64,000 nucleotides of DNA from Paraburkholderia caffeinilytica (GTDB lineage: Bacteria; Pseudomonadota; Gammaproteobacteria; Burkholderiales; Burkholderiaceae), in assembly GCF_003368325.1 (NCBI RefSeq), contig NZ_CP031467.1, positions 930,001-994,000 of the forward strand, in the 5' to 3' direction. The stretch's first letter is position 1; each line of letters starts with the position of its first letter. The notes under the pieces are model-generated. The model was not told the origin of the DNA and did no database searches. It worked only from the letters and a program-made list of their open reading frames with translations. This document shows positions 1 through 64,000 of this stretch, piece by piece. The position numbers were made by a program, and so were the translations under genes.

Positions 1-392
1 AGCGCGACTGTCCCGTACGCCTTCACGTGATACGCGATGATCAGTTCGTTTTTGCGGATGAATTCGTACACGCCGATCAGCTCGACCGTCTCCGCGTGCA
101 GCGAGGTCTCTTCGAGCACTTCGCGGGCAATGCCTTCTTCCGGGGTCTCGCCGTTTTCCAGAAAGCCGGTGATCAGCGCGAACATGCCTTCCGGCCATGC
201 CGCATTGCGCGCGAGCAGGATCTTGCCCTCGTACTCGACGATCGCGGCCACCACCGGCAGCGGATTGTTCCAGTGGACGTAGCCGCATTCCGTATCGGGA
301 CAGCTCTGGCGGATCCGGCCGCCTTCGTGTTCGGCATCGACGCGCTCGATCAAAGGCGTGGCGCAGCGCGGACAAAATCGGTATTCGGTCAT
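1..392 (-). CDS. NUDIX hydrolase with N-terminal zinc ribbon (3' end outside window)
   Basis: Hydrolyses a nucleoside diphosphate linked to another moiety; the substrate cannot be read from sequence. It starts MTEYRFCPRC. Cysteines at about residues 7, 10, 31 and 36 (CPRC and CPDTEC) form a zinc ribbon of the kind found in NADH pyrophosphatase NudC relatives. A complete Nudix box follows (about residues 70-92: GFLENGE, seven residues, then REVLEET). The open frame runs off the left edge after about 130 residues, so the C-terminus is missing. The 13-bp repeat array lies just upstream of its start. The family is secure; a specific name such as NudC is not. Confidence 0.88.
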   Translation of the reverse strand, partial: MTEYRFCPRCATPLIERVDAEHEGGRIRQSCPDTECGYVHWNNPLPVVAAIVEYEGKILLARNAAWPEGMFALITGFLENGETPEEGIAREVLEETSLHAETVELIGVYEFIRKNELIIAYHVKAYGTVA

Positions 393-498
393 GGCGAGTG
401 GGTCGTCTCTTATGGTTTGCGTACGGCGTTGTTCAGTGTCGAATGGGGTGCCGCTGGTTCAGCGCGTGGTGCGCGGTCCTGTTTGCACGCCTGGCTCC

Positions 499-643
499 AG
501 CTTTCGGCTCAAGCTTCGGGTTCAAGCTTCGGGCTCTCGCTTCTGGGGCCAGCTTTCGGCTCAAACTTCGAGCTCAAACTTCGAGTTCAAGCTTCCGGCT
601 CAAGCTTTCGGGTTCAACCTTCCGGCTCAAGCTCGCGGTCCCA
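499..643. repeat. Degenerate 13-bp tandem repeat, 11 units
   Basis: Eleven head-to-tail units, nine of 13 bp and two of 14 bp, with consensus AGCTTCGGGCTCA. Typical units are AGCTTTCGGCTCA, AGCTTCGGGTTCA and AACTTCGAGCTCA. The array fills most of the gap between the threonine aldolase stop and the NUDIX start. A unit of 13 bp is not a multiple of three and no gene of either strand uses it, so it is an intergenic minisatellite. Its function is unknown. Confidence 0.85.
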
Positions 644-674
644 ACCAGATCGAAGACGCGCAGCCCATGCTGCT

Positions 675-1706
675 TCAGACCAGGCACAGCTCGCGCACTT
701 CCGCGGCGAAACGCTCGACGGTTTCCGGCTGCGTGTCCCAGGCGCACATCAGCCGGCAGCCGCCCGCGCCGATGAACTCGTAGAACTTCCAGCCGCGCGC
801 GCGCATTGCCTTGGCGGCTTGCGCGGGCAATTGCGCAAAGACCGCGTTCGATTCTCGCGGAAACATGATGCTCACGCCTGGAATTTCCTGCAACCGCGTT
901 TGCAGCAGCTCCGCCATCGCATTCGCGTGACGCCCATTGCGCAGCCAGACGTCGTTGTCCAGCAGTCCGAGCCACGGCGCCGAGATGAAGCGCATTTTCG
1001 AGGCAAGCTGGCCGGCCTGCTTCAGACGGTAGGCGAAATCGTCGGCGAGCGACCGGTCGAAGAACACCACCGCCTCACCGACCGGCAAACCGTTCTTGGT
1101 CCCGCCGAAACACAACACGTCGACGCCCGCGCGCCACGTGATCTCGGACGGATGCACGTCGAGCGCCGCGACCGCATTCGCAAAACGCGCGCCGTCCATG
1201 TGCACTTTCAGATGACGCCGCTTGGCGATCGCCGCGATCGCGCGCACTTCCTCGACGGTGTAGACGGTGCCCACTTCCGTCGATTGGGTCAGCGTGACGA
1301 CCTTTGGCTTCGGGTAATGAATATCGGCGCGGCGCGTGACGACCGCTTCGATCGCATCCGGCGTGAGCTTGCCGCCGACACCCGGGGCGGTCAGCAGCTT
1401 TGAGCCGCCGGAGAAGAATTCCGGGCCGCCGCATTCATCGGTTTCGATGTGCGCGAGTTCGTGGCAGATCACCGAGTGATACGACTGGCATAACGATGCC
1501 AGCGCCAGCGAATTGGCGGCCGTGCCGTTGAACACGAAAAACACTTCGCAATCGGTCTGGAACAGCTCCCGCAGGCGGTCGCAAACCTGGTTGGTCCAGG
1601 AGTCGTCGCCGTAAGCGGGTTCGTGACCGCTGTGGTTGGCGGCGATCAGCGCGTTGAGCGCTTCGGGACAGATGCCGGCGTAGTTGTCGGACGCGAAATG
1701 TTGCAT
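675..1706 (-). CDS. ltaE: Low-specificity L-threonine aldolase
   Basis: PLP-dependent enzyme of the beta-eliminating lyase fold that cleaves L-threonine/allo-threonine to glycine and acetaldehyde in the cytoplasm. The protein is 343 aa and starts MQHFASDNYAG; an upstream in-frame ATG at 1736 would add ten atypical residues. The N-terminal SDNYAGICPEAL block and the HIETDECGG block are family signatures. The PLP-binding lysine lies in CFGGTKNGLP (about residue 200). The gene stands alone on the minus strand between the MFS gene and the repeat array. The aldolase family is clear; stereospecificity is not readable. Confidence 0.9.
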   Translation of the reverse strand: MQHFASDNYAGICPEALNALIAANHSGHEPAYGDDSWTNQVCDRLRELFQTDCEVFFVFNGTAANSLALASLCQSYHSVICHELAHIETDECGGPEFFSGGSKLLTAPGVGGKLTPDAIEAVVTRRADIHYPKPKVVTLTQSTEVGTVYTVEEVRAIAAIAKRRHLKVHMDGARFANAVAALDVHPSEITWRAGVDVLCFGGTKNGLPVGEAVVFFDRSLADDFAYRLKQAGQLASKMRFISAPWLGLLDNDVWLRNGRHANAMAELLQTRLQEIPGVSIMFPRESNAVFAQLPAQAAKAMRARGWKFYEFIGAGGCRLMCAWDTQPETVERFAAEVRELCLV

Positions 1707-1940
1707 GGCTGGCGGCGCGCCCGGCGACAGGCGCACTGAGATGACGGGAAAGCGGTCATTTTAGTGCGCCGGTGAGTTATTTGTTTTTCGGCCTGGCATT
1801 TGCGTCGCGGGCAGATTGACGAGCCCAGACTTTCGTCGCAAGGTGGCGGACAAGCTTGCCGTGCCGGCACGTGCCCTTGCGACATCGGTTGACGCCGGGC
1901 ACCACGCCGCCCGATAAACCGCCGACAAGACCTCGATACG

Positions 1941-3401
1941 TTAGTTGCAGCCACAATCGGGCGCGCGGCCACGGCCTCGCGGCATGCGCGCCACGATGAT
2001 CAGGCCGACCGCGCCGAGCAGCAGTGCCCCCGCCGCCAGCCACAAGGCCGGCGAAAAAGACCCCGTGTGTTCGGCAATCGGAGCGGCCACCAGCGGGCCG
2101 ACGATCTGACCGACGCCGTAGGCCGCGGTCGCATAGCCCATCAGGCCGGCGGCTTCGTCGCCACGCAGACGCCGCGCTTCACGCATCGCAAACAGGGTGA
2201 TGGCCGTAAATGGCAGACCGATCAGGATGCTGCCGAACGAGAAGCCGCCTGCCGTGGGCCAGACGATGCCGAGCGCAATACCGGCGGCTTGCAGCACGTA
2301 GCAACCGGCGAGCAGCGTGCGGTTGTCCCAATGCACTGGCAGGCGTGCCGCGAGCAGCGCACCGACGACCAGCGCCACACCGAACATCGGCCAGAACAGA
2401 TCGGGCCAGGACGAACCCGGCAGCGCGTGGCGCGCGATCACCGGCAGGAACGTCGCGGTGATGATGTAGCCGAATCCGGGCACGCCGTAGAGCAGGATCA
2501 GCCAGAAGGCGTCAGCGCGGTGCGGGGCATGGTTCGGGGAGGAAAGGTGGGTTGCGGCGGCGCTTGGGTTTGGGGCAGGATTTTGGGTCGCGGCGCGGCC
2601 TTGGGTTGCGGCAAGGCTTTGGGTTGCGGCGAGGTTTTGGCTCGCGACAGAGAGATTGCTTGCGGCACGTTGGTTCGCAGCGTACCGGCCGGGGTTTTGC
2701 GGCACGGCGTAGTGCTGCCCGGCCGCGCGTTGACTTGCATGAGCGGCGGTCGGCGCCCCGTTCGCGGCATGCCTCGCGCCTCTTGAGGCCGTGTCGGTCA
2801 CAGTCCCGAATACGGGCCAAACCGCAATAGAAAGGACCGCCGCGATGAGCCCGAAGCCGATCCATCCGGCCGTCGCGCCGTAACCACCTGCAGCGCTGAC
2901 CAGCAAACCCGTTCCGACGATACCTACGCCAGGGCCCGTATAGATCACCCCGCTCCACCCGTGCGCACCGAGTTCGGCAAGCCGCCGCAAGCCCCACTGC
3001 GACGCGAATACAAAGGTCCACGCGCTGACCGCGCCGGCGACGAAGCGTACGACCGCCCACAGCCAGAATTGGCTTGTTGTGCCCATCGCCAACGTCAGCA
3101 GGACCGTCGCGACAAGCCCGGCGCGCACCATGCGCGCTGGCGCGACCCGCAGCGCCGCGCAGGTGACCGCACCGGCGAAATAGCCGGCGTAGTTGAACGA
3201 CGCGAGCCATCCGCCGCGCTGGATATCGATCTGCGGCTGGCCGAAGGCGCTGCCGTGAAGCATCAGCGGCAAGAGCGGCGTGAACGCAAAACGCCCGATA
3301 CCGAGCACCACGGCCAAGGTGACCATGCAGGCAAGCGCCGCGCGGCGGGCGGCGTGACGTTCAGCAGGGATGTCGTGCGCGCTGGAAGCGAGATCGTTCA
3401 T
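1941..3401 (-). CDS. MFS transporter, YbfB/YjiJ type, with expanded central loop
   Basis: Inner-membrane transporter with twelve predicted membrane helices in two six-helix halves; 486 aa, where relatives are nearer 400. The N-terminus (VVLGIGRFAFTPLLPLM) is the signature of the YbfB/YjiJ subgroup. The excess length is in the loop between the halves (about residues 205-295), which is rich in Ala, Asn, Gln and Thr and contains repeated AATQ units. The gene is divergent from a LysR regulator across 118 bp, which suggests that regulator controls it. The substrate is unknown. Confidence 0.85.
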   Translation of the reverse strand: MNDLASSAHDIPAERHAARRAALACMVTLAVVLGIGRFAFTPLLPLMLHGSAFGQPQIDIQRGGWLASFNYAGYFAGAVTCAALRVAPARMVRAGLVATVLLTLAMGTTSQFWLWAVVRFVAGAVSAWTFVFASQWGLRRLAELGAHGWSGVIYTGPGVGIVGTGLLVSAAGGYGATAGWIGFGLIAAVLSIAVWPVFGTVTDTASRGARHAANGAPTAAHASQRAAGQHYAVPQNPGRYAANQRAASNLSVASQNLAATQSLAATQGRAATQNPAPNPSAAATHLSSPNHAPHRADAFWLILLYGVPGFGYIITATFLPVIARHALPGSSWPDLFWPMFGVALVVGALLAARLPVHWDNRTLLAGCYVLQAAGIALGIVWPTAGGFSFGSILIGLPFTAITLFAMREARRLRGDEAAGLMGYATAAYGVGQIVGPLVAAPIAEHTGSFSPALWLAAGALLLGAVGLIIVARMPRGRGRAPDCGCN

Positions 3402-3519
3402 AAGCAGACGGTAAAAGGATTCTGGCCGGCAGTCGCCGGTTTGTTCGATCCATAGTAGCTTGACCTTCGAATCACAAAAAATGAATAATTAGGATATAAG
3501 CCATCGCCGGGAGAGAACC
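3402..3519. promoter_or_regulatory. Shared intergenic promoter region of the MFS and LysR genes
   Basis: This 118-bp space separates divergent starts and is the only place for both promoters. It is AT-richer than its surroundings near 3475-3500. A LysR-type operator is expected here from the gene arrangement, but no single dyad stands out, so this is an inference from layout. Confidence 0.4.
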
Positions 3520-4431
3520 ATGGATTTGGCCGCCTTGACCATTTTTCGCGCTGTCGTACGGGAAAACGGCGTGACGCGCGCCGCCGCCAAGCTCAATCGC
3601 GTGCAGTCGAACGTCACGACGCGCATCAAGCAGCTCGAGGAGCAACTCGGCACCGACCTGTTCATCCGCGACGGCCGGCGCCTTGTTTTGACGCCGGCCG
3701 GCGAGACGCTGCTGCCCTACGCGGAGCGTTTGCTCGCGCTCGCCGATGAAGCGCGTCACGCCGTGCGCGAGGATCGTCCGAGCGGACGCTTGCGTTTGGG
3801 CACGATGGAAAGCGTCGCGGCGACGCGTCTGCCCGGATTGCTCGCGCATTATCACCAGCGCTGGCCGGATGTCGCGCTGGAACTCGAAACCGGCACGACC
3901 GGCAAGCTGATCGAGCGGGTTCGCGAATTCGAAGTGGATGCGGCGCTGGTCGCCACGCCGCCGGATCCCGCCGTGCTCGGCGAATTGTTCGAGACCGTGC
4001 CGGTTTTTCGCGAAGAACTGGTGATGCTGTCGCCGCGAGGCCATCGGTCGATTCGCGAAGTACGGGACATTGCTTTATCGACGCTGATCGCGTTCGAGCG
4101 CGGCTGTGCTTACCGGGCGTACATCGAGAAGTGGTATCTGGAGCATGGCGTGAGGCCGGCTCGCGTTCTGGAGCTCGGCTCGTATCATGCGATCGTGGCT
4201 TGCGTCGCCGCCGGTGCGGGAGTGGCCGTGGCGCCGCGATCCGTGCTCGATCTGCAAACCGATGCGAGCAATATCGCCGTTCACGAACTCCCCGATATCG
4301 GCGTGATCGAGACGCTGCTTGTCTGGCGACGAGGGCATTTTTCGTCGGCGCTCAATGCGCTGCGGCAAACGCTTGTGTCGGGAGGGGATGCGGTGGAACT
4401 GCCTGCGGCTGTACCGGTAGGCGCTGCTTGA
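3520..4431 (+). CDS. LysR-family transcriptional regulator
   Basis: DNA-binding regulator of 303 aa. The N-terminal winged helix-turn-helix (about residues 3-60) carries the family pattern: AALTIFRAVVRENGVTRAA, then NRVQSNVTTRIKQLEEQLG and LFIRDGRRLVLTPAGE. The remainder is a periplasmic-binding-protein-like effector domain. A GAGAG ribosome-binding site precedes the ATG. It is transcribed away from the MFS transporter gene, so the likely target is that gene plus itself. The effector is not identifiable. Confidence 0.9.
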   Translation: MDLAALTIFRAVVRENGVTRAAAKLNRVQSNVTTRIKQLEEQLGTDLFIRDGRRLVLTPAGETLLPYAERLLALADEARHAVREDRPSGRLRLGTMESVAATRLPGLLAHYHQRWPDVALELETGTTGKLIERVREFEVDAALVATPPDPAVLGELFETVPVFREELVMLSPRGHRSIREVRDIALSTLIAFERGCAYRAYIEKWYLEHGVRPARVLELGSYHAIVACVAAGAGVAVAPRSVLDLQTDASNIAVHELPDIGVIETLLVWRRGHFSSALNALRQTLVSGGDAVELPAAVPVGAA

Positions 4432-4612
4432 GGCTTGAGGCTTTGCCTGCGTATTGGAGAACGCTAACCGTCACCGCACCCGGCCTGTTCGCCGCGAATC
4501 CTGCAATGGTCACCTACTCCTGATGCAGTTGGAGGCAGGCATCGCAAAGAACGGCCACTTGCGCCACCCGGCCGGGTTAATGCACAGCCGGCACGAGGCG
4601 GCCCGAAACAAC

Positions 4613-4659
4613 TTGGGCCATGCGGAGCGCAAAAACCAGCAGCGCCCCGCATGGCCCAA
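4613..4659 (-). terminator. Hairpin terminator downstream of alaS
   Basis: Perfect 13-bp stem: TTGGGCCATGCGG at 4613-4625 and its complement at 4647-4659, with a 21-nt loop. It starts 12 bp beyond the alaS stop. On the minus strand it is followed by GTTGTTT, a weak U-tract. Placement and stem make a terminator likely. Confidence 0.65.
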
Positions 4660-4670
4660 TCAAACCCGAA

Positions 4671-7295
4671 TCAAAGCTGGGCTTCGACCCAACCCTTCAC
4701 GCCGGCCAGTGCCGCCGGCAGATTTGCCGGTTCGGTGCCGCCGGCTTGCGCCATGTCCGGCCGCCCACCGCCCTTACCGCCGACTTGCTGCGCAACGAAG
4801 TTGACCAGTTCGCCGGCCTTGACCTTCTTGCTGGCGTCCGCCGTCACACCGGCGATCAAACTCACCTTGCCGCCCTCGACCGAGGCCAGCACGATCGCCG
4901 CGCTCTTCAGCTTGTCCTTCAGCTTGTCGACCGTCTCGCGCAGCGTTTTCACGTCTGCGCCCTCGAGCGTTGCAGCCAGCACATGCACGCCGGCCACTTC
5001 GATCGCCTGACCGGCAAGTTCGTCGCCCTGACTCGAAGCCATCTTCGACTTCAGTGCGCTCAGTTCCTTCTCCAGCGACTTCACCTGGTCCTGCACCTGC
5101 GCGATGCGCTGTGTCAGTTCCGACGGCTGCGCCTTCAACACGGCCGCTGCCGCATTGATCCGGGCGTCGAGATCCTGCACGAAGCGCACGGCGTTGTCGC
5201 CCGTGATCGCCTCCACACGACGGATACCGGCAGCCACGCCGCCTTCCATCACGATCTTGAAGAGTCCGATGTCGCCCGTGCGATGCACGTGCGTGCCGCC
5301 GCACAACTCACGCGAGAAACCGAGGTCGAGCACGCGCACTTCGTCGCCGTATTTTTCGCCGAACAGTGCCATTGCGCCGCCCTTCACCGCTTCGTCGAAC
5401 GGCATGACGCGCACGATGCCCGGCGCGTTGGCCAGCACTTCCGCGTTGACGATCGATTCGACCTGACGGATCTGCTCGTCGGTCATCGGCGCGTTGTGCG
5501 CGAAGTCGAAACGTGTCTTGTCCGCGTCGACCAGCGAGCCCTTCTGCTGCACGTGCGAGCCGAGCACTTCGCGCAGCGCCTTGTGCATCAGGTGGGTGGC
5601 CGAGTGATTGCGCTCGGTGCGGGCACGGCGCACCGCGTCGATTTCCGCCTTCACGACGTCGCCGACCTTCAACGTGCCCTGCTCCAGCGTGCCGTGATGG
5701 CCGACCACGTCCGCCTGCACCTTGAGCGTATCGGTCACCGCGAAGCGCACGCTCGCGTTCGCCAGCACGCCCTGGTCACCGACCTGACCGCCCGACTCCG
5801 CGTAGAACGGCGTGTGGTCGAGCACGACGACCGCTTGTTGGCCGTGATTCACTTCCTTCACCGACGCGCCGTCGACATACAGCGCGATCACTTTCGCGTC
5901 GTCGAAGATGATTTCTTCGTAGCCGTGGAACGTGGTCTTCGCGCCCGAGTATTCAAGGCCCTGCGCCATCTTGAACTTGCCTGCCGCGCGAGCCTGTTCG
6001 CGCTGACGCGCCATGGCTTCGTCGAAAGCGGCTTCGTCGACCGTCACTTCGCGCTCGCGGCACACGTCGGCCGTCAGATCGAGCGGGAAGCCGTAGGTGT
6101 CGTGCAGCTTGAATGCGAGTTCGCCGTCGAGCGTCTTGCCGCCCTTGGCTTCCAGATCGGCCAGCGCGCTTTCGAGAATCGACATGCCGTGCTCGATGGT
6201 TTCGAAGAAGCGTTCTTCTTCCTGGCGCAGCACGTCGGTCACACGTTGCTCAGCGTCCTTCAGTTCCGGATAGGCGCCTCCCATTTGCGCGACGAGGTCC
6301 GGCACCATGCGGTGGAAGAACGAACCCTTCTTGCCCAGCTTGTAGCCGTGGCGGATCGCGCGGCGCACGATGCGGCGCAGCACATAGCCGCGGCCTTCAT
6401 TGCCCGGAATCACACCGTCGACGATCAGGAACGAGCAGGCGCGGATGTGGTCGGCGATCACCTTCAGCGAGTTGTTCGTCAGATCGGTCACGCCGGTTTC
6501 GCGGCCCGCCGCCTTGATGAGCGCCTGGAACAGGTCGATCTCATAGTTGCTGTGCACGTGCTGCAGAACCGCGGCGATACGCTCCAGACCCATGCCGGTG
6601 TCGACGCACTGCTTGGGCAGCGGCGTCATGTTGCCTTGGGCGTCGCGGCTGAATTGCATGAACACGAGATTCCAGATCTCGATGTAGCGGTCGCCGTCTT
6701 CTTCAGGAGACCCCGGCGGGCCGCCCCAGACTTCCGGGCCGTGGTCGTAGAAGATTTCCGAGCACGGACCGCAGGGACCGACGTCGGCCATCTGCCAGAA
6801 GTTGTCCGACGCGTAGCGCGCACCCTTGTTGTCGCCGATGCGGATGATCCGCTCGACCGGCACGCCCACTTCTTTCGCCCAGATGTCGTGCGCTTCGTCG
6901 TCTTCGTGATAGACGGTGACCCACAGCTTGTCTTTCGGGAGCTGGTACACGCCGGTGAGCAATTCCCACGCGTAGTGGATCGCGTCGCGCTTGAAGTAGT
7001 CGCCGAACGAGAAGTTGCCCAGCATTTCGAAGAACGTGTGGTGACGCGCGGTGTAGCCGACGTTTTCCAGATCGTTGTGCTTGCCGCCGGCGCGCACGCT
7101 GCGCTGCGCGGTCGTGGCGCGCGCATACGGACGCGATTCCGCGCCGAGGAACACATCTTTGAACTGCACCATTCCCGAATTGGTGAAGAGCAGTGTCGGG
7201 TCGTTGCCGGGCACAAGGCTCGACGAGCGAACGATCGTATGGCCCTTCGATTCGAAGAACTTGAGGAATTTCTCGCGGATTTCGGCGGCTTTCAT
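4671..7295 (-). CDS. alaS: Alanyl-tRNA synthetase
   Basis: Charges tRNA-Ala with alanine and edits mischarged Ser/Gly. At 874 aa it is the normal bacterial length. It begins [19 protein letters not shown], the canonical class II alanyl start, with motif 2 and 3 regions in the first 240 residues. The editing domain has the zinc-binding HxxxH (NHSATHL, about residue 565) and the [13 protein letters not shown] block (about 665). The C-terminal C-Ala region ends in the glycine-rich [15 protein letters not shown] motif. It is a single-gene unit closed by the hairpin at 4613-4659. Confidence 0.98.
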
Positions 7296-7592
7296 AGCGT
7301 GCGGGGGACGGGTTTGCCAGTTCCCTGGCTGTTACCGGCGGCATCATGGAGATGCGCCAACTGTTTGTTTCTTAAACGACTGATTATACGGGATCGGCGC
7401 CCGTGCGCGGCGGCTGCCCTGTCCCGTTAGCCATTCGGCCAGGATTGGCTGCGTTTGGTTGCTTGGCAAGTGACACGGCAAGGCCCGTCGCGCGCCCTAT
7501 GCCGTTCGGCTGACTGCGCCTACGTGCGGGAATCGCTTAAGATTGCCCACATTCGCGGCGACATGTGCGCCGCGCCACCACCCGCAAATCGT
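7296..7592. other. Intergenic space upstream of alaS
   Basis: About 300 bp between the alaS start and the hairpin-repeat array. It holds the alaS promoter on the minus strand and possibly the promoter for the rightward CoA-transferase transcript. No open frame, RNA gene or repeat is recognisable here. Confidence 0.4.
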
Positions 7593-7832
7593 GCATGGGA
7601 CCGGAGTAAGCGCTAAAGCGCCAACAGCTTTGCATGGGATCTGAGTAAGCGCTGAAGCGCCAACTCAGATCGACATCTGGTCGACCGCTTTGCATGGGAC
7701 CAGAGTAAGCGCTAAAGCGCCAACTCTGGTCGACCGCTTTGCATGGGACCAGAGTAAGCGCTAAAGCGCCAACTCTGGTCGACCGCTTTGCATGGGACCA
7801 GAGTAAGCGCTAAAGCGCCAACTCTGGTCGAC
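7593..7832 (+). repeat. Tandem 49-bp hairpin repeats in the leader of the CoA-transferase gene
   Basis: Three identical 49-bp units (7686-7734, 7735-7783, 7784-7832) are preceded by two diverged units (7593-7627 and 7632-7673) and a leftover right arm (7674-7685). Each full unit can fold: outer stem GACCAGAG/CTCTGGTC, inner stem GCGC/GCGC with a TAAA loop. In the diverged unit at 7632 the outer arms are GATCTGAG and CTCAGATC, so two base pairs changed on both sides and pairing is kept. Each unit also contains ATG, three codons, then TAA. The last unit ends 2 bp before the AGGAG of the next gene, so the array would be transcribed as its leader. Confidence 0.9.
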
Positions 7833-7851
7833 ACAGGAGACATTGAAGAAT

Positions 7852-9072
7852 ATGGGCGCTCTCAGTCATATCCGCGTGCTGGACCTCACACGCGTGCTCG
7901 CCGGCCCCTGGTGCGCACAGACGCTCGCCGATTTCGGCGCCGACGTCATCAAGATCGAACGGCCTGAAGTCGGCGACGATACCCGCCACTGGGGGCCGCC
8001 GTACCTGAAAACGCCGGACGGCGCCGACACCCCCGAAGCCGCTTATTACCTCGCGGCGAACCGCAACAAGCGCTCGGTCACCGTCGATATCGCTTCGCCC
8101 GAAGGCCAGCGGATCATCCGCGAACTGGCCGCGCAAAGCGACGTGGTGCTGGAGAACTACAAGGTCGGGCAGTTGAAGAAGTACGGGCTCGATTACGCGT
8201 CCCTGAAAGAGGTGAAGCCCGATCTGATCTACTGCTCGGTGACCGGCTTCGGGCAAACCGGACCGTATGCGCAGCGCGCCGGTTACGACTTCATCGTGCA
8301 GGGCATCGGCGGCTTCATGAGCATTACCGGCGAGCGCGACGGTCAGCCGGGCGGCGGTCCGCAAAAGGCCGGCGTTGCGATTGCCGATCTGATGACCGGC
8401 ATGTATTCGACCATCGCCGTGCTCACGGCGCTCACACATCGCGACCGAACGGGCGAAGGCCAATACATCGACATGGCGTTGCTCGACGTACAGGTGGCCA
8501 TGCTGGCCAACATGAATTCGAACTACCTGGCGAGCGGCCAGCCGCCCGTGCGCTGGGGCAATGCGCATCCGAACATCGTGCCCTACCAGACCTTCCAGAC
8601 GAGCGACGGCTGGATCATCGTCGCGGTCGGCAACGACGGCCAGTTCCGCAAGTTCGTCGAGGCGGGCGGGCGCCCCGAACTCGCCGGCGACGAGCGATTC
8701 GCGACCAACCCGGCTCGCGTGCGCCACCGCGATATCCTCGTGCCGATCCTTGCCGACATGGTTCGTCTGCAGGGCAAGCAGCAATGGATCGCGGCACTGG
8801 AAGCGGCCGGCGTGCCGTGCGGGCCGATCAACGATCTGGGCGAAGTGTTCGAAAACGAGCAGGTGGTGGCGCGCGGCCTGCAGGTCGATCTGCCGCATCC
8901 GTCGGGCGGCACGGTCAAGCTGGTGCGCAATCCGATCAACATGACCGGCACGCCGCCCGAAGCGTTGTCCCATCCGCCGACGCTCGGCGAGCACACCGAC
9001 AGCATCCTGCGCGATGTGCTCGGCTATGACGAGGCACGAATCGCGGCGCTGCGGGACCAGTCAGTGATTTGA
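7852..9072 (+). CDS. CaiB/BaiF (class III) CoA-transferase
   Basis: Transfers CoA between carboxylic acids through an enzyme aspartyl-CoA intermediate. The 406-aa protein opens with GALSHIRVLDLTRVLAGPWC, the typical family start, followed by the NRNKRSVTVDI block (about residues 63-73). The catalytic Asp lies in AGVAIADLMTGMYS (about residue 178). The ATG at 7852 is preferred because AGGAG (7835-7839) is 12 nt upstream; an in-frame TTG at 7843 is only 3 nt from it. The acyl donor and acceptor cannot be told; the sequence is of the succinyl-CoA:dicarboxylate-like type. Confidence 0.9.
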   Translation: MGALSHIRVLDLTRVLAGPWCAQTLADFGADVIKIERPEVGDDTRHWGPPYLKTPDGADTPEAAYYLAANRNKRSVTVDIASPEGQRIIRELAAQSDVVLENYKVGQLKKYGLDYASLKEVKPDLIYCSVTGFGQTGPYAQRAGYDFIVQGIGGFMSITGERDGQPGGGPQKAGVAIADLMTGMYSTIAVLTALTHRDRTGEGQYIDMALLDVQVAMLANMNSNYLASGQPPVRWGNAHPNIVPYQTFQTSDGWIIVAVGNDGQFRKFVEAGGRPELAGDERFATNPARVRHRDILVPILADMVRLQGKQQWIAALEAAGVPCGPINDLGEVFENEQVVARGLQVDLPHPSGGTVKLVRNPINMTGTPPEALSHPPTLGEHTDSILRDVLGYDEARIAALRDQSVI

Positions 9073-9076
9073 GGCC

Positions 9077-9111
9077 GGTTGGCGGTTGGCGGTTGGCGGT
9101 TGGCGGTTGGC
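9077..9111. repeat. Five perfect GGTTGGC heptamers with degenerate tail
   Basis: Five head-to-tail copies of GGTTGGC begin 5 bp after the CoA-transferase stop. Degenerate GGTTGAC/GGTTGAG variants continue to about 9168. The stretch is intergenic between two convergent genes and has no recognisable function; slippage during replication would explain it. Confidence 0.85.
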
Positions 9112-9270
9112 GATTGAGACGGTTGACGGTTGAGCCGGTTGGCGCGGTTGAGGCCAGTTGAGGCGGTTCCGGCTTCCAGCGAGGCTGGCGACGGTGCCTG
9201 CTCACTCACCGCCTGGCCGCGCGAACGACGGCATCGCCGCTACGCCCAACAAAGCCAGCAAACAACTGCA

Positions 9271-9831
9271 TCACCGCTCTTCGCCCAACGAAGCCAGCCA
9301 GCGCCGGCCCTCGTCCCAATCGCCGAGGCCGCTGTCGGCGTTGATATGGCCGCGCGGTCCGATATCGATCCAGCGGCTGCCCCACGCGCTCGCACAGGTC
9401 CGCGAAAACGGCCCACCGCCGTAGGGATCGTCGCTGCTCGACACGACGATGCTCGCGAACGGCAGACACGCAAGCGGCACCGGTCCAAAGCCGCTGGCGT
9501 CCCGCGGAAAATGTGGCTCGGACGGGTCCGGCACGGCCACCAGCAATGCACCGGCCACCTTCGCCAACTGCCCGGCGCTCGCGTACTGCGACGCCCAGAA
9601 GGCGATCGTGAGGCAGCCAAGGCTGTGTGCGGCAAACACGACTGCAGAGTCGGCTGCGGCCACCGCGGCGTCGAGCGTGCGGCACCACGCGTCGCGCTCC
9701 GGGTAATCCCAGTCGGGCATCTGCACGCGCACAAACGTGGGATCGAGCGCTTCCCAAACCGTCTGCCAGTGACCCGCGCCGGAGTTCTGGTAGCCCGGCA
9801 GTACGAGTACGTTTAGTTTTTGCCCGCTCAT
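9271..9831 (-). CDS. RBBP9/YdeN-family alpha/beta hydrolase
   Basis: Small cytoplasmic serine hydrolase of 186 aa. It begins MSGQKLNVLVLPGYQNSG; the frame stays open upstream to 10005 but that part is low-complexity. The N-terminal LPGYQNSGAGHWQ block and the nucleophile elbow AAHSLGC (Ser about residue 80) are diagnostic, and the late GHIN segment supplies the catalytic His. The substrate is unknown. It sits downstream of ggt on the same strand, with a gap of about 170 bp. Confidence 0.85.
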   Translation of the reverse strand: MSGQKLNVLVLPGYQNSGAGHWQTVWEALDPTFVRVQMPDWDYPERDAWCRTLDAAVAAADSAVVFAAHSLGCLTIAFWASQYASAGQLAKVAGALLVAVPDPSEPHFPRDASGFGPVPLACLPFASIVVSSSDDPYGGGPFSRTCASAWGSRWIDIGPRGHINADSGLGDWDEGRRWLASLGEER

Positions 9832-10001
9832 TGCATTCCCCGTCGCATTTGGTTTCTCAAGTTCGCTTTCGCGATTCGCGTCTGCAACTGTTTCAGCGGT
9901 ACGCTTCGGCAGCCCATATCCGCCGTCCGTTTCCGAAGCTCGTTTCCGCAACCCGCGCCCGCTTTCGCAATTTTCCGCCTCCACCCGGCCGAAACCGCGC
10001 T

Positions 10002-11756
10002 TCAACGCATCACGCGACCCACGCCCACGCCGCGCGGATCGGCGGCCGGTTCAGGTGTCGTCCCTTCAACGCGGATCATCTGCACATCGCCGTTGAACGA
10101 CTGCCCTTCCAGCGCGTAACCCTTGGCTTTCAACTGGTCGGCCAATTCGCCCGTGATCGGATGGTACGGCTCGAAATAGATCGTCTTCGGCGGCAGCAAC
10201 TGATGATGGAATCGCATCGCGGCCAACGCGTCGGCAGGCGTCATATTGAAATCGTACAGGTTGGTCATGACCTGGAAGATCGACGTGAGGATTCGCGAAC
10301 CGCCAGGCGTGCCGATCACGAGCGACACCTTGTTGTCCTTCAACAGGATGGTCGGCGTCATCGACGAAAGCGGACGGCGTCCCGGCGCCACCGTGTTCAG
10401 TTCGTCAGCCGTTGCGCCGGACGCGCCGGCGGCACCCGGTTTGGTGACGAAGTCGTCCATCGCATCGTTGAGCAGGAAGCCGCCGCCGTCCACCACCACG
10501 CCGGAACCGAATGACCCGTTCAGCGTGTAGGTGTTCGACACGGCGTTACCCCACTTGTCGACCACCGAGAAATGCGTGGTTTGCGCCTTCTCCGGCATCG
10601 CGTCGCCGAGGCCGCCTTTGACGGGCGTGGCGCCCGGCACTTCGTCGGGTTTCACTTCGTCGGCGCGCTGCGCGAGATAGGCGTCGCCGGTCAGTTTGTC
10701 GACCGGCACCTTGTACGAATCGGGGTCGCCTATGTACTGCTGACGATCGGCGAACACGCGGTCTTCGATCTGTGCGATCAGGTGGATATACGGCGCGGAA
10801 TTCAGTTCGAGGCCATCGAACGCGGGCTTCAGATCGGCCTTCATCTTCAGCATCTGGATCAGCCCGATGCCGCCCGAACTTGGCGGCGGCGCGGTCACGA
10901 CCTGGTAGCCGTTCCACGCGGCGGTGAGCGGCTGGCGCCAGACCGCCTTGTATTGAATGAGGTCCTGCTTCGTGACCAGACCGTGGCCGTACATCTGCTG
11001 GGCGATCAGATCCGCGGTGCGGCCTTCGTAGAACTCGCGGCCGCCGTCGCTGGCGATGCGCGAGAGGGTTTGCGCGAGTTCAGGCTGCCGGTACATCGCG
11101 CCTGCCTTCAGGTTCGAGAAGTAGGCGTCGAAATTGGTCTTGCCGGCGAAACTCTTCGCTGCCGCTTCGTGACGCTGCTGCAACCCCTGGTCGACCTGGA
11201 AGCCGTCGGTGGCGTAACGGATCGCGGGCGCCAGCACCTGTTTCCATTTCAGCTTGCCGAAGCGCTGCTGCGCTTCCCACATGCCCTCGACAGTGCCCGG
11301 CACGCCCACCGCGCGATGGCCGACGAGGCTCATACCTGGCACGAGGTTGCCTTTATCGTCGAGGTACATGTCGCGGGTCGCCTGTTGCGGCGCTCGCTCG
11401 CGGTAGTCGAGAAAGTACGGCTTGCCGTCCATGAACACGGTCATGAACCCGCCGCCGCCGATATTCCCCGCGTCCGGGCAGGTCACGGCCAGCGTGAAGG
11501 CGATCGCCACCGCGGCATCCACTGCATTGCCGCCCGCGGCGAAGATCTGCTGCGCGGTGTCGGCGCCGTAGCGATCCGGCACGGCCACCGCCGACGCGTC
11601 CAGCACGGCCTTTGGCGGCGGTGTTTTCGCGAGCGCGGGGGCCGGCGCGACGAAGCCGCCGGCGAGCGCGGCGAACACGGCCGTAGCCGTCACGATCCGT
11701 GCGAAAGACAAAGAGGCGAAAGGCGCGCGAGGCGCGTCATGTGTCGGGACGGACAT
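10002..11756 (-). CDS. ggt: Gamma-glutamyltransferase (periplasmic)
   Basis: Ntn-hydrolase that cleaves gamma-glutamyl compounds such as glutathione or transfers the glutamyl group. It is 584 aa. A signal peptide ending near APALA (about residue 43) directs export. The proenzyme is cut before the Thr of AQTTHFSVVD (about residue 375), giving the catalytic Thr. The small-subunit region keeps the substrate-binding PLSSMTPT and GTPGGSRI motifs. The start at 11756 has GGAG eight bases upstream; in-frame ATGs at 11786 and 11825 lack this. Confidence 0.94.
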   Translation of the reverse strand: MSVPTHDAPRAPFASLSFARIVTATAVFAALAGGFVAPAPALAKTPPPKAVLDASAVAVPDRYGADTAQQIFAAGGNAVDAAVAIAFTLAVTCPDAGNIGGGGFMTVFMDGKPYFLDYRERAPQQATRDMYLDDKGNLVPGMSLVGHRAVGVPGTVEGMWEAQQRFGKLKWKQVLAPAIRYATDGFQVDQGLQQRHEAAAKSFAGKTNFDAYFSNLKAGAMYRQPELAQTLSRIASDGGREFYEGRTADLIAQQMYGHGLVTKQDLIQYKAVWRQPLTAAWNGYQVVTAPPPSSGGIGLIQMLKMKADLKPAFDGLELNSAPYIHLIAQIEDRVFADRQQYIGDPDSYKVPVDKLTGDAYLAQRADEVKPDEVPGATPVKGGLGDAMPEKAQTTHFSVVDKWGNAVSNTYTLNGSFGSGVVVDGGGFLLNDAMDDFVTKPGAAGASGATADELNTVAPGRRPLSSMTPTILLKDNKVSLVIGTPGGSRILTSIFQVMTNLYDFNMTPADALAAMRFHHQLLPPKTIYFEPYHPITGELADQLKAKGYALEGQSFNGDVQMIRVEGTTPEPAADPRGVGVGRVMR

Positions 11757-12251
11757 CCGAGAAACTCCGGGAACTAGGAGCGCCATGTTGCACGAGCGGA
11801 AAGCGCCCGTGCCAAAGCGGCCCAATAGGGTGGGCGGCCTGCGCGCCCGGCAGCACCACGGTCAGCGCTGCGCGACAGGGCGCAGGCAGCGCCATCCGAA
11901 ACAGGTTGAGCGGGGCGCGGGTGTGCGGCGAGGCTGCCTGACTTGCGCCGGACGGGCACAAAGCGGCGCCAGGGAAAAAATCCCCGGGCGAACATGTCGC
12001 CCGTGCACGGCGCGCGGAGAGCGTGCCGCCCGCATCGTAAGTCGCCATGGACCGCGCCAACAAAACGTTTTACCTCCTGTTACAGCACATTAAACGCAGC
12101 TTGCGGGATCTCATCCTGCCCCCAAAAACCGCCCGAAACCGCTCGATCGTTGGCTGCGCGCCGCACTCGCCTGCCGCAGGCGAACGCGTCAGGTAGAATT
12201 GACAGATAAGTGGGCGCATTGCGCGCCCCCGACAGACTTTCACCTTCTCGC
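11757..12251. other. Intergenic region between ggt and glnS
   Basis: Nearly 500 bp between divergent genes. It must hold the promoters of ggt (leftward) and glnS (rightward). A TTGACA-like hexamer lies near 12199, about 50 bp before glnS, but no convincing -10 box follows at normal spacing. No supported ORF or RNA gene is visible. Confidence 0.4.
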
Positions 12252-13961
12252 ATGAATACCGAACGCAACGACGCGCCAGCGGCATCCAATTTCATCCGCA
12301 ACATCATTGACGAAGACAACCGCACCGGCAAGTGGAGCCAGCGCGTCGAAACGCGCTTTCCGCCCGAACCGAACGGCTACCTGCACATCGGTCACGCCAA
12401 GAGCATCTGCCTGAACTTCGGCGTGGCGCGCAGCTATGGCGGCGTGTGCCATCTGCGTTTCGACGACACGAACCCGGAAAAGGAAAGCGTCGAGTATGTC
12501 GATTCGATCATCGACGCCGTGCGCTGGCTCGGTTTCGAGTGGGAAAAGGGCGGCGAGGAGCAGCTCTACTTCGCGAGCGATTACTACGACAAGCTGTACG
12601 AATTCGCCGAACTGCTGATCGAACGCGGCAAGGCGTATGTAGACAGCCAGTCGGCCGAAGAAATGCGCGCGAACCGCGGCTCGGCCACCGAAGTCGGCAC
12701 GCCGTCGCGTTTCCGCGACCGCTCGGTGCAGGAAAACCTCGACCTGTTCCGCCGCATGAAAGCCGGCGAGTTCAAGGAAGGCGAGCACGTGCTGCGCGCG
12801 AAGATCGACATGTCGTCGCCAAACTTCAACATGCGCGATCCAGTGATCTACCGGATCCGCTTCGCGCATCACTACCGCACCGGCGACACATGGTGCGTGT
12901 ACCCGATGTACGACTACACGCACTGCATCTCGGACGCGCTGGAAAACATCACGCATTCGTTGTGCACGCTCGAATTCGAAGACCACCGTCCGCTGTACGA
13001 CTGGATTCTGAACGAGCTGGCCGAAGCCGGCATCTTCACGCGCCCGCTGCCGCAACAAATCGAGTTTTCGCGCCTGAACCTGACCTATGCGATCACCAGC
13101 AAGCGCAAACTGCTGCAACTCGTGAACGAAGGCCATGTGGACGGCTGGGACGATCCGCGCATGCCGACCATTGTCGGCGTGCGCCGGCGCGGCTTCACGC
13201 CGGAAGCGATCCAGTTGTTCTGCGAGCGCATCGGTGTCACCAAGGTCGATTCGTGGATCGACATGAGCGTGTTCGAAGGCGCACTGCGCGACGATCTGGA
13301 CGACAAGGCTCCGCGCACCGCCGCCGTGCTCGATCCGGTCAAGCTGATTATCGACAACTTCCCGGAAGGCGTGAGCGAGCCGTGCAATGCGCCGGTCCAC
13401 CCGCATCATCCGGAAATGGGTGTTCGGGAGTTCCCGATCTCGCGCGAACTGTGGATCGAACGCGAAGACTTCAACGAAACGCCGCCGAAGGGCTACTTCC
13501 GCCTGTTCCCGGGCAACAAGGTGCGTCTGCGCTACGGCTATGTGATCGAGTGCACCGGCGCGGACAAGGACGAGAACGGCAACATTGTCGCAGTCCACTG
13601 CAACTACTTCCCGGACAGCAAATCGGGCACGGAAGGTGCGAACACGTATAAGGTCAAGGGCAACATTCACTGGGTCAGCGCGGCAGCCGCGGTCCCGGCC
13701 GAAGTGCGCATCTACGACCGTCTGTTCAAGGAACCGCAACCGGACGCCGGCGGCCGCGACTTCCTCGAAGCATTGAATCCGGACTCGAAGCGCGTGGTCA
13801 ACGCCTACCTCGAGCCGGGTGCGCGCGACGCACTGCCGGAACAGCGCTATCAGTTCGAGCGCCACGGCTATTTCGTCGCCGACCGGGTCGATTCGAAACC
13901 GGGCAAACCCGTATTCAATCGCATCGTCAGCTTGCGCGACAGTTGGGGCAAGCCGGCGTAA
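12252..13961 (+). CDS. glnS: Glutaminyl-tRNA synthetase
   Basis: Class I synthetase charging tRNA-Gln; 569 aa. The start [23 protein letters not shown] fits the family; the frame stays open 14 codons upstream without conservation. The catalytic domain has the HIGH-type motif in [15 protein letters not shown] (about residues 38-52) and the GlnRS/GluRS features [11 protein letters not shown] and MSKRK-equivalent YAITSKRKL (about residue 283). The C-terminal beta-barrel anticodon-binding part is complete. A hairpin terminator follows. Confidence 0.98.
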
Positions 13962-14015
13962 GCTGGAGCCGCTACGGCGCGAAGCGCATCTGACGTTGCT
14001 TATCCGACGTTAAAT

Positions 14016-14055
14016 ACGGCGTGCATTTCGTGAACGGGATGCACGCCGTTTCGTT
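14016..14055 (+). terminator. Rho-independent terminator after glnS
   Basis: Perfect 11-bp stem ACGGCGTGCAT (14016-14026) and ATGCACGCCGT (14039-14049) with a 12-nt loop, then TTCGTT. It lies 55 bp beyond the glnS stop. Confidence 0.75.
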
Positions 14056-14123
14056 GCATCACGTTCCATCGACAGTGACAGTGACAGCGCGGCATGCGTG
14101 CACGCGCGAGTCCGGGAGGCCCG

Positions 14124-15122
14124 ATGAAAGTTGCAGCCCGTCGCGGGGCGAGCGCATGGGACACGGCACCATGCGCGGGTCGTACGCGTACCGTTCCTGC
14201 TACGCCCATAAGCCGCGCCGCGCAAAGCATGCGTTGCGCACTCGTTGCGCTGATCGCGTTCGGCGTGGCGTCGCTCGTGCGCCCCGCTCACGCGGATGAA
14301 CTCACCGGCACGTTAAAGAAAATCCACGACGACGGCGTGGTCGTGCTCGGCGTGCGAGAAGCGTCGATCCCGTTCTCATACTTCGATGGCAAGCGAACGG
14401 TCGGCTACTCGCAAACCATCGCGCTGCAGATCGTCGACGAAATCAAGAAAACGCTCGGCCTGCCGCAACTGAAAGTGCACGAAGTCACGGTGACCTCGTC
14501 GAACCGCACGCCGATGTTGCTGAACAACCAGATCGACCTGGAGTGCGGCTCGACCACGCATACGGTGGAACGCGAAAACGTCGCCGCGTTCTCGAACAGC
14601 TTCTTCCAGTACGCAGTGCGCATGATCGCGCACAAGAGCAGCGGCATCGCCGATTTTCCGGACCTTGCCGGCAAGACGGTCGTGACGACCGCGGGCACCT
14701 CCGACGAGCGCCTGCTGCGCCGCCTGAACACCGACAAGCATCTGAACATGCGCATCACGAGCGCGCGCGATCATCTGGAAGCATTCACCGCGCTCAAGGA
14801 AGACCGGGCCGTGGCCTTCGTGATGGACGAGCCGATTGTGTACGGTTTCAAATCGACCGATCCACGCCCCGAAGACTTCGTGGTAACCGGCACGCCGCTC
14901 GGCTACGAGGTCTACGCCTGCATGTTCCGCAAGGGTGACGAGCCGTTGCGCACGCTCGTCAACGGAGTGATTGCGCGCGGCCAGCTTGGCGGCGACGCGG
15001 AACGTCTGTACAACCAGTGGTTCACACAGCCGATTCCGCCGCGCGGCATCAATCTGAATTTTCCGCTGTCGGAACAGAACCGCTCGCTATTCGCGCATCC
15101 GAACGACCACGCGCTCGACTGA
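14124..15122 (+). CDS. Periplasmic amino-acid-type ABC transporter substrate-binding protein
   Basis: SBP_bac_3 family protein of 332 aa, probably binding glutamate/aspartate or another polar amino acid. The mature part begins near ADELTGTLKKIHDDG; the VREASIPFSYFDG and NNQIDLECGSTTHTVER segments are typical of GltI-like binders. Two starts are possible: ATG 14124 with GGGAGG just upstream, which gives an unusually long charged n-region, or ATG 14229, which gives a normal signal peptide (MRCALVALIAFGVASLVRPAHA) but no clear ribosome-binding site. The permease and ATPase genes are not adjacent. Confidence 0.85.
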   Translation: MKVAARRGASAWDTAPCAGRTRTVPATPISRAAQSMRCALVALIAFGVASLVRPAHADELTGTLKKIHDDGVVVLGVREASIPFSYFDGKRTVGYSQTIALQIVDEIKKTLGLPQLKVHEVTVTSSNRTPMLLNNQIDLECGSTTHTVERENVAAFSNSFFQYAVRMIAHKSSGIADFPDLAGKTVVTTAGTSDERLLRRLNTDKHLNMRITSARDHLEAFTALKEDRAVAFVMDEPIVYGFKSTDPRPEDFVVTGTPLGYEVYACMFRKGDEPLRTLVNGVIARGQLGGDAERLYNQWFTQPIPPRGINLNFPLSEQNRSLFAHPNDHALD

Positions 15123-15197
15123 GCGCGTCGGCAGCGCATGTCGCACGCGGCGGGTGCGGGTGCAGCCGGCGCTACACCCCGGTCAACTCATCCACCG

Positions 15198-15647
15198 CTA
15201 TAGCGTTCGATGCAGTTCCGCGAGCGAAAGCGTGGTCTGGAAAAGACGTGTGAGACTGCGGCTCGCGTACCGCTCGACTTCGTCCGGCTCGGCCCAGCGG
15301 TATGCGTCCATTTCGGGGATCAGCGTGCCGTCGGAGCGGCGTGGAAACAGCGATGTGCAGGTGCACGAAGACAGATCGAGTTCGTCGTCCGTCGCGCGCG
15401 CCGCGAACAGATGCAAATCCTTATCGCGGCGGTAGACGAACAGTCCGAGATCCTTCAACCGCTCGGGCGCAATCACGATACCGGTCTCCTCGACCATCTC
15501 GCGCAACGCCGTGACGTGTGGCGCCTCGCCCTCTTCGCCATGCCCTTTCGGAATGTCCCAGTGAGACGTTTCGGTGGCGTGGGCGAGCAGCACCCGGCCG
15601 TCCGGGTCGAGCAGCACGACGCCGCACGAGACGACCCGCGCGCTCAT
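15198..15647 (-). CDS. NUDIX hydrolase
   Basis: 149-aa single-domain Nudix pyrophosphohydrolase. The complete Nudix box is GHGEEGE, seven residues, then REMVEETGI (about residues 35-57). No zinc ribbon or extra domain is present, unlike the protein at the left edge. The start MSARVVSCGVVLLD is chosen because it matches the beginning of the fold; an ATG six codons upstream is possible. The substrate is undetermined. Confidence 0.9.
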   Translation of the reverse strand: MSARVVSCGVVLLDPDGRVLLAHATETSHWDIPKGHGEEGEAPHVTALREMVEETGIVIAPERLKDLGLFVYRRDKDLHLFAARATDDELDLSSCTCTSLFPRRSDGTLIPEMDAYRWAEPDEVERYASRSLTRLFQTTLSLAELHRTL

Positions 15648-15729
15648 CGATGCAGCGCGTCGCAACGACGCACAGAGTCAGGCCGCGCCGGCCGCAAGCC
15701 AGCGCGCTTTGTCATACCGGCCCGCACGC

Positions 15730-16119
15730 TTAGTGCTTTTTCTGCAATTGCCAGTTGCTGCTGCCCTGCTTGCAGAACAGCGGACGCAGGCTCATCGACT
15801 GCCCTTTCGCATTCAGCACGACGCCGACGTCGCGGCAGGTACGCTCGCCATCTTTCGCTGTGCTGGCAACGGTGATCGTCGCATCGATCTTCACGCTGTT
15901 GCCGGTGCCTTCGTTGACCCAGTTCACGCTTTCGCCGTCCTGCTTGTCGTTCAAGGCAGCGAACACCGCACCCTTGATCGAGTCGACGTCGCGTTGCTTC
16001 ATGTAACTGATCGGCGTGTCGTTCAGAAAACCGAGGTTCGCCGCTTGCGCCCCGAGGGCGCCACCGAGCAGCAGGCCACCGACGGTCAGGTGAAACAGGA
16101 CACGGGTTCGCATCGACAT
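15730..16119 (-). CDS. Small exported protein with 17-kDa-surface-antigen-like C-terminus
   Basis: 129-aa exported protein. A signal peptide (about residues 1-26, ending GAQA) follows the ATG at 16119, which has GAGGAGA seven bases upstream. The mature region has the pattern W-x-N near VNWVNEGTGNS, then ERTCRDVGVV, PLFCKQGSSNWQL. That Cys-Arg, Cys and Trp spacing resembles the RT0821/Lpp0805-type surface-protein domain. The two cysteines may form a disulfide. The function is unknown; the family call is moderate. Confidence 0.7.
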   Translation of the reverse strand: MSMRTRVLFHLTVGGLLLGGALGAQAANLGFLNDTPISYMKQRDVDSIKGAVFAALNDKQDGESVNWVNEGTGNSVKIDATITVASTAKDGERTCRDVGVVLNAKGQSMSLRPLFCKQGSSNWQLQKKH

Positions 16120-16398
16120 GAAGGGTTCTCCTCGAAGAGTAGTTCGGCGGTCTCGAGCGCGCTCACGCAACTCGTGATCTGGACCCCAAAAGCATAGCAT
16201 GCCGCCCTCCAGGCGACCGCCCGGATGGCGCCTCGCAACGACCCACGGCGGCCTGCACCATTCGATTGCCGGCTGGCTGGAACGAATTGGCGCGACGCTC
16301 GCTCAGAATTTTAGGATGAGTCTCATATCTTCTTATGAAACGTCTTCTTAAGATAGGCCTGTTGCGCTGCAGCGCCGATCAGACTTCCAGGCGGTCTT
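16120..16398. other. Intergenic region
   Basis: About 280 bp between divergently transcribed small genes. It carries their promoters; no further gene, repeat or RNA is apparent. An AT-rich stretch near 16315-16350 may be the promoter for the following gene. Confidence 0.35.
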
Positions 16399-16638
16399 AT
16401 GAACATCTCATTTGCTCTCGAAACCTTCGCCGTCGCGCTGGCGCTCTTTTGCGTGGCGCTCGTGCCCTTCGCCATCGCCCACGATCCCGGTCTTGCGCGG
16501 CGCATGGTGCAAATGGACAATCTCCCTCGCACGCGCTGGCCCAATCTGCTGACACGCGCCGGCATTGGGTGTCTCCTGATGTCGTTCGCACTGCTGCTGG
16601 TCGGCTGCTATTACATGCTTGCCGGCGCAGGCCACTGA
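16399..16638 (+). CDS. Small two-helix membrane protein, unknown function
   Basis: 79-aa protein with two hydrophobic segments (about residues 5-27 and 55-75) separated by a charged loop containing DPGLARRMVQMDNLPRTRW. The hydrophobic pattern and codon use support a real gene. The opposite-strand open frame over the same bases has no such pattern. No family is recognised. Confidence 0.6.
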   Translation: MNISFALETFAVALALFCVALVPFAIAHDPGLARRMVQMDNLPRTRWPNLLTRAGIGCLLMSFALLLVGCYYMLAGAGH

Positions 16639-16692
16639 CCACGCCCTCGTGCACGTGCCGACCCGACCGGTAGCACGGCCTTCGCCCAGCGA

Positions 16693-18096
16693 TCAATTCG
16701 CGGCCGCTTTATTGCCTGATTTATCCCCCGCCTTATATCCATCCGTGAGCGTATTCAAAAACGCCACCACGTCCTTGATTTCAGCCTCGTCGAGTACCGG
16801 CTTGTCACCGCGCTTGCGATCGAACGGCGGCTCCGTGTTCAGATTGGCCCAGTAGCGCTGCGGCAAATCGTCGAACTTCTGCACCTTGCCCTTCGAAACC
16901 GGATAGAACTTTTCCGGATTCGTGTCGCGCTCCGCATAAAAGCGCACCACCTGATCCAGCGAGTGATAAATGCCGTTGTGGAAGAAGCTTTTCTTCAACG
17001 CGACGTTGCGCAGCGTCGGCGTGCGGAAGATGCCGCAAAACTCGGCGCGACCCTTCAGATCGGTACGCTCCGGCCCGCACGCGCCGAGGTCGTAGAAATG
17101 CGGATCCTGATTCACCCGCAGCGCGCGGTTGCGCGGCACGCCGATCGCAATCAGACCGAAGTCGCTGAACTGCGGCGGCGCGCCGTCCATGGTGCGCTGG
17201 CTGATGTGGCAGCTCGCGCAATTGCCCTTCTTTTCGTCGTTGAAGAGTTGCAGGCCGCGTAGTTCGGCCTGGGTCAGTTGGGTTTTGCCCGCCAGGTACG
17301 CGTCGTACTTGCTGCTGTACGGATAGAAAAGCTCGGGCGTCTGCTCGAAGGTTTCCAATGCTTGCAGCACGGCGCTGAAGGTGGCGTCGTCGCTATCGAA
17401 AATATGCTCGCCAAATGCCGTGCGGAAAGCGTCGGCATAGGGTGCTGCCTTCACCGCTGCCGTGACCTTCGCCGGCGTGCTGCCCATTTCGAACGACGAC
17501 AACAGCGGAATGCGCGCCTGGTCGGAGCCGCGGTCGACCCGGCCGTCCCACGTCAAGCCGCCGGTCGGCCCGGCATCCACGCTTTCGTCGCCTTCGTCGT
17601 CCGACTCGTGATAGTGCTCGGCGAACGCCGGCACCGATTGCAGATACTTGAGCGTCGGCGCGGCGCGCATGCCGGTGCGATGCATGTCGTTGCCACCCAG
17701 TTGCACCGACAGTGAATTCGCCGGCGAAAAGGCGTGATCGGGACTGTGGCACGACGCGCAGGCCAGCTTGCCCGAGCCGGACAGCGACGCGTCGAAAAAC
17801 AGTTGCTTGCCGAGCGCCGTCATCCGCCGCACGGATTCGTAGACTTGCGCGCGGGTCTGGCCGGCGTCATGAGCCGCCACGTTCGCGGCAGACGCTGCCG
17901 TAGACGTGGACGCCGGCGCAGCGCTCGCCTCTGCCTTCGCGCCCGCGGCCTGCGAGCCCGCATCGCACGCCGCCAGGGTCATAACCATAGCCGCCAGCGT
18001 CATCGTCAGCAGCGCGCCAATGCCTGTCGACCCCGCGCTCCGCCGCGCCTGCGCCCGAACTGTCCTTTTCCGAATCCCCGCGAAACCAGGCCGCAT
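16693..18096 (-). CDS. Di-haem cytochrome c peroxidase family lipoprotein
   Basis: Periplasmic, membrane-anchored member of the CcpA/MauG family; 467 aa. A lipobox (LAAC) ends the signal sequence about 45 residues in. Two c-type haem sites, CASCH (LACASCHSPDH and GNCASCHISQ), mark the two domains. SFFHNGIYHSLDQVVRFY and the TPTLRNVALKKSFFHNG segment are family hallmarks. The ATG at 18096 is preferred: the in-frame ATG at 18165 lies inside a palindromic operator-like site. It could be a true peroxidase or a MauG-like oxidising enzyme. Confidence 0.87.
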   Translation of the reverse strand: MRPGFAGIRKRTVRAQARRSAGSTGIGALLTMTLAAMVMTLAACDAGSQAAGAKAEASAAPASTSTAASAANVAAHDAGQTRAQVYESVRRMTALGKQLFFDASLSGSGKLACASCHSPDHAFSPANSLSVQLGGNDMHRTGMRAAPTLKYLQSVPAFAEHYHESDDEGDESVDAGPTGGLTWDGRVDRGSDQARIPLLSSFEMGSTPAKVTAAVKAAPYADAFRTAFGEHIFDSDDATFSAVLQALETFEQTPELFYPYSSKYDAYLAGKTQLTQAELRGLQLFNDEKKGNCASCHISQRTMDGAPPQFSDFGLIAIGVPRNRALRVNQDPHFYDLGACGPERTDLKGRAEFCGIFRTPTLRNVALKKSFFHNGIYHSLDQVVRFYAERDTNPEKFYPVSKGKVQKFDDLPQRYWANLNTEPPFDRKRGDKPVLDEAEIKDVVAFLNTLTDGYKAGDKSGNKAAAN

Positions 18097-18147
18097 ATGA
18101 ATGATGTGAGTTTGCGATATTGAAGTCCGCGAGCGTATTTCATCGAC

Positions 18148-18165
18148 ATGTCGTTTAAATGACAT
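18148..18165. promoter_or_regulatory. Palindromic operator-like site, Pho-box-like
   Basis: ATGTCGTTTAAATGACAT is an 18-bp dyad with one mismatched pair, between the divergent peroxidase and phosphoesterase genes. Read on the minus strand as TGTCA and, 11 bp on, CGACA, it also resembles a Pho box. The divergent acid-phosphatase-type gene makes phosphate control plausible; the protein that binds is inferred, not known. Confidence 0.4.
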
Positions 18166-18309
18166 AAAGCCGACGAAAATGACGAGACAAAAGCCATTCG
18201 TAATTAGCTACATGTTTCTGTCAAATTCCTTGTTCAGACTTTCGTCCGCGGCCATCCGTGTAAGCAACGCACGCGGCCCGTCCCCAACGCGAGAGAGAAC
18301 ACATACCAA

Positions 18310-19890
18310 ATGAACAAAAAACTGATCTGCGCGGCGCCTATCGCGATCGCAGCGGCGTTAAGTCTGTATGCGTGCGGCGGCGGCAGCGTCACCACGCCAC
18401 CGGACATCACGTCGATCAAGACGGTCGTGGTGATCTATGCGGAGAATCGCAGCTTCGACAATCTGTACGGCAACTTTCCGGGCGCCAACGGTCTGCAGAA
18501 CGTGACGGCGGCGAGCGCCGCGCAGGTCGACCGCAACGGCACGGCGCTCGCGACGCTGCCGCAAGTGTGGAACGGTCTGACGCAAACCGGCGTGACGCCG
18601 GTGGTGACGCAAGCGATGACGGCCAACCTGCCGAACAGCCCGTTCGCGATCGACGACCCGAACGGCTTCAATACGCCGATCACGGCCACGACGCGCGACC
18701 TGTATCACCGCTTCTATGAAAACCAGATGCAGATCAACGGCGGCAAGAACGACAAGTTCGCCGCGTGGGCGGATTCCGGCGGCCTCGTCATGGGCCACTA
18801 CACGCTCAATGCCGACAAGCTGCCGCTGTGGAAAATCGCCCAGCAATACACGCTGGCCGACAATTTCTTCATGGGCGCATTCGGCGGCTCGTTCCTGAAC
18901 CACCAGTGGCTGGTTTGCGCGTGCACGCCGACTTACCCGAATGCGGACAAGAGCCCGGCGGCGGGTTCGATCTCGTCGGTCGAAAGCGACGGCGTCACCT
19001 TGAAGCTTGCGGCCAACTCGCCGGCGTCCGCGCTGAGCGGGCCGCCGAAATACGTGCTCTCGGGCAACCTCACGCCTGATTTCTACGCGATCAACACGAT
19101 GCAGCCGCCGTATCAGCCGAGCGGCAACAAGGCGGCTTCGGGCGGCGACGCCAACCTGGCCGACCCGACGGCCGCCACCACGCTGCCGGCGCAAACGCAG
19201 CAGCACATCGGCGATCTGCTGAACAACGCGAAGGTGTCGTGGGCGTGGTACGGCGGCGCGTGGGGCGCGGCGGTGTCGGCGGCGCAAAACGGCACGTCGA
19301 ACGTGATCTACGGCGCGAACCTGACGGCGCCGAACTTCCAGCCGCATCACCAGCCGTTCAACTACTTCGCCGATCTGGCACCTGGCTCCGCGAACCGTTC
19401 GCAGCATTTGCTCGACGGCGGCCTGGCAGGCTCCGAGTTCATCAAGGCGATCGACAGCGGCACGCTGCCGCAAGTGTCGTTCTACAAGCCGCAGGGCAAC
19501 CTGAACGAGCACGCGGGTTACACCGACGTCGCCTCGGGAGACCAGCACATCGCAGACGTGATCTCGCATCTGCAGAAAAGCCCGCAGTGGAACAACATGC
19601 TGGTGGTCGTGACGTACGACGAAAACGGTGGCTTCTGGGACCACGTGGCGCCGCCGAAGGCCGACCGCTGGGGTCCGGGCACGCGGATTCCGGCGCTGAT
19701 CATCTCGCCGTACGCGAAGAAGGGATTCGTCGATCACACGCAGTACGACACAACGTCGATTCTGCGCTTCATCACACACCGCTTCTCGCTGCCGACGCTG
19801 CCGGGCATCGCCGCGCGTGATGCCGCGCTGGTCAGCAACGGCGGCAAGCCGATGGGCGATCTGACGGGTGCGTTGAACATCAGGCAGTAA
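18310..19890 (+). CDS. AcpA-type phosphoesterase lipoprotein (acid phosphatase / phospholipase C family)
   Basis: Exported phosphoesterase of 526 aa in the phospholipase C/acid phosphatase AcpA superfamily. A signal sequence with lipobox LYAC ends at about residue 22. Metal-binding and active-site motifs are ENRSFDNLYG (about residues 45-54) and, near the C-terminus, TYDENGGFWDHVAPP (about 437-451), the latter being the family's most conserved block. It probably releases phosphate from organic esters in the periplasm. A Pho-box-like dyad lies 145 bp upstream. Confidence 0.88.
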   Translation: MNKKLICAAPIAIAAALSLYACGGGSVTTPPDITSIKTVVVIYAENRSFDNLYGNFPGANGLQNVTAASAAQVDRNGTALATLPQVWNGLTQTGVTPVVTQAMTANLPNSPFAIDDPNGFNTPITATTRDLYHRFYENQMQINGGKNDKFAAWADSGGLVMGHYTLNADKLPLWKIAQQYTLADNFFMGAFGGSFLNHQWLVCACTPTYPNADKSPAAGSISSVESDGVTLKLAANSPASALSGPPKYVLSGNLTPDFYAINTMQPPYQPSGNKAASGGDANLADPTAATTLPAQTQQHIGDLLNNAKVSWAWYGGAWGAAVSAAQNGTSNVIYGANLTAPNFQPHHQPFNYFADLAPGSANRSQHLLDGGLAGSEFIKAIDSGTLPQVSFYKPQGNLNEHAGYTDVASGDQHIADVISHLQKSPQWNNMLVVVTYDENGGFWDHVAPPKADRWGPGTRIPALIISPYAKKGFVDHTQYDTTSILRFITHRFSLPTLPGIAARDAALVSNGGKPMGDLTGALNIRQ

Positions 19891-19967
19891 TCCGATGGCA
19901 ACGCGTGACCGGCGATAAGCGAGGCAACGCGCGGACTGCCGCAGGCGCTCAGCATGTGAGCGACCTG

Positions 19968-20000
19968 CGTTGGTCCGCCTTGGTCTGCCTTGGTCTACGT
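19968..20000. repeat. Three 10-bp tandem units
   Basis: Three units of the form TTGGTCTGCC (variants TTGGTCCGCC and TTGGTCTACG) lie downstream of the phosphoesterase gene. They are short and intergenic, with no visible function. Confidence 0.6.
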
Positions 20001-20070
20001 TAAGCAGTCCGCGATTCGCGGACCTACAAAGTCAGTCAGCGACAGTCCGCCTGATGGTGGCATTTCGACG

Positions 20071-20100
20071 GGGCAGCTTCGGCTGCCCTCTTTTGTTTTT
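20071..20100 (+). terminator. Rho-independent terminator
   Basis: GGGCAGC-TTCG-GCTGCCC (20071-20088), a 7-bp stem with a stable tetraloop, is followed by TCTTTTGTTTTT. It is 180 bp past the phosphoesterase stop and before the DUF427 gene. The intervening sequence contains the 10-bp repeats and the dyad GTCCGCGATTCGCGGAC. Confidence 0.9.
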
Positions 20101-20275
20101 GTCGCGCGGACAAGCGAACGGCGCATGCACCGCGTCACACGCGCAAACGACGACACAACGTGTTTGCACGACCGGCGTATGCTTCGACGCAGGACGCGAT
20201 CATTCCGGCCGATAGCGGCTCAAAACCCATAGCAACGTGTTGCAGGCTTGCCAACCTATTCAGGAGCGCGACAGC

Positions 20276-20659
20276 ATGACTGAAAAATCCATCAAGGTAC
20301 CCGGTCCCGATCATCCGATCACGATCGAGCCGGACAAAGTCCACGTGGTGGTCACGATAGCCGGCCGCGTGATCGCGGATACTCGCAATGCGCTCGTGCT
20401 GCGCGAGGCGTCGTATCCACCGGTGTATTACATTCCACGCAATGACGTCGAGATGACGCTGCTGGAACGCACCGATCACGCGACCTACTGCCCGTACAAA
20501 GGCGATTGCGCGTACTACAGCATTCCGATTGGCGGCGAGCGGGCAGTGAATGCGGTCTGGACCTACGAAGCGCCCTACGCGCCCGTGAAGGAGATCGCCC
20601 AGCATCTGGCGTTCTATCCGAACCGGGTCGATTCCATCGACGTGCAGCCGGCAGAGTAA
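20276..20659 (+). CDS. DUF427 family protein
   Basis: 127-aa cytoplasmic protein of the DUF427 family. Family markers seen: ARNALVLREASYPPVYYIPR, then DHATYCPYKGDCAYYSI and AVWTYEAPY. A GGAG site lies just upstream of the ATG at 20276. The biochemical role of the family is not established. It is the last chromosomal gene before the integrated element. Confidence 0.88.
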   Translation: MTEKSIKVPGPDHPITIEPDKVHVVVTIAGRVIADTRNALVLREASYPPVYYIPRNDVEMTLLERTDHATYCPYKGDCAYYSIPIGGERAVNAVWTYEAPYAPVKEIAQHLAFYPNRVDSIDVQPAE

Positions 20660-20728
20660 ACAGCCACGCGAACGGCCACGCGCGCATCGCAGCGCAGAGG
20701 CTTCGATGCGATGCGCCAGGCATTTGAA

Positions 20729-20776
20729 GTACGGCAGGAGGGACTCGAACCCCCCACCCTCGGCTTAGAAGGCCGA
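20729..20776 (-). repeat. attL: 3' fragment of tRNA-Arg(UCU)
   Basis: 48 bases identical to 37710-37757. They cover tRNA nucleotide 28 to the first base after the discriminator: anticodon arm, variable loop, T arm and acceptor 3' strand. The acceptor 5' strand and D arm are missing, so this is not a working tRNA. No CCA is encoded after it, unlike in the intact copy. Confidence 0.95.
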
Positions 20777-20903
20777 ACAAAGTGCCATTTATCGGCGTTG
20801 ATCCGTTTTCATGAAAATCCCCAAAAACCCCGACAGATAAGGCTTAAAGGCAAACACTGGCATCCTGACGCGTTGATAAAAATTGATTGATTGCCGTATG
20901 ATT

Positions 20904-20925
20904 TGCCTACACAGTGCCTACACGG
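20904..20925 (+). repeat. Left arm-type direct repeats
   Basis: Two 11-bp units, TGCCTACACAG and TGCCTACACGG, lie immediately upstream of the integrase start. The same pair occurs in the same orientation near attR (37631-37652). Duplication at both ends suggests integrase or excisionase arm-binding sites; this is inferred. Confidence 0.65.
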
Positions 20926-20946
20926 CACGCCCATGTAGGAAATCTG

Positions 20947-22359
20947 ATGAAAAAAGAGAACTTCACGCCTGAGCGGGTGGCGGGCCACCAGTGCGATCCG
21001 GGGCGACAACAAACCATCTTTTGGGACCGGAAGCAACAAGGGCTAGGGCTTCGCGTGACGGCATCCGGACGAAAGGCGTACGTCTATGAGGGCCGCTTGT
21101 TCGGCAAGACGTTGCGCATCACGATTGGCGCGCCCGATGCGTGGCCGCTTGAGTCGTACGTCACGACCGACCCGACCGGCAAGAAGATAGAGCGCCTCGG
21201 CGCGCGGCAAGAGGCTGCGCGGCTCAAGGCGCTTCTGGACCGGGACATAGACCCACGCGAAGAAAAGGCAGAGCAGCGCGCCGCCCATGAAGCCCGCAAG
21301 CTCGAATCGCGCCGTCAGGACGCGACTGTAGGCGAAGCATGGCGAGCATATCTTGACGCGAGCCGGGCCAAGTGGAGCGAACGCCACCATAAAGATCATG
21401 AAAATCTGGCTCACGCTGGCGGCGCGAAGAAACTACGTGGGACCGGGTTGACGGTGCCGGGGCCGCTTGCGCCACTTATGCCGTTGAAGCTATCGAACCT
21501 GACCGCCGAAACGATAGCGGCATGGCTTGAAGCCGAGGCGCAAAACCGCCCGACCAACGCCGAACAGTCTTACCGCAAGCTGCGGGCGTTCATTCGCTGG
21601 TGTGACGACCGACCAGAGTATTCCGGCATTGCCGCGCAGAACGTCTATAACGCGCGCTCAGTCCGTGACGCCGTGCCACGCACCAACGCAAAGGACGACT
21701 GTTTGCAGCGCGAGCAGCTAACGGCGTGGTTTGATGCAGTGCGTAAGATCCAGAACCCGGTTATCAGTGCGTACCTGCAAGGGCTTTTGATTACCGGCGC
21801 ACGCCGCGAAGAACTAGCCGCGCTGAAGTGGGACGACGTGGACTTTCGCTGGCGCAGTCTGCACATTTCCGACAAGGTGGAAACCGAGAGCGGCCGGACG
21901 ATTCCGCTTCCGCCTTTTCTGGCGTCCCTGCTACTGGACCTGAAGCGTATCAACGATACGCCGCCCAATATCCGCCAACTTCGCCGCCTTAAACAGCGCG
22001 GAGAAGAATGGCAGCCGTCGCCTTGGGTGTTCGCCAGCAAAACCGCCGCTGACGGCAAGATTGCCGAGCCGCGATATGCACACAATCAGGCACTCGCTGA
22101 TGCGGGCCTGCCTCATGTGAGCTTGCACGGCTTGCGCCGCTCGTTCGGCACGCTGACCGAATGGGTGGAATGCCCTGTTGGCGTCGTTGCTCAGATTCAA
22201 GGCCACAAACCAAGCGCCATTGCCGAAAAGCATTACCGCCGACGGCCGCTCGATCTTTTGCGCATGTGGCACGACCGAATCGAGGTGTGGATGCTTGAGC
22301 AGGCGGGAATTGAATTCGACGCGAGCGCCGCTCGAACGGGGATGCATGCCGTCAAGTAG
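20947..22359 (+). CDS. int: Tyrosine-type site-specific integrase
   Basis: Catalyses integration and excision of the element at tRNA-Arg; 470 aa. The N-terminal part is a DNA-binding domain (IFWDRKQQGLGLRVTASGRKAYVYEG). The C-terminal catalytic domain has Arg in LITGARREELAALKWDDVDF, Lys in SDKVETESGR, HGLRRSFGTL (His and Arg), GHKPSAIAEKHY (His and the nucleophilic Tyr). The ATG at 20947 has AGGA seven bases upstream; the open frame extends to a GTG at 20914 inside the arm repeats. It lies next to attL, at the far end from the intact tRNA. Confidence 0.95.
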   Translation: MKKENFTPERVAGHQCDPGRQQTIFWDRKQQGLGLRVTASGRKAYVYEGRLFGKTLRITIGAPDAWPLESYVTTDPTGKKIERLGARQEAARLKALLDRDIDPREEKAEQRAAHEARKLESRRQDATVGEAWRAYLDASRAKWSERHHKDHENLAHAGGAKKLRGTGLTVPGPLAPLMPLKLSNLTAETIAAWLEAEAQNRPTNAEQSYRKLRAFIRWCDDRPEYSGIAAQNVYNARSVRDAVPRTNAKDDCLQREQLTAWFDAVRKIQNPVISAYLQGLLITGARREELAALKWDDVDFRWRSLHISDKVETESGRTIPLPPFLASLLLDLKRINDTPPNIRQLRRLKQRGEEWQPSPWVFASKTAADGKIAEPRYAHNQALADAGLPHVSLHGLRRSFGTLTEWVECPVGVVAQIQGHKPSAIAEKHYRRRPLDLLRMWHDRIEVWMLEQAGIEFDASAARTGMHAVK

Positions 22360-22505
22360 TTCGTCATCGACGCCGGGCGTGCAACGCGTTCGCGTACCGT
22401 TACACTATCCTCGCCCCTGCCCGCTCGACGGAGCGCAAAGCCGGACACCTTCACCGGCCCGGCGGGGGCACGCTAAGTGAAGGCGGCGCACGAAGGGCGC
22501 GAGCA

Positions 22506-23348
22506 ATGGAAAAAGAACCGCACTGGATAGGCCACCGGACGGCGGAACGCCGCCAAACGGAAAATGGCTATTTGTACCGCGACCCAGACAACCAAAGCCT
22601 TGCCATCATGGTTGTACCCGGTTTTCATGGGGGCACCAGAATTTTCTCCGGTGCGAACCTTTGGGAGGTAGACCGGTTTGTCGAAGGATTAGAGGCTAAC
22701 GCTGACCCGGCAGCGGAAAAATTTCGCGAAGCGCTCAACGCCGTTCGGGAACTCTTCAAGAGCGCGGACGTGGTTGGGAAAATCGGAAACAACAGGAACT
22801 GGAAATCATTGCGCGCCCATGCCGAAATGATCAATGTCGAGATGCGGGCGCAGGCGCAGTTAGAGGGCGGGCATCGGCGTCGTGAGGCGCTTGAGATTGC
22901 CTGCGCGCTATCTGCCGAATCAGCCGATACCGGCGAGGCGAAACAGTCGGAAGCCGCCGCGAGCGATAGTGCAACGAAAGCAGTACCCGCGCCGCTTTCG
23001 GCGCCGACGATTGCCGCAGCCCTCGGGCTTGAAACGTCGGAGGTCGCGCGGTTGTTTGACGGACTTAACTCATGGGATGAAACGCGCTGGAAGAAGCGTC
23101 TGGGCGAACTGCCTGCATGGGCATTACCCGCTCTCACTCAGCGCGGCGGTCGCGGGCAAGGCGCGCACCGCTGGAATCCATCGATGCTGGCTCAGCGCTT
23201 ACTCGATAAGGCGCTGGACAAGGACGCAACCCGCCGCAAATTTCGTGCGCTGTTCAAGGCGAAGCCGCTGCTCTGGCCTTGGTCGGATGAGTGGCGCGAT
23301 TTCGAAAGCGCCCTCGACTGGTATGCGGCCGGCAAACCCGGTCAATAA
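22506..23348 (+). CDS. Element-encoded protein of unknown function
   Basis: 280 aa, cytoplasmic, no membrane segment. The N-terminal 100 residues look folded (YLYRDPDNQSLAIMVVPGFHGG). A Ala/Ser/Glu-rich linker (about residues 135-170) leads to a Trp-rich C-terminal part (WDETRWKKRLGELPAWALPAL; LLWPWSDEWRDFESALDWY). It sits between the integrase and the HTH genes, where satellites often carry regulators. No family is recognised. Confidence 0.6.
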   Translation: MEKEPHWIGHRTAERRQTENGYLYRDPDNQSLAIMVVPGFHGGTRIFSGANLWEVDRFVEGLEANADPAAEKFREALNAVRELFKSADVVGKIGNNRNWKSLRAHAEMINVEMRAQAQLEGGHRRREALEIACALSAESADTGEAKQSEAAASDSATKAVPAPLSAPTIAAALGLETSEVARLFDGLNSWDETRWKKRLGELPAWALPALTQRGGRGQGAHRWNPSMLAQRLLDKALDKDATRRKFRALFKAKPLLWPWSDEWRDFESALDWYAAGKPGQ

Positions 23349-23547
23349 ACCCGCTTTTTTCCAGAACGCGCCCCCGCCCCTAATAAATACGCGCTTCTTA
23401 ATCCCGTGAGCATATCCGCGTACGGAGCGGGTTTGCAGGCTATCCCCTAGCGATTCGCAATGATTCGCGGGGCGTAGCAGTTATTCGGTAGCACGGCCCC
23501 GAGTCGTTCGACGCGAAACCCTGTTTCGTGACTTGGGAGCCAAACGA

Positions 23548-23757
23548 ATGACGACAGCTCAACTTGCGGCGCTTGCGGCGCATCGCTCGCTTCTCTCGAC
23601 CGAAGAACTTGCAGCGCAACTCACGCTGCGCCCGCAGTCCATCCGCAAGCGCTACAGCCAGACTGGCGCTTACTTCTGCCTGCGCCCGGTGAAGATGCCG
23701 AACGGCCGCTTGATGTGGCCCGCCGATGCGCTCGAACAACTGGCGGGCGGTAAATAA
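23548..23757 (+). CDS. AlpA/excisionase-like small HTH protein
   Basis: 69-aa protein. The sequence STEELAAQLTLRPQSIRKRYSQTGAYF, then PNGRLMWPADALEQL, has the layout of a MerR/AlpA-type winged helix: recognition helix, beta-turn and a terminal helix. Such proteins act as excisionases or as activators of the element's genes. The ATG at 23548 has GGGAG eight bases upstream. Its stop overlaps the next start by one base (TAATG), so the two are translationally coupled. Confidence 0.7.
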   Translation: MTTAQLAALAAHRSLLSTEELAAQLTLRPQSIRKRYSQTGAYFCLRPVKMPNGRLMWPADALEQLAGGK

Positions 23758-24221
23758 TGAAAAACGCCCGCCCCCAACAAGTAGAGACGAGCGCCCAAGA
23801 CACGTTCAATTCTACCGCAGGCATCTTTCCCAAGCGCCCCGAAACCGTTCTTGCTGGCGTGCTGGCCAAACTGCTCGAAGGCCACACGTTGACCAGTATG
23901 GATGCGGTTTTCAAGCAGTATGCGAACCGCGCGGAGACCGTGATTCATTGCCTGGAAGCACGCTACGCGTGGAACATCGAGCGCCGCGACATCGCAACGG
24001 CAACGGGCGATGGGCGCGTCGTGTGGGTGACAGCGTACTGGATGACCATCCATGTGCGTGAGGCCGCGTTCAAGGCGGGTGCGCGCGCATGGATTCCGGA
24101 AACCGAGTTGACCGCAAAAAAGCGCCGCAAGTCCGCAAATCAGGGCAAGTCGCGCGCCGCGACGCGTAACCCGCTGCGCACCGATCCGCGCCAACTCGAC
24201 CTGTTCGATGGGCTGATGTAA
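23757..24221 (+). CDS. Helix-turn-helix protein (HTH_39-like)
   Basis: 154 aa. Residues about 27-75 (TVLAGVLAKLLEGHTLTSMDAV...IHCLEARYAWNIERRD) match the pattern of the phage HTH_39 domain, in which the second helix follows the conserved LTSMDA. The C-terminus is basic, then ends RQLDLFDGLM. It is one-base coupled to the genes on both sides (TAATG), so it belongs to the regulator-primase-helicase operon. A DNA-binding role is likely; the target is unknown. Confidence 0.65.
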   Translation: MKNARPQQVETSAQDTFNSTAGIFPKRPETVLAGVLAKLLEGHTLTSMDAVFKQYANRAETVIHCLEARYAWNIERRDIATATGDGRVVWVTAYWMTIHVREAAFKAGARAWIPETELTAKKRRKSANQGKSRAATRNPLRTDPRQLDLFDGLM

Positions 24222-25027
24222 TGATCCATTGGCCCAATTACGAACCCGGGGGGCATCGCATCCAGTGCCCCGCTTGCGGGCGCGGCGACCGTGACAAGAC
24301 ACTTGGCCTCAGCATTGAGGTCAACGGCTCAGGCGTTGCACATTGCTTTCGCTGCGACCTCGTTGAGAACTATCGCCCCAAACAGAGCGCGTGCGTTGTT
24401 ATGTCGGCGCAGCCGTGCATCAAGTGCATGCCTTCGGCTGCGAAGCGCGAGAGATTGGCCGGCTATGCGCGCCAATTGTGGGCGGCAAGCAAGCCGCTCG
24501 GTGGTGTCGGCGTCGCGTATCTTGAAGCCCGCCGCTGCCGTGTTCCGCCGCGTGACGCGGACCTTCGCTGGCACCCGTCCCTGCGTCATCCGTGTGGCTA
24601 TGAAGGTCCGGCCATGGTCGCGCTCGTCACAGACGCTATGACCGCTAAGCCGATTAGCTTGCATCGTACGTGGATTCGGGATGATGGTCGCAAGGCCGAT
24701 CTCGAATATCCGCGTTTGCTTCTGGGTGATGGGCACCGCAAGCAAGGCGGCGTGATCCGTTTGTGGCCGGACGACGCGGTAACAACCGGGCTTGGCATTG
24801 CCGAAGGCATTGAGACGGCTCTGTCTCTCGCGCACGGCTTCACGCCGGTTTGGGCACTCATTGACGCGGGTAACCTCGCGGCGTTCCCGCACTTTCCCGG
24901 CATTGAAACGCTGATGATCGGCGCGGATAACGACCCGGCCGGTAGCAAGGCTGCGTATACGTGCGCGGAGCAGTGGGCGCTCGCTGATCGAGAAGTTACG
25001 CTTGTGGAGGTAGGCCATGGGGCGTGA
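24221..25027 (+). CDS. DNA primase with zinc finger and Toprim domain
   Basis: 268-aa primase of the phage/satellite type, made to prime the element's own replication. The N-terminal zinc finger is CPACGRGDRDKTLGL...HCFRC (about residues 16-45). The Toprim domain has the acidic Glu in GIAEGIETALSLA (about residue 193) and the Asp pair in LMIGADNDPAGSKAA (about 235). It overlaps the helicase gene by 11 bp. It is the first half of a split primase/helicase replication unit. Confidence 0.88.
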   Translation: MIHWPNYEPGGHRIQCPACGRGDRDKTLGLSIEVNGSGVAHCFRCDLVENYRPKQSACVVMSAQPCIKCMPSAAKRERLAGYARQLWAASKPLGGVGVAYLEARRCRVPPRDADLRWHPSLRHPCGYEGPAMVALVTDAMTAKPISLHRTWIRDDGRKADLEYPRLLLGDGHRKQGGVIRLWPDDAVTTGLGIAEGIETALSLAHGFTPVWALIDAGNLAAFPHFPGIETLMIGADNDPAGSKAAYTCAEQWALADREVTLVEVGHGA

Positions 25028-26132
25028 TTTGAACGATGTGGCGGCTGAGGGCGGCGCGGATGCGGTGCGCTTTGTCGTTGCGAACGGCAAACGCATCCTG
25101 AAGCATTCTGAGCGTGAGGCGATTTCGGGGAATGATGAATTGCCTCTCAAAATCGCCTTTGCGGATGAATTGCCGGAAGCCTTCACGCCGCCCGATGAGT
25201 TGGTGCAGGGCATCCTCACGACCGGTGATAGCAGCGTGCTCTACGGGGACACCAACAGCGGCAAGACGTTCCTTGTAATCGACATAGCCGCCGCCGTGGC
25301 GCGTGGCGTTGACTGGATGGGCAGACGGACGGAACCGGGGATGGTGGTCTATCTGGCTGCTGAATCGCCTGCATCTGTGCGTAGCCGCTTGCAGGCATAC
25401 CAGAAGCATCACGGCGTTCGCGTGCCCAACTTCGCCATCGTGCAGAACCCGGTCAACCTGTTCGATGGCGACCGCGACACCGAGGCCATCATCAAGACGG
25501 TGCGCCAGCTCGAAGCGCAACGCGGCCAGAAGGTGCGTCTGATTATCGGCGACACGCTCGCACGCCTGAGCGCTGGTGCGAACGAGAACGCCGGCCAGGA
25601 TATGGGCCTTGTCATTGCGCGCATCGACCGAATCCGCACCGAGTGCGACGCGCATTTCATGCTCGTCCACCACAGCGGCAAGAATGCCGCCGCCGGTTCG
25701 CGTGGCTGGTCGGGAGTACGCGGTGCAGTCGATTCCGAAATCGAGGTGACAGACCTGCCTACTGGCCGCTGCGCCGAAATCACGAAAGTGCGCGACCTCG
25801 GTACGAAAGGCGAGCGTATCGGCTTCAGGCTCGACGTGGTGGAACTTGGCGTGACGAAGTGGGGAGCGCCAGCGACGACCTGCGTTGTCGTGCCCACCAA
25901 TGCACCCGACAAACCGAAGAGCAGCAAAGGCAAAGGCACGGGCGAGATTCAGGGTGCAGTCATCGAATTTCTGGCGTCCCACAAGGTCGGCATCAAAAAA
26001 AGCGTCGTGGTCGCGCACTTCGCGGGCCGGTACGACAAGGGGCCGATCTATCGCGCCATCAAAACGCTTGTTGCTGCATCGGCCATTCATGAAACCGCTG
26101 GCATGGTGTGCATCACGGAGGTCGCCACGTGA
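25017..26132 (+). CDS. RepA-like AAA ATPase / replicative helicase
   Basis: 371-aa RecA-fold ATPase of the AAA_25/RSF1010-RepA type. Walker A is GDTNSGKT (about residues 79-86); Walker B is VRLIIGDTLAR (about 174-184). The LVHHSGKNAAAGSRGWSGVRGAVDSEIEV segment holds the sensor His and the arginine-rich region. A C-terminal winged-helix-like tail (about 305-371) could bind DNA. It probably unwinds at the adjacent GGTAC array, with the upstream primase. Confidence 0.87.
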   Translation: MGRDLNDVAAEGGADAVRFVVANGKRILKHSEREAISGNDELPLKIAFADELPEAFTPPDELVQGILTTGDSSVLYGDTNSGKTFLVIDIAAAVARGVDWMGRRTEPGMVVYLAAESPASVRSRLQAYQKHHGVRVPNFAIVQNPVNLFDGDRDTEAIIKTVRQLEAQRGQKVRLIIGDTLARLSAGANENAGQDMGLVIARIDRIRTECDAHFMLVHHSGKNAAAGSRGWSGVRGAVDSEIEVTDLPTGRCAEITKVRDLGTKGERIGFRLDVVELGVTKWGAPATTCVVVPTNAPDKPKSSKGKGTGEIQGAVIEFLASHKVGIKKSVVVAHFAGRYDKGPIYRAIKTLVAASAIHETAGMVCITEVAT

Positions 26133-26136
26133 AGCA

Positions 26137-26244
26137 GGTACGCGAAGGTACGTTTAGGTACGTGTACGCGTCGAGTACCTGGCCCCAAAAGGTACGTTTA
26201 GGTACACCACCCTTTAGGGGTGTACCTCGCGTACCTGGCGTACC
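26137..26244. repeat. GGTAC iteron array, candidate replication origin
   Basis: GGTAC occurs at 26137, 26147 and 26157, and again at 26191 and 26201: exact 10-bp phasing, one helical turn. GTACC follows at 26222, 26231 and 26240 at 9-bp phasing, and further GTAC at 26164 and 26175. The centre contains a stem AGGTACACC/GGTGTACCT (about 26200-26227). The array lies between the helicase and SSB genes and outside any coding frame. Iterons beside replication genes mark satellite and plasmid origins; the role here is inferred. Confidence 0.75.
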
Positions 26245-26290
26245 GGTTGACTGTTGAGCGATGGAAATTCTTGTTGAAGCGAGGTGCGAA

Positions 26291-26695
26291 ATGATTGATG
26301 GCCTGATTGGCGGCAAGGTGTACGGTAAGCCGACCGAGCGCGTCGGCGGGAGCGGCAAGCGGTTCGTGACCGCGAAGGTGCGCGCCGCAAGCGGCGGCGA
26401 ATCGCTGTTCGTGAACGTCATTGCGTTCGATGACGGTGCGAAAGCCGCATTGCTGGCGCTCGATGACGGCGACCCCGTGGCGCTGGTCGGCGCGTTCACG
26501 CCGAAGGCGTGGGTCGATAAGAACGGTGACGCAAAGCCGGCGCTCGATATGGTTGCGCACGGTGTGCTGTCGGCGTACCAAGTGAAGCATAAGCGGCAGG
26601 CTGCACAGTTGACCGAGCAGGGCGAGGCAGCCATGAGCGGCGCGAGGCAGGCGAAGTACGGCGGCGACTATTCCGAGATGAACGACCAACTGTAG
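26291..26695 (+). CDS. SSB-like single-stranded DNA-binding protein
   Basis: 134-aa OB-fold protein. MIDGLIGGKVYGKPTERVG, then KRFVTAKVRAASGGESLFVNVIAFDD, and LDDGDPVALVGAFTPKAWVDKNG follow the strand pattern of SSB-like proteins common beside phage primases. The start MIDGL has GAGG six bases upstream; an ATG ten codons earlier (26261) is possible. It would coat the ssDNA made by the element's helicase. Confidence 0.8.
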   Translation: MIDGLIGGKVYGKPTERVGGSGKRFVTAKVRAASGGESLFVNVIAFDDGAKAALLALDDGDPVALVGAFTPKAWVDKNGDAKPALDMVAHGVLSAYQVKHKRQAAQLTEQGEAAMSGARQAKYGGDYSEMNDQL

Positions 26696-26764
26696 GAGGG
26701 CGGCCCGAAATCAGCGTAGACATGAGGAAGCGGTGGTTTATTTATTCAATGGAGGACTCCTAAA

Positions 26765-26932
26765 GTGACAACCGTAACAATACCCAAATCCCTGCTTGCG
26801 AAATTTCATTGGGACGAGCGCAGGCGGGAGTATGTCGCCTTGATTCTGAAGGACCACCGCGACGGGGCCGCAAGCTATGCCCGCTTTCGCGTCGAAGTCC
26901 GGCAAGGTTTTGTCGTGTTGAGCCCGCAGTAA
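26765..26932 (+). CDS. Small protein, unknown function (55 aa)
   Basis: GTG start with GGAGG nine bases upstream, inside the satellite operon. The protein begins MTTVTIPKSLLAKFHWDERR and ends RQGFVVLSPQ, 55 aa, basic, no membrane segment. The strong ribosome-binding site and tight gene spacing support it. No family is recognised. Confidence 0.55.
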   Translation: MTTVTIPKSLLAKFHWDERRREYVALILKDHRDGAASYARFRVEVRQGFVVLSPQ

Positions 26933-26960
26933 CCATCATCAATTTGAAAAGGACTGAACC

Positions 26961-27662
26961 ATGAAACAGCAGAACAACCCGCTGCCCGAACGCCTGGCAG
27001 CACTTGAATTGCTCGTAAACGACACGGGTCTCGTGGACGAACTCAAAGCCCGCCAACGTGCGGAAGCCGACAAGCGCCGCGCCGCGCTTGCTGCTGAATT
27101 GAAGGCGTTGCCGAACCGCGAGCGCGAACTGGCCGCTCTCGCAAAAGATGCCGCTCACGAGCACGCCGCTCTCGAAAAGGCTGCGACGCAATATCGCGAA
27201 GCCGAACGCCGCGACAAAGAGGCAACTGCGCGTGCTGTCATCGCGGCGTTGACGGATGAGGGCGCGCGTCAGGCAATCCTGACAAAACTGGAGCGTAGCG
27301 CGCCGCCCGAACTCGCGGACGCGCTGGACGACCTGAGTTTCGCCGATGGCCTGCTGCGAAACGCCGTTCGCACTGATGAAACGGCGAACCGCAGTTGGAC
27401 CGGGGTGCAGGTAAAGGCCGTAACGTCAAACATCGACGCTATCGGCGCGGCCCGCGCGCAGCTTGCCGAAGCGCAAGGGGCAATCCGCGAACTGGCACGC
27501 GATGGCCTGATGCCTAGCGAAGCGATGGTGACGCGCTGTGCGGAAATTGTGGCTGCCGCGATGGAGCCCGCATTCGCGTTCATTCCGCGCAAGCTGTGGG
27601 ACCTTCGCCACGACAAGCCCGCTTCTGACATCGTGGCCGAAGTCAGGGGCTACGTTCAGTAA
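26961..27662 (+). CDS. Coiled-coil protein of unknown function
   Basis: 233 aa, soluble. Residues about 20-95 are Ala/Glu/Arg/Lys-rich heptads (KARQRAEADKRRAALAAELKALPNRE) that predict a long coiled coil. AAGGACTGAACC gives an acceptable ribosome-binding site. It lies between SSB and the small terminase, where satellites and phages often carry head or regulatory accessories. No homologue is recognised, so no role is assigned. Confidence 0.6.
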   Translation: MKQQNNPLPERLAALELLVNDTGLVDELKARQRAEADKRRAALAAELKALPNRERELAALAKDAAHEHAALEKAATQYREAERRDKEATARAVIAALTDEGARQAILTKLERSAPPELADALDDLSFADGLLRNAVRTDETANRSWTGVQVKAVTSNIDAIGAARAQLAEAQGAIRELARDGLMPSEAMVTRCAEIVAAAMEPAFAFIPRKLWDLRHDKPASDIVAEVRGYVQ

Positions 27663-27975
27663 GCACTTTGGCGGTGCGCGACGGCAGCGGTTCGCCGTCG
27701 TGCCAGTCGCCGCAATCGCGGCGATTGGAGCGGTCGGCGCGCACAGCTAAGCGAGGCATTAACCGGCATCGACGGGCGGCGTGGCGGTGCCTCGTACGGT
27801 GCTTCACGGCCCCCTAGGGGGCTGTCAATCCCTAGTATCGAACCGCTTGTGACCGTGGCGATGCGCATTTTTTTACGGCCGCGAAATTACGGTTTTTAAT
27901 TGAAGCGCACAGAGCGTGAACCGGTGGCCTGTCTTGTGATGCAGGGTGCCGCGTGGATCAAGGAGTACGTCGAAA
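27663..27975. other. Intergenic region before the small terminase, with a 14-bp palindrome
   Basis: About 310 bp with no supported gene. It contains the perfect palindrome GCCCCCTAGGGGGC (27809-27822) and a T7 run near 27869-27876. A strong AAGGAG site for the terminase gene is at its end. The palindrome could be an operator, or a packaging site given its position next to terS; neither is shown. Confidence 0.45.
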
Positions 27976-28431
27976 ATGCGTGGCCGAAAACCCGTTCCGA
28001 CTGCGTTGAAGCTGGTGCGGGGTAATCCCGGCAAGCGCCCGCTTCCGGACGCCGAGCCGCGTCCAGGTCTTGAAGTTGCTATCCCTGACTGGCTGTCGCC
28101 GGCCGCACGCAAGCACTGGCCGACTATCGCCGACCCGTTGTACGCAGCCGGTTTGTTGACGGCGCTCGACGCGACCGCACTCGGTTTGTATTGCGAGGCA
28201 TTCGCGCGCTGGCAATATGCGAACGAGCAAATCGTCAAGCTTGGTCCGGTGGCGGTGGGCGCTGCGGGTTATCCCGTCAAGTCCCCGTTCGTGACAATTG
28301 CGAACACGGCATACGATCAGTTGAGCCGCATGTTGGTGGAGTTCGGCATGACGCCCTCGAGCCGGTCGCGGGTGACGGCAACGAAGCCGGACGATACGAG
28401 TCCCTATGCACAGTTTGTGAAAAAGACGTAA
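27976..28431 (+). CDS. terS: Phage terminase small subunit, P27 family
   Basis: DNA-recognition subunit of a packaging terminase; 151 aa. The beginning MRGRKPVPTALKLVRGNPGKRPL is the hallmark of the P27-type small subunit, followed by helical segments (WLSPAARKHWPTIADPL; ALDATALGLYCEAFARW) and FGMTPSSRSRV near the end, all typical. It starts nine bases after AAGGAG. No large subunit follows. In phage satellites a lone TerS redirects a helper phage's packaging machinery to satellite DNA. Confidence 0.9.
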   Translation: MRGRKPVPTALKLVRGNPGKRPLPDAEPRPGLEVAIPDWLSPAARKHWPTIADPLYAAGLLTALDATALGLYCEAFARWQYANEQIVKLGPVAVGAAGYPVKSPFVTIANTAYDQLSRMLVEFGMTPSSRSRVTATKPDDTSPYAQFVKKT

Positions 28432-28614
28432 CTATGACAGCACCGTCGCACTGGCAGTGCTTATACGCCGCCCAGAGGTGCTTTTAGGCCGCAAATGCCT
28501 GGCGCGACCGGCCTAGGCCGACCCACAAAAGACCTTCGCACATCTTGGAAGCGAACATTCGCTACGCTCTCAAGATCCTAACCGGTTTTGGATGGCAAAT
28601 CATGCCACGCTATC
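28432..28614. other. Stub after terS and module boundary
   Basis: Three bases after the TerS stop an ATG (28435) opens 17 codons (MTAPSHWQCLYAAQRC...) and stops at 28488. It is where a large terminase gene normally begins, so it may be a truncated start. Beyond it the sequence becomes non-coding and contains GGCCGACCCACAAAAGACC, a degenerate scar also seen at 29900. Composition changes here to lower GC. Confidence 0.4.
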
Positions 28615-28806
28615 CTAATTGAATTTGTGCGCCGCGTTGATGGCATTCATCACAGTCACGATCAAGGACGAGGTGACAATTACCGATATCTGAGTAAGCG
28701 GCAATGCGGAGCACTCTGCTGAAAAAGGAAAACGGTATAGACGACTTCCTCCCGCGATCAAAGTAATGGCAATGTCGGCCGGGCCGACAGCATAAAAGTG
28801 CGCCAA
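28615..28806 (-). CDS. Possible small membrane protein
   Basis: 63 codons from a TTG that overlaps the upstream stop region of the secreted-protein gene. A hydrophobic stretch (LTQISVIVTSSLIVTVMNAIN) could span the membrane. There is no clear ribosome-binding site. It may be coupled to the preceding gene on the minus strand or be a chance frame; confidence is low. Confidence 0.28.
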   Translation of the reverse strand: MAHFYAVGPADIAITLIAGGSRLYRFPFSAECSALPLTQISVIVTSSLIVTVMNAINAAHKFN

Positions 28807-29409
28807 TTAAGGATTGTTAATCTGAAAAGCCCAGCCGTCCTCTGTTCGATAAGAGCGCTGCCAGTTGTATGAATTCTTATTGTCTACTTCCATTTCTGAG
28901 AATGGTCCTGAACAGTCGTTGCCGTGGGAACACAGGGGCTGGATCCAAGACGGTGGCGGGACTCCATCAGCATAGGTGAAGCTCCATCCGTCACTAGACA
29001 GGGTATAGGCGTAGAATTGCCCATTATACCAATCGCTGCCAGACAACTCGCGATGCGTCACACCTAACCAGCCAGTCCATAAATTGGGGTCATCGTCGAA
29101 TCGGAACGAGAACCCTGCGAATTTGTCGCGGTTTGTGCAATTCCAACTACCCCAGTCGTTCGTGTCGTGCCATTTGATGGTGGCACGGCTGCCAGCGTTG
29201 ATGAACTCCGGAGCATCAATTTCTGTTACGCACCGACCTACCGTACCGACGATATTTATCCCGCGCGATGAATTGTTGATTACGTCGAACTGATGCCATT
29301 GCTCGGCCCATGCCGGAGAGACGCCCATTAACAGGCAACATAAGCCAATGGCTGCAAGGCTAATTCGACAGAGAATTGTCATTCGATTCTGAAAAACTTT
29401 ATTGAACAT
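28807..29409 (-). CDS. Secreted protein of unknown function (element cargo)
   Basis: 200 aa with a signal peptide (about residues 1-36, ending SPAWA). The mature part is Trp- and Asn-rich with four cysteines (GRCVTEI, SWNCTNRD, PLCSHGNDCSG) that could form two disulfides. Its pattern suggests a secreted beta-sandwich. The ATG at 29409 has GGAGG six bases upstream. It is the first cargo gene after the satellite module. No family is recognised; a toxin or surface role is only a guess. Confidence 0.65.
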   Translation of the reverse strand: MFNKVFQNRMTILCRISLAAIGLCCLLMGVSPAWAEQWHQFDVINNSSRGINIVGTVGRCVTEIDAPEFINAGSRATIKWHDTNDWGSWNCTNRDKFAGFSFRFDDDPNLWTGWLGVTHRELSGSDWYNGQFYAYTLSSDGWSFTYADGVPPPSWIQPLCSHGNDCSGPFSEMEVDNKNSYNWQRSYRTEDGWAFQINNP

Positions 29410-30012
29410 TTTCATCCTCCGGTGACGCCATGCTTGTTTTCGTAGCACCTTGAGCCTGACACAGCGGAATGTGTCTATCTCTCACAATTAGCTTGGTAAA
29501 CGCGATTGATCATACGATATGAGCTGCAACATAAGTGAGGGTGGCTGCGACTGTCAAGAGAATTAGCGCGCCAGGCCACGCCAAGGGTTTTAGCGTGAAG
29601 TAAATATGCCTATTGAATGGCTACAACGCATTCAAATCGTTTACGTATATGCGGGATGGGCATTAATCGCACCGAGCACCAAAATCCGAGCGCGCTTTTA
29701 CGAATTTGAGAAATCACACACGTTTCATCGCGCTCGTCAGGACTATCGGTTAATTCGATACGCATACTAGAGTTACAGAAGAGCGTAGGTCTTCATCGTC
29801 AACAATCTGTCCGGTGACTTCCATCGACCGTTTATGGCCGAACCCGGAAATTCGGCCAGCGCCCGCCAGTCACCAGCTCGGCCTCGCCGCGAATTTCCCT
29901 TGTCGACCCACAAGAGACGTCGAGGTTTCTCAATTACGGACATTCATCCTGCACTCGTCAAACCGGCTGCGGCATGATTGAGCCGAACACCTCACGGCCG
30001 ACACAGCAGCCT
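29410..30012. other. Cargo spacer with degenerate scar repeats
   Basis: 600 bp without a credible gene. It contains GACCGTTTATGGCCGA (near 29826) and TCGACCCACAAGAGACG (near 29902), related to sequences near 28515, 31254 and 32046. AT-rich at the left end, where the promoter of the secreted-protein gene is expected. Confidence 0.45.
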
Positions 30013-31107
30013 TTACGAAACTGCCTCACGCGTCATGAGGGCGGCCGCGACCGCGTTGCCCATCTCGTTGGTTCCGACCTTGCGCGTGCCGGCTTCCCAT
30101 ATGTCGGCCGTGCGCAGCCCTTGCGCGAGCACCCGCCTGACCGCCGTCTCGATGCGCTCAGCCTCATCAGGCAGGTTCAGCGAATGGCGAAGCATCATTG
30201 CCGCAGACAGGATGGTCGCGAGAGGATTCGCGATGTCCTTGCCAGCAATGTCTGGCGCCGAACCGTGCGAGGGCTCATACAAGCCCTTGCCGTTCGCGTC
30301 GAGGGATGCTGAGGGCAACATGCCAATCGACCCGGTCAGCATCGCCGCTTCGTCCGACAGGATATCGCCGAACAGGTTGCCAGTGACGATCACGTCGAAC
30401 GTCTTCGGCGCGCGCACCAGTTGCATGGCGGCGTTGTCGATGTACATATGCGAGAGCTCGACGTCGGGATATTCGCTGGCCACCTTGATCATCGTGTCGC
30501 GCCAGAATTGCGAGGTCTCCAGCACATTGGCCTTGTCGACGCTGCACAGACGCTTGCTGCGCTTTTGCGCGGCGCGAAAGGCGACATGGGCCACGCGAAC
30601 GATTTCCGGCGCGCTGTAGCGCATGGTGTCAAACCCTTCGTCGTGACCCTGGAACGGTCCGTCGGGCGCGAAACGCGTGCCGCGCGGCTCGCCGAAATAC
30701 ACATCACCGGTCAGATCGCGGATGATCAGGATGTCGAGGCCGGCAACGACTTCCGGCTTGAGCGTCGACGCGGCTGACAGTTCCGGATACAGCATCGCCG
30801 GGCGCAGGTTGGCGAACAACGCCAGGTGCTTGCGCAGGCCGAGGATGGCCTGTTCCGGTCGCAGCGACCGTTCGAGCCTGTCGTATTGCCAGTCGCCGAC
30901 GGCACCGAGGAGAATCGCATCGGCTGATTTTGCCAGCCGCAGCGTACGCTCGGGCAAGGGATGGCCGTAGATAGCGTAGCCAGTTCCGCCCACCGGCGCT
31001 TCTTCCAGCTCGAAGGGACAACCGAGCGCGTTGAGTACCTTGACGGCCTGCGCCGTGATTTCAGGACCGATACCGTCACCGGGTAAAACAGCAATTCTGG
31101 GATTCAT
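30013..31107 (-). CDS. leuB: 3-isopropylmalate dehydrogenase-type enzyme (LeuB family)
   Basis: NAD-dependent beta-decarboxylating dehydrogenase; 364 aa, full length. It starts [18 protein letters not shown]. Substrate- and metal-binding motifs are intact: [14 protein letters not shown] (about residues 91-104), the [16 protein letters not shown] block, [13 protein letters not shown] (Asp cluster, about 244-256) and [20 protein letters not shown] (about 276-295). This is a central leucine-biosynthesis enzyme, here as a solitary gene inside a mobile element without leuC or leuD. It may be a paralogue of the host gene or act on a related malate. Confidence 0.88.
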
Positions 31108-31339
31108 GCGAGTTAGGTTTCTGTCGATTGAGGGATTTCAGAGTAATCGACAGGCCCCCACGGAAAAAGATGACCATTTATCCCGGTACAGGTCATGCCA
31201 CGCTGTCCGAATCGCTTCAACCCGGCAGACGTGATCTGCGGGGGTCCCCGAACGACCGGTTGTGGCCGACTACCGCCTGACGCCGAAACGTAACCGGCTC
31301 ATTGCTGCCAGTCATCCGTGTCGATTGACCTGTTGGCCG

Positions 31340-31924
31340 TCACCGTATTTCGTATCTAAAGCTGTTTCCGTAGCGCCCCATCATGGTTCCCCTAAAATGC
31401 TGGTCGCCGACGTTGAGTAGCCGCGGCAGTTGGAGAAGCTCGCCGTTGCGTCCTAGCTCTTCGTAGAGGTGCAACACTGCGACAAAGAGCGCGGCAACCG
31501 AGTTGAGGCAGTTCTTTAGGTTCGCTTTTGAAAAGTGTTCATCGCGGTGGTGTTTGACCTTGTTATGGTCTTGCCACCAAATCGGCGGCCTCCCTTCCCC
31601 CCAATCGCTCCAAGGGTGAAGAGTCAGGCCATATCGGGGAATTTGAACTTCAAATCCAATGAAATTCGGACACGCCTCGGAGACTGCCCCGAAGTAGGCG
31701 TTAATGGTTGCTGCGGTTGATTCTGAATTGTGCTTCCGGCAGAGCTGCTTGAGCACCACATCGACCTCTGAACTCGCGCCGAGAAACAGGCGCGCAATCT
31801 CAATCGAATAGGTCGCGTCATTGCCTCCTGCGAAGTCCACATATCGAGAAAGGCGATCCAAATCCTCTTCAAGTGCGAGGAAGTAGTTCCAGTGGACATA
31901 TGAGTGAGATCTAAGTATCGCCAC
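31340..31924 (-). CDS. HEPN-like helical protein, putative defence cargo
   Basis: 194 aa, mostly helical. The first half (YFLALEEDLDRLSRYVDF, YSIEIARLFLGASSEVDVVLKQLC) and the late WWQDHNKVKHHRDEHFSKANLKNCLNSVAALFVAVLHLYEEL have the conserved pattern of a widespread uncharacterised HEPN-like family. The NKVKHHR segment is the polar, possibly catalytic, site. It is one of a cluster of minus-strand cargo genes. The HEPN assignment is by pattern, not proof. Confidence 0.5.
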   Translation of the reverse strand: MAILRSHSYVHWNYFLALEEDLDRLSRYVDFAGGNDATYSIEIARLFLGASSEVDVVLKQLCRKHNSESTAATINAYFGAVSEACPNFIGFEVQIPRYGLTLHPWSDWGEGRPPIWWQDHNKVKHHRDEHFSKANLKNCLNSVAALFVAVLHLYEELGRNGELLQLPRLLNVGDQHFRGTMMGRYGNSFRYEIR

Positions 31925-32191
31925 GATGTTTCCCTTGGCTATCGTCCGAGTTATATGGGTTTTCTGGGTAATTTTCAGTCACCACACGCCCGTTTTCTTT
32001 GCTATGCGGAACGACCGATTGTCACCGATCCAAGCATTGACGTCGACCGTCCGGTTGTGGCCGAACTGAGCCGGTCGCGATGGACACCGCGTGTGATACG
32101 AGGTGATTCTTCCCGTTCGCATAGAAGCAAATTAGTGGTGAGCGGATGCCCCGACATCGCGTCGGGGTCGCTTGGCGTTTTCATTTGCCCT

Positions 32192-33145
32192 TTAGCTGGT
32201 CCGATGCTGCCGCATATCATCGCTCTTGTTCCCGCCGGGCGCGGCGGCTTTTTGTGCTGCTTTGGCGCCCTCAATGACATGCTTGACTGCGTTGTCAACG
32301 TTTTCAACGAAGTTGAGCACGTCGTCCAGTGTCGAAACAACGAGGGCGGTTGGCAGATCAATCACGTTACCTGAGTTGTCTTTCCCGTTACGGTGGACAA
32401 TGTCGTGGCGTGTGAGGACTGCTTTAAACAAACGGTCTTTCTGCGCTTGGTCGGGAAGGATATCGACGCCTAGGGCAAGCTTGTACAGCACACCGATTTT
32501 TGCGAGATTGTGATACAGCAGCCCAGCGAGGTATTGCCGGGTTTTATCGACGACCACGTTCGGATTTGCAAGAATCTCGTTGAGGGAGATGGCCATTTCC
32601 TTCAGTTCTTTATCGCCTTTCAGCAGTCGCTTCAGAATCGTCTCATCGGAAAGCACCGAATTGACTAAAAGGTCCCCCAAGAATGCCTCCATCGCGCCGA
32701 TAGTACTCGCGAAGACCATTCGATTGATAACGTCGTCGGAATGTGGAAGTGAACCGCGCCCACCCGTCCCATACTCGGCAACGATATCGCCGAGCCGATA
32801 ATATGAATCTTTGAAGACCTCAAACGGTTCGTCTGGCGGATATTCGTTTAGCCATTGATCTTCGTCAGCCGGGTCCGGAGCTGTGAAGGGCGCGTCGTCG
32901 GCGGAAACCTCCACGTCAGGGTGCTCCGACAGTTCGACTGCGCAGTGCGATGGACTGTTCTGGACATGCGCGCCAAATGAGGCACCGCAATGTGGACACT
33001 CGATATCTATGTCGTCTTCTGAGAGAGAATCGGAGAGGCGATCGTAGTTGTAGTCGACTTCGGGCACTTCGACTTCTGTATCGACCTGTTTGTTGCATGC
33101 TGGGCATTTGAACCTGACGCTGGTTGAAACGTAGTGAGGCTGCAT
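32192..33145 (-). CDS. Zinc-ribbon HEPN-domain protein, putative ribonuclease of a defence system
   Basis: 317 aa. The N-terminus carries two CxxC knuckles (CPACNK about residue 14, CPHCGA about 50). A central helical region (VINRMVFASTIGAMEAFLGDLL) leads to RHDIVHRNG (about residues 245-253), which contains the R-x4-H motif of HEPN ribonucleases in the RiboL-PSP-HEPN style. HEPN nucleases are common in abortive infection and toxin systems. A zinc ribbon fused to HEPN fits a sensor-effector design. The target is unknown. Confidence 0.65.
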   Translation of the reverse strand: MQPHYVSTSVRFKCPACNKQVDTEVEVPEVDYNYDRLSDSLSEDDIDIECPHCGASFGAHVQNSPSHCAVELSEHPDVEVSADDAPFTAPDPADEDQWLNEYPPDEPFEVFKDSYYRLGDIVAEYGTGGRGSLPHSDDVINRMVFASTIGAMEAFLGDLLVNSVLSDETILKRLLKGDKELKEMAISLNEILANPNVVVDKTRQYLAGLLYHNLAKIGVLYKLALGVDILPDQAQKDRLFKAVLTRHDIVHRNGKDNSGNVIDLPTALVVSTLDDVLNFVENVDNAVKHVIEGAKAAQKAAAPGGNKSDDMRQHRTS

Positions 33146-33320
33146 CCTTTGTCTCTCTCTGTTGTGATGCTCTGTGCGATTTTCGATCGTCGGAAGGCGA
33201 ATCCATTGTCCCGCAAGCCAATAGCGACCGCGTCGATACCGCTAATCATCAAATACGCGCACCGCTCGCGACCGGTCGGCCAAAATGGTCACTGTTACTG
33301 GACCGGCATGGCGCCAAAGG

Positions 33321-34148
33321 CTAGTGACCGTACTGGCGAGCCAGCCACGCGCCGACATCGTTGATTCGTCGGTGCTTCGCATAGAACTTCCACTCATCAT
33401 GTATTGGCTTCACCGCTGCAAGGAATGCTCGCCGGTCCGTGTCTTTCCAACCGGGGGCGTTAGCAACGGAATTTTCGAGCAGAGTGCCCAATGTGAAGGG
33501 GTCAGCATTTTCAAACTCTTGCCGCGTTTTCTGCGCGAACTGCCGTATAACTTCCCACTCATCCTGAAGTGCGCGATGTTGTTCATCGTCGGATGCGATG
33601 GGCACACCCGTCCGCGCTTGTTCGTCCGCCGCCCGGCGCCCCATTGCATCGTTGACTAGCGCAATACGCCTGTCTAGTTCGGCGAAGAATGCGTTAAAGC
33701 AGGATGTCGCAAGATCGCGAAGCGTGATCCGGTGAAAGGGATCGAGGCTTTTGTCGATGTCGCCGCTCTTTACGTCGAGGGATTCCAAGAGTCCTTGAAT
33801 CCGTGTGACGAGGTCCTGTGTTTCAGGTTTGGGAATCGGCCCAGCCCATCGGCCTGCTCGGGACATCAGCTGAACCGAGATGTCGGCGAACAACTGGCTC
33901 GCCAGCCGCAGCTTCGATAGAAGCCGGTCGGCCTCCTCGATTTTTTCGTCCAGTTTTTTTGTCTTGGCCTCAAAACCGAATCCCTTGATGAACTCGAAGT
34001 GGTTGATATTCGCGAGCAGCAAGATCAGGATGCCTGCCGACAGACAGGCTGTTGCGGCAGCAACGTGGTCAGCAATCGCGATCCACAGACCTGTAGCAAC
34101 TGCTGCGGCGCCGAGCAGGTTGCCCACGATAGTTCTGGTTTTTTCCAT
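33321..34148 (-). CDS. Membrane-anchored coiled-coil protein, unknown
   Basis: 275 aa. Two close N-terminal membrane helices (about residues 7-48: LLGAAAVATGLWIAI and ACLSAGILILLLANI) are followed by a charged helix (KTKKLDEKIEEADRLLSKL) and a long soluble helical domain. This form, membrane hairpin plus cytoplasmic domain, is frequent in defence islands. It is transcribed away from the membrane/RES pair. No family is recognised. Confidence 0.6.
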   Translation of the reverse strand: MEKTRTIVGNLLGAAAVATGLWIAIADHVAAATACLSAGILILLLANINHFEFIKGFGFEAKTKKLDEKIEEADRLLSKLRLASQLFADISVQLMSRAGRWAGPIPKPETQDLVTRIQGLLESLDVKSGDIDKSLDPFHRITLRDLATSCFNAFFAELDRRIALVNDAMGRRAADEQARTGVPIASDDEQHRALQDEWEVIRQFAQKTRQEFENADPFTLGTLLENSVANAPGWKDTDRRAFLAAVKPIHDEWKFYAKHRRINDVGAWLARQYGH

Positions 34149-34557
34149 GAATTAGTTATCCCCTGTCCGATAGGCAGGATTGTCGTTGGTGCGAAGGGTA
34201 TCCGGCCACCATCGCTCAAAACTAGCTTTGCTTTTTTTGCAGTCGCCTCCCCGCCTGCGCGCGTCACTTAACTCATAATGTTTGATGCAAGCAGCTCTTG
34301 GCAAGGCTCGGCCGCCTAGTTTGGGTTCGGGAGCTGATATCGGGACACAAAAACGTTGCATTTTGATGCACACAGAGGCGCATTCATGCCTGGACACCGA
34401 TTACGCATTCCTCCCACTCTCCTTCGGGTACAAACGGGCTGCAACGTTTTTGAGATCGAGGGTAAGGGGAGCAGGCGTTGTTCCTATAATGAGCGTCGCC
34501 GTTGCCAACTTTTGGCAATGCTGCTTGCGCGAATTCATTTTCAGCCGGGGTGCGGGG
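34149..34557. promoter_or_regulatory. Divergent promoter region in the cargo
   Basis: About 410 bp between divergent cargo genes. An open frame in phase with the following gene continues back to 34282, but its residues show no conserved-looking pattern and no ribosome-binding site, so it is treated as leader. Promoters for both neighbours must lie here. Confidence 0.4.
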
Positions 34558-35091
34558 ATGGGATTTCAACTAGCAACAGTAAAGGCATGGGCTGACCTCG
34601 CATTGACGTGCGCGTCGTTGATTGCCTTGCCGGTGGCCGGATTTTGGGCGTACAACAACTTTGCGGCAGAAGACACGCACACATTAAACCCGAACATCAC
34701 GGTTTCAGCCGATTTGCTGCCATACAGCCAAGACTTCGAACTTTTGGTTGTGCATGCGAAACCGAAAAATATCGGTAAAGTTCCGGTCATACTGCGAGGG
34801 AAAGCAAACGGCGACATCGACATCTCGGTAAAGTCGATTTCAGAAGGTTTGACGCCACCCGCAAGTAAGCTGGCTGTGGCGGTCAATGAAGCGAAACTAG
34901 ATACCGTAGCAGAGAATAAAAACATTACGTCTGAATACGCCGACGGATATTATATGGAGCCGGGAATCGAATACGATGAGGTGCGCAGTTTCGTTGTTCG
35001 CAAAAATGCAACCTATCTTGTCCGCGTAGAAATTCATGATTTCGAGAAGGATAATTTCGTTGATGCGTCATGTATTGTACGAGCCCAATAA
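34558..35091 (+). CDS. Single-helix membrane protein paired with RES protein
   Basis: 177 aa. One N-terminal membrane helix (about residues 12-32, ALTCASLIALPVAGFWAY) and a soluble domain of beta character (NITVSADLLPYSQDFELLVVHAKPKNIGKVPVILRGKANG). The ATG at 34558 follows GCGGGG; the frame is open further upstream. It ends 6 bp before the RES gene and must be co-transcribed with it. It might tether or inhibit the RES enzyme; this is inferred from the pairing. Confidence 0.55.
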   Translation: MGFQLATVKAWADLALTCASLIALPVAGFWAYNNFAAEDTHTLNPNITVSADLLPYSQDFELLVVHAKPKNIGKVPVILRGKANGDIDISVKSISEGLTPPASKLAVAVNEAKLDTVAENKNITSEYADGYYMEPGIEYDEVRSFVVRKNATYLVRVEIHDFEKDNFVDASCIVRAQ

Positions 35092-35097
35092 CTCACA

Positions 35098-35976
35098 ATG
35101 AACAATAATCCGACTCTGCGTTACCTCCAGAACAAGAGGCTGATTGGAGCGCTTGAGCGGCTTTCCAATCAACGGGCCGAACCGTCGAAATTCATGCCAC
35201 TTATTAGCGACCTCTTTAACGGTACAAGTTTGCATGCGATGCACGTCGAAAATGGCGTTATTTACAGGGGGCGACATAATGAAGGCGGCCGCTTGTTTTC
35301 AACTGTGGAGGAGCTTTCTTACCCGAGGCCAGAATATGTTAGGGCAAAGGGCCGCCTTAATGACGTGCGTCAAAGCGTCCTCTACGCGGCACTGTGCGAG
35401 CTGGGTACGATTATAGAGATGGCTGTTTCGCTCCACGCGACGTTCACGATCTCAAAAATTCAAAGGCGAAGCGACTCAAGTATGTTTTTCTTTCCCTTGG
35501 GGCTCAAGTCGCCACCCGAGTTTACGGCTCAATGCAAGGCTGACGCTCTTGTGCGCGATTTCCTGAAGGGACAAATTACAAGGCAAAGAGTCGAGTTCGA
35601 CGACTACAACTGCACGATCGCACTTGGCGATATGTTACTGCGAAAACCTATAGCTAACTACAGCGCATCTCCTTATTCGGGCGTAGCATATCCGAGCGTC
35701 AGATCAGCGATTTCATCCAATACGACGACATATAATTTGGCAATGACACCGGAAGTCTTTGATAAAAATTATATGATTGTTGAGTGTTCCGTGTATGTTC
35801 TGACTCATGATGTCGATCATTATCAGCTAAACGAAGTAAATAGAGGAAAGGTACTCTCGGATGGGAAAATAGATTGGTTGTTTGGGCATGCCGAGATGAC
35901 TAATCGAACGGCGCGCGGTTTGTGGGCAGACGGATACGTGAATCCAAATCTCGCGCTGTCAGCGCCCGACATATGA
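35098..35976 (+). CDS. RES-domain protein (putative NAD-degrading effector)
   Basis: 292 aa. Residues about 58-110 carry the RES pattern in order: RGRHNEGGRLFSTVEELSYP, RPEYVRAKGRLND, SVLYAALCELGTIIEMA. The Arg of GRLN and the Glu of IIEM match the positions of the catalytic residues in RES toxins, which degrade or use NAD. The C-terminal half is unusual for simple RES toxins, which are about 160 aa. Codons are AT-richer than in the host. With the membrane protein upstream it forms a two-gene unit, perhaps a toxin/antitoxin-like or abortive-infection pair. Confidence 0.68.
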   Translation: MNNNPTLRYLQNKRLIGALERLSNQRAEPSKFMPLISDLFNGTSLHAMHVENGVIYRGRHNEGGRLFSTVEELSYPRPEYVRAKGRLNDVRQSVLYAALCELGTIIEMAVSLHATFTISKIQRRSDSSMFFFPLGLKSPPEFTAQCKADALVRDFLKGQITRQRVEFDDYNCTIALGDMLLRKPIANYSASPYSGVAYPSVRSAISSNTTTYNLAMTPEVFDKNYMIVECSVYVLTHDVDHYQLNEVNRGKVLSDGKIDWLFGHAEMTNRTARGLWADGYVNPNLALSAPDI

Positions 35977-36128
35977 TTTGGCCTTGACAATGCAAAGACG
36001 CTGCAACAGCTTCGCCAGTGCCGTGCGTGACAACAAGCCATCCTACTAGATGACGAAGGGCTAATTAAGTTGCGTTTAGATTAACGCGGATTGACCTATA
36101 GTTACAGGGTCTTGCAACCACGACGCCA

Positions 36129-36626
36129 ATGCTCACTCTTCTGACTTACCAGCAGGACTTTCTCAGAGCGCTTAACGCTGCGCGGGTAGAGTATTTGGTG
36201 ATTGGCGGTAAGGCGATGCAAGCCCATCGCCTTGGCCGCACAAGCTTCGATCTCGATATTTGGGTATCAAATAACATCGCAAACGCGCGGCGTCTTAACC
36301 CCGTGTTGACGGCACGGACCAAATTTCCCATTGGGCATAGGCCGTCTGATCTCACAGTACCCGGCAGGATGGTCCAGATCAGGAATCAGCACGATCAACA
36401 TGTTATCGACGTGCTAACGTCACTTGGTGATCTCGACTTTGCGACGGTCGACGCCCGTAAGTTGCGACTGTTGGTCTACAGAATGTTCGTGCCGGTGGCG
36501 TCTATCCCGGACCTCATCAACATGAAAGAGATATCTCAGGCGACGACCGAAGACCCTAGGCTGGCAGAGCGCGACGGTCGAGACATTGAGCTAATGCGTG
36601 AACACCTTGCTGCGCGCCCGAGCTGA
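36129..36626 (+). CDS. Nucleotidyltransferase-fold protein
   Basis: 165 aa. The motif GGKAMQAHRLGRTSFDLDIWV (about residues 27-46, given here as its core GGKA and DLDIW) is the active-site signature of minimal nucleotidyltransferases as in AbiEii/MNT toxins. A third acidic position follows in HVIDVLTSL (about 95). The C-terminal helices resemble the DUF6036/AbiEii type (LINMKEISQ). It stands alone, with no adjacent HEPN antitoxin. It may be a toxin or a degenerate half of such a system. Confidence 0.7.
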   Translation: MLTLLTYQQDFLRALNAARVEYLVIGGKAMQAHRLGRTSFDLDIWVSNNIANARRLNPVLTARTKFPIGHRPSDLTVPGRMVQIRNQHDQHVIDVLTSLGDLDFATVDARKLRLLVYRMFVPVASIPDLINMKEISQATTEDPRLAERDGRDIELMREHLAARPS

Positions 36627-36868
36627 GATTCTCGAAGTATCTGAGTGACGCGCAACATACTTCTACTGGCATGTTGCGTCTGTTGGGGTGCAGCTAAATT
36701 GCGCTAGAACGAACCAGATTGATCCTTATCGAACTCGTGCAGCCTTGATTTTGCAGTTTGCAAATTGCGCAAGGCATTGATTTATAAAGGTATGTGGTGC
36801 ACGGGTAAAACTCCGAAGGCGGCACTCGACCCAAAGGGTTGCGCGTCGTCGCGGACCCTCACCGTCGC

Positions 36869-37330
36869 TTAGAATTGAACCTCGGCGTTCGGGCGGAAAA
36901 GCGGACCAATGGAGAACAGTTTCGGACGTACGGGGACGATGCGCTGCGCGAGTTTGCTGACGACTTCATCTAGCGTCGCAACGCCGCCCACCATTATTTC
37001 GTCTGTTGCGACCTAAGCCCCGAGGATGCGACCTTGACCCATGCCGTTGCGCACCCTCACGACATCGACGCCCCGATTACGCGACACGGCGCCCGCGAAA
37101 CGGTCATAGTCGTCGTTGACGCGCGCCTGTAGGTGTGCTGTCGCGCGGTGGGCGAAAGCGGCGCAACGGGACTGCGTTCCGTCTTGTAGCGGCCCACGCT
37201 GATGAGTGGAGAACACGCCAATCGACCCGATCCCGCCGCCCGGCATGATGTAGAACTCACTGGCCACGCTTGCGAACCAAAACGCCGCTCCGGCTGCGAT
37301 GTAGTTTGCGACGGCGGCGACCGGCTACGC
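36869..37330 (-). pseudogene. Frameshifted relic of an S49-family phage capsid protease
   Basis: Translated fragments in shifting frames match the S49 (SppA/ClpP-like) prohead protease: AVANYIAAGAAFWFASVASE, FYIMPGGGIGSIGVFSTH, then GRYKTERSPVAPLSPTARQH in another frame, then LQARVNDDYDRFAGAVSRNR and GVDVVRVRNGMGQGRILGA, a stop at 37013-37015, and GVATLDEVVSKL beyond it. At least two frameshifts and in-frame stops make it inactive. It is 380 bp from attR and shows that structural phage genes were once next to this element. Confidence 0.7.
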
Positions 37331-37630
37331 TGCGCGCGTGGCGCATCGGGTAGGTCGAGGAGACGTCGGCCCCACGCTGTGGGCTCGCGACGAAGGATGC
37401 ATATTCCGGGCGGATTGACCCATATGGCGCGGCGTGCACAGACCATCCTTTCGGGGTTCTCATTGGTCTCATGCTAACGGGCGCCAAGCGACGCAGTTGC
37501 CTTGACTACCGCTGGTGATAGCACCAGACGATACATCCATGCGGCCACTTCAGAATGGGCACGCGAGATCGCGAAAGGCGAACTGCATTGTGCGTACGGC
37601 TCGCGCAAACCCCGCCGCGTTGGCCGGAAA

Positions 37631-37652
37631 TGCCTACACGGTGCCTACATGG
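37631..37652 (+). repeat. Right arm-type direct repeats
   Basis: TGCCTACACGG and TGCCTACATGG, the same 11-bp pair as at 20904-20925 and in the same orientation, 58 bp from attR. Shared sites at both ends fit an integrase-bound intasome arm. Confidence 0.65.
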
Positions 37653-37668
37653 ATTCAAGAAAACAAAA

Positions 37669-37695
37669 AGCCCGATCCTGTGAATCGGGCCAAGC
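37669..37695 (-). terminator. Terminator of tRNA-Arg, supplied by the element
   Basis: On the minus strand GCCCGAT...ATCGGGC forms a 7-bp stem with a 7-nt loop followed by TTTTTGTTTTC. It lies inside the element, 13 bp beyond the tRNA 3' end, so the element replaced the tRNA's original terminator. Confidence 0.8.
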
Positions 37696-37707
37696 ACTTG
37701 ATTTGAT

Positions 37708-37784
37708 TGGTACGGCAGGAGGGACTCGAACCCCCCACCCTCGGCTTAGAAGGCCGATGCTCTATCCAGCTGAGCTACTGCCGT
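37708..37784 (-). tRNA. tRNA-Arg (anticodon UCU)
   Basis: 77 nt with encoded CCA. The acceptor ACGGCAG pairs with CTGCCGT; the D arm is AGCTCAGCTGGATAGAGC; the anticodon stem TCGGC/GCCGA encloses CTTCTAA, anticodon TCT; the T arm has GGTTCGAGTCC. All stems pair. It is the integration site of the element; its 3' 48 bases equal attL. Confidence 0.96.
37710..37757 (-). repeat. attR within tRNA-Arg
   Basis: 48 bases identical to attL (20729-20776). They rebuild the tRNA from nucleotide 28 on, so the host keeps a functional gene after integration. Confidence 0.95.
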
Positions 37785-38094
37785 AATGATGTGAGGCGAT
37801 GCAACACGAACGTGTACAACCTGCATCGCCCGCAATGAGAACCCGTAACGGGCATTGGAACCTGTGCGCAATGACTGGCACAGGGTTCGTGGGATACCGA
37901 AATTCTAACCGACCAGGCCGGGGACTGTGGAAATCCAATCCGGCGCACGGCAACCCTGACCGGCGGCCGCCATACGGCATCACAAAACAAACGGGCCCGA
38001 CGTGTCGAGCCGGGCCCGGATTATAACCGATCGCTTCTTACCCGCCAGAGGCACGCCAGCGCTCACCGCGCTGCAGCGGGCATCTCGAACGCAA
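37785..38094. other. Intergenic region between tRNA-Arg and uppP
   Basis: About 310 bp holding the tRNA-Arg promoter (minus strand) and the uppP terminator hairpin at 37992-38018. No coding frame is supported. Confidence 0.5.
37992..38018 (-). terminator. Terminator downstream of uppP
   Basis: CGGGCCCG at both arms gives a stem of about 8 bp with a 10-nt loop. On the minus strand it is followed by TTTGTTTTG. It lies about 77 bp past the uppP stop. Confidence 0.7.
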
Positions 38095-38925
38095 TCAGAC
38101 CGGCTGCGGATGCAGCATGAACCAGCCGAGGAACACGATCCCCGCGATCACGCAGTACACGCCGAACGAAGCCAGACGTCCGCGGCCTTCGAAATAGCGC
38201 ATCAGGAAACGCACGCTGAGATACGCGGCGATAGCGGTCAGCACGCCGCCGAGCAATGCGTCGGCGAGTTGGCCCGGCGCATGGAACAGTTTCGGCAACT
38301 CGAGCACGCCGGCCGCGAAGATGATCGGCGTACCGAGCAGGAACGAGAACTCAGCGGCCTTCTCCGTCGTCAGGCCGGCCGCATTGCCGGCGATCATCGT
38401 CAGACCGCTGCGCGAGAAACCCGGGATCAACGCGCCAATCTGCGCGAGTCCGACGAAAAACGCCTGGCGAAAGGTCAGCTTCTCCGGCGCCTGATGCGCG
38501 CGCGAGCGTTGTAGACGATCGCCGAACCACAGCAGCACGCCATTCACGATCAGCGCGATGGCGACAATGCGCAAATCGTGAAAAATCCGCTCGAGACGTT
38601 TCTCGAGGATCAGCCCGACGAGGCCCGCCGGAATCGTGCCGATGATGAGCGCCCACATCATGTGCGCGTTGTCGTTGCGACGGCCGCCGAACGAAGCGAA
38701 GAAGCCGCGCACCAGTTCACACCAGCGCTTGCGGAAGTACCACAGCAGTGCGAACGCCGTACCGAGGTGCAACGCGACGAGGAACGGCAGCAATTGCGGC
38801 GCATGCTTGTCGATGTGCATGCCGAACAAGCCCGGCACGAGCAACGTGTGGCCGAGGCTGCTGACCGGGAACAGTTCAGTGACGCCTTGCAGCACGCTCA
38901 GGAAAATCAGAAACGACAGGTTCAC
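38095..38925 (-). CDS. uppP: Undecaprenyl-diphosphatase
   Basis: Integral membrane phosphatase (BacA family) that recycles the cell-wall lipid carrier undecaprenyl pyrophosphate. 276 aa, the family length. GTG start at 38925 with AAGGA seven bases upstream; the longer frame to 38970 lacks this. Active-site motifs are [13 protein letters not shown] (about residues 14-26, E and S/H) and [17 protein letters not shown] (about 170-186). At least seven membrane helices are visible. Confidence 0.95.
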
Positions 38926-39223
38926 GCGGCGGTCCTTGTAAGGAAAATGTCGGGGAACAGCGCACCGCAAAAGGAAATAGCCGGCGCGTCAAAAGCGCAC
39001 CGATTATGCCTGGCTGCAAAGTCAGCGCCAAGCGTTTGAACCGCATTCGGGTAAATATTGACGCGCTGCGTCACAACTGGAAACCGTTGTTACGCCGCAG
39101 CAAAAGAAACAGAGCGCCGCCGGTGGCCGCTCTGCGATCTTGAGAAATTCGATGTACCGAAGGCGCGAGGCTAGTGCCAGGCTCGCGTTGACGACCCGGC
39201 AGAAGGCGAAGCAGATTGGTGGA
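38926..39223. other. Intergenic region
   Basis: About 300 bp between uppP and the 28-aa membrane peptide gene, both on the minus strand. It should contain the uppP promoter. No gene or clear repeat is seen. Confidence 0.4.
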
Positions 39224-39310
39224 TCAGCGCTCGAGCTTGTAGAAAAAGTAGACGGTGCTTGCAGCGAACATGCCGAACAACGCCACACCCATTGCCATTG
39301 CGAGATCCAT
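39224..39310 (-). CDS. 28-aa single-helix membrane peptide
   Basis: The ATG follows a perfect AGGAGG with four bases between. The product starts MDLAMAMGVALFGMFAAST and ends YFFYKLER: one membrane helix with a short basic tail. The strong start signal and hydrophobic pattern argue for a real microprotein. Its partner is unknown. Confidence 0.6.
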   Translation of the reverse strand: MDLAMAMGVALFGMFAASTVYFFYKLER

Positions 39311-39550
39311 AGAGCCTCCTGAGCCGATCTCGCCCGGTCGTTGAAGTGGCCGGGCAGTGGGTGGATTATCAACAAGGATCGTGCTTCTCCGACACCCGCA
39401 ATTTCCCGAGAAGGGTTTCCCCGTAGCGTAAAGCAGCGCAAAATCGTTCTCTTGCAAACAGCCATGCGGCGCCGTTCGAACGTTCTCAACCCGCGTTCGA
39501 GCCACGTTCAACTCACATTTGAACGGCACGCCGGCCGCACTCGAAGCACG

Positions 39551-39608
39551 CTCAACCCTCGCACTCAACCCTTTCGCACTTAACCCTTTCGCACTCAACC
39601 CTTTATCA
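39551..39608. repeat. 15-bp tandem repeats
   Basis: Three 15-bp units CTCAACCCTTTCGCA, CTTAACCCTTTCGCA and CTCAACCCTTTATCA follow a 13-bp unit CTCAACCCTCGCA. They end 16 bp before the epimerase start and so lie in its leader. The 39311-39550 stretch before them holds no supported gene. Confidence 0.85.
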
Positions 39609-39623
39609 ACCAGCCCATCGACC

Positions 39624-40532
39624 ATGCCCCTCTCCCCGCAACAGGACATTCTCGAGATCGCCCAGGACGCCTCCGTGCTCCGTTTTTCGCCGCAAGCCGG
39701 CGGCCGCCTTTTGTCGTGGATCATCGACGGCGAAGAGGTGATTCATTGGCCCGAGAATGCCGACTGGAGCCAGCCCGCCAGAATTCGCGGCGGCAACCCG
39801 CTGCTGTTTCCGTTTCTGGGCCGGCATCGCGTCGACGGCAAGATCGGCTTCTGGCGTGACGCACAAGGCACGGTGCGCGAATTGCCGATGCATGGCTTTG
39901 CCCGCGACCTGCCCTTCGAAGCCCACGCCGACGTGCACGGCGCCGGCTTGCGCATGACCCTCACCGACAGCGACGCGACACGCGGTGGCTATCCGTTCGG
40001 CTTCCGTTTCGAAGCGACGTACCAGCTCGTCGATACACATACGCTGGAAGTCACGCTAAGCACCACCAATACCGGCCACACGCGGCTACCCTACTACGCC
40101 GGCCATCACTTCTATTTCACGCTGCCGCACACGCAGCGCGCCGAGACCTCGCTGGAACTGCCGCGCACCGAACGGTGCTATCAGCAAAGCGACGGTTCGA
40201 TCAGCCCGGCAGAACCGGGCGCGGCGCGCTACACGCTCGACGAGGCGCGCATTCACGACCGCTTCCATCGTCTCGTCGGCGCGCCGGACCAACCGGTGCG
40301 TCTCGTCGCGCCCGGCCTGAACCGGCTCATCACGATCGACCTGCAACGGCCGGACTCGGTGCCCTGGTACGCGGTCACGACATGGACCGAGGCCGCGGAG
40401 TCGGACTTCTACTGCGTCGAACCCTGGCTGGGTCTGCCCGACGCAATCCACAACGGCATGGGACTGCGCTGGCTCGAGCCGGGGCAAACCGAGAAGGCCG
40501 CTCTGCGCATCAGTGTCGGCAAGCTGCGCTGA
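39624..40532 (+). CDS. Aldose 1-epimerase family protein
   Basis: Mutarotase-fold enzyme, 302 aa, that would interconvert alpha and beta anomers of a hexose. PLLFPFLGRHR (about residues 59-69), MHGFARDLPF (about 90-99) and YYAGHHFYFTLP (about 155-166) correspond to substrate-contact blocks; the catalytic Glu is in FYCVEPWLGLPDA (about 267). The ATG at 39624 is chosen because the open upstream part encodes only the repeat (ALNPF units). It could be a glucose-6-phosphate epimerase-like variant. Confidence 0.88.
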   Translation: MPLSPQQDILEIAQDASVLRFSPQAGGRLLSWIIDGEEVIHWPENADWSQPARIRGGNPLLFPFLGRHRVDGKIGFWRDAQGTVRELPMHGFARDLPFEAHADVHGAGLRMTLTDSDATRGGYPFGFRFEATYQLVDTHTLEVTLSTTNTGHTRLPYYAGHHFYFTLPHTQRAETSLELPRTERCYQQSDGSISPAEPGAARYTLDEARIHDRFHRLVGAPDQPVRLVAPGLNRLITIDLQRPDSVPWYAVTTWTEAAESDFYCVEPWLGLPDAIHNGMGLRWLEPGQTEKAALRISVGKLR

Positions 40533-40715
40533 TGGCAGGTTTTCCGCTCATCGCAAGGTGACGGGTTGCGCGGCGTTTCGCCACGCAACCCCCGCGCGCG
40601 CTTGCCTGTGCATCCGTTTTTCGGATGCTGCAGCGCAAAACCGTTAGAATCGGACGCTTTGCATCTACCTGCCGCGTGATCGGGATCGGCGCGTGGCAGC
40701 GCTTTGCGAGGTCCA

Positions 40716-41441
40716 ATGCGTAACACAACAAGAATGATGAAACGGCTCGCCTGCGCGTCGTTGCTGGCGGTGCTTGCCGCCTGCGGGTCCGCTCCGGTGG
40801 GGCCAGGCTTTTACCGCGTCGAACGGGGCGATACGCTGTCGAAGATCGCGCGCAGCAACCGGCAGTCGGTGCAAAGCATCGTGCGCTGGAACAACCTGAC
40901 CAATGCGGACAGCATCGAGGTCGGACAGGTGCTGCGCGTCGCGCCACCGGGCAATGGCGCCGCGGCGGCGTCCACAGGCGGCGCAACACGCAGCAGCGGT
41001 GCAGGGAGTGCGAGCGCTTCGGCTGCGCCGCGCCCGGCACCCGCCGATAGCGCGCCGACGTCCGCGCCGGCTTCGACGATCTCGCTGGTGTGGCCGGCTG
41101 ACGGCACGGTGATCCGGCGCTTCGACGGTGCCAATTCGAAGGGCATCGATATTTCGGCGGCGGCGGGCACCCCGGTCGTTGCCGCGGCGCCCGGCACGGT
41201 GGTCTATGCCGGTAACGGCCTGCGCGGTTACGGCAATCTGCTGATCCTCAAGCACAACGCCGACTATCTGACCGCCTACGCGCACAACCGCGCGCTGCTG
41301 GTGAAGGAAGGTCAGTCGGTCGCTCGCGGCGAGAAAATCGCCGAAATGGGCGACACCGACACCGATCGCGTCATGCTGCACTTCGAACTGCGCTATCAGG
41401 GCCGTTCGATCGACCCGTCGCGGGCGCTGCCGGCGCGTTAG
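40716..41441 (+). CDS. NlpD-like lipoprotein with LysM and degenerate M23 domain
   Basis: 241-aa outer-membrane lipoprotein (lipobox LAAC at about residue 25). LysM domain about residues 33-77 (YRVERGDTLSKIARSNRQS). Ser/Ala/Pro linker. C-terminal LytM/M23 domain about 130-235 with GIDISAAAGTPVVAAAPGTV and LHFELRYQG. The first metal-ligand His, normally in H-x-G-x-D, is Ser (SKGID), and the HxH is MLH, so the peptidase is probably inactive, as in NlpD amidase activators. GAGG precedes the ATG at 40716. Confidence 0.88.
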   Translation: MRNTTRMMKRLACASLLAVLAACGSAPVGPGFYRVERGDTLSKIARSNRQSVQSIVRWNNLTNADSIEVGQVLRVAPPGNGAAAASTGGATRSSGAGSASASAAPRPAPADSAPTSAPASTISLVWPADGTVIRRFDGANSKGIDISAAAGTPVVAAAPGTVVYAGNGLRGYGNLLILKHNADYLTAYAHNRALLVKEGQSVARGEKIAEMGDTDTDRVMLHFELRYQGRSIDPSRALPAR

Positions 41442-41568
41442 CCGCCCGGCTTCAAGCACGCGCCCAGCATCGGCAACCGAGGGAACCGCGCGTGCTATAA
41501 AACGCCCAATCTTATGCATGACGCAGTTTCGCGCTGCGTCTTCCCCTGTCATTTGTAAGGAACCTGCA

Positions 41569-41895
41569 ATGAAGAGCGCACTTGCGTCCTTAACAACAGC
41601 CGCGGCGATCGGCCTCGGCCTGCTGACGCTCGGCAGCCTCGGCGGCTGTTCCAGCACCACCACCATGACTTATCTGCCAAGCGGCGATACGGGGTTCGCC
41701 ATCAACTGCAGCGGCAGTGACGCGAGCTCCAGTTGGGCCGAGTGCTACAAACGCGCGGGCGAGGTCTGCGGCAACTACGGCTACGACGTCGTTTCGAAGG
41801 ACGTCGACAACGGCGCCACCGCGGGCGGCTCGGTCGGCGGGATTTTCGGCGCGAACGTCAAGAACCGGTCGATGGTGATCCGCTGCAAGCAGTAA
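41569..41895 (+). CDS. Small lipoprotein, unknown function
   Basis: 108 aa. Signal with lipobox LGGC (about residue 29). Four further cysteines (INCSGSD, WAECYKRA, GEVCGNYGYDVV, VIRCKQ) could make two disulfides. The YKRAGEVCGNYGYDVVSKD stretch is a recurring pattern in small beta-proteobacterial lipoproteins. AAGGA lies eight bases before the ATG. Confidence 0.75.
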   Translation: MKSALASLTTAAAIGLGLLTLGSLGGCSSTTTMTYLPSGDTGFAINCSGSDASSSWAECYKRAGEVCGNYGYDVVSKDVDNGATAGGSVGGIFGANVKNRSMVIRCKQ

Positions 41896-42008
41896 AGACA
41901 ACTCAATAACGCAGGCACAGCGCCGCTCAAGCGAGCGGCGCCGCCAGCGGCCGGAACGCGGGTCGATGCGTGCGGCGAACCCGAACAACATGCCGAGCAA
42001 TCGGCCAG

Positions 42009-42035
42009 AAAAAAAGCCCGGCACGAGGCCGGGCT
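42009..42035 (-). terminator. Orphan minus-strand terminator
   Basis: AGCCCGGC (42015-42022) and GCCGGGCT (42028-42035), 5-nt loop. On the minus strand a T7 run follows; on the plus strand none does. No convincing minus-strand gene ends here: the nearest upstream one is the pentapeptide protein 590 bp away. Confidence 0.75.
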
Positions 42036-42623
42036 AACGGGGGTTCGGCGCATATCGGCAAAGGACCGGTTCACCATGCGCCAGGAGGAAATCTAACAAC
42101 CCGCCTTTACAAGCGCAATCTATTAATTGCGCAGGTAATGTGACGCGGCGTACGGAGTCCGCATTACGTGAACGAAAAATGCCGGAAATAAGCGGGGTAA
42201 ATACCCCCAACCAACCGGTGCGAAACACCACAAAAGCGGCAGATCAAAATCCCGCGAGTTGTCCACCAGCCCTTATAAATCAAGCACCTATCCGCACGTT
42301 ATCGGAAAAGCCCGACGAAAGCCCTTGACCGATTCGCGCCACCCCCGCCCAGCTTGATCCGGCCGCTTTATGTAACGCGAACCTTTAGTGCGCCAACGCA
42401 CCATATTGATGTATTAGCGGATATTGTGCGGCGCAAATAAGCAATCGCACCTCTTCACAATAAATTCGCGAATAGCGAATAGATTAAAAATCTTCAAATC
42501 CACTGACAAATTGCGAAGTTTAAATCCGGCTGTTTTTAATGAGTCGATAAATCAGATGTTAAGCACACGCCGTCATTCGTTCAAGCTGGCCGAATGGCTA
42601 AAATCGGCCGGCTTGAAACGCGA
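42036..42623. other. AT-rich non-coding stretch
   Basis: Nearly 590 bp, clearly AT-richer than the chromosome around it. The only frames (65 codons on minus ending at the terminator, 82 on plus) show no conserved pattern. It may be a long 3' UTR of the pentapeptide gene or contain a small RNA ending at 42009-42035. Confidence 0.4.
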
Positions 42624-43352
42624 TCACATGACTCGCAAACCCAGTTCGGTCACGAGCACCGCCGCTTGCTGATGCGAGATCGTCGCGCCCTTGAAGAGCG
42701 CCGCGTCGACGAGCCGCACGCCGCTCAGATCCGCCTCGCGCAGGTCCGCGCCGTCAAAGCGCGCGCCTTTCAGATTGGCATCCTTCAGACTGCCGCCATC
42801 GAAGATCGCATCGCGGAAATCGACGCCGGCCAGATCGGCCTCGGAGAAATCGAGTTGCTGGAGCGTGGCCTTGCGAAACGACAGCCCGCGCAAATGCGCA
42901 CCCACCAGCAAAGTCTCGACGAAGCTCAAACCGAGCGCCGCACAGTCTTCGAAATTGGCGCCCGTCAGCTTGCAGCTGTGAAACGACGCCGAGGCAAGCT
43001 TGGCGCGCCGCCAGCTGGTGTTGTTCAGATCGCTCGACTGGAAGGCTGCATCGACCAGATCGGCCGACGCGAAATCCGCCTGACGGCCGCGGCAACGGAC
43101 CCAACGCGTGTGCGACAACGTCGCGCCGAAAAACGATGTCTCGATGATCGTGCAGCGATGAAACTCGGCGCCGCGCAAATCGAGTCGCGACAGATCGGCG
43201 CCTTCGAAATCGCAATCGGTGAAATGGAGCGGCTCTTTATGCCCCGCCGTGCTGGCTGCGATAAGGCGCTCCACGTCGGTGCGCGAGAGCGTGGCGTTGG
43301 CTACTGCGTGAACTTGCGCGCCCGGAGCGCTTGCCGTTGAATCCAGTGACAT
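42624..43352 (-). CDS. Pentapeptide-repeat protein
   Basis: 242 aa. From about residue 42 to the end nearly every fifth residue is Leu or Phe with the A(D/N)LXX pattern: FEGADLSRLDLRGAEF, ANFEDCAALGLSF, DFSEADLAGVDFRDAIFDG, DANLKGARFDGADLREADLSG. This makes a right-handed quadrilateral beta-helix, as in Qnr/MfpA DNA mimics, but the function of most members is unknown. No signal peptide, so cytoplasmic. Confidence 0.88.
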   Translation of the reverse strand: MSLDSTASAPGAQVHAVANATLSRTDVERLIAASTAGHKEPLHFTDCDFEGADLSRLDLRGAEFHRCTIIETSFFGATLSHTRWVRCRGRQADFASADLVDAAFQSSDLNNTSWRRAKLASASFHSCKLTGANFEDCAALGLSFVETLLVGAHLRGLSFRKATLQQLDFSEADLAGVDFRDAIFDGGSLKDANLKGARFDGADLREADLSGVRLVDAALFKGATISHQQAAVLVTELGLRVM

Positions 43353-43464
43353 GAAGGTTCAGAATGATTTTCGTCGAAAGACCCTAAGCGTACCGGAACG
43401 CGCGCCGCCCTGGCGATCCGCGCCGATGGTTTATAGTAACGGCCCCCGCCAGGACCCGCTTACG

Positions 43465-43773
43465 ATGACTTCCAACGACGCCACTCATAGCCCGCTGTAC
43501 GCCAAGCTGCTCGCCGAAACCGCCAAAATCGGCTGGACCGAACTCGAACGCTTTTTCGCACGCGGCATGCTGCTGCGCGTTGCGCGCGACATCGATCTGG
43601 TGAGCGTCGCCGAAGCCATCGCCAGCGACGACACCGCGCAGGTCACGCAATGGCTGTCTTCCGGCCTCGTCGAACGCGTGCAGGCGGAGACCGCAGCCGA
43701 TTTCGCCGCACGCGATCCCGATCTGTGGGCGGTAGTCGTCTCGCCATGGGTGTGCGTGCAGGAACGTAGTTGA
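43465..43773 (+). CDS. DUF2288 family protein
   Basis: 102-aa soluble protein. LYAKLLAETAKIGWTELERFFARG and DLWAVVVSPWVCVQE match the DUF2288 layout. The start is the ATG at 43465; the frame extends upstream without conserved sequence. It overlaps the MATE gene by four bases (TTGA), so the two are translationally coupled. The role is unknown. Confidence 0.82.
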   Translation: MTSNDATHSPLYAKLLAETAKIGWTELERFFARGMLLRVARDIDLVSVAEAIASDDTAQVTQWLSSGLVERVQAETAADFAARDPDLWAVVVSPWVCVQERS

Positions 43774-45161
43774 ACGACCCCGCGCGCGCCCCAGACGACG
43801 TTCCCCTGGAAGCCGCCCGGGGAGAAGCGCCCCTCAAGGGCGGCGCGGCCGTGCCGGTGCATTGGCACCGCCGGGTGCTGACGCTGGCGTTTCCAATCGT
43901 CCTCGCCAATCTCACCCAGCCGATTCTCGGCGCGGTCGACACCGCCGTCGCCGGCCATCTCGACGGTGCGTCCTATCTCGGCGGCGTGGCGCTCGGCGGC
44001 CTGTTCTTCAACTTCGTGTTCTGGGGCTTCGGCTTCCTGCGCATGGGCACCACGGGCCTCGTCGCGCAAGCGCACGGCGCAGGGAATCACGCCGAGTTGC
44101 GCAACAACGTCGTGCGTGCGCTGTTGCTCGCGGCGGCGATCGGCGCAGCGGTGCTTGCGCTGCAAGTGCCCCTGATCGACTACGCGTTGCGTGTGATCGG
44201 CGGCAGCGACGCGGTGCAGCACCGCGCGCAGGTTTATTGCCACGCACGCATCTGGGCCGCGCCGCTCGCACTGGGCAATTACGTGGTGCTCGGCTGGCTA
44301 CTGGGCACGCAAAGCGTGCGGCTTGCGCTGCTTTCACAAGTGTTCATCAATAGCGTGAACATCGCGGCGGTGCTGTTGTACGTGTACGTATTCGATTGGG
44401 GCGTGGCCGGCATCGGTGCGGCCACGGCCACCGCCGACGCGCTCGGCTTCGTGCTCGGCGCGGCATTGTTGTGGCACGGCAGGCCGCGCGGTTTGCCTGC
44501 GCTCAACCGCGCCGCGCTCTTCGACGCTGCCGCGCTCAAACGTCTGGTGGTGCTGAATCGCGACATCTTCGTGCGCACGCTCTGCCTGCTGTCGTCGTTC
44601 GGCTGGTTCGCGCATCTCGGCGCGAGGCAAGGTGACGCCATGCTTGCCGCCAACGCGCTGCTGCTCAATTTTCAGACCTTCATGGCGTATGGACTCGACG
44701 GCTTCGCTCACGCTGCCGAAGCGCTGGTTGGCGCGGCGATCGGCGCGCGTGACCGGCACGCTTTCGCGCAGGCCATCAAGGTAACGGCGCTATGGTCCGC
44801 GCTCGGCGCGCTGGGTTTCTCGCTGGTGTACTGGGGCGCGGGCTCGTGGATCATCGAGGGTCTGACGAATCAGGCCGTGGTGCGCGCCACCGCCGAAACT
44901 TATCTGCCATGGGCCGCGCTCTTGCCGGTGATTTCCGTGTGGGGCTTTCTGCTCGACGGCGTGTTCATCGGCGCGACGCGCACGCGCGAGTTGATGAAGT
45001 CGATGGTCGTGTCGTTCGCGGTCTTTGTGGCGGCCTCGTGGGCCTTGCTGGCGCTGTACGGCAATCACGGTTTGTGGGCCGCGATGCTGATCTTCATGGC
45101 CGCGCGCGGCGTCACGCTCGCGCGCTTTTTGCCCGCTGTCGCACGCGGCATGGCGGCCTAG
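43770..45161 (+). CDS. MATE-family efflux transporter (DinF/NorM type)
   Basis: 463 aa with twelve membrane helices in two related halves. FPIVLANLTQPILGAVDTAVAGHL (core PILGAVDTAVAG, about residues 45-56) and GFGFLRMGTTGLVAQAHGAG are the MATE/DinF signatures. It probably exports organic cations or drugs in exchange for sodium or protons. TTG start overlaps the DUF2288 stop. Confidence 0.92.
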   Translation: MNDPARAPDDVPLEAARGEAPLKGGAAVPVHWHRRVLTLAFPIVLANLTQPILGAVDTAVAGHLDGASYLGGVALGGLFFNFVFWGFGFLRMGTTGLVAQAHGAGNHAELRNNVVRALLLAAAIGAAVLALQVPLIDYALRVIGGSDAVQHRAQVYCHARIWAAPLALGNYVVLGWLLGTQSVRLALLSQVFINSVNIAAVLLYVYVFDWGVAGIGAATATADALGFVLGAALLWHGRPRGLPALNRAALFDAAALKRLVVLNRDIFVRTLCLLSSFGWFAHLGARQGDAMLAANALLLNFQTFMAYGLDGFAHAAEALVGAAIGARDRHAFAQAIKVTALWSALGALGFSLVYWGAGSWIIEGLTNQAVVRATAETYLPWAALLPVISVWGFLLDGVFIGATRTRELMKSMVVSFAVFVAASWALLALYGNHGLWAAMLIFMAARGVTLARFLPAVARGMAA

Positions 45162-45382
45162 CTTTTGCTTTGCCGGCGGCGTGCGCGGCATGCATTTTTG
45201 CCGCTGCGCCTCTCACGGCAAAGCCGCATACGGTTACGGCTTGAAACAAGCGCACACATATCACACGGGCGCCTCGCCCTAAAATAGTTGCAGCCCGCGC
45301 GGTCCGCGCAAAACAGTTTGCGCGGGTTAGAAGCACCGGCGTGCCCGCGCCGGCGCTTCGCTTTCATTCCCCATGCAGACGC

Positions 45383-45556
45383 TCAGGGTGCGGGCACCAT
45401 GACGGGCGGACGGTCGTCGGTGGGCACACCGTGGTAGTCGGCGGGATCTTTCGGCGGCGGGCCGCCATGATGGCCGGAAGGATCGTTGGCACGATCGTTG
45501 GCACAACCGGCGAGCCCGGCAGCCAGCATCAACACAATCAGCAAAACGCGGTTCAT
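45383..45556 (-). CDS. Small Pro-rich lipoprotein
   Basis: 57 aa. Signal MNRVLLIVLMLAAGLAGC with lipobox LAGC, then a short His/Pro/Asp-rich tail ending PVMVPAP. Too short for a fold; perhaps an envelope anchor. The ATG at 45556 is internal to a longer open frame but is the only one giving a signal sequence. Confidence 0.65.
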   Translation of the reverse strand: MNRVLLIVLMLAAGLAGCANDRANDPSGHHGGPPPKDPADYHGVPTDDRPPVMVPAP

Positions 45557-45710
45557 AGACTCTCGAAACAGGATGACAATAACGGCAACGAAGCGCCGAG
45601 AGTCTACCCGCAATTCGCATTCGACGATGGCGCGGCAGGCCGTGCGCCCCTGCCATTTTTTTACGCGTGTCCTACTATAAAGGCACGGTTGCATGTCATA
45701 GGAGACTGCC

Positions 45711-45884
45711 ATGGACGCTGAATCGATCGCAGGTCTGATCGGACTTGCAATAGGTCTGCTCGTGCTGCTGGCCCTGTCGATTTTCGAATCGAGAACCTAC
45801 AAGCGCGAACACGACGGCGAAGGCATGCTGCACCACTGGATCACGCACCAGCACATGCCGCACTGGATGCGTCGCCGGCACTGA
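45711..45884 (+). CDS. 57-aa membrane peptide with His-rich tail
   Basis: AGGAG lies seven bases before the ATG. The product has one membrane helix (IAGLIGLAIGLLVLLALSIF) and a cytoplasmic or periplasmic tail rich in His and Trp (HHWITHQHMPHWMRRRH). It is divergent from the small lipoprotein gene. Unknown function; the histidines could bind metal. Confidence 0.6.
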   Translation: MDAESIAGLIGLAIGLLVLLALSIFESRTYKREHDGEGMLHHWITHQHMPHWMRRRH

Positions 45885-46111
45885 GGGAACCGACCGGCAC
45901 GTTCCGGCCCCGCTGCAGGAAGAGGACGCGCCGACCCGTCCACGGTGCGATTGTCGCGATTGTCGCGACAATCGCGCTTGCCGCGCGGGTTGATCGCCGC
46001 ATGATCGCCGCAACGATCTTGTCGCGGCCGGCTGTCTGGCACCCTTTTTTCATCCCGACGCAATTCGTGATTGACTCTGGCACCCAATGCCACGTAGAAT
46101 CTCGGATTCGT

Positions 46112-46188
46112 CGGAGCGTAGCGCAGCCTGGTAGCGCATCTGATTTGGGATCAGAGGGTCGAAGGTTCGAATCCTTTCGCTCCGACCA
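46112..46188 (+). tRNA. tRNA-Pro (anticodon UGG)
   Basis: 77 nt with encoded CCA. Acceptor CGGAGCG pairs with CGCTCCG; anticodon stem TCTGA/TCAGA encloses TTTGGGA, anticodon TGG; T arm has GGTTCGAATCC. A terminator follows 15 bp on. Confidence 0.97.
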
Positions 46189-46202
46189 CGAAAAGCAATA
46201 CG

Positions 46203-46240
46203 AAACCCGCGTCGCCTTCGGCTTCGCGGGTTTTTGCTTT
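46203..46240 (+). terminator. Terminator of tRNA-Pro
   Basis: AAACCCGCG (46203-46211) pairs with CGCGGGTTT (46225-46233), followed by TTGCTTTTTTGG. The stretch from here to 46536 (about 300 bp) shows no gene and carries the sixA promoter. Confidence 0.9.
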
Positions 46241-46536
46241 TTTGGCATCAAGCGCTCATGGCTCATGCCGGGTCACGCAAACGCAAACCCAAACCCCAAC
46301 TCAGGCCCGGAGAGTTTCATGCCGATTACACGTCGGCTTAATGAACGTTGCATGAGCGTCCGATACGCTACGCCTCGACGTATGCGCCGGGACACGCGCC
46401 GGCCTGCGCCCAGCATACGCCGGCGCTTATACATTCTGCCTGCGCCACTACCTTGCACCCTCACACGCTCGCATGCGACAGTGATTGAAAACCCGGCGCT
46501 GTTACCTACGCCGCAACCAGAGTCAAGGAGACACGC

Positions 46537-46995
46537 ATGAATCTGATTCTCTGGCGTCACGCCGAAGCCGAAGATTTCGCCGCGAGCGATCTCGCCCGGG
46601 CGCTCACCACGCGAGGCCGCAAACAGGCGCAAAACGTCGCCAAGTGGCTGCGCACCCGCCTGCCCGAAGACGCCGTGGTTCTCGCGAGTCCTGCGGTGCG
46701 CACCATCCAGACCGCCGAGACCTTGAGCGACCAGTACCGCGTGGTGCGCGAACTCGCGCCCAACGCCAGTGCGAACGACGTGCTCGAAGCCGCCGGCTGG
46801 TCGAAAGGCATCGCACCGACTGTCGTGATCGTCGGCCATCAGCCGACGCTGGGCCATGTTGCGGCGCGTCTGCTCGGCAACAGCGGGGCGAGTTGGCCGC
46901 TGAAGAAAGCCGGTCTGTGGTGGATCGAAAGCCGTGAGCGCGATGGCGAGGACCAGGCCGTGCTGCGCGCGGCAATGAGCCCCGATCTCATCTGA
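46537..46995 (+). CDS. sixA: Phosphohistidine phosphatase SixA
   Basis: 152-aa histidine-phosphatase-superfamily enzyme that removes phosphate from phosphohistidine in phosphotransfer proteins. The catalytic RHA (in LILWRHAEAEDF, His about residue 8) is at the N-terminus, with Arg in LASPAVRTIQTAE (about 55) and the second His in VIVGHQPTLG (about 100). Length and layout match SixA. AAGGAG lies upstream of the ATG. Confidence 0.92.
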   Translation: MNLILWRHAEAEDFAASDLARALTTRGRKQAQNVAKWLRTRLPEDAVVLASPAVRTIQTAETLSDQYRVVRELAPNASANDVLEAAGWSKGIAPTVVIVGHQPTLGHVAARLLGNSGASWPLKKAGLWWIESRERDGEDQAVLRAAMSPDLI

Positions 46996-47247
46996 GCTGA
47001 TCTGGACTAAACCGAACTGAACTGATCCGGCTGCGCAGCCAGGTCCTCAAAGAAGCCCAACTGCGCCAGCCCGACCCACTGGTCGCGCGGAAACAACACA
47101 TGACTCGCCCGGCCCACGACATTACAAGCCGTGGGCACGGAGCTTACGGGCAGTCATCCAATCGTCACAGCTTTGCCATGCGAGCGTCACCAGGCGTTAC
47201 TACATTGGCGAAAAAAGTAATCTCCCTTTTTTCGACCAGGACGCCAC

Positions 47248-48060
47248 ATGCGAGAACTGCCGACGCCCACCCTGCCCCTGGCTTCGATCTTCGAAACGCG
47301 TCGCCTGCCGCGCGCCGAAGAGACAGTCACCGCCCAGCATCGCCTGCAAGTGACGTGGGCACGCACCGACGAACAACTGCGCGAAGCCCAGCGTCTGCGC
47401 TACCGTGTGTTCGCGGATGAAATGGGCGCCCGTCTGACGGGTCCGGCCGGCCTCGACGTCGATCCGTTCGATTCGTACTGCGATCACCTGTTGGTGCGCG
47501 ATCTCGACACGCTGAAGGTGGTCGGCACCTATCGCGCGCTGCCGCCGCATCAGGCCGCCCGTATCGGACGCCTGTATGCCGAAAGCGAATTCGATGTGTC
47601 GCGTCTCACGCACCTGCGCGCGAAAATGGTCGAAGTGGGCCGCTCATGCGTGCACCCCGACTATCGCAGCGGCTCGGTGATCATGTCCTTGTGGGCAGGG
47701 CTCGCCGCATACATGAAACACAACGGCTACGAGACGATGCTGGGCTGCGCGAGCGTCGCGATGGTCGACGGCGGCCACTACGCGGCGAACCTTTACTGCT
47801 CGCTGCGCGACAACGCGCTGACGGCGCCGGAATATCGCGCGTTCCCGCACACACCGCTGCCGGTCGAGGAATTGCAGAACGGCGCCGACGTCGCACCGCC
47901 GCCGCTGGTGAAGGGCTATCTGCGACTCGGTGCGAAGATTTGCGGCGCACCGGCCTGGGACCCCGACTTCAACACCGCCGATTTTCTGACGCTGTTGCGT
48001 CTGACGGATATCAACGCGCGCTACGCACGGCACTTCCTCGGCGACGCAACGCCGCGCTGA
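47248..48060 (+). CDS. olsB: L-ornithine N(alpha)-acyltransferase (OlsB type)
   Basis: First enzyme of ornithine-lipid synthesis: moves a 3-hydroxyacyl group from ACP to ornithine, giving lyso-ornithine lipid. 270 aa, GNAT-like acyltransferase. LRYRVFADEMGARL (about residues 51-64), DPFDSYCDHLLV (about 72-83) and MVEVGRSCVHPDYRSGSVIMSLW (core GRSCVHPDYR, about 131-140) are the family blocks. The companion olsA is not in the window. Ornithine lipids matter when phosphate is scarce, which fits the nearby Pho cluster. Confidence 0.88.
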   Translation: MRELPTPTLPLASIFETRRLPRAEETVTAQHRLQVTWARTDEQLREAQRLRYRVFADEMGARLTGPAGLDVDPFDSYCDHLLVRDLDTLKVVGTYRALPPHQAARIGRLYAESEFDVSRLTHLRAKMVEVGRSCVHPDYRSGSVIMSLWAGLAAYMKHNGYETMLGCASVAMVDGGHYAANLYCSLRDNALTAPEYRAFPHTPLPVEELQNGADVAPPPLVKGYLRLGAKICGAPAWDPDFNTADFLTLLRLTDINARYARHFLGDATPR

Positions 48061-48108
48061 GCGGCGCGCACGCCACCCAGCTCTTTGCGCAGACAATCGA
48101 TGCGCATA

Positions 48109-48140
48109 AAAAAGCCCGGCTAAAATCCGCCGGGCTTTTT
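48109..48140. terminator. Bidirectional terminator between olsB and ppx
   Basis: AAAAAGCCCGGC (48109-48120) pairs with GCCGGGCTTTTT (48129-48140), 8-nt loop. T-runs exist on both strands, so it serves the convergent olsB and ppx. Confidence 0.93.
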
Positions 48141-48159
48141 CACATGCGACGCATGACGC

Positions 48160-49671
48160 TCAATCGTCCGTGTAGACCACGCGATAGGGAATGCCAACCT
48201 TCTCCCACTCCGCGGCTTCCTGGATCAGGCTGTAATCGGTCAGCGGATTGTTCGCCACCCACTCGTTCGGCAAACGCACTTCATAACCACCGTTGACCTG
48301 CGCGACCGCAATACCCGGCAAGCCGACATCCGCACGCCGGCGGCACAGCAGCGCCGCGAGCCGCAGACAGAACAGCAGCGGCCATTCCACTTCGCGTGTT
48401 TGCGACAGCTTGCCGAGTTTCCCCGCGTGGCCGAGCACCAGCGCGGCAAGCCGCGCCTGATCCGTACGCGAAAAACCTGGCATGTCGGCGTTGCTGGCGA
48501 TATAGGCCGAATGCTTGTGATAGGCGCTATGCGAAATCGACAGCCCGATTTCGTGCAAGGCCGCAGCCCAGCTGAGGAACATGCGGTTCTCGGCGCGGCG
48601 CTCCTCGTCCGGCTCGGCAAACTGATCGTAAAAACGCACCGCGAGTTCGCCGATACGCCCGGCCTGCGCGCGGTCCACGCCGTAACGGCGCATGAAACCT
48701 TCCACCGTCACCGTGCGCATGTCCTCGTGCTGCGAACGGCCCAGCAGGTCGTACAGCACGCCGAGGCGCAGTGCACCGTCTGTCGTATCGACGTAATCGA
48801 CGCCGAGTTCGTCGAACACCGCGATCATGATCGAGAGGCCGCCGGCCAGCACCGGAATGCGGTCGGCCTTCAACGCGACCAGCTTCAGACGATTGACGTT
48901 CTCCGCCTTGATCAGCGCGCGCTTGAGGCGTTCGAGCCCGCCGCGCGAGATGCCGTGCGTGACACCCGGATCGTTGAAGCCATTGGCCTCGACCAGTTCG
49001 GCGAGCGCCCGTGCGGTACCGGACGAGCCGATGGCCTGTTCCCAACCGGTCTTCTTGTACTCGGCGGAAATGATCTGAATTTCGCGGCTCGCGGCAAGCT
49101 CGGCCTGGCGCATCGTGTATTCGTCGACATTGCCGGCCGGGAAGAATGCGCGGCTATGGCTCACGCAGCCGATATACAGGCTCTCCATCTTGATCGGCGT
49201 GTAATGCGACCCGATGATGAATTCCGTCGAGCCGCCGCCGATATCCACCACGAGACGCTTGCCCGCGCTCGCGGGCACGGAGTGTGCAGCCCCTGCATAA
49301 ATCAGACGCGCTTCTTCACGCCCGGCGATCACTTCGATCGGGAAGCCGAGCGCGGCTTGCGCCTCGCCGAGAAACTCGCCCGCGTTCTTGGCGATGCGCA
49401 GCGTGTTGGTGGCGACGGCGCGAACGTGGTCGGGATGAAAGTCGCGCAGCCGTTCGCCGAAGCGCTTGAGCGCATCCCAGCCGCGCACTTGCGAGGCACG
49501 GTCGAGCATCTTGTCGCGCGACAGGCCGGCGGCAAGGCGCACCGGCTCGCGCAGTGCGTCGACCTGGTAGATCTGGCTGCCCGCATCGGTTTCCTCGACC
49601 CGGCCCACGATCAGCCGGAAGCTGTTCGAGCCGAGGTCGACGGCAGCGAGGAGTTGTGGCGTAGTGACCAT
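48160..49671 (-). CDS. ppx: Exopolyphosphatase
   Basis: Ppx/GppA-family enzyme releasing phosphate from the ends of polyphosphate. 503 aa from MVTTPQLLAAVDLGSNSFRL, close to the E. coli length; the frame is open to 49914 with other ATGs (49689, 49785). ASKHA fold motifs: DLGSNSFRLIVGRV (about residues 13-26), VDIGGGSTEFIIG (about 143-155). A C-terminal HD-type helical domain (ALHEIGLSISHSAYHKHS, about 370-387) is present. Divergent from ppk across a Pho-box-like region. Confidence 0.94.
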   Translation of the reverse strand: MVTTPQLLAAVDLGSNSFRLIVGRVEETDAGSQIYQVDALREPVRLAAGLSRDKMLDRASQVRGWDALKRFGERLRDFHPDHVRAVATNTLRIAKNAGEFLGEAQAALGFPIEVIAGREEARLIYAGAAHSVPASAGKRLVVDIGGGSTEFIIGSHYTPIKMESLYIGCVSHSRAFFPAGNVDEYTMRQAELAASREIQIISAEYKKTGWEQAIGSSGTARALAELVEANGFNDPGVTHGISRGGLERLKRALIKAENVNRLKLVALKADRIPVLAGGLSIMIAVFDELGVDYVDTTDGALRLGVLYDLLGRSQHEDMRTVTVEGFMRRYGVDRAQAGRIGELAVRFYDQFAEPDEERRAENRMFLSWAAALHEIGLSISHSAYHKHSAYIASNADMPGFSRTDQARLAALVLGHAGKLGKLSQTREVEWPLLFCLRLAALLCRRRADVGLPGIAVAQVNGGYEVRLPNEWVANNPLTDYSLIQEAAEWEKVGIPYRVVYTDD

Positions 49672-49988
49672 CGAGTAAGCGGACTCCATGCGCGCGTGCG
49701 CGGCGGCGTTGGATGCCGAAGGGGCCGGATACCCACCGGATGCCTTGGGCGCCTTATGGCCGGCCGCGCTGTTCAAAGACGCCATTCTAAGCGTACCGGA
49801 CCTCACGATGTCGCCTCGCAGTAATGGGGGTGCCCTATGGTCCCATATACACTGCGTCACAATTACGACACGCATCGAATACGGCGTAGAATTTATAACA
49901 TTCAAGAATGTCACAACAACGTCATCATACTGTGAGAATTTCCGAGCGACTTATTGCCTCCATTCCTGACATTCCATTCTCGCTGCCG
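49672..49988. promoter_or_regulatory. ppx-ppk divergent control region with Pho-box-like repeats
   Basis: About 320 bp. TGTCA (49909), CGTCA (49920) and TGTGA (49931) are spaced exactly 11 bp; a second pair CGTCA (49855) and CGACA (49866) has the same spacing. An 11-bp period of TGTCA-like units is the Pho-box layout bound by PhoB. The first set lies 55-80 bp upstream of ppk. Control by the phoB product of this window is inferred. Confidence 0.6.
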
Positions 49989-52052
49989 ATGTCCATCCGC
50001 TACCCCTTATTGAATCGCGAGCTGGGCATTCTGGGTTTCAACGAGCGTGTGTTGGCGCAAGCTGCCGACCCTGCCGTCCCTTTGCTCGAACGCCTGCGCT
50101 TCATCTGCATCACCAGTAGCAATCTCGACGAATTCTTCGAAGTCCGCATGGCCGGACTGCAGGAACAGATGCGCGACAACCCGGGCGGGTTGTCGCCGGA
50201 CGGCATGTCGCTGCAGCATGTATACGACCTCGTGGTCGAGCGCGCGCAGAGGCTCGTGCATCGTCAGTACGCCATGCTGCACGACACGGTGCTCACCGCG
50301 CTCGAAGCAGAAGGCATCTATTTTCACGGCACCGAAGCGTGGAACGAAGCGCAGACCGAATGGGCGCGCAATTACTTCTTCGACGAACTGCTGCCGGTGC
50401 TCACGCCGATCGGCCTCGATCCGGCTCACCCGTTTCCGCGCGTGCTCAACAAGAGCCTGAACTTCGTCGTCGAACTCGAAGGCAAGGATGCGTTCGGCCG
50501 CCAGGCGATGATGGGCATCGTCCAGGCGCCGCGTGCGTTGCCGCGGCTCGTGCGCATGCCGCTGGAACTGTCGGGCTATCCGCATGGTTTCGTGCTGCTG
50601 AGCTCGCTGCTGCAGCGCTTCGTGGGCGAGCTGTTCCCGAATCTGGTGGTGCGCACCTGCAATCAGTTTCGCATCACGCGCAATAGCGAGCTGTTCGTCG
50701 ACGAAGACGAAATCACCAATCTGCGTGTCGCGTTGCAGGGCGAACTGCCGGCGCGGCATCTGGGCAATGCGGTGCGGCTCGAAGTGTCGGCGGAGACGCC
50801 CCAGCACGTCGTGCGGCGCCTGCTCGACGAAAGCGGCCTGAGCACCAAGGATTGCTATTTCGCCGACGGCCCGGTCAATCTGGTGCGGCTCATGCAACTG
50901 CCGGAGATGGTGGACCGGCCCGACCTGAAATTCGTGCCGCATATTCCGGCGATTCCGTCGCAGATCGCCAACAGCACGAACATGTTCGACGTGATCGATC
51001 AGGGCGACGTGCTGCTGCATCATCCGTACGAGAGCTTTCAACCGGTGCTCGAGTTGCTGCTGCAGGCGGCCAAAGACCCGAACGTGGTGGCCATCAAGCA
51101 GACCATCTATCGCACCGGCACCGACTCCCCGCTGATGGACGCGCTGATGCAAGCGGCGCGCAACGGCAAGGAAGTGACCGTGGTGGTCGAACTGCTCGCG
51201 CGCTTCGACGAAGAAACCAACATCAACTGGGCGTCGCAGCTTGAGGCGGTGGGCGCGCACGTCGTGTACGGCGTGGTGGGTCACAAGTGTCACGCGAAGA
51301 TGATGCTGATCGTGCGGCGTGTGTCGTCGGGCGGCAAGACCTCGCTCAAGCGTTACGTGCACCTGGGAACCGGCAACTATCACCCGCGCACCGCGCGCCT
51401 TTATACCGACTTCGCCCTGATGACCGCGGATCAGAAGATCTGCGAGGACGTGCACCACGTGTTCCAGCAACTGACCGGCATCGGCGGTGAACTGACGCTG
51501 CATGAGTTGTGGCAGTCGCCGTTCACGCTGCATCCGAAACTGGTTGAAGCGATTCGTGCGGAAGCCGAGCATGCCCGTGCCGGCAAGAAGGCGCGCATCG
51601 TCGCGAAGATGAACGCGCTGCTCGAACCAACCGTGATTGCCGAGCTCTACGAAGCGTCGCAGGCGGGCGTGAAGATCGATCTGATCGTGCGCGGTGTCTG
51701 TTCGTTGCAACCGGGCGTGCCGGGCTTGTCGGAGAACATCACGGTGCGCTCGATCGTCGGGCGCTTTCTCGAACATCATCGCATCTTCTACTTCTACGAC
51801 GACGGCAAGGAACAAGTGTATCTGTCGAGCGCCGACTGGATGGACCGCAATTTCTTCCGGCGTGTGGAAGTGGCGTTTCCGATCAACAGCCGTCGCCTGA
51901 AGCGGCGTGTGATTGCCGAAGGCCTGTCGGCGTTTCTCGGCGACAACCAGTCCGCGTGGCTGATGCAAAGCGACGGCCACTATCGGCGCCGGCGGCCGGG
52001 CAAATCCTCGCGCAACGCGCAGATGAGCCTGCTGGGGAAATTCTGCCCGTGA
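49989..52052 (+). CDS. ppk: Polyphosphate kinase 1
   Basis: Makes long-chain polyphosphate from ATP; 687 aa, the PPK1 length. MSIRYPLLNRELGILGFNERVLAQA begins the N domain. Head and C1/C2 domains follow: DVLLHHPYESFQPV (about residues 338-351), KQTIYRTGTDSPL, VGHKCHAKMMLI (autophosphorylated His about 431-434) and the second catalytic HHRIFYFYDDGKEQVYLSSADWM. The ATG at 49989 is chosen by homology; the frame is open to 49908. Confidence 0.96.
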   Translation: MSIRYPLLNRELGILGFNERVLAQAADPAVPLLERLRFICITSSNLDEFFEVRMAGLQEQMRDNPGGLSPDGMSLQHVYDLVVERAQRLVHRQYAMLHDTVLTALEAEGIYFHGTEAWNEAQTEWARNYFFDELLPVLTPIGLDPAHPFPRVLNKSLNFVVELEGKDAFGRQAMMGIVQAPRALPRLVRMPLELSGYPHGFVLLSSLLQRFVGELFPNLVVRTCNQFRITRNSELFVDEDEITNLRVALQGELPARHLGNAVRLEVSAETPQHVVRRLLDESGLSTKDCYFADGPVNLVRLMQLPEMVDRPDLKFVPHIPAIPSQIANSTNMFDVIDQGDVLLHHPYESFQPVLELLLQAAKDPNVVAIKQTIYRTGTDSPLMDALMQAARNGKEVTVVVELLARFDEETNINWASQLEAVGAHVVYGVVGHKCHAKMMLIVRRVSSGGKTSLKRYVHLGTGNYHPRTARLYTDFALMTADQKICEDVHHVFQQLTGIGGELTLHELWQSPFTLHPKLVEAIRAEAEHARAGKKARIVAKMNALLEPTVIAELYEASQAGVKIDLIVRGVCSLQPGVPGLSENITVRSIVGRFLEHHRIFYFYDDGKEQVYLSSADWMDRNFFRRVEVAFPINSRRLKRRVIAEGLSAFLGDNQSAWLMQSDGHYRRRRPGKSSRNAQMSLLGKFCP

Positions 52053-52097
52053 GTTCATGAGGGTCGCGCGCCCCTGAAGCAAGCGGCGCTGCGCATG

Positions 52098-52137
52098 AAA
52101 AAAAGCCCGCCTGGTTTGCTCCAGGCGGGCTTTTTTT
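52098..52137. terminator. Bidirectional terminator between ppk and phoR
   Basis: 17-bp perfect stem: AAAAAAAGCCCGCCTGG (52098-52114) and its complement (52121-52137), 6-nt loop. T7 runs on both strands; it ends the convergent ppk and phoR transcripts. Confidence 0.96.
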
Positions 52138-52150
52138 CAGACCGGCGATT

Positions 52151-53464
52151 TCAGACCGGCGCCGGTTGCCGGCGCGCCGTGCGAAACACCGGGAAACGCA
52201 CGGTGAAGGTGCTGCCGCGTCCCTCTTCGCTCTTCACGTCCAGTTGGGCATCGTGCCGTTGCAGCACATGCTTGACGATAGCGAGACCGAGGCCCGTCCC
52301 GCCCGTATCGCGCGAGCGGCTGCGATCGACGCGATAGAAGCGCTCGGTCAGACGTGGAATGTCCGCAGCCGGAATCCCCAAGCCGCTGTCCGTGACCGAA
52401 AAAACCGCACTGCCGCCGCTGGCCTGCCAGCTCACCTTGATTGCACCGCCGTCCGGCGTATAACGGATCGCATTGGTCACGAGGTTGCCAAGCGCACTGA
52501 GTATTTCCGTTTCCACGCCGGTGACCGTGAGCCCTTCGTCGGCGTCGAACACGATCCTGTGGTGGTCGCTCGACAGGTTTTCCGCGTCGTCCTTCAGATG
52601 CCGCAGCACCGCGCGCATATCGATCATCTGATCGCTCGGCGGCTTGTTGTCGCCTTCAAGCTTCGCCAGCACCAGCAGGTCGTTGACGATGTGACGCATG
52701 CGCGAAGCCTGCTGTTCCATCAATTCGAGGTAGCGCGCGCGCTCGGCTTCACCGAGCGGAAGTTCCCGCATCGTTTCGAGAAAACCCGACAACACGGTCA
52801 ACGGCGTCTTCAATTCGTGCGACACGTTGGCGACGAAGTCGCGCCGCATCGCGTCGGTACGCTCCAGCTCGGTGATGTCCTGCGACAGCACCAGCTTGCG
52901 ATTCTCGCCGTAGGGAAACACCTGCACCGACAGCACGTTCTGGCGCTTGTCGCCCATGCCGCGCATGATCAGCATCTCTTCGTAGCGATGCGAATTCAGA
53001 TAGCGCACGAAATCCGGCTGACGCACCAGATGCGTGATGTGCTGACGCAGATCGCGTTTCGCATCGAGTCCGAAATGAAGTTCGGAGATCGCGTTGCACC
53101 ACTCGATCTGATCGTGATCGTCGAGCATCGCCACGCCGTTCGGCGACGCCTGGATCGCCTGGATGAAACGCGAATGCTGTTGCTCGACCTGACGCACCTG
53201 CGCATGCCAGCGCTTCGCAAGCTTGTGCAGACGGTAGTAAATTTCGCCCCAGATGCCGGGAGCGCTCGGCACTTCGCCGTAGACCGGCGCGTCGAGCAGG
53301 CGCCACAAACGCTGCTTGTGGAAGGTGCTGAAGAGGCTCTGCGCGAGCAGCATGACGATCGCGAGGACCAGCCCTGCCTTGACGTTCACGAGTGCGCCGA
53401 CCACCACGCACAGAACAGCCAGCAGCACGACCGACACGATGGAGCGCGCCCAGATGATGTTCAT
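52151..53464 (-). CDS. phoR: Phosphate-regulon sensor histidine kinase PhoR
   Basis: Membrane kinase of 437 aa that controls PhoB. Two N-terminal membrane helices (about residues 8-45), a PAS domain (about 97-200, FIQAIQASPNGVAMLDDHD), the HisKA helix pair with phospho-acceptor His about 216 (FVANVSHELKTPLTVLSGF), and the HATPase with N box (LVTNAIRYTPDGG), GLGIPAADIPRLTERFYRVD and GGTGLGLAIVKHV. Last gene of pstSCAB-phoU-phoB-phoR; 149 bp separate it from phoB. Confidence 0.96.
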   Translation of the reverse strand: MNIIWARSIVSVVLLAVLCVVVGALVNVKAGLVLAIVMLLAQSLFSTFHKQRLWRLLDAPVYGEVPSAPGIWGEIYYRLHKLAKRWHAQVRQVEQQHSRFIQAIQASPNGVAMLDDHDQIEWCNAISELHFGLDAKRDLRQHITHLVRQPDFVRYLNSHRYEEMLIMRGMGDKRQNVLSVQVFPYGENRKLVLSQDITELERTDAMRRDFVANVSHELKTPLTVLSGFLETMRELPLGEAERARYLELMEQQASRMRHIVNDLLVLAKLEGDNKPPSDQMIDMRAVLRHLKDDAENLSSDHHRIVFDADEGLTVTGVETEILSALGNLVTNAIRYTPDGGAIKVSWQASGGSAVFSVTDSGLGIPAADIPRLTERFYRVDRSRSRDTGGTGLGLAIVKHVLQRHDAQLDVKSEEGRGSTFTVRFPVFRTARRQPAPV

Positions 53465-53613
53465 GTTCTAGCGATCGAAGAGAAAACCGTCCACGCCGGT
53501 ATCTGAAAACGCGGCGCCGCTTAACGTACCGATGTAACCGACGTGATCTGTGCGGCGTATGCGGCATCTATGGCGCGCGTGGCTATAGCCCCGCCATTCG
53601 CGCTACCGCAAAG

Positions 53614-54321
53614 TCAGGCGCTCTTCGCGAGCCGGTAGCCACTGCCGCGCACCGTCTCAATCATAGCATCGCACCCAGCCGGCTTGAGCGCCGCGCGCAG
53701 ACGCTTGATGTGCACGTCCACCGTGCGCTCTTCGACGAACACGTGGTCGCCCCACACCTGATCGAGCAGTTGCGTGCGGCTGTGCACGCGCTCCGGGTGC
53801 GTCATGAAGAAATGCAGCAGGCGGAATTCGGTCGGACCGAGATCGAGCTTGATCTCGCTGCCTTCCGCATGCGCGGCGACGCGGTGCGTGGCCGGATCGA
53901 GCTTCAGGCCGTTGATCGCGACCAGGTCCTCGGTCAACTGCGGCGCGCGGCGGCGCAACACCGCCTTGATACGCGCCATCAGTTCCTTCGGCGAAAACGG
54001 CTTGGTGACGTAGTCGTCGGCGCCGATCTCGAGGCCGAGCACCTTGTCCTGCTCATCGCCACGCGCGGTCAGCATGATGATCGGAATGTGCTTGGTGCGC
54101 TCGTTGTTGCGCAGATCGCGAGCGAACGCGATGCCCGACTTACCCGGCAACATCCAGTCGAGCAGCACGAGATCGGGCAGTACGTCGCTGATCAGGTTCT
54201 GCGCCTGCTCCGCGTTATACGCGCGAATCGGGCAGTGGCCGGCGTGCTGAAGATTGACCGAAATCAGCTCGGAAATGGCGGGCTCATCTTCAATGACGAG
54301 AATGCTGCTGGGCATCGGCAC
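53614..54321 (-). CDS. phoB: Phosphate-regulon response regulator PhoB
   Basis: 235-aa OmpR/PhoB-type regulator that binds Pho boxes when phosphorylated. Receiver domain with acidic pocket IEDEP (about residues 10-14), phosphorylated Asp about 55 (LVLLDWMLPGKSG) and Lys about 106 (YVTKPFSPKEL). C-terminal winged helix about 135-233 with LLDQVWGDHVFVEERTVDVHI (core GDHVFVEERTVDVHI) and RGSGYRL. Twenty bases after phoU. Confidence 0.97.
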   Translation of the reverse strand: MPMPSSILVIEDEPAISELISVNLQHAGHCPIRAYNAEQAQNLISDVLPDLVLLDWMLPGKSGIAFARDLRNNERTKHIPIIMLTARGDEQDKVLGLEIGADDYVTKPFSPKELMARIKAVLRRRAPQLTEDLVAINGLKLDPATHRVAAHAEGSEIKLDLGPTEFRLLHFFMTHPERVHSRTQLLDQVWGDHVFVEERTVDVHIKRLRAALKPAGCDAMIETVRGSGYRLAKSA

Positions 54322-54341
54322 CTCTGGTCCTTATATCTGGA

Positions 54342-55046
54342 TTAACTGAGTGCTTCGCGTTCGAGCGCGTCGCGCGACTTGTGCCGCACGTCGGTGCCCT
54401 TGACGATGTAGATGATGAATTCAGCGATGTTCTTCGCGTGGTCGCCGATCCGTTCGATCGCCTTGGCGATGAACAGAAAATCGAGGCCCACCGAAATCGA
54501 ACGCGGATCTTCAGTCATGTACGAAATCAGCTTGCGAACGAAAGCGCGGAATTCTTCGTCGATCGCCTTGTCGTCGCGCATGATCTGCGCGGCGGCGACC
54601 GTGTCGAGACGCGCGAATGCGTCCAGCGCGCGGCGCAGGATCGACACCGCCATTTCGCCCGACAATTTGATCTCGGCGATATTGATGCTGCGCGAGGCGC
54701 CGTCTTCCATCAGGCGCTTGGTGCGCTTGGCGATTTTTTCGGCTTCGTCGCCGGCGCGCTCGAGATTCGTGATGGTCTTCGAAATCGCGATCAGGAGGCG
54801 CAAGTCGCGCGCGGCCGGCTGACGGCGCGCGATGATGTTGCTGCACTCTTCGTCGATCTCGACTTCCATCGTGTTCAGGCGGTCTTCAGCGGCGATCACC
54901 TGCTCGCACACATCGAGATCGAAGTTGTTGAGCGCGATCATCGCGTTGACGATCTGCGACTCGACCAGGCCGCCCATTTCGAGCACCTTCGACGAAACGA
55001 GGTTCAGATCGGCGTCGAACTGGCTGGACAGATGTTTATCGGACAT
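54342..55046 (-). CDS. phoU: Phosphate transport regulator PhoU
   Basis: 234-aa cytoplasmic protein of two three-helix bundles that links PstSCAB to PhoR and represses the regulon in high phosphate. The duplicated metal-binding motif E/D-xxxD appears in each half (DRLNTMEVEIDEEC, about residues 52-65, and RDDKAIDEEFRAF, about 155-167). Located between pstB and phoB in the usual order. Confidence 0.96.
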   Translation of the reverse strand: MSDKHLSSQFDADLNLVSSKVLEMGGLVESQIVNAMIALNNFDLDVCEQVIAAEDRLNTMEVEIDEECSNIIARRQPAARDLRLLIAISKTITNLERAGDEAEKIAKRTKRLMEDGASRSINIAEIKLSGEMAVSILRRALDAFARLDTVAAAQIMRDDKAIDEEFRAFVRKLISYMTEDPRSISVGLDFLFIAKAIERIGDHAKNIAEFIIYIVKGTDVRHKSRDALEREALS

Positions 55047-55074
55047 GTCGTACTCCGTTGTTTTGCGCGGCGGC

Positions 55075-55923
55075 TTAGCCGAAGCGGCCAGTGATGTAGT
55101 CCTCGGTTTCCTTGCGGACCGGTTTGATGAAGATCTTTTCGGTGTCGCCGAATTCGATCAGTTCACCGAGGTACATGTAGGCAGTGTAGTCCGAACAGCG
55201 CGCGGCCTGTTGCATGTTGTGCGTCACGATCACAACCGTGTAATCGCTCTTCAGTTCGGCGATCAGTTCTTCGATGCGGCCCGTGGAAATCGGGTCGAGC
55301 GCGGAACACGGTTCGTCGAGCAGCAGCACTTCGGGACGGATCGCGATACCGCGTGCGATACACAGGCGCTGCTGCTGGCCGCCGGACAAACCGTAGCCGC
55401 TCTGGCCCAATTTATCCTTTACCTCGTTCCACAGCGCGGCCTTGGTCAGCGCCCATTCCACGCGGTCGTCCATTTCCGAACGCGGCAGCGTTTCGAACAT
55501 CTTCACGCCGAACGCGATGTTGTCGTAGATCGACATCGGAAACGGCGTCGGCTTCTGGAACACCATGCCGATCCGCGCGCGCAGCAGCGAAATATCGCGC
55601 TTGGAGGTCAGCAGGTTTTCGCCGTCCATCAGAATCTCGCCTTCGGCGCGTTGCTCCGGATAGAGCGCGTACATCTTGTTGAGCGTGCGCAGCAAGGTGG
55701 ACTTGCCGCAACCCGACGGGCCGATGAAGGCGGTCACCTTGCCTTCGGGAATCCGCAGATTGATGTTCTTCAGCGCGTGATACTTGCCGTAGAAGAAGTT
55801 CAGGTCGTTGATCTCGATCTTCGGACGCGACTGGGCTTGCGCCTGGCCGCTTTGGGCGGGATCGAAACCGGCGGGCGCCGTCGGACGCGTGCCCGGATTG
55901 AGTTGAGTTTCTGCCATATTCAT
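55075..55923 (-). CDS. pstB: Phosphate ABC transporter ATP-binding protein PstB
   Basis: 282 aa. Walker [10 protein letters not shown] (about residues 66-74), signature [16 protein letters not shown] (about 174-189), Walker [15 protein letters not shown] (about 193-206) and the H-loop [15 protein letters not shown]. An N-terminal extension of about 30 residues (Pro/Gln/Ala-rich) precedes the fold, longer than in E. coli PstB. It drives uptake with PstA/PstC; 28 bp before phoU. Confidence 0.97.
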
Positions 55924-55940
55924 CGGATTACACTCCGCCC

Positions 55941-56837
55941 TTACTTATTCGAAAAGATCGTGCGCGCGAGGATGTTCAATCCCAGCACCGCGAGCGTGAT
56001 CAGGAAGACGCCGGCCCACGCGAGCGATTGCCACTGCGCAAACGGGCTCATCGCGAACTTGTAGATCGTGACCGGCAGGTTCGCGACCGGCTGGTCCATG
56101 TTCAACGAGAAGAACTGGTTCGACAACGCCGTGAACAGCAGCGGCGCCGTTTCACCGGCAATGCGTGCAACGCCGAGCAGCACACCCGTGACGATGCCGG
56201 CGATCGACGCCTTCAGCGTGATCGACAGTATCATCTTCCACTTCGGCGTGCCGAGTGCGAAAGCGGCTTCGCGCAGCGCATTCGGCACCAGCTTCAGCAT
56301 GTTCTCGGTGGTGCGGATCACGATCGGAATCTGCAGCAGCGCGAGCGCGAACACGCCGGCCCACCCGCTGAAGTGGCCCATTTTCGCCACGACGAGCGCG
56401 TAGACGAACAGACCCACCACGATCGACGGCGCCGACAACAGAATGTCGTTGATGAACCGCGTGACACTCGCAAGCCAGCCCTTCTGACCGTACTCGGCGA
56501 GATAGACGCCCGCCAGAATACCGATTGGCGTGCCGACGAACGTTGCGAGCGCAACCAGCATCACGCTGCCGACGATCGCGTTGGCGAGACCGCCGCCATC
56601 GGTGTTTGGCGCCGGCGTGGATTGCGTGAACAATTCGACCGACAGGCCGCCGATGCCGAGACGCAGCGTCGTATAAAGAATCCACACCAGCCACAGCAGA
56701 CCGAACGCCATCGCCGCGAGCGACAGCGTCAGCGCAACCGCATTCTTCGCGCGGCGGCGGCCTTGCAGGCGCACGCGCATTGCTTCGAGCGCGGCGGCGT
56801 CGTTCGAACCCGGCATATTCAAGGTGGGCTGGCTCAT
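55941..56837 (-). CDS. pstA: Phosphate ABC transporter permease PstA
   Basis: 298-aa inner-membrane permease with six helices and the EAA-like loop [24 protein letters not shown] (core [11 protein letters not shown]). ATG at 56837 overlaps the pstC stop (ATGA), so it is translationally coupled. A longer frame upstream of this ATG overlaps pstC out of phase and is not used. Confidence 0.96.
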
Positions 56838-57835
56838 TTCGCGCCCTCCCCTTTTTCGAGGCGAAGCAACATGATCTTCGAAATCGCCAGCACGATGAAA
56901 GTAATCACAAACAGGATCAAGCCGAGTTCCATCAGCGCCGACGTATGCAGGCCCGGATCCGCTTCCGCGAATTCGTTGGCGAGCGCCGAGGTAATGCTGT
57001 TGCCCGGCGAAAACAGCGAGACGTTGTCGAGCAGATTGGTGTTGCCGATCACGAAGGTCACCGCCATCGTCTCGCCGAGTGCGCGGCCGAGACCGAGCAT
57101 CACGCCGCCGATCACACCGCTCTTGGTGAAGGGCAGCACGATCTTCCACATCACTTCCCACGTCGTGCAGCCGATGCCGTACGCCGATTCCTTCAGCAGC
57201 ACCGGCGTGACTTCGAACACGTCGCGCATCACCGAAGCGATATACGGAATGATCATGATCGCGAGAATCACGCCCGCGCAGAGAATGCCGATGCCGATCG
57301 GCGCACCCTTAAACAACGCGCCGACGATGGGAATGCCGCTGAGGAGCGCGCCGAGCGGCTTTTCGAACCACGTCGCGAAGATCGGCGCGAACACCAGCAA
57401 ACCCCACATGCCGTAGACGATCGACGGAATCGCGGCGAGCAGTTCGATGGCGACGCCGAGCGGACGGCGCAGCCACGCGGGCGCGAGTTCGGTCAGGAAA
57501 AGCGCGATGCCGAAGCTGACGGGCACCGCGATGATGAGTGCAATGAGCGAGGTCGCGATCGTGCCGTAAATGGGCACCAGGGCGCCGAATTGCTTGCTAG
57601 GTGGATCCCAGTCGGCGGTCCATAGAAACGCGAGGCCGAATTGCTTGATCGACGGCATGGAGGCGACGATCAGCGAAACGATGATGCCGCCGAGCAGCAA
57701 CAGCGTGACGACGGCGGAGAGACGGGCAAGGCCGCCGAATATAACGTCGCCGGCGCGGCTGGGCGCTTTCTGCTGCGACGTGCTGCCGGGCGGCGTCGAT
57801 CTCGCCGCGCCAGGCGCTAATTGGATATCGGACAT
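56834..57835 (-). CDS. pstC: Phosphate ABC transporter permease PstC
   Basis: 333-aa membrane permease, partner of PstA. Six helices with the [22 protein letters not shown] (core [12 protein letters not shown]) cytoplasmic loop that contacts PstB. Starts [13 protein letters not shown]; an N-terminal soluble stretch of about 30 residues precedes the first helix. Separated from pstS by 159 bp containing a strong hairpin. Confidence 0.96.
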
Positions 57836-57917
57836 GAGAGCCTGATGGACCTGTTTCCAGTTGCCGCACGACACCTGTCGCGCGGCTGACAATGCTGGGC
57901 TAACGCCGGAGTAACGC

Positions 57918-57949
57918 CATTGGCCGTCCTCGAATGAGGACGGCCAATG
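57918..57949 (-). other. Intercistronic hairpin between pstS and pstC
   Basis: Perfect 14-bp stem CATTGGCCGTCCTC/GAGGACGGCCAATG with a 4-nt loop, no T-run afterwards. In the transcript it follows pstS. Such hairpins shield an upstream message from 3' exonucleases and make the binding protein more abundant than the permeases; this role is inferred. Confidence 0.75.
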
Positions 57950-57994
57950 TATTGCTGGAGACCTACTGCATGCTGCTTCGCTTAGTTACGTAGC

Positions 57995-59026
57995 TTATTC
58001 AGCGATCGGCTTGCCCGCAGCGTCCTTCACCTTCGACTTCCACTGCGTGCGGATTTCCGACACAACCGACTCCGGCAGCGAGATGTAGTCCAGATCGTTT
58101 GCAGCCTGCGAGCCGTTCTTGAACGCCCAGTCGAAGAACTTCAGCGTTTCCGTGCCTTGCGCCGGCTTGTCCTGCGCCGTGTGCAGCAGCACGAACGTTG
58201 CGCCGACGATCGGCCATGCGTTCTTGCCCGGCTCGTTCGTCAGGATCTGGTAGAACGACTTCGACCAGTCCGCGCCCGCTGCCGCTGCCTTGAACGTTTC
58301 CGTCTTCGGCTCGACCACCGTGCCCGACGAATTCTTCAGGCCGACGTAGACCATCTTGTTCTGCTTCGCGTACGCCCATTCCACGTAGCCGATTGCGCCC
58401 GGCAGACGTTGCACGAAGGCGGCGACGCCGTCGTTGCCCTTGCCGCCCGTACCCGTCGGCCAGTTGACCGTCGAACCCTCACCGACCTTCGACTTCCAGT
58501 CTGCGTTGACCTTCGACAGGTAGTTCGTCCAGATGAAGCTGGTGCCCGAACCGTCGGCGCGGCGAACCACGGCGATGTCGGTATCCGGCAACTTGGCCTT
58601 CGGGTTCAGTGCAACGATCGCCGGATCGTTCCACTTCTTGATCTTGCCCAGGTAGATGTCGCCGAGCACTTCGCCCGACAGCGTCAGTTCACCCGGCGTC
58701 ACGCCCGGCACGTTGACGACCGGCACCACGCCGCCGACCACCGTCGGGAACTGGAACAGGCCTTCCTTCGCGAGGTCTTCGTCCTTCAGCGGAGCGTCCG
58801 AACCGGCGAAGTCCACAGTCTTCGCGACGATCTGCTTCACGCCACCCGACGAACCGATACCTTGATAATTGACCTTGCCGCCACCCGACTTCTGGTACGC
58901 GTCAGCCCACTTCGTGTAAATCGGTGCTGCGAAGGTGCTGCCCGCGCCGGTGATGTCTGCGGCTTGCGCTGCGATCGCGAAAAGCGCGCCAGCGACGCCA
59001 GCGAACACGGTTTGCATCAATTTCAT
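57995..59026 (-). CDS. pstS: Periplasmic phosphate-binding protein PstS
   Basis: 343 aa. Signal peptide about residues 1-22 ([19 protein letters not shown]). Phosphate-contact motifs [16 protein letters not shown] (about residues 27-42), [11 protein letters not shown] (about 56-66), GSDAPL (about 75-80), and [15 protein letters not shown] (about 151-165). GGAGG lies four bases before the ATG at 59026. First gene of the Pst-Pho operon, behind a Pho box. Confidence 0.97.
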
Positions 59027-59363
59027 GAGACCTCCAAGGGTGTGAGCGGTGTGAGCAAATAACACGAACACCGCGAAGCTTAGGGTCTCTTTATGACAGT
59101 AACGTGACTAACCGTGAAACGGATGTGACAGTGGGATTACGAAGGTGAAAGGCGCCCGCGCGGACAAATTGGCGGTTTAGCGGCGTTGCAGGCGTCGCTC
59201 TACAGATTAGGCGAAAAAAATGGGACGCGAACGTTTGCGTAGGGGTGCGGGTCGCTGAAGCAACGGTACTGGGGCCGACGCCGCCCAGAGTCCGACACGA
59301 TGGAGGCGCGGGACGGCCTCGTTCCGAGCCGTCCCGCCTCGCCACCGTCGAGGCATGCGCAGC
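59027..59363. other. Intergenic region between pstS and glmM
   Basis: About 340 bp holding the pstS promoter with its Pho boxes and a hairpin at 59307-59336 (GCGGGACGGC/GCCGTCCCGC, 10 bp, no T-run), possibly the end of the glmM transcript. No gene is supported. Confidence 0.5.
59091..59133 (-). promoter_or_regulatory. Double Pho box upstream of pstS
   Basis: On the minus strand the heptamers CTGTCAC, GTTTCAC, TAGTCAC and CTGTCAT occur with TCA-to-TCA steps of 11, 10 and 11 bp. CTGTCAT/C with 11-bp steps is the PhoB consensus. The site is 65-107 bp before the pstS start, the normal place for PhoB activation. Confidence 0.85.
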
Positions 59364-60722
59364 CTAGGCCGTAGCCCGCTTCACCGCTTCGGCGATCGTT
59401 TCGGCATGGTGAACCGCGTCGTTGACTTTTTCCGCTTCCACCATCACGCGTAGAACGGGCTCGGTGCCCGAGGCCCGAATCAGCACACGGCCGCGGCCGT
59501 TCAGCGCTTCCTCGGCCTTGCTGATGGCGCGGCGGATCGCGTCGCTGCCCTTCCAGTCCGCGCCCGGCTGCATCCGCACGTTGATCAGCTTCTGCGGGAA
59601 CAGCGTCACGCCGCGCAGCAACTCGGCGAGCGTTTTGTCGCTGCGCTTCATCGCGGCCAGCACCAGCAGGGCCGACACGATGCCGTCGCCGGTCGAATGG
59701 CGGTCAAGGGAGAGAATATGGCCGGACCCTTCTGCCCCTAGTTGCCAGCCGTGCTCGCGCAACTGCTCGAGCACGTAGCGGTCGCCCACCGCGGCGCGGA
59801 CGAATTTCACGCCGGCTTCCTGCAACGCGACTTCGACCGCCATGTTGGTCATCAAGGTACCGACCGCGCCTTCCACTTTGCCGTCGGTCGCCATCCGGTC
59901 CTTGACCAGCACGTACAGCAGTTCGTCGCCGTTATACAGGCGGCCTGCCGCGTCCACGACCTGTAGCCGGTCGGCGTCGCCGTCCAGTGCGATGCCGAGG
60001 TCCGCGTGGTTGGCGCGCACCGCGCGCACCAGCGCGTCCGGAGCGGTCGCGCCGACGCCGTCATTGATGTTGAAACCGTTCGGCGCGACGCCGATCGGAA
60101 TCACATCGGCGCCGAGTTCGTGGAACACGTGCGGCGCGACGTCGTACGCCGCGCCGTGCGCACAGTCGACCACCAGCTTCAGGCCGCGCAAGTCGAACGC
60201 TGCCGGGAAAGTGCTCTTGCAGAACTCGATGTAGCGGCCGGCTGCGTCGTCGAGGCGCCGCGCCTTGCCGAGTTGCTCGGAAGCCGCGCACGCGAGCGGC
60301 AGGTCGAGTTGCTCTTCGATCTGCAGTTCCACTTCGTCGGGCAGCTTGTTGCCGTCGGCGGAGAAAAATTTGATGCCGTTGTCGTAGTAGGGGTTGTGCG
60401 AGGCGCTGATCACGACGCCTGCGGCGAGCCGCAGCGCGCGCGTCAGATAGGCGATGCCCGGGGTCGGCATCGGCCCGGCCAGCATGACGTCGACGCCTGC
60501 CGCGGAAAAACCCGCTTCGAGCGCGGCTTCGAGCATATAGCCCGACACGCGTGTGTCCTTACCGATCAGCACAGTAGGCCGTGCGCCCGTCTTCGCCCAG
60601 CGGTCCGCACCGGCGAGCACCTTGCCGGCAGCGTAGCCAAGCCGCAATACAAATTCCGGCGTAATCGGCCCTTCGCCGACCTTGCCCCGAATCCCATCCG
60701 TTCCGAAATAACGACGTGCCAT
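59364..60722 (-). CDS. glmM: Phosphoglucosamine mutase
   Basis: Converts glucosamine-6-phosphate to glucosamine-1-phosphate for peptidoglycan and LPS precursors; 452 aa. Begins [21 protein letters not shown]. Phosphoserine loop [18 protein letters not shown] (Ser about residue 106), metal loop [13 protein letters not shown] (about 246-258), and the C-terminal phosphate site [14 protein letters not shown] (about 418-431). 28 bp after folP, so probably one transcript. Confidence 0.97.
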
Positions 60723-60750
60723 GTTTTATGTTCCTCCTTGGCTTGTGGGC

Positions 60751-61665
60751 TCAACCACGCACGCGGCTGTAGTTCGCCGCGTCACGCATGGCTGCCCATA
60801 CTTTCAATGCATCGACTGTTTGCGCGACGTCGTGCACGCGCAGAATGGCCGCACCGCGCCCGGCGGCACACACCGCTGCGGCGACGCTGCCCGCGACGCG
60901 CTCCGGCGCCGGGCGTCCGACGATCGCGCCGACCATCGACTTGCGCGACATGCCGGCGAGAATGGGGTACGGCGGCTCGGCCTGCGGCGCCGTGTCCGGC
61001 AGATGCGCGAGCAGTGCGTAATTGTGTTCGACCACCGCCTTGCCGAAACCAAATCCCGGGTCCACGCTAATGCGCGCACGGGCGATGCCCGCCTGCCTCA
61101 GGGTTGTCACCCGTTCTTCGAGAAACTGCCGAACCTCGCTCACCACGTCGCCATAGACGGGCTCGCCGAGCTGCATGGTCTGCGGCTCGCCGAGCATGTG
61201 CATCACGCACAGACCACATTCGCTGTCGCGTACGGCGTCGACCGCACCGGGCATCCGGAAACCCCAGATGTCGTTGATCAGGTCGGCGCCCGCGGCCAGT
61301 GCGTGACGCATCACTTCCGGCTTGTACGTATCGACCGACAGCGGAACGTTCGCGCCGCGCAGTTGTTCGACCAGCGGGATCACCCGCTCCAGTTCTTCGT
61401 CGAGCGGCACGGGCGGCGCACCCGGACGCGTCGACTCGCCGCCGATGTCGATGATGTCCGCGCCGTCGAGCAGCATGCGCTCGGCCTGGCGCAGCGCATC
61501 GCCGTGCATCGCGTACAGACCGCCATCGGAAAACGAATCGGGTGTGACGTTCAGGATGCCCATGATCAACGGGCGGTCAAAGGTCAGCTTGAAGCGGCCG
61601 CACTGGAGCGGTTCGGGGATGGGAAGAGAAGGAAATTCGACTTTCGACACGTAGCGGTCAATCAC
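60751..61665 (-). CDS. folP: Dihydropteroate synthase
   Basis: Joins p-aminobenzoate to the pterin diphosphate in folate synthesis; sulfonamide target. About 304 aa. Motifs: IMGILNVTPDSFSDGG (about residues 34-49), DIIDIGGESTRPGAPPV (about 69-85), SVDTYKPEV, NDIWGF, ISVDPGFGFGK (about 200) and GMSRKSMVG. The start is uncertain: GTG 61665 or GTG 61650, neither with a clear ribosome-binding site; the ATG at 61716 lies before the hairpin that follows ftsH. Confidence 0.93.
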   Translation of the reverse strand: MIDRYVSKVEFPSLPIPEPLQCGRFKLTFDRPLIMGILNVTPDSFSDGGLYAMHGDALRQAERMLLDGADIIDIGGESTRPGAPPVPLDEELERVIPLVEQLRGANVPLSVDTYKPEVMRHALAAGADLINDIWGFRMPGAVDAVRDSECGLCVMHMLGEPQTMQLGEPVYGDVVSEVRQFLEERVTTLRQAGIARARISVDPGFGFGKAVVEHNYALLAHLPDTAPQAEPPYPILAGMSRKSMVGAIVGRPAPERVAGSVAAAVCAAGRGAAILRVHDVAQTVDALKVWAAMRDAANYSRVRG

Positions 61666-61686
61666 ATAAAACGAATAAATGCAAAA

Positions 61687-61713
61687 CGGGCCGGTGTGAA
61701 ACACACCGGCCCG
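61687..61713 (-). terminator. Strong hairpin between ftsH and folP
   Basis: Perfect 12-bp stem CGGGCCGGTGTG/CACACCGGCCCG with a 3-nt loop, then TTTTG on the minus strand. It lies 20 bp past the ftsH stop and before the folP start; it may terminate or attenuate transcription into folP-glmM. Confidence 0.75.
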
Positions 61714-61733
61714 CACTTTCTACTGGTCGCCTA

Positions 61734-63623
61734 TCAGGCCGGCGCGGTCGCGCTGCCCGGCTTGACCTCGGTGCCCGGGCTGCCGCCTGACGAGGCGTCG
61801 CTTGCCGACGGCGGCGAGCTCTTCGGCGAACGCGGCGGACGGCCTGCCATGATGTCGTTGATCTGATCGGCGTCGATCGTTTCCCACTCCATCAGTGCGG
61901 CGGTCATCGCTTCGACCTTGTCGCGGTTCTCGTCCAGCAGGCGCTTGGCGAGCGTGTACTGCTCGTCCAGCACGCGGCGGATTTCCGCGTCGACCTTCTG
62001 TTGCGTCGCTTCCGAAATGGTGCGCGTGAAGCCCCGGCCAAACGGCGTTGCGTCGTTTTCGTCGTCGACGTAGACCATCGGTCCGAGCGCGTCCGTCATG
62101 CCGAAGCGAGCCACCATGGCGCGGGCCGTGGCCGTTGCCTTGTTGAAGTCGTCCGACGCGCCGGTGCTGATCAGGTTCAGGAACAGCTCTTCCGCAACAC
62201 GGCCACCGAACAGGATCGCGAGGCGGTCCAGCAGGTAGTCCTTCGAATACGTTTCGTTGTCATGCTCCGGCAACTGCCACGTCACGCCCAGCGCACGGCC
62301 GCGCGGGATGATCGTGACCTTGTGCACCGGATCGGCCTTCGGCAGCAGCTTGGCAATCACCGCGTGACCCGATTCGTGATACGCCGTGGCACGCTTCGAT
62401 TCTTCGCGAATCACGGCCGACTTGCGCTCCGGACCCATGAAGATCTTGTCTTTCGCGTCTTCGAAGTCCGTCATTTCGACGATACGCTTGCCGCGGCGCG
62501 CCGCGAACAAGGCCGCTTCGTTGACCAGGTTCGCCAGATCGGCGCCCGAGAAGCCCGGCGTGCCGCGCGCGATCACCGCTGCGTCGACGTCGTTCGAGAT
62601 CGGCACCTTGCGCAGGTGAACCTTCATGATGTGTTCGCGGCCGCGGATGTCCGGCAGACCGACGTACACCTGACGGTCGAAACGGCCCGGACGCAGCAGC
62701 GCCTTGTCGAGCACGTCCGAACGGTTCGTTGCGGCGATTACGATCACGCCGGAATTCGCTTCGAAGCCGTCCATCTCGACCAGCATCTGGTTCAAGGTCT
62801 GTTCGCGCTCGTCGTTGCCACCGCCCATGCCGGCGCCACGATGACGGCCGACCGCGTCGATTTCGTCGATGAACACGATACACGGCGCATGCTTCTTGGC
62901 CTGCTCGAACATGTCGCGCACGCGAGCCGCGCCGACACCCACGAACATTTCCACGAAGTCCGAACCCGAGATGCTGAAGAACGGCACCTTCGCTTCACCG
63001 GCGATTGCGCGCGCCAGCAACGTCTTACCGGTTCCCGGCGGGCCGACCAGCAGCACGCCGCGCGGAATGCGCCCGCCCAGCTTCTGGAATTTCTGCGGGT
63101 CGCGCAGGAAGTCGACCAGTTCCGAGACTTCTTCCTTGGCTTCGTCGCAACCGGCGACGTCGGTGAAATTGATTGCGTTATTGTTTTCGTCGATCAGACG
63201 CGCACGGGATTTACCGAACGAGAACGCACCGCCTTTCCCGCCTCCCTGCATCTGTCGCATCATGTAAAACCAGAAGCCGATGATCAGGATCGTCGGTCCG
63301 AGGTAGTACAGCGCGGACACCAGCGCATTCGGTTCGTCATCAGCCTTGCCGCTCACCTGAACGCCATACTTCATCAGATCGCCGACCATCCAGATGTCGC
63401 CGGGCGACACGATCTGGTACTTCTGGCCGTCTGCTGGAGTGACCGTGAGGTTCCGCCCCTGGACAATGACGTTCTTGACTTTGCCGTTCTTCGCGTCGTC
63501 CATGAACTGCGAATAGGAAACGCCTTCCTGGACACGGGGCTTGTCGAACTGCTTGAACACCGTAAACAGCACCAGTGCGATAACCAGCCACACTGCTGCT
63601 TTCGAAAACATATTGTTGTTCAA
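61734..63623 (-). CDS. ftsH: ATP-dependent zinc metalloprotease FtsH
   Basis: Membrane-bound AAA+ protease degrading misfolded membrane proteins and regulators; 629 aa. Two N-terminal helices (about residues 9-25 and 105-122). Walker [14 protein letters not shown] (about 194-206), Walker [14 protein letters not shown] (about 248-260), SRH region, and zinc site [10 protein letters not shown] (about 418-427) with the downstream Asp/Glu ligand. Gln/Pro/Ser-rich tail. TTG start at 63623, AAGGAG seven bases upstream, rather than the internal ATG. Confidence 0.97.
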
Positions 63624-63811
63624 AGCACCACTCCTTCACTTAGACGGGCGCCTACATTTGCCTTGCGGCACCACGAAAGCATTCTAATCCAGTCCGCAGA
63701 CCCCTGCCATAAGGTTTCACTACCACACAAATAGCGCAGCGTGCCATCGCAACGCCAATTTCCAGTGTGTCAGCACATTATCGGCAGATGCGGAACCTTC
63801 CTGCAGCACAT

Positions 63812-64000
63812 CTATGCGGACCGCTTCAGATGCTTACCCAAAATAAACGTTTCTGACGATTTGTCCCGCGAGGCTTTCGGCTTGCGGGCCGCCACCACCT
63901 TGAACTGGCGCTTGAACTTTTCGACAATCTGGCTGTAACCGCTGCCATGAAAACATTTGACTAAAAGGGCGCCATCCGGCTTCAGGTGGTTTTGTGCGAA
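63812..64000 (-). CDS. rlmE: 23S rRNA 2'-O-methyltransferase RlmE (C-terminal part)
   Basis: The last 62 residues are inside the window; the rest is beyond the right edge. The [19 protein letters not shown] and [20 protein letters not shown] segments with the final ILG are the RlmE/FtsJ C-terminus, including the catalytic Lys in LVKCF and the KPxASR motif. It methylates U2552 of 23S rRNA. Upstream neighbour of ftsH in the usual order. Confidence 0.93.

Follow-up and report, generated by a model that had tools for sequence, protein, structure and literature searches.

According to extracts of a survey of Gram-negative phage-inducible chromosomal islands (PICIs), the integrase gene of these islands points inward and is accompanied by AlpA, whereas that of prophages points outward without AlpA; the same extracts describe the capture of late phage genes by PICIs (PMC10111431). 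Another close system is AH14b, a satellite of Pseudomonas sp. ANT_H14 (KU708005), which is reported to be packed in the capsids of a helper, and in which, in the extracts of the report, the authors found no structural or terminase genes (PMC4936722).

The element described here lies within a 64,000-nucleotide stretch of the Paraburkholderia caffeinilytica chromosome (NZ_CP031467.1, positions 930,001 to 994,000), hereafter called the window. It spans 17.0 kb (20729-37757) between perfect 48-bp direct repeats and is integrated into the 3′ end of a tRNA-Arg(UCU) gene. The joined flanks align with four element-free relatives over about 1280 nt at 91-93% identity, and the borders are therefore correct. 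The tRNA-like fragment in the left repeat scores 26.8, under the Rfam gathering score of 29, and the tRNA at the right end is intact. The repeats, the insertion site, and the size of about 17 kb thus agree with the first-pass annotation, as do the integrase, primase, helicase, and P27-type TerS that it named, each of which is backed by family matches. The borders and the left arm comprise the following features.

20729..20776, no strand: left att repeat, 48 bp, 3′ fragment of tRNA-Arg (exact direct repeat and joined-flank test)
20914..22359, plus strand: intact tyrosine integrase of 481 aa, pointing inward from att (PF00589, 3.4e-12; phrog_1, 1e-34)
22414..22483, plus strand: int-alpA RNA, RF02996, directly after int (41.6 bits, gathering score 35.8)
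22506..23348, plus strand: 280-aa ORF lying after int and ahead of the AlpA-like gene, no family match
23533..23757, plus strand: AlpA-like HTH protein, 74 aa (own Pfam match absent, family evidence weak)
23757..24221, plus strand: ORF of 154 aa, with relatives in loci L008 and L155
24221..25027, plus strand: primase, DUF7146 and Toprim_3, 268 aa (Toprim_3, 6.7e-13)
25017..26132, plus strand: RepA-type AAA_25 helicase, 371 aa (9.6e-40)
26133..26260, no strand: iteron-like array, presumed origin, nine GGTAC/GTACC units
26261..26695, plus strand: SSB-like protein, 144 aa (PF00436, E 0.0071, under the cut-off; PDB SSB, E 0.0039)
26961..27662, plus strand: orf233, 70% aa identity to L176:14438-15139, common to the element of genome G051
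27946..28431, plus strand: intact TerS, P27 family (Pfam, 1.7e-23; PHROG, 1.8e-46; TIGR01558 above cut-off)
37710..37757, no strand: right att repeat within the intact tRNA (exact direct repeat)
37708..37784, minus strand: intact tRNA-Arg, anticodon TCT (Rfam, 67.4 bits)

The distribution of the integrase points to islands. It is present in 42 of the 144 genus genomes at E<=1e-60, with its own genome counted, and it matches only 6 of 50,697 phage records, weakly and at no more than 29% identity, along with a single viral contig. The gene reads inward beside att in this element and in all seven fetched islands that share its site and integrase type; in the small relative L011, it points outward. 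The int-alpA RNA, an addition to the earlier annotation, was found in 8 of 22 related loci, always downstream of int, and in none of the six P27-type phage loci. Among nine sequences of this RNA, 8 of the 15 pairs carry changes on both sides with pairing kept. A gene in the corresponding position of L008 is 31% identical to the adjoining 280-aa ORF across 107 aa. The orientation of the integrase fits the PICI layout, in which AlpA comes next, and the identity of the AlpA-like protein relies on weak family evidence: 5 of 11 aligned members match HTH_17 (best E 1.5e-4), the protein's own sequence has no Pfam match, the family profile shows no similarity to the AlpA of AH14b in a profile comparison, and a PDB search yielded nothing useful. 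This gene is one of the weaker parts of the earlier annotation. These features bear on a rival reading, in our view unlikely, that the element is a prophage worn to its left arm, which kept its integrase, replication genes, and TerS, lost its late genes, and gained cargo. The inward integrase, the int-alpA RNA, and the AlpA-like gene all speak against it, as does the near absence of the integrase from phage records.

The replication core points in two directions. Relatives of the helicase at 60-74% identity are encoded by small elements with tRNA repeats at their ends, and the primase-helicase pair is found again in elements of 6.9-10.3 kb carried at tRNA genes. The pair also occurs in true phages, such as L128, with TerL, a head-tail adaptor, and head genes, as the worn-prophage reading would expect; the small relatives that share the core between intact tRNA repeats count against that reading. 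On the question of gene families exclusive to PICIs, the integrase and the int-alpA RNA point to islands, but the helicase occurs in phages too. As to the iterons noted previously, the array contains 37 repeated 8-mers against a shuffle mean of 2.3, a value reached in none of 300 shuffles, and repeat arrays follow the helicase in 9 of the 11 elements tested, including this one. A replication module with downstream origin-like repeats is thus present, as in PICIs, although its protein families differ from those in the extracts describing such modules. The SSB assignment is weak, its Pfam score being below the cut-off, though L003 has a 55% identical protein in the corresponding position. A further alternative, which we consider distinctly unlikely, is a genomic island that is only rarely mobilized, by transduction, transformation, or other general routes, and carries TerS as an idle passenger. 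Such an island would have no need of self-replication genes and iterons.

The seven islands retrieved at the same tRNA that have an integrase of this type measure 6.6-17.6 kb, and no P27-type structural genes were found in them. The question of a full prophage at this locus in relatives, raised by the first-pass annotation, receives a divided answer, since L159 and L160 (15.8 and 16.4 kb), which occupy the same tRNA in relatives with other integrases, carry phage tail or head genes, in keeping with a worn prophage. The same-tRNA siblings L152 and L157 contain a C4 antisense RNA that is also present in the packaged satellite AH14b. The left arm has no DNA relatives in the 50,697 phage records, and a megablast search of plasmids with the whole element returned one record, through leuB only. 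Because of the int-alpA RNA distribution, the small tRNA-borne primase-helicase elements, the C4 RNA of the siblings, and the rarity of the integrase in phages, we favor a lineage of satellite type rather than a prophage that has shrunk. The element probably belongs to such a lineage, and a phage-satellite-type integrative element of Paraburkholderia is, with somewhat less assurance, the likely overall explanation.

Does TerS serve this element in packaging? Some PICIs have a TerS homologue, and the gene here is intact; translation may begin at the ATG at 27976. Its relatives at 53-64% identity lie in phage or prophage loci, one with TerL and an HK97-type portal. P27 TerS is absent from all 24 related loci compared, and a 25th locus, retrieved on account of its TerS, has a broken copy. 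The TerS-like matches adjoining int in G020, G052, and G099 were left out of this count, because the ORF contains a Phage_AlpA domain (1.5e-15), while Terminase_4 matches it over just a short stretch (1.9e-5). In the host genome, no P27-type TerL or portal family was found. Over four segments in order, the identity of TerS to phage TerS is 0.58, 0.53, 0.57, and 0.53, compared with 0.60, 0.55, 0.66, and 0.59 among the phage proteins; the SaPI-like pattern of a diverged DNA-binding end and a conserved tail does not appear. When the surroundings of TerS were compared by short DNA similarity with 15 phage or prophage loci in search of cos or pac sites, only chance-level matches of 19-21 nt appeared beside coding matches. 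An isopropylmalate dehydrogenase beside TerS in L141 and L015 shows 34% identity only, is a different gene, and was taken as a coincidence. For the integrase orientation of P27 prophages, the two ORFs tried proved to be a RecT-like protein and one without recognized function, and the L140 capsid has no PDB match.

The first-pass annotation had proposed a PICI whose TerS redirects the packaging of a helper. The satellite type is supported by the int-alpA RNA, the AlpA-like gene, the inward integrase, the core shared with small tRNA-borne elements, and the scarcity of the integrase in phages; the redirection is not, given that TerS sets this element apart from the relatives compared, the host has no P27-type resident helper, and no cos or pac match to the prophages compared was found. 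The first two of these observations also favor the rarely moving island, but TerS is intact though the nearby protease is broken. The broken head-protease gene at the right end and the patchwork make-up of the right half also speak against a working PICI. TerS-driven packaging is plausible, unproven, on the present sequence evidence.

The right half, a further addition to the earlier annotation (about 28.5-36.7 kb), is patchwork cargo, in which three blocks each match a locus in a different one of three other genomes at 94-97% identity—a composition that a rarely moving island would also show.

28807..29448, minus strand: c213, cargo ORF (block 28519-29841 94% identical to a G124 locus)
30013..31107, minus strand: leuB, 3-isopropylmalate dehydrogenase (TIGR00169 above cut-off)
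31340..31924, minus strand: c194, cargo ORF (94% to a locus in G121)
32192..33145, minus strand: c317, cargo ORF (sub-threshold Pfam zinc-ribbon and HEPN hints only)
33321..34148, minus strand: c275, cargo ORF (87% aa identity with the G051 element; most changes fall on third codon positions)
34282..35091, plus strand: c269, cargo ORF (sub-threshold matches only)
35098..35976, plus strand: RES-domain protein (PF08808, 1.2e-5, above cut-off)
36129..36626, plus strand: c165, cargo ORF (very weak AbiEii resemblance, PADLOC E 0.012)
36738..37484, minus strand: head maturation protease remnant, phrog_53 type (82% nt to the intact L176 gene)

The changes between the c213 block and G124 show little codon bias. 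The leuB gene is the second copy in the genome, with 97% identity to G036 and 75% to the other own copy. A PADLOC search gave sub-significant matches only, and the fold models of c165 (pLDDT 36.7) and c275 (pLDDT 57.7) were too poor for structure searches.

The protease remnant has a broken frame with two TAG codons, and among the stop-to-stop frames of 28431-37757 it is the only phage structural match. This comparison covered the phage loci fetched here and Pfam and PHROG scans of the larger ORFs; within that scope, the earlier statement that no structural gene is intact holds, and the TerL, portal, capsid, and tail genes of a complete prophage do not lie between the att sites. P4-like satellites have capsid-size and psu/delta-type genes, and none of these is among the Pfam and PHROG matches of the larger ORFs. 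A single kind of phage head module accounts for TerS, the head protease, and the HNH gene found in the G051 element; different pieces of it survive in different relatives, as expected of a worn prophage. However, in both this element and that of G051 the protease lies inverted at the far end, an arrangement that simple deletion would not yield, and late-gene capture by PICIs has been described in extracts of PMC10111431. The two leftovers would also suit a decayed capsid-forming PICI (cfPICI), which once supplied its own heads and depended on a helper for tails alone. cfPICIs carry their own head genes; no remnant of TerL, portal, or capsid was found, and the protease is inverted relative to TerS. 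We consider such an origin very improbable.

Helper entry or induction: The AlpA-like protein, as excisionase or activator, would act with the integrase to free the element. The primase and helicase would then replicate it from the iterons into concatemers.

Packaging: TerS, presumably acquired from a P27/HK97-type phage, would mark the element DNA and lend it to the TerL of the helper, for packing into the helper's heads. We hold this step tentatively, a little short of probable.

Cargo: The right half may be exchangeable, with some genes possibly directed against phages, and the broken protease may be what remains of late genes once captured.

Should the element be a satellite, Paraburkholderia and related bacteria gain a satellite family, to which an orphan structured RNA, int-alpA, and the C4 RNA are then tied, providing a simple marker for finding more. 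A full-text search of the open-licence PMC literature, at the level of listings, found no description of such elements in Burkholderia. With its lone intact TerS in a host that has neither the matching TerL nor the portal, the element offers a case in which packaging piracy can be tested. A bolder conjecture, which we think unlikely to hold, is that int-alpA RNA marks an unnamed, widespread phage-satellite family in Burkholderiales and their neighbours. Its members would share a small tRNA-targeting core, a plug-in slot behind orf233 that takes a single packaging gene (TerS in this element and HNH in that of G051, with a lone head protease at the far end), and cargo blocks ending at a rare 16-17-nt repeat.

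How does the element compare with the described systems? AH14b is similar in size (16.8 kb) and order, with int, an ORF, AlpA, small ORFs, a Toprim_3 primase, and a helicase, nearly all rightward; its primase is 43% identical to that of the sibling L152, with which it has the C4 RNA in common. In contrast, AH14b and the window element show no significant protein similarity (best E 0.043), AH14b lacks the int-alpA RNA at the gathering score, and it has no terminase according to extracts of its authors' report (PMC4936722), whereas the window element has TerS. The PICMI elements of Vibrionaceae, as described in extracts of PMC10803314, share a small int/AlpA/primase core with an ORF between int and alpA, a layout resembling the small relatives of 6.9-8.6 kb. 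They carry a DUF3987/DUF5906 primase and integrate at fis, whereas our element has a Toprim_3/DUF7146 primase, lies in tRNA-Arg, is larger, and contains TerS.

PICIs are defined by phage-dependent induction, interference, and packaging, and the window element is known here from its sequence alone. In the extracts of PMC6092414 and PMC10111431, the replication proteins of Gram-negative PICIs differ in type from its Toprim, AAA_25, and SSB-like set, and the hosts described are other groups than its own. Features in common with these islands are a tRNA or other att site with direct repeats, a similar size, an inward int with a gene next to it that is AlpA-like on weak family evidence, replication genes with a downstream origin, TerS in some members, and a late zone with captured phage genes (PMC6092414, PMC10111431).

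The element is bounded by an exact repeat at a tRNA gene.

20729-20776 and 37710-37757: two identical att copies, 48-bp exact repeat
37708-37784, minus strand: intact tRNA-Arg(UCU)

The right att copy forms the 3′ part of the intact tRNA-Arg(UCU). Querying the 144 genomes of the genus with the right flank located the tRNA region in them. Four empty-site relatives were fetched from among the best right-flank matches that looked unoccupied, and the joined window flanks match all four across the junction (1278-1281 nt, 90.8-92.9%). Therefore, the element measures 17.0 kb and is inserted at the tRNA, and the att borders proposed in the first-pass annotation are corroborated.

What does the element carry? 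The left-arm genes all lie on the plus strand, in the following order.

integrase, 481 aa, plus: first gene of the left arm
int-alpA RNA (RF02996), plus: 54 nt downstream of the integrase, 41.6 bits versus a gathering score of 35.8
ORF of 280 aa, plus: between the int-alpA RNA and the AlpA-like gene
AlpA-like protein, 74 aa, plus: named from HTH_17 matches in family members
ORF of 154 aa, plus: between the AlpA-like gene and the primase
Toprim_3 primase, plus: upstream of the helicase
AAA_25 helicase, plus: 11-nt overlap with the primase gene
repeat array, nine GGTAC/GTACC units: between the helicase and the SSB-like gene
SSB-like protein, plus: 3′ of the repeat array
orf233, plus: between the SSB-like gene and TerS
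TerS, P27 family, plus: intact, after orf233

The integrase, primase, helicase, repeats and P27 TerS of the originally proposed gene set are present; two names come from weak matches: AlpA-like (HTH_17 is matched by 5 of 11 family members) and SSB (a Pfam match below threshold, plus similarity to the helicase relative L003). The repeat array scores 37 against a shuffle mean of 2.3, with 0 of 300 shuffles as high, and six control stretches of the window were not repeat-rich in the same test. The first 300 nt past the helicase are rich in repeats in 8 of the 10 relatives tested (a level reached by at most 2 of 300 shuffles), the exceptions being L011 and L015.

Scanning 84,980 species genomes for the helicase yielded 16 loci, with 60-74% identity in 14. 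Among six of these loci checked, bounding repeats were not found for L003, and tRNA repeats bound the other five.

L005 element: tRNA-Met, 8.1 kb
L006 element: tRNA-Thr, 8.6 kb
L009 element: tRNA-His, 7.3 kb
L015 element: tRNA-His, 6.9 kb
L011 element: tRNA-Lys, 10.3 kb

Of these five elements, only L011 has its integrase pointing outward; in the other four it points inward. The window's integrase is present in 42 of the 144 genus genomes at E<=1e-60, its own genome counted. We fetched eleven loci located at this tRNA-Arg or beside it (L151-L161): seven (L151-L157) are islands of 6.6-17.6 kb with this integrase type, pointing inward in all seven, and two att copies; L158 and L161 are cut by contig ends, and L159 and L160 carry other integrases at the same tRNA. 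Among 50,697 phage records, just 6 have a match to the integrase (22-29% identity); one viral contig matches as well. Satellites are not alone in having such replication genes: the phage contigs L127 and L128 carry related ones together with terminase and head genes.

Among 22 related loci, 8 carry the int-alpA RNA (L003, L004, L005, L008, L009, L010, L152 and L161), always downstream of the integrase; none of the 6 P27-type phage loci has it. Of the 15 predicted pairs, 8 stay paired across nine sequences despite changes on both sides. Because of the architecture, the RNA markers, the integrase distribution and the small tRNA-borne relatives, we favour a satellite-type lineage.

Next, we consider phage genes in related elements. 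Nine same-site elements contain 95 ORFs of at least 120 aa, of which 86 were scanned; the nine omitted are eight integrases plus an 1872-aa ORF from L159. These 86 matched 92 PHROG families; among the best 25, the head and tape measure families come from L160 and no structural family comes from L151-L157. L159 carries a tail gene. The L160 element (L160:1804-18239) is 16.4 kb long, lies at this tRNA-Arg too, and has a tape measure gene and a head/protease fusion; it is a different type of reduced phage in the same location. When the P27-type structural proteins of the phage loci L139 and L140 were compared with the related loci, the sole matches were TerS pieces in L141. Searches of the full genomes or records behind L003, L005, L006, L008, L009 and L015 gave no PF05065 capsid.

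TerS has relatives in viral contigs (59-64% identity for the best five) and in the genus genomes G069 (58%) and G062 (53%). In the G062 locus, L140, TerS is followed by TerL (PDB TerL, 8e-35), an HK97-type portal (5e-59) and a head protease; its capsid candidate was not confirmed as a capsid. A profile of 80 viral TerS found none in 24 related loci, although L004, L010 and L014 stop at contig ends soon after the helicase and may have a TerS further on; with the same profile, TerS is broken in L141, a locus fetched for its TerS. Separately, one ORF at L144:9838-10413 (also in G020 and G052) combines a Phage_AlpA domain with a short P27 TerS-like stretch, behind an integrase relative (60%) and ahead of two large helicase genes. 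A single P27 TerS is present in the window's own genome, which has neither the PF03354 TerL nor the PF04860 portal, and the TerS shows no sign of SaPI-like specialisation. The satellite claim is likely as to lineage; its second part, that TerS would hijack packaging, is what an intact TerS on its own most naturally suggests, and all but the presence of TerS is inference here.

A G051 element of about 16.5 kb (candidate att, 16 nt) has a different integrase and helicase and shares orf233 (70%) and the cargo ORF c275 (87%) with the window; an HNH gene lies 3′ of orf233, at the position of the window's TerS. Close to its far end lies an intact, solitary, inverted head maturation protease.

L176:4237-5133, in the G051 element: head maturation protease, intact and alone; the element's scanned ORFs showed neither a portal nor a capsid gene

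The matching protease in the window, at the equivalent place, is broken. The two protease genes differ about equally at the three codon positions (15/158, 12/155, 10/155), which gives no sign of selection. In c275 the differences fall mainly at third positions (24/279, 20/279, 125/279), which points to purifying selection. Within the region common to both elements, about 80 nt (36741-36820) match the Burkholderia phages Milagro, Musica and Momento at 79-89%, beside their integrase region.

The cargo resembles several genus loci.

28519-29841: block, 94% to the G124 locus
29979-31267: block with leuB, 97% to the G036 locus
31264-31957: block, 94% to the G121 locus
c275 and protease remnant: 80-82% to G051
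29825-29841, 31253-31269, 32012-32028, 32048-32064, all in the same orientation: rare repeat (C)GACCGNTTNTGGCCGA

This leuB (30013-31107) is a second copy, 75% identical in nucleotides to the genome's other copy and 97% to that of G036. Each of the first three blocks has a copy of the rare 16-17-nt repeat about 10 nt or less from its right end. Across the 690 kb of genus loci that were fetched, 5 copies of the motif are seen at up to one mismatch (three at block ends, one in the window itself) versus 0 for the reversed motif; at two mismatches the counts are 15 versus 15. As a pattern spotted post hoc, the repeat is a lead, with cassette-like ends or recombination at a common repeat as possible readings. 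An ORF with a RES domain and another that weakly resembles AbiEii hint at a defence role; PADLOC gave no significant match.

How does the element compare with known satellites? The C4 antisense RNA, the P4-type immunity RNA, is present in the sibling islands L152 and L157, in L159, and in AH14b, the packaged satellite of Pseudomonas sp. ANT_H14. A passage of PMC10111431 reports C4 RNA detected in PICIs. The proteins of the window element have no significant match to AH14b (best E 0.043), whereas the primase of L152 is 43% identical to the AH14b primase (E 2.6e-42).
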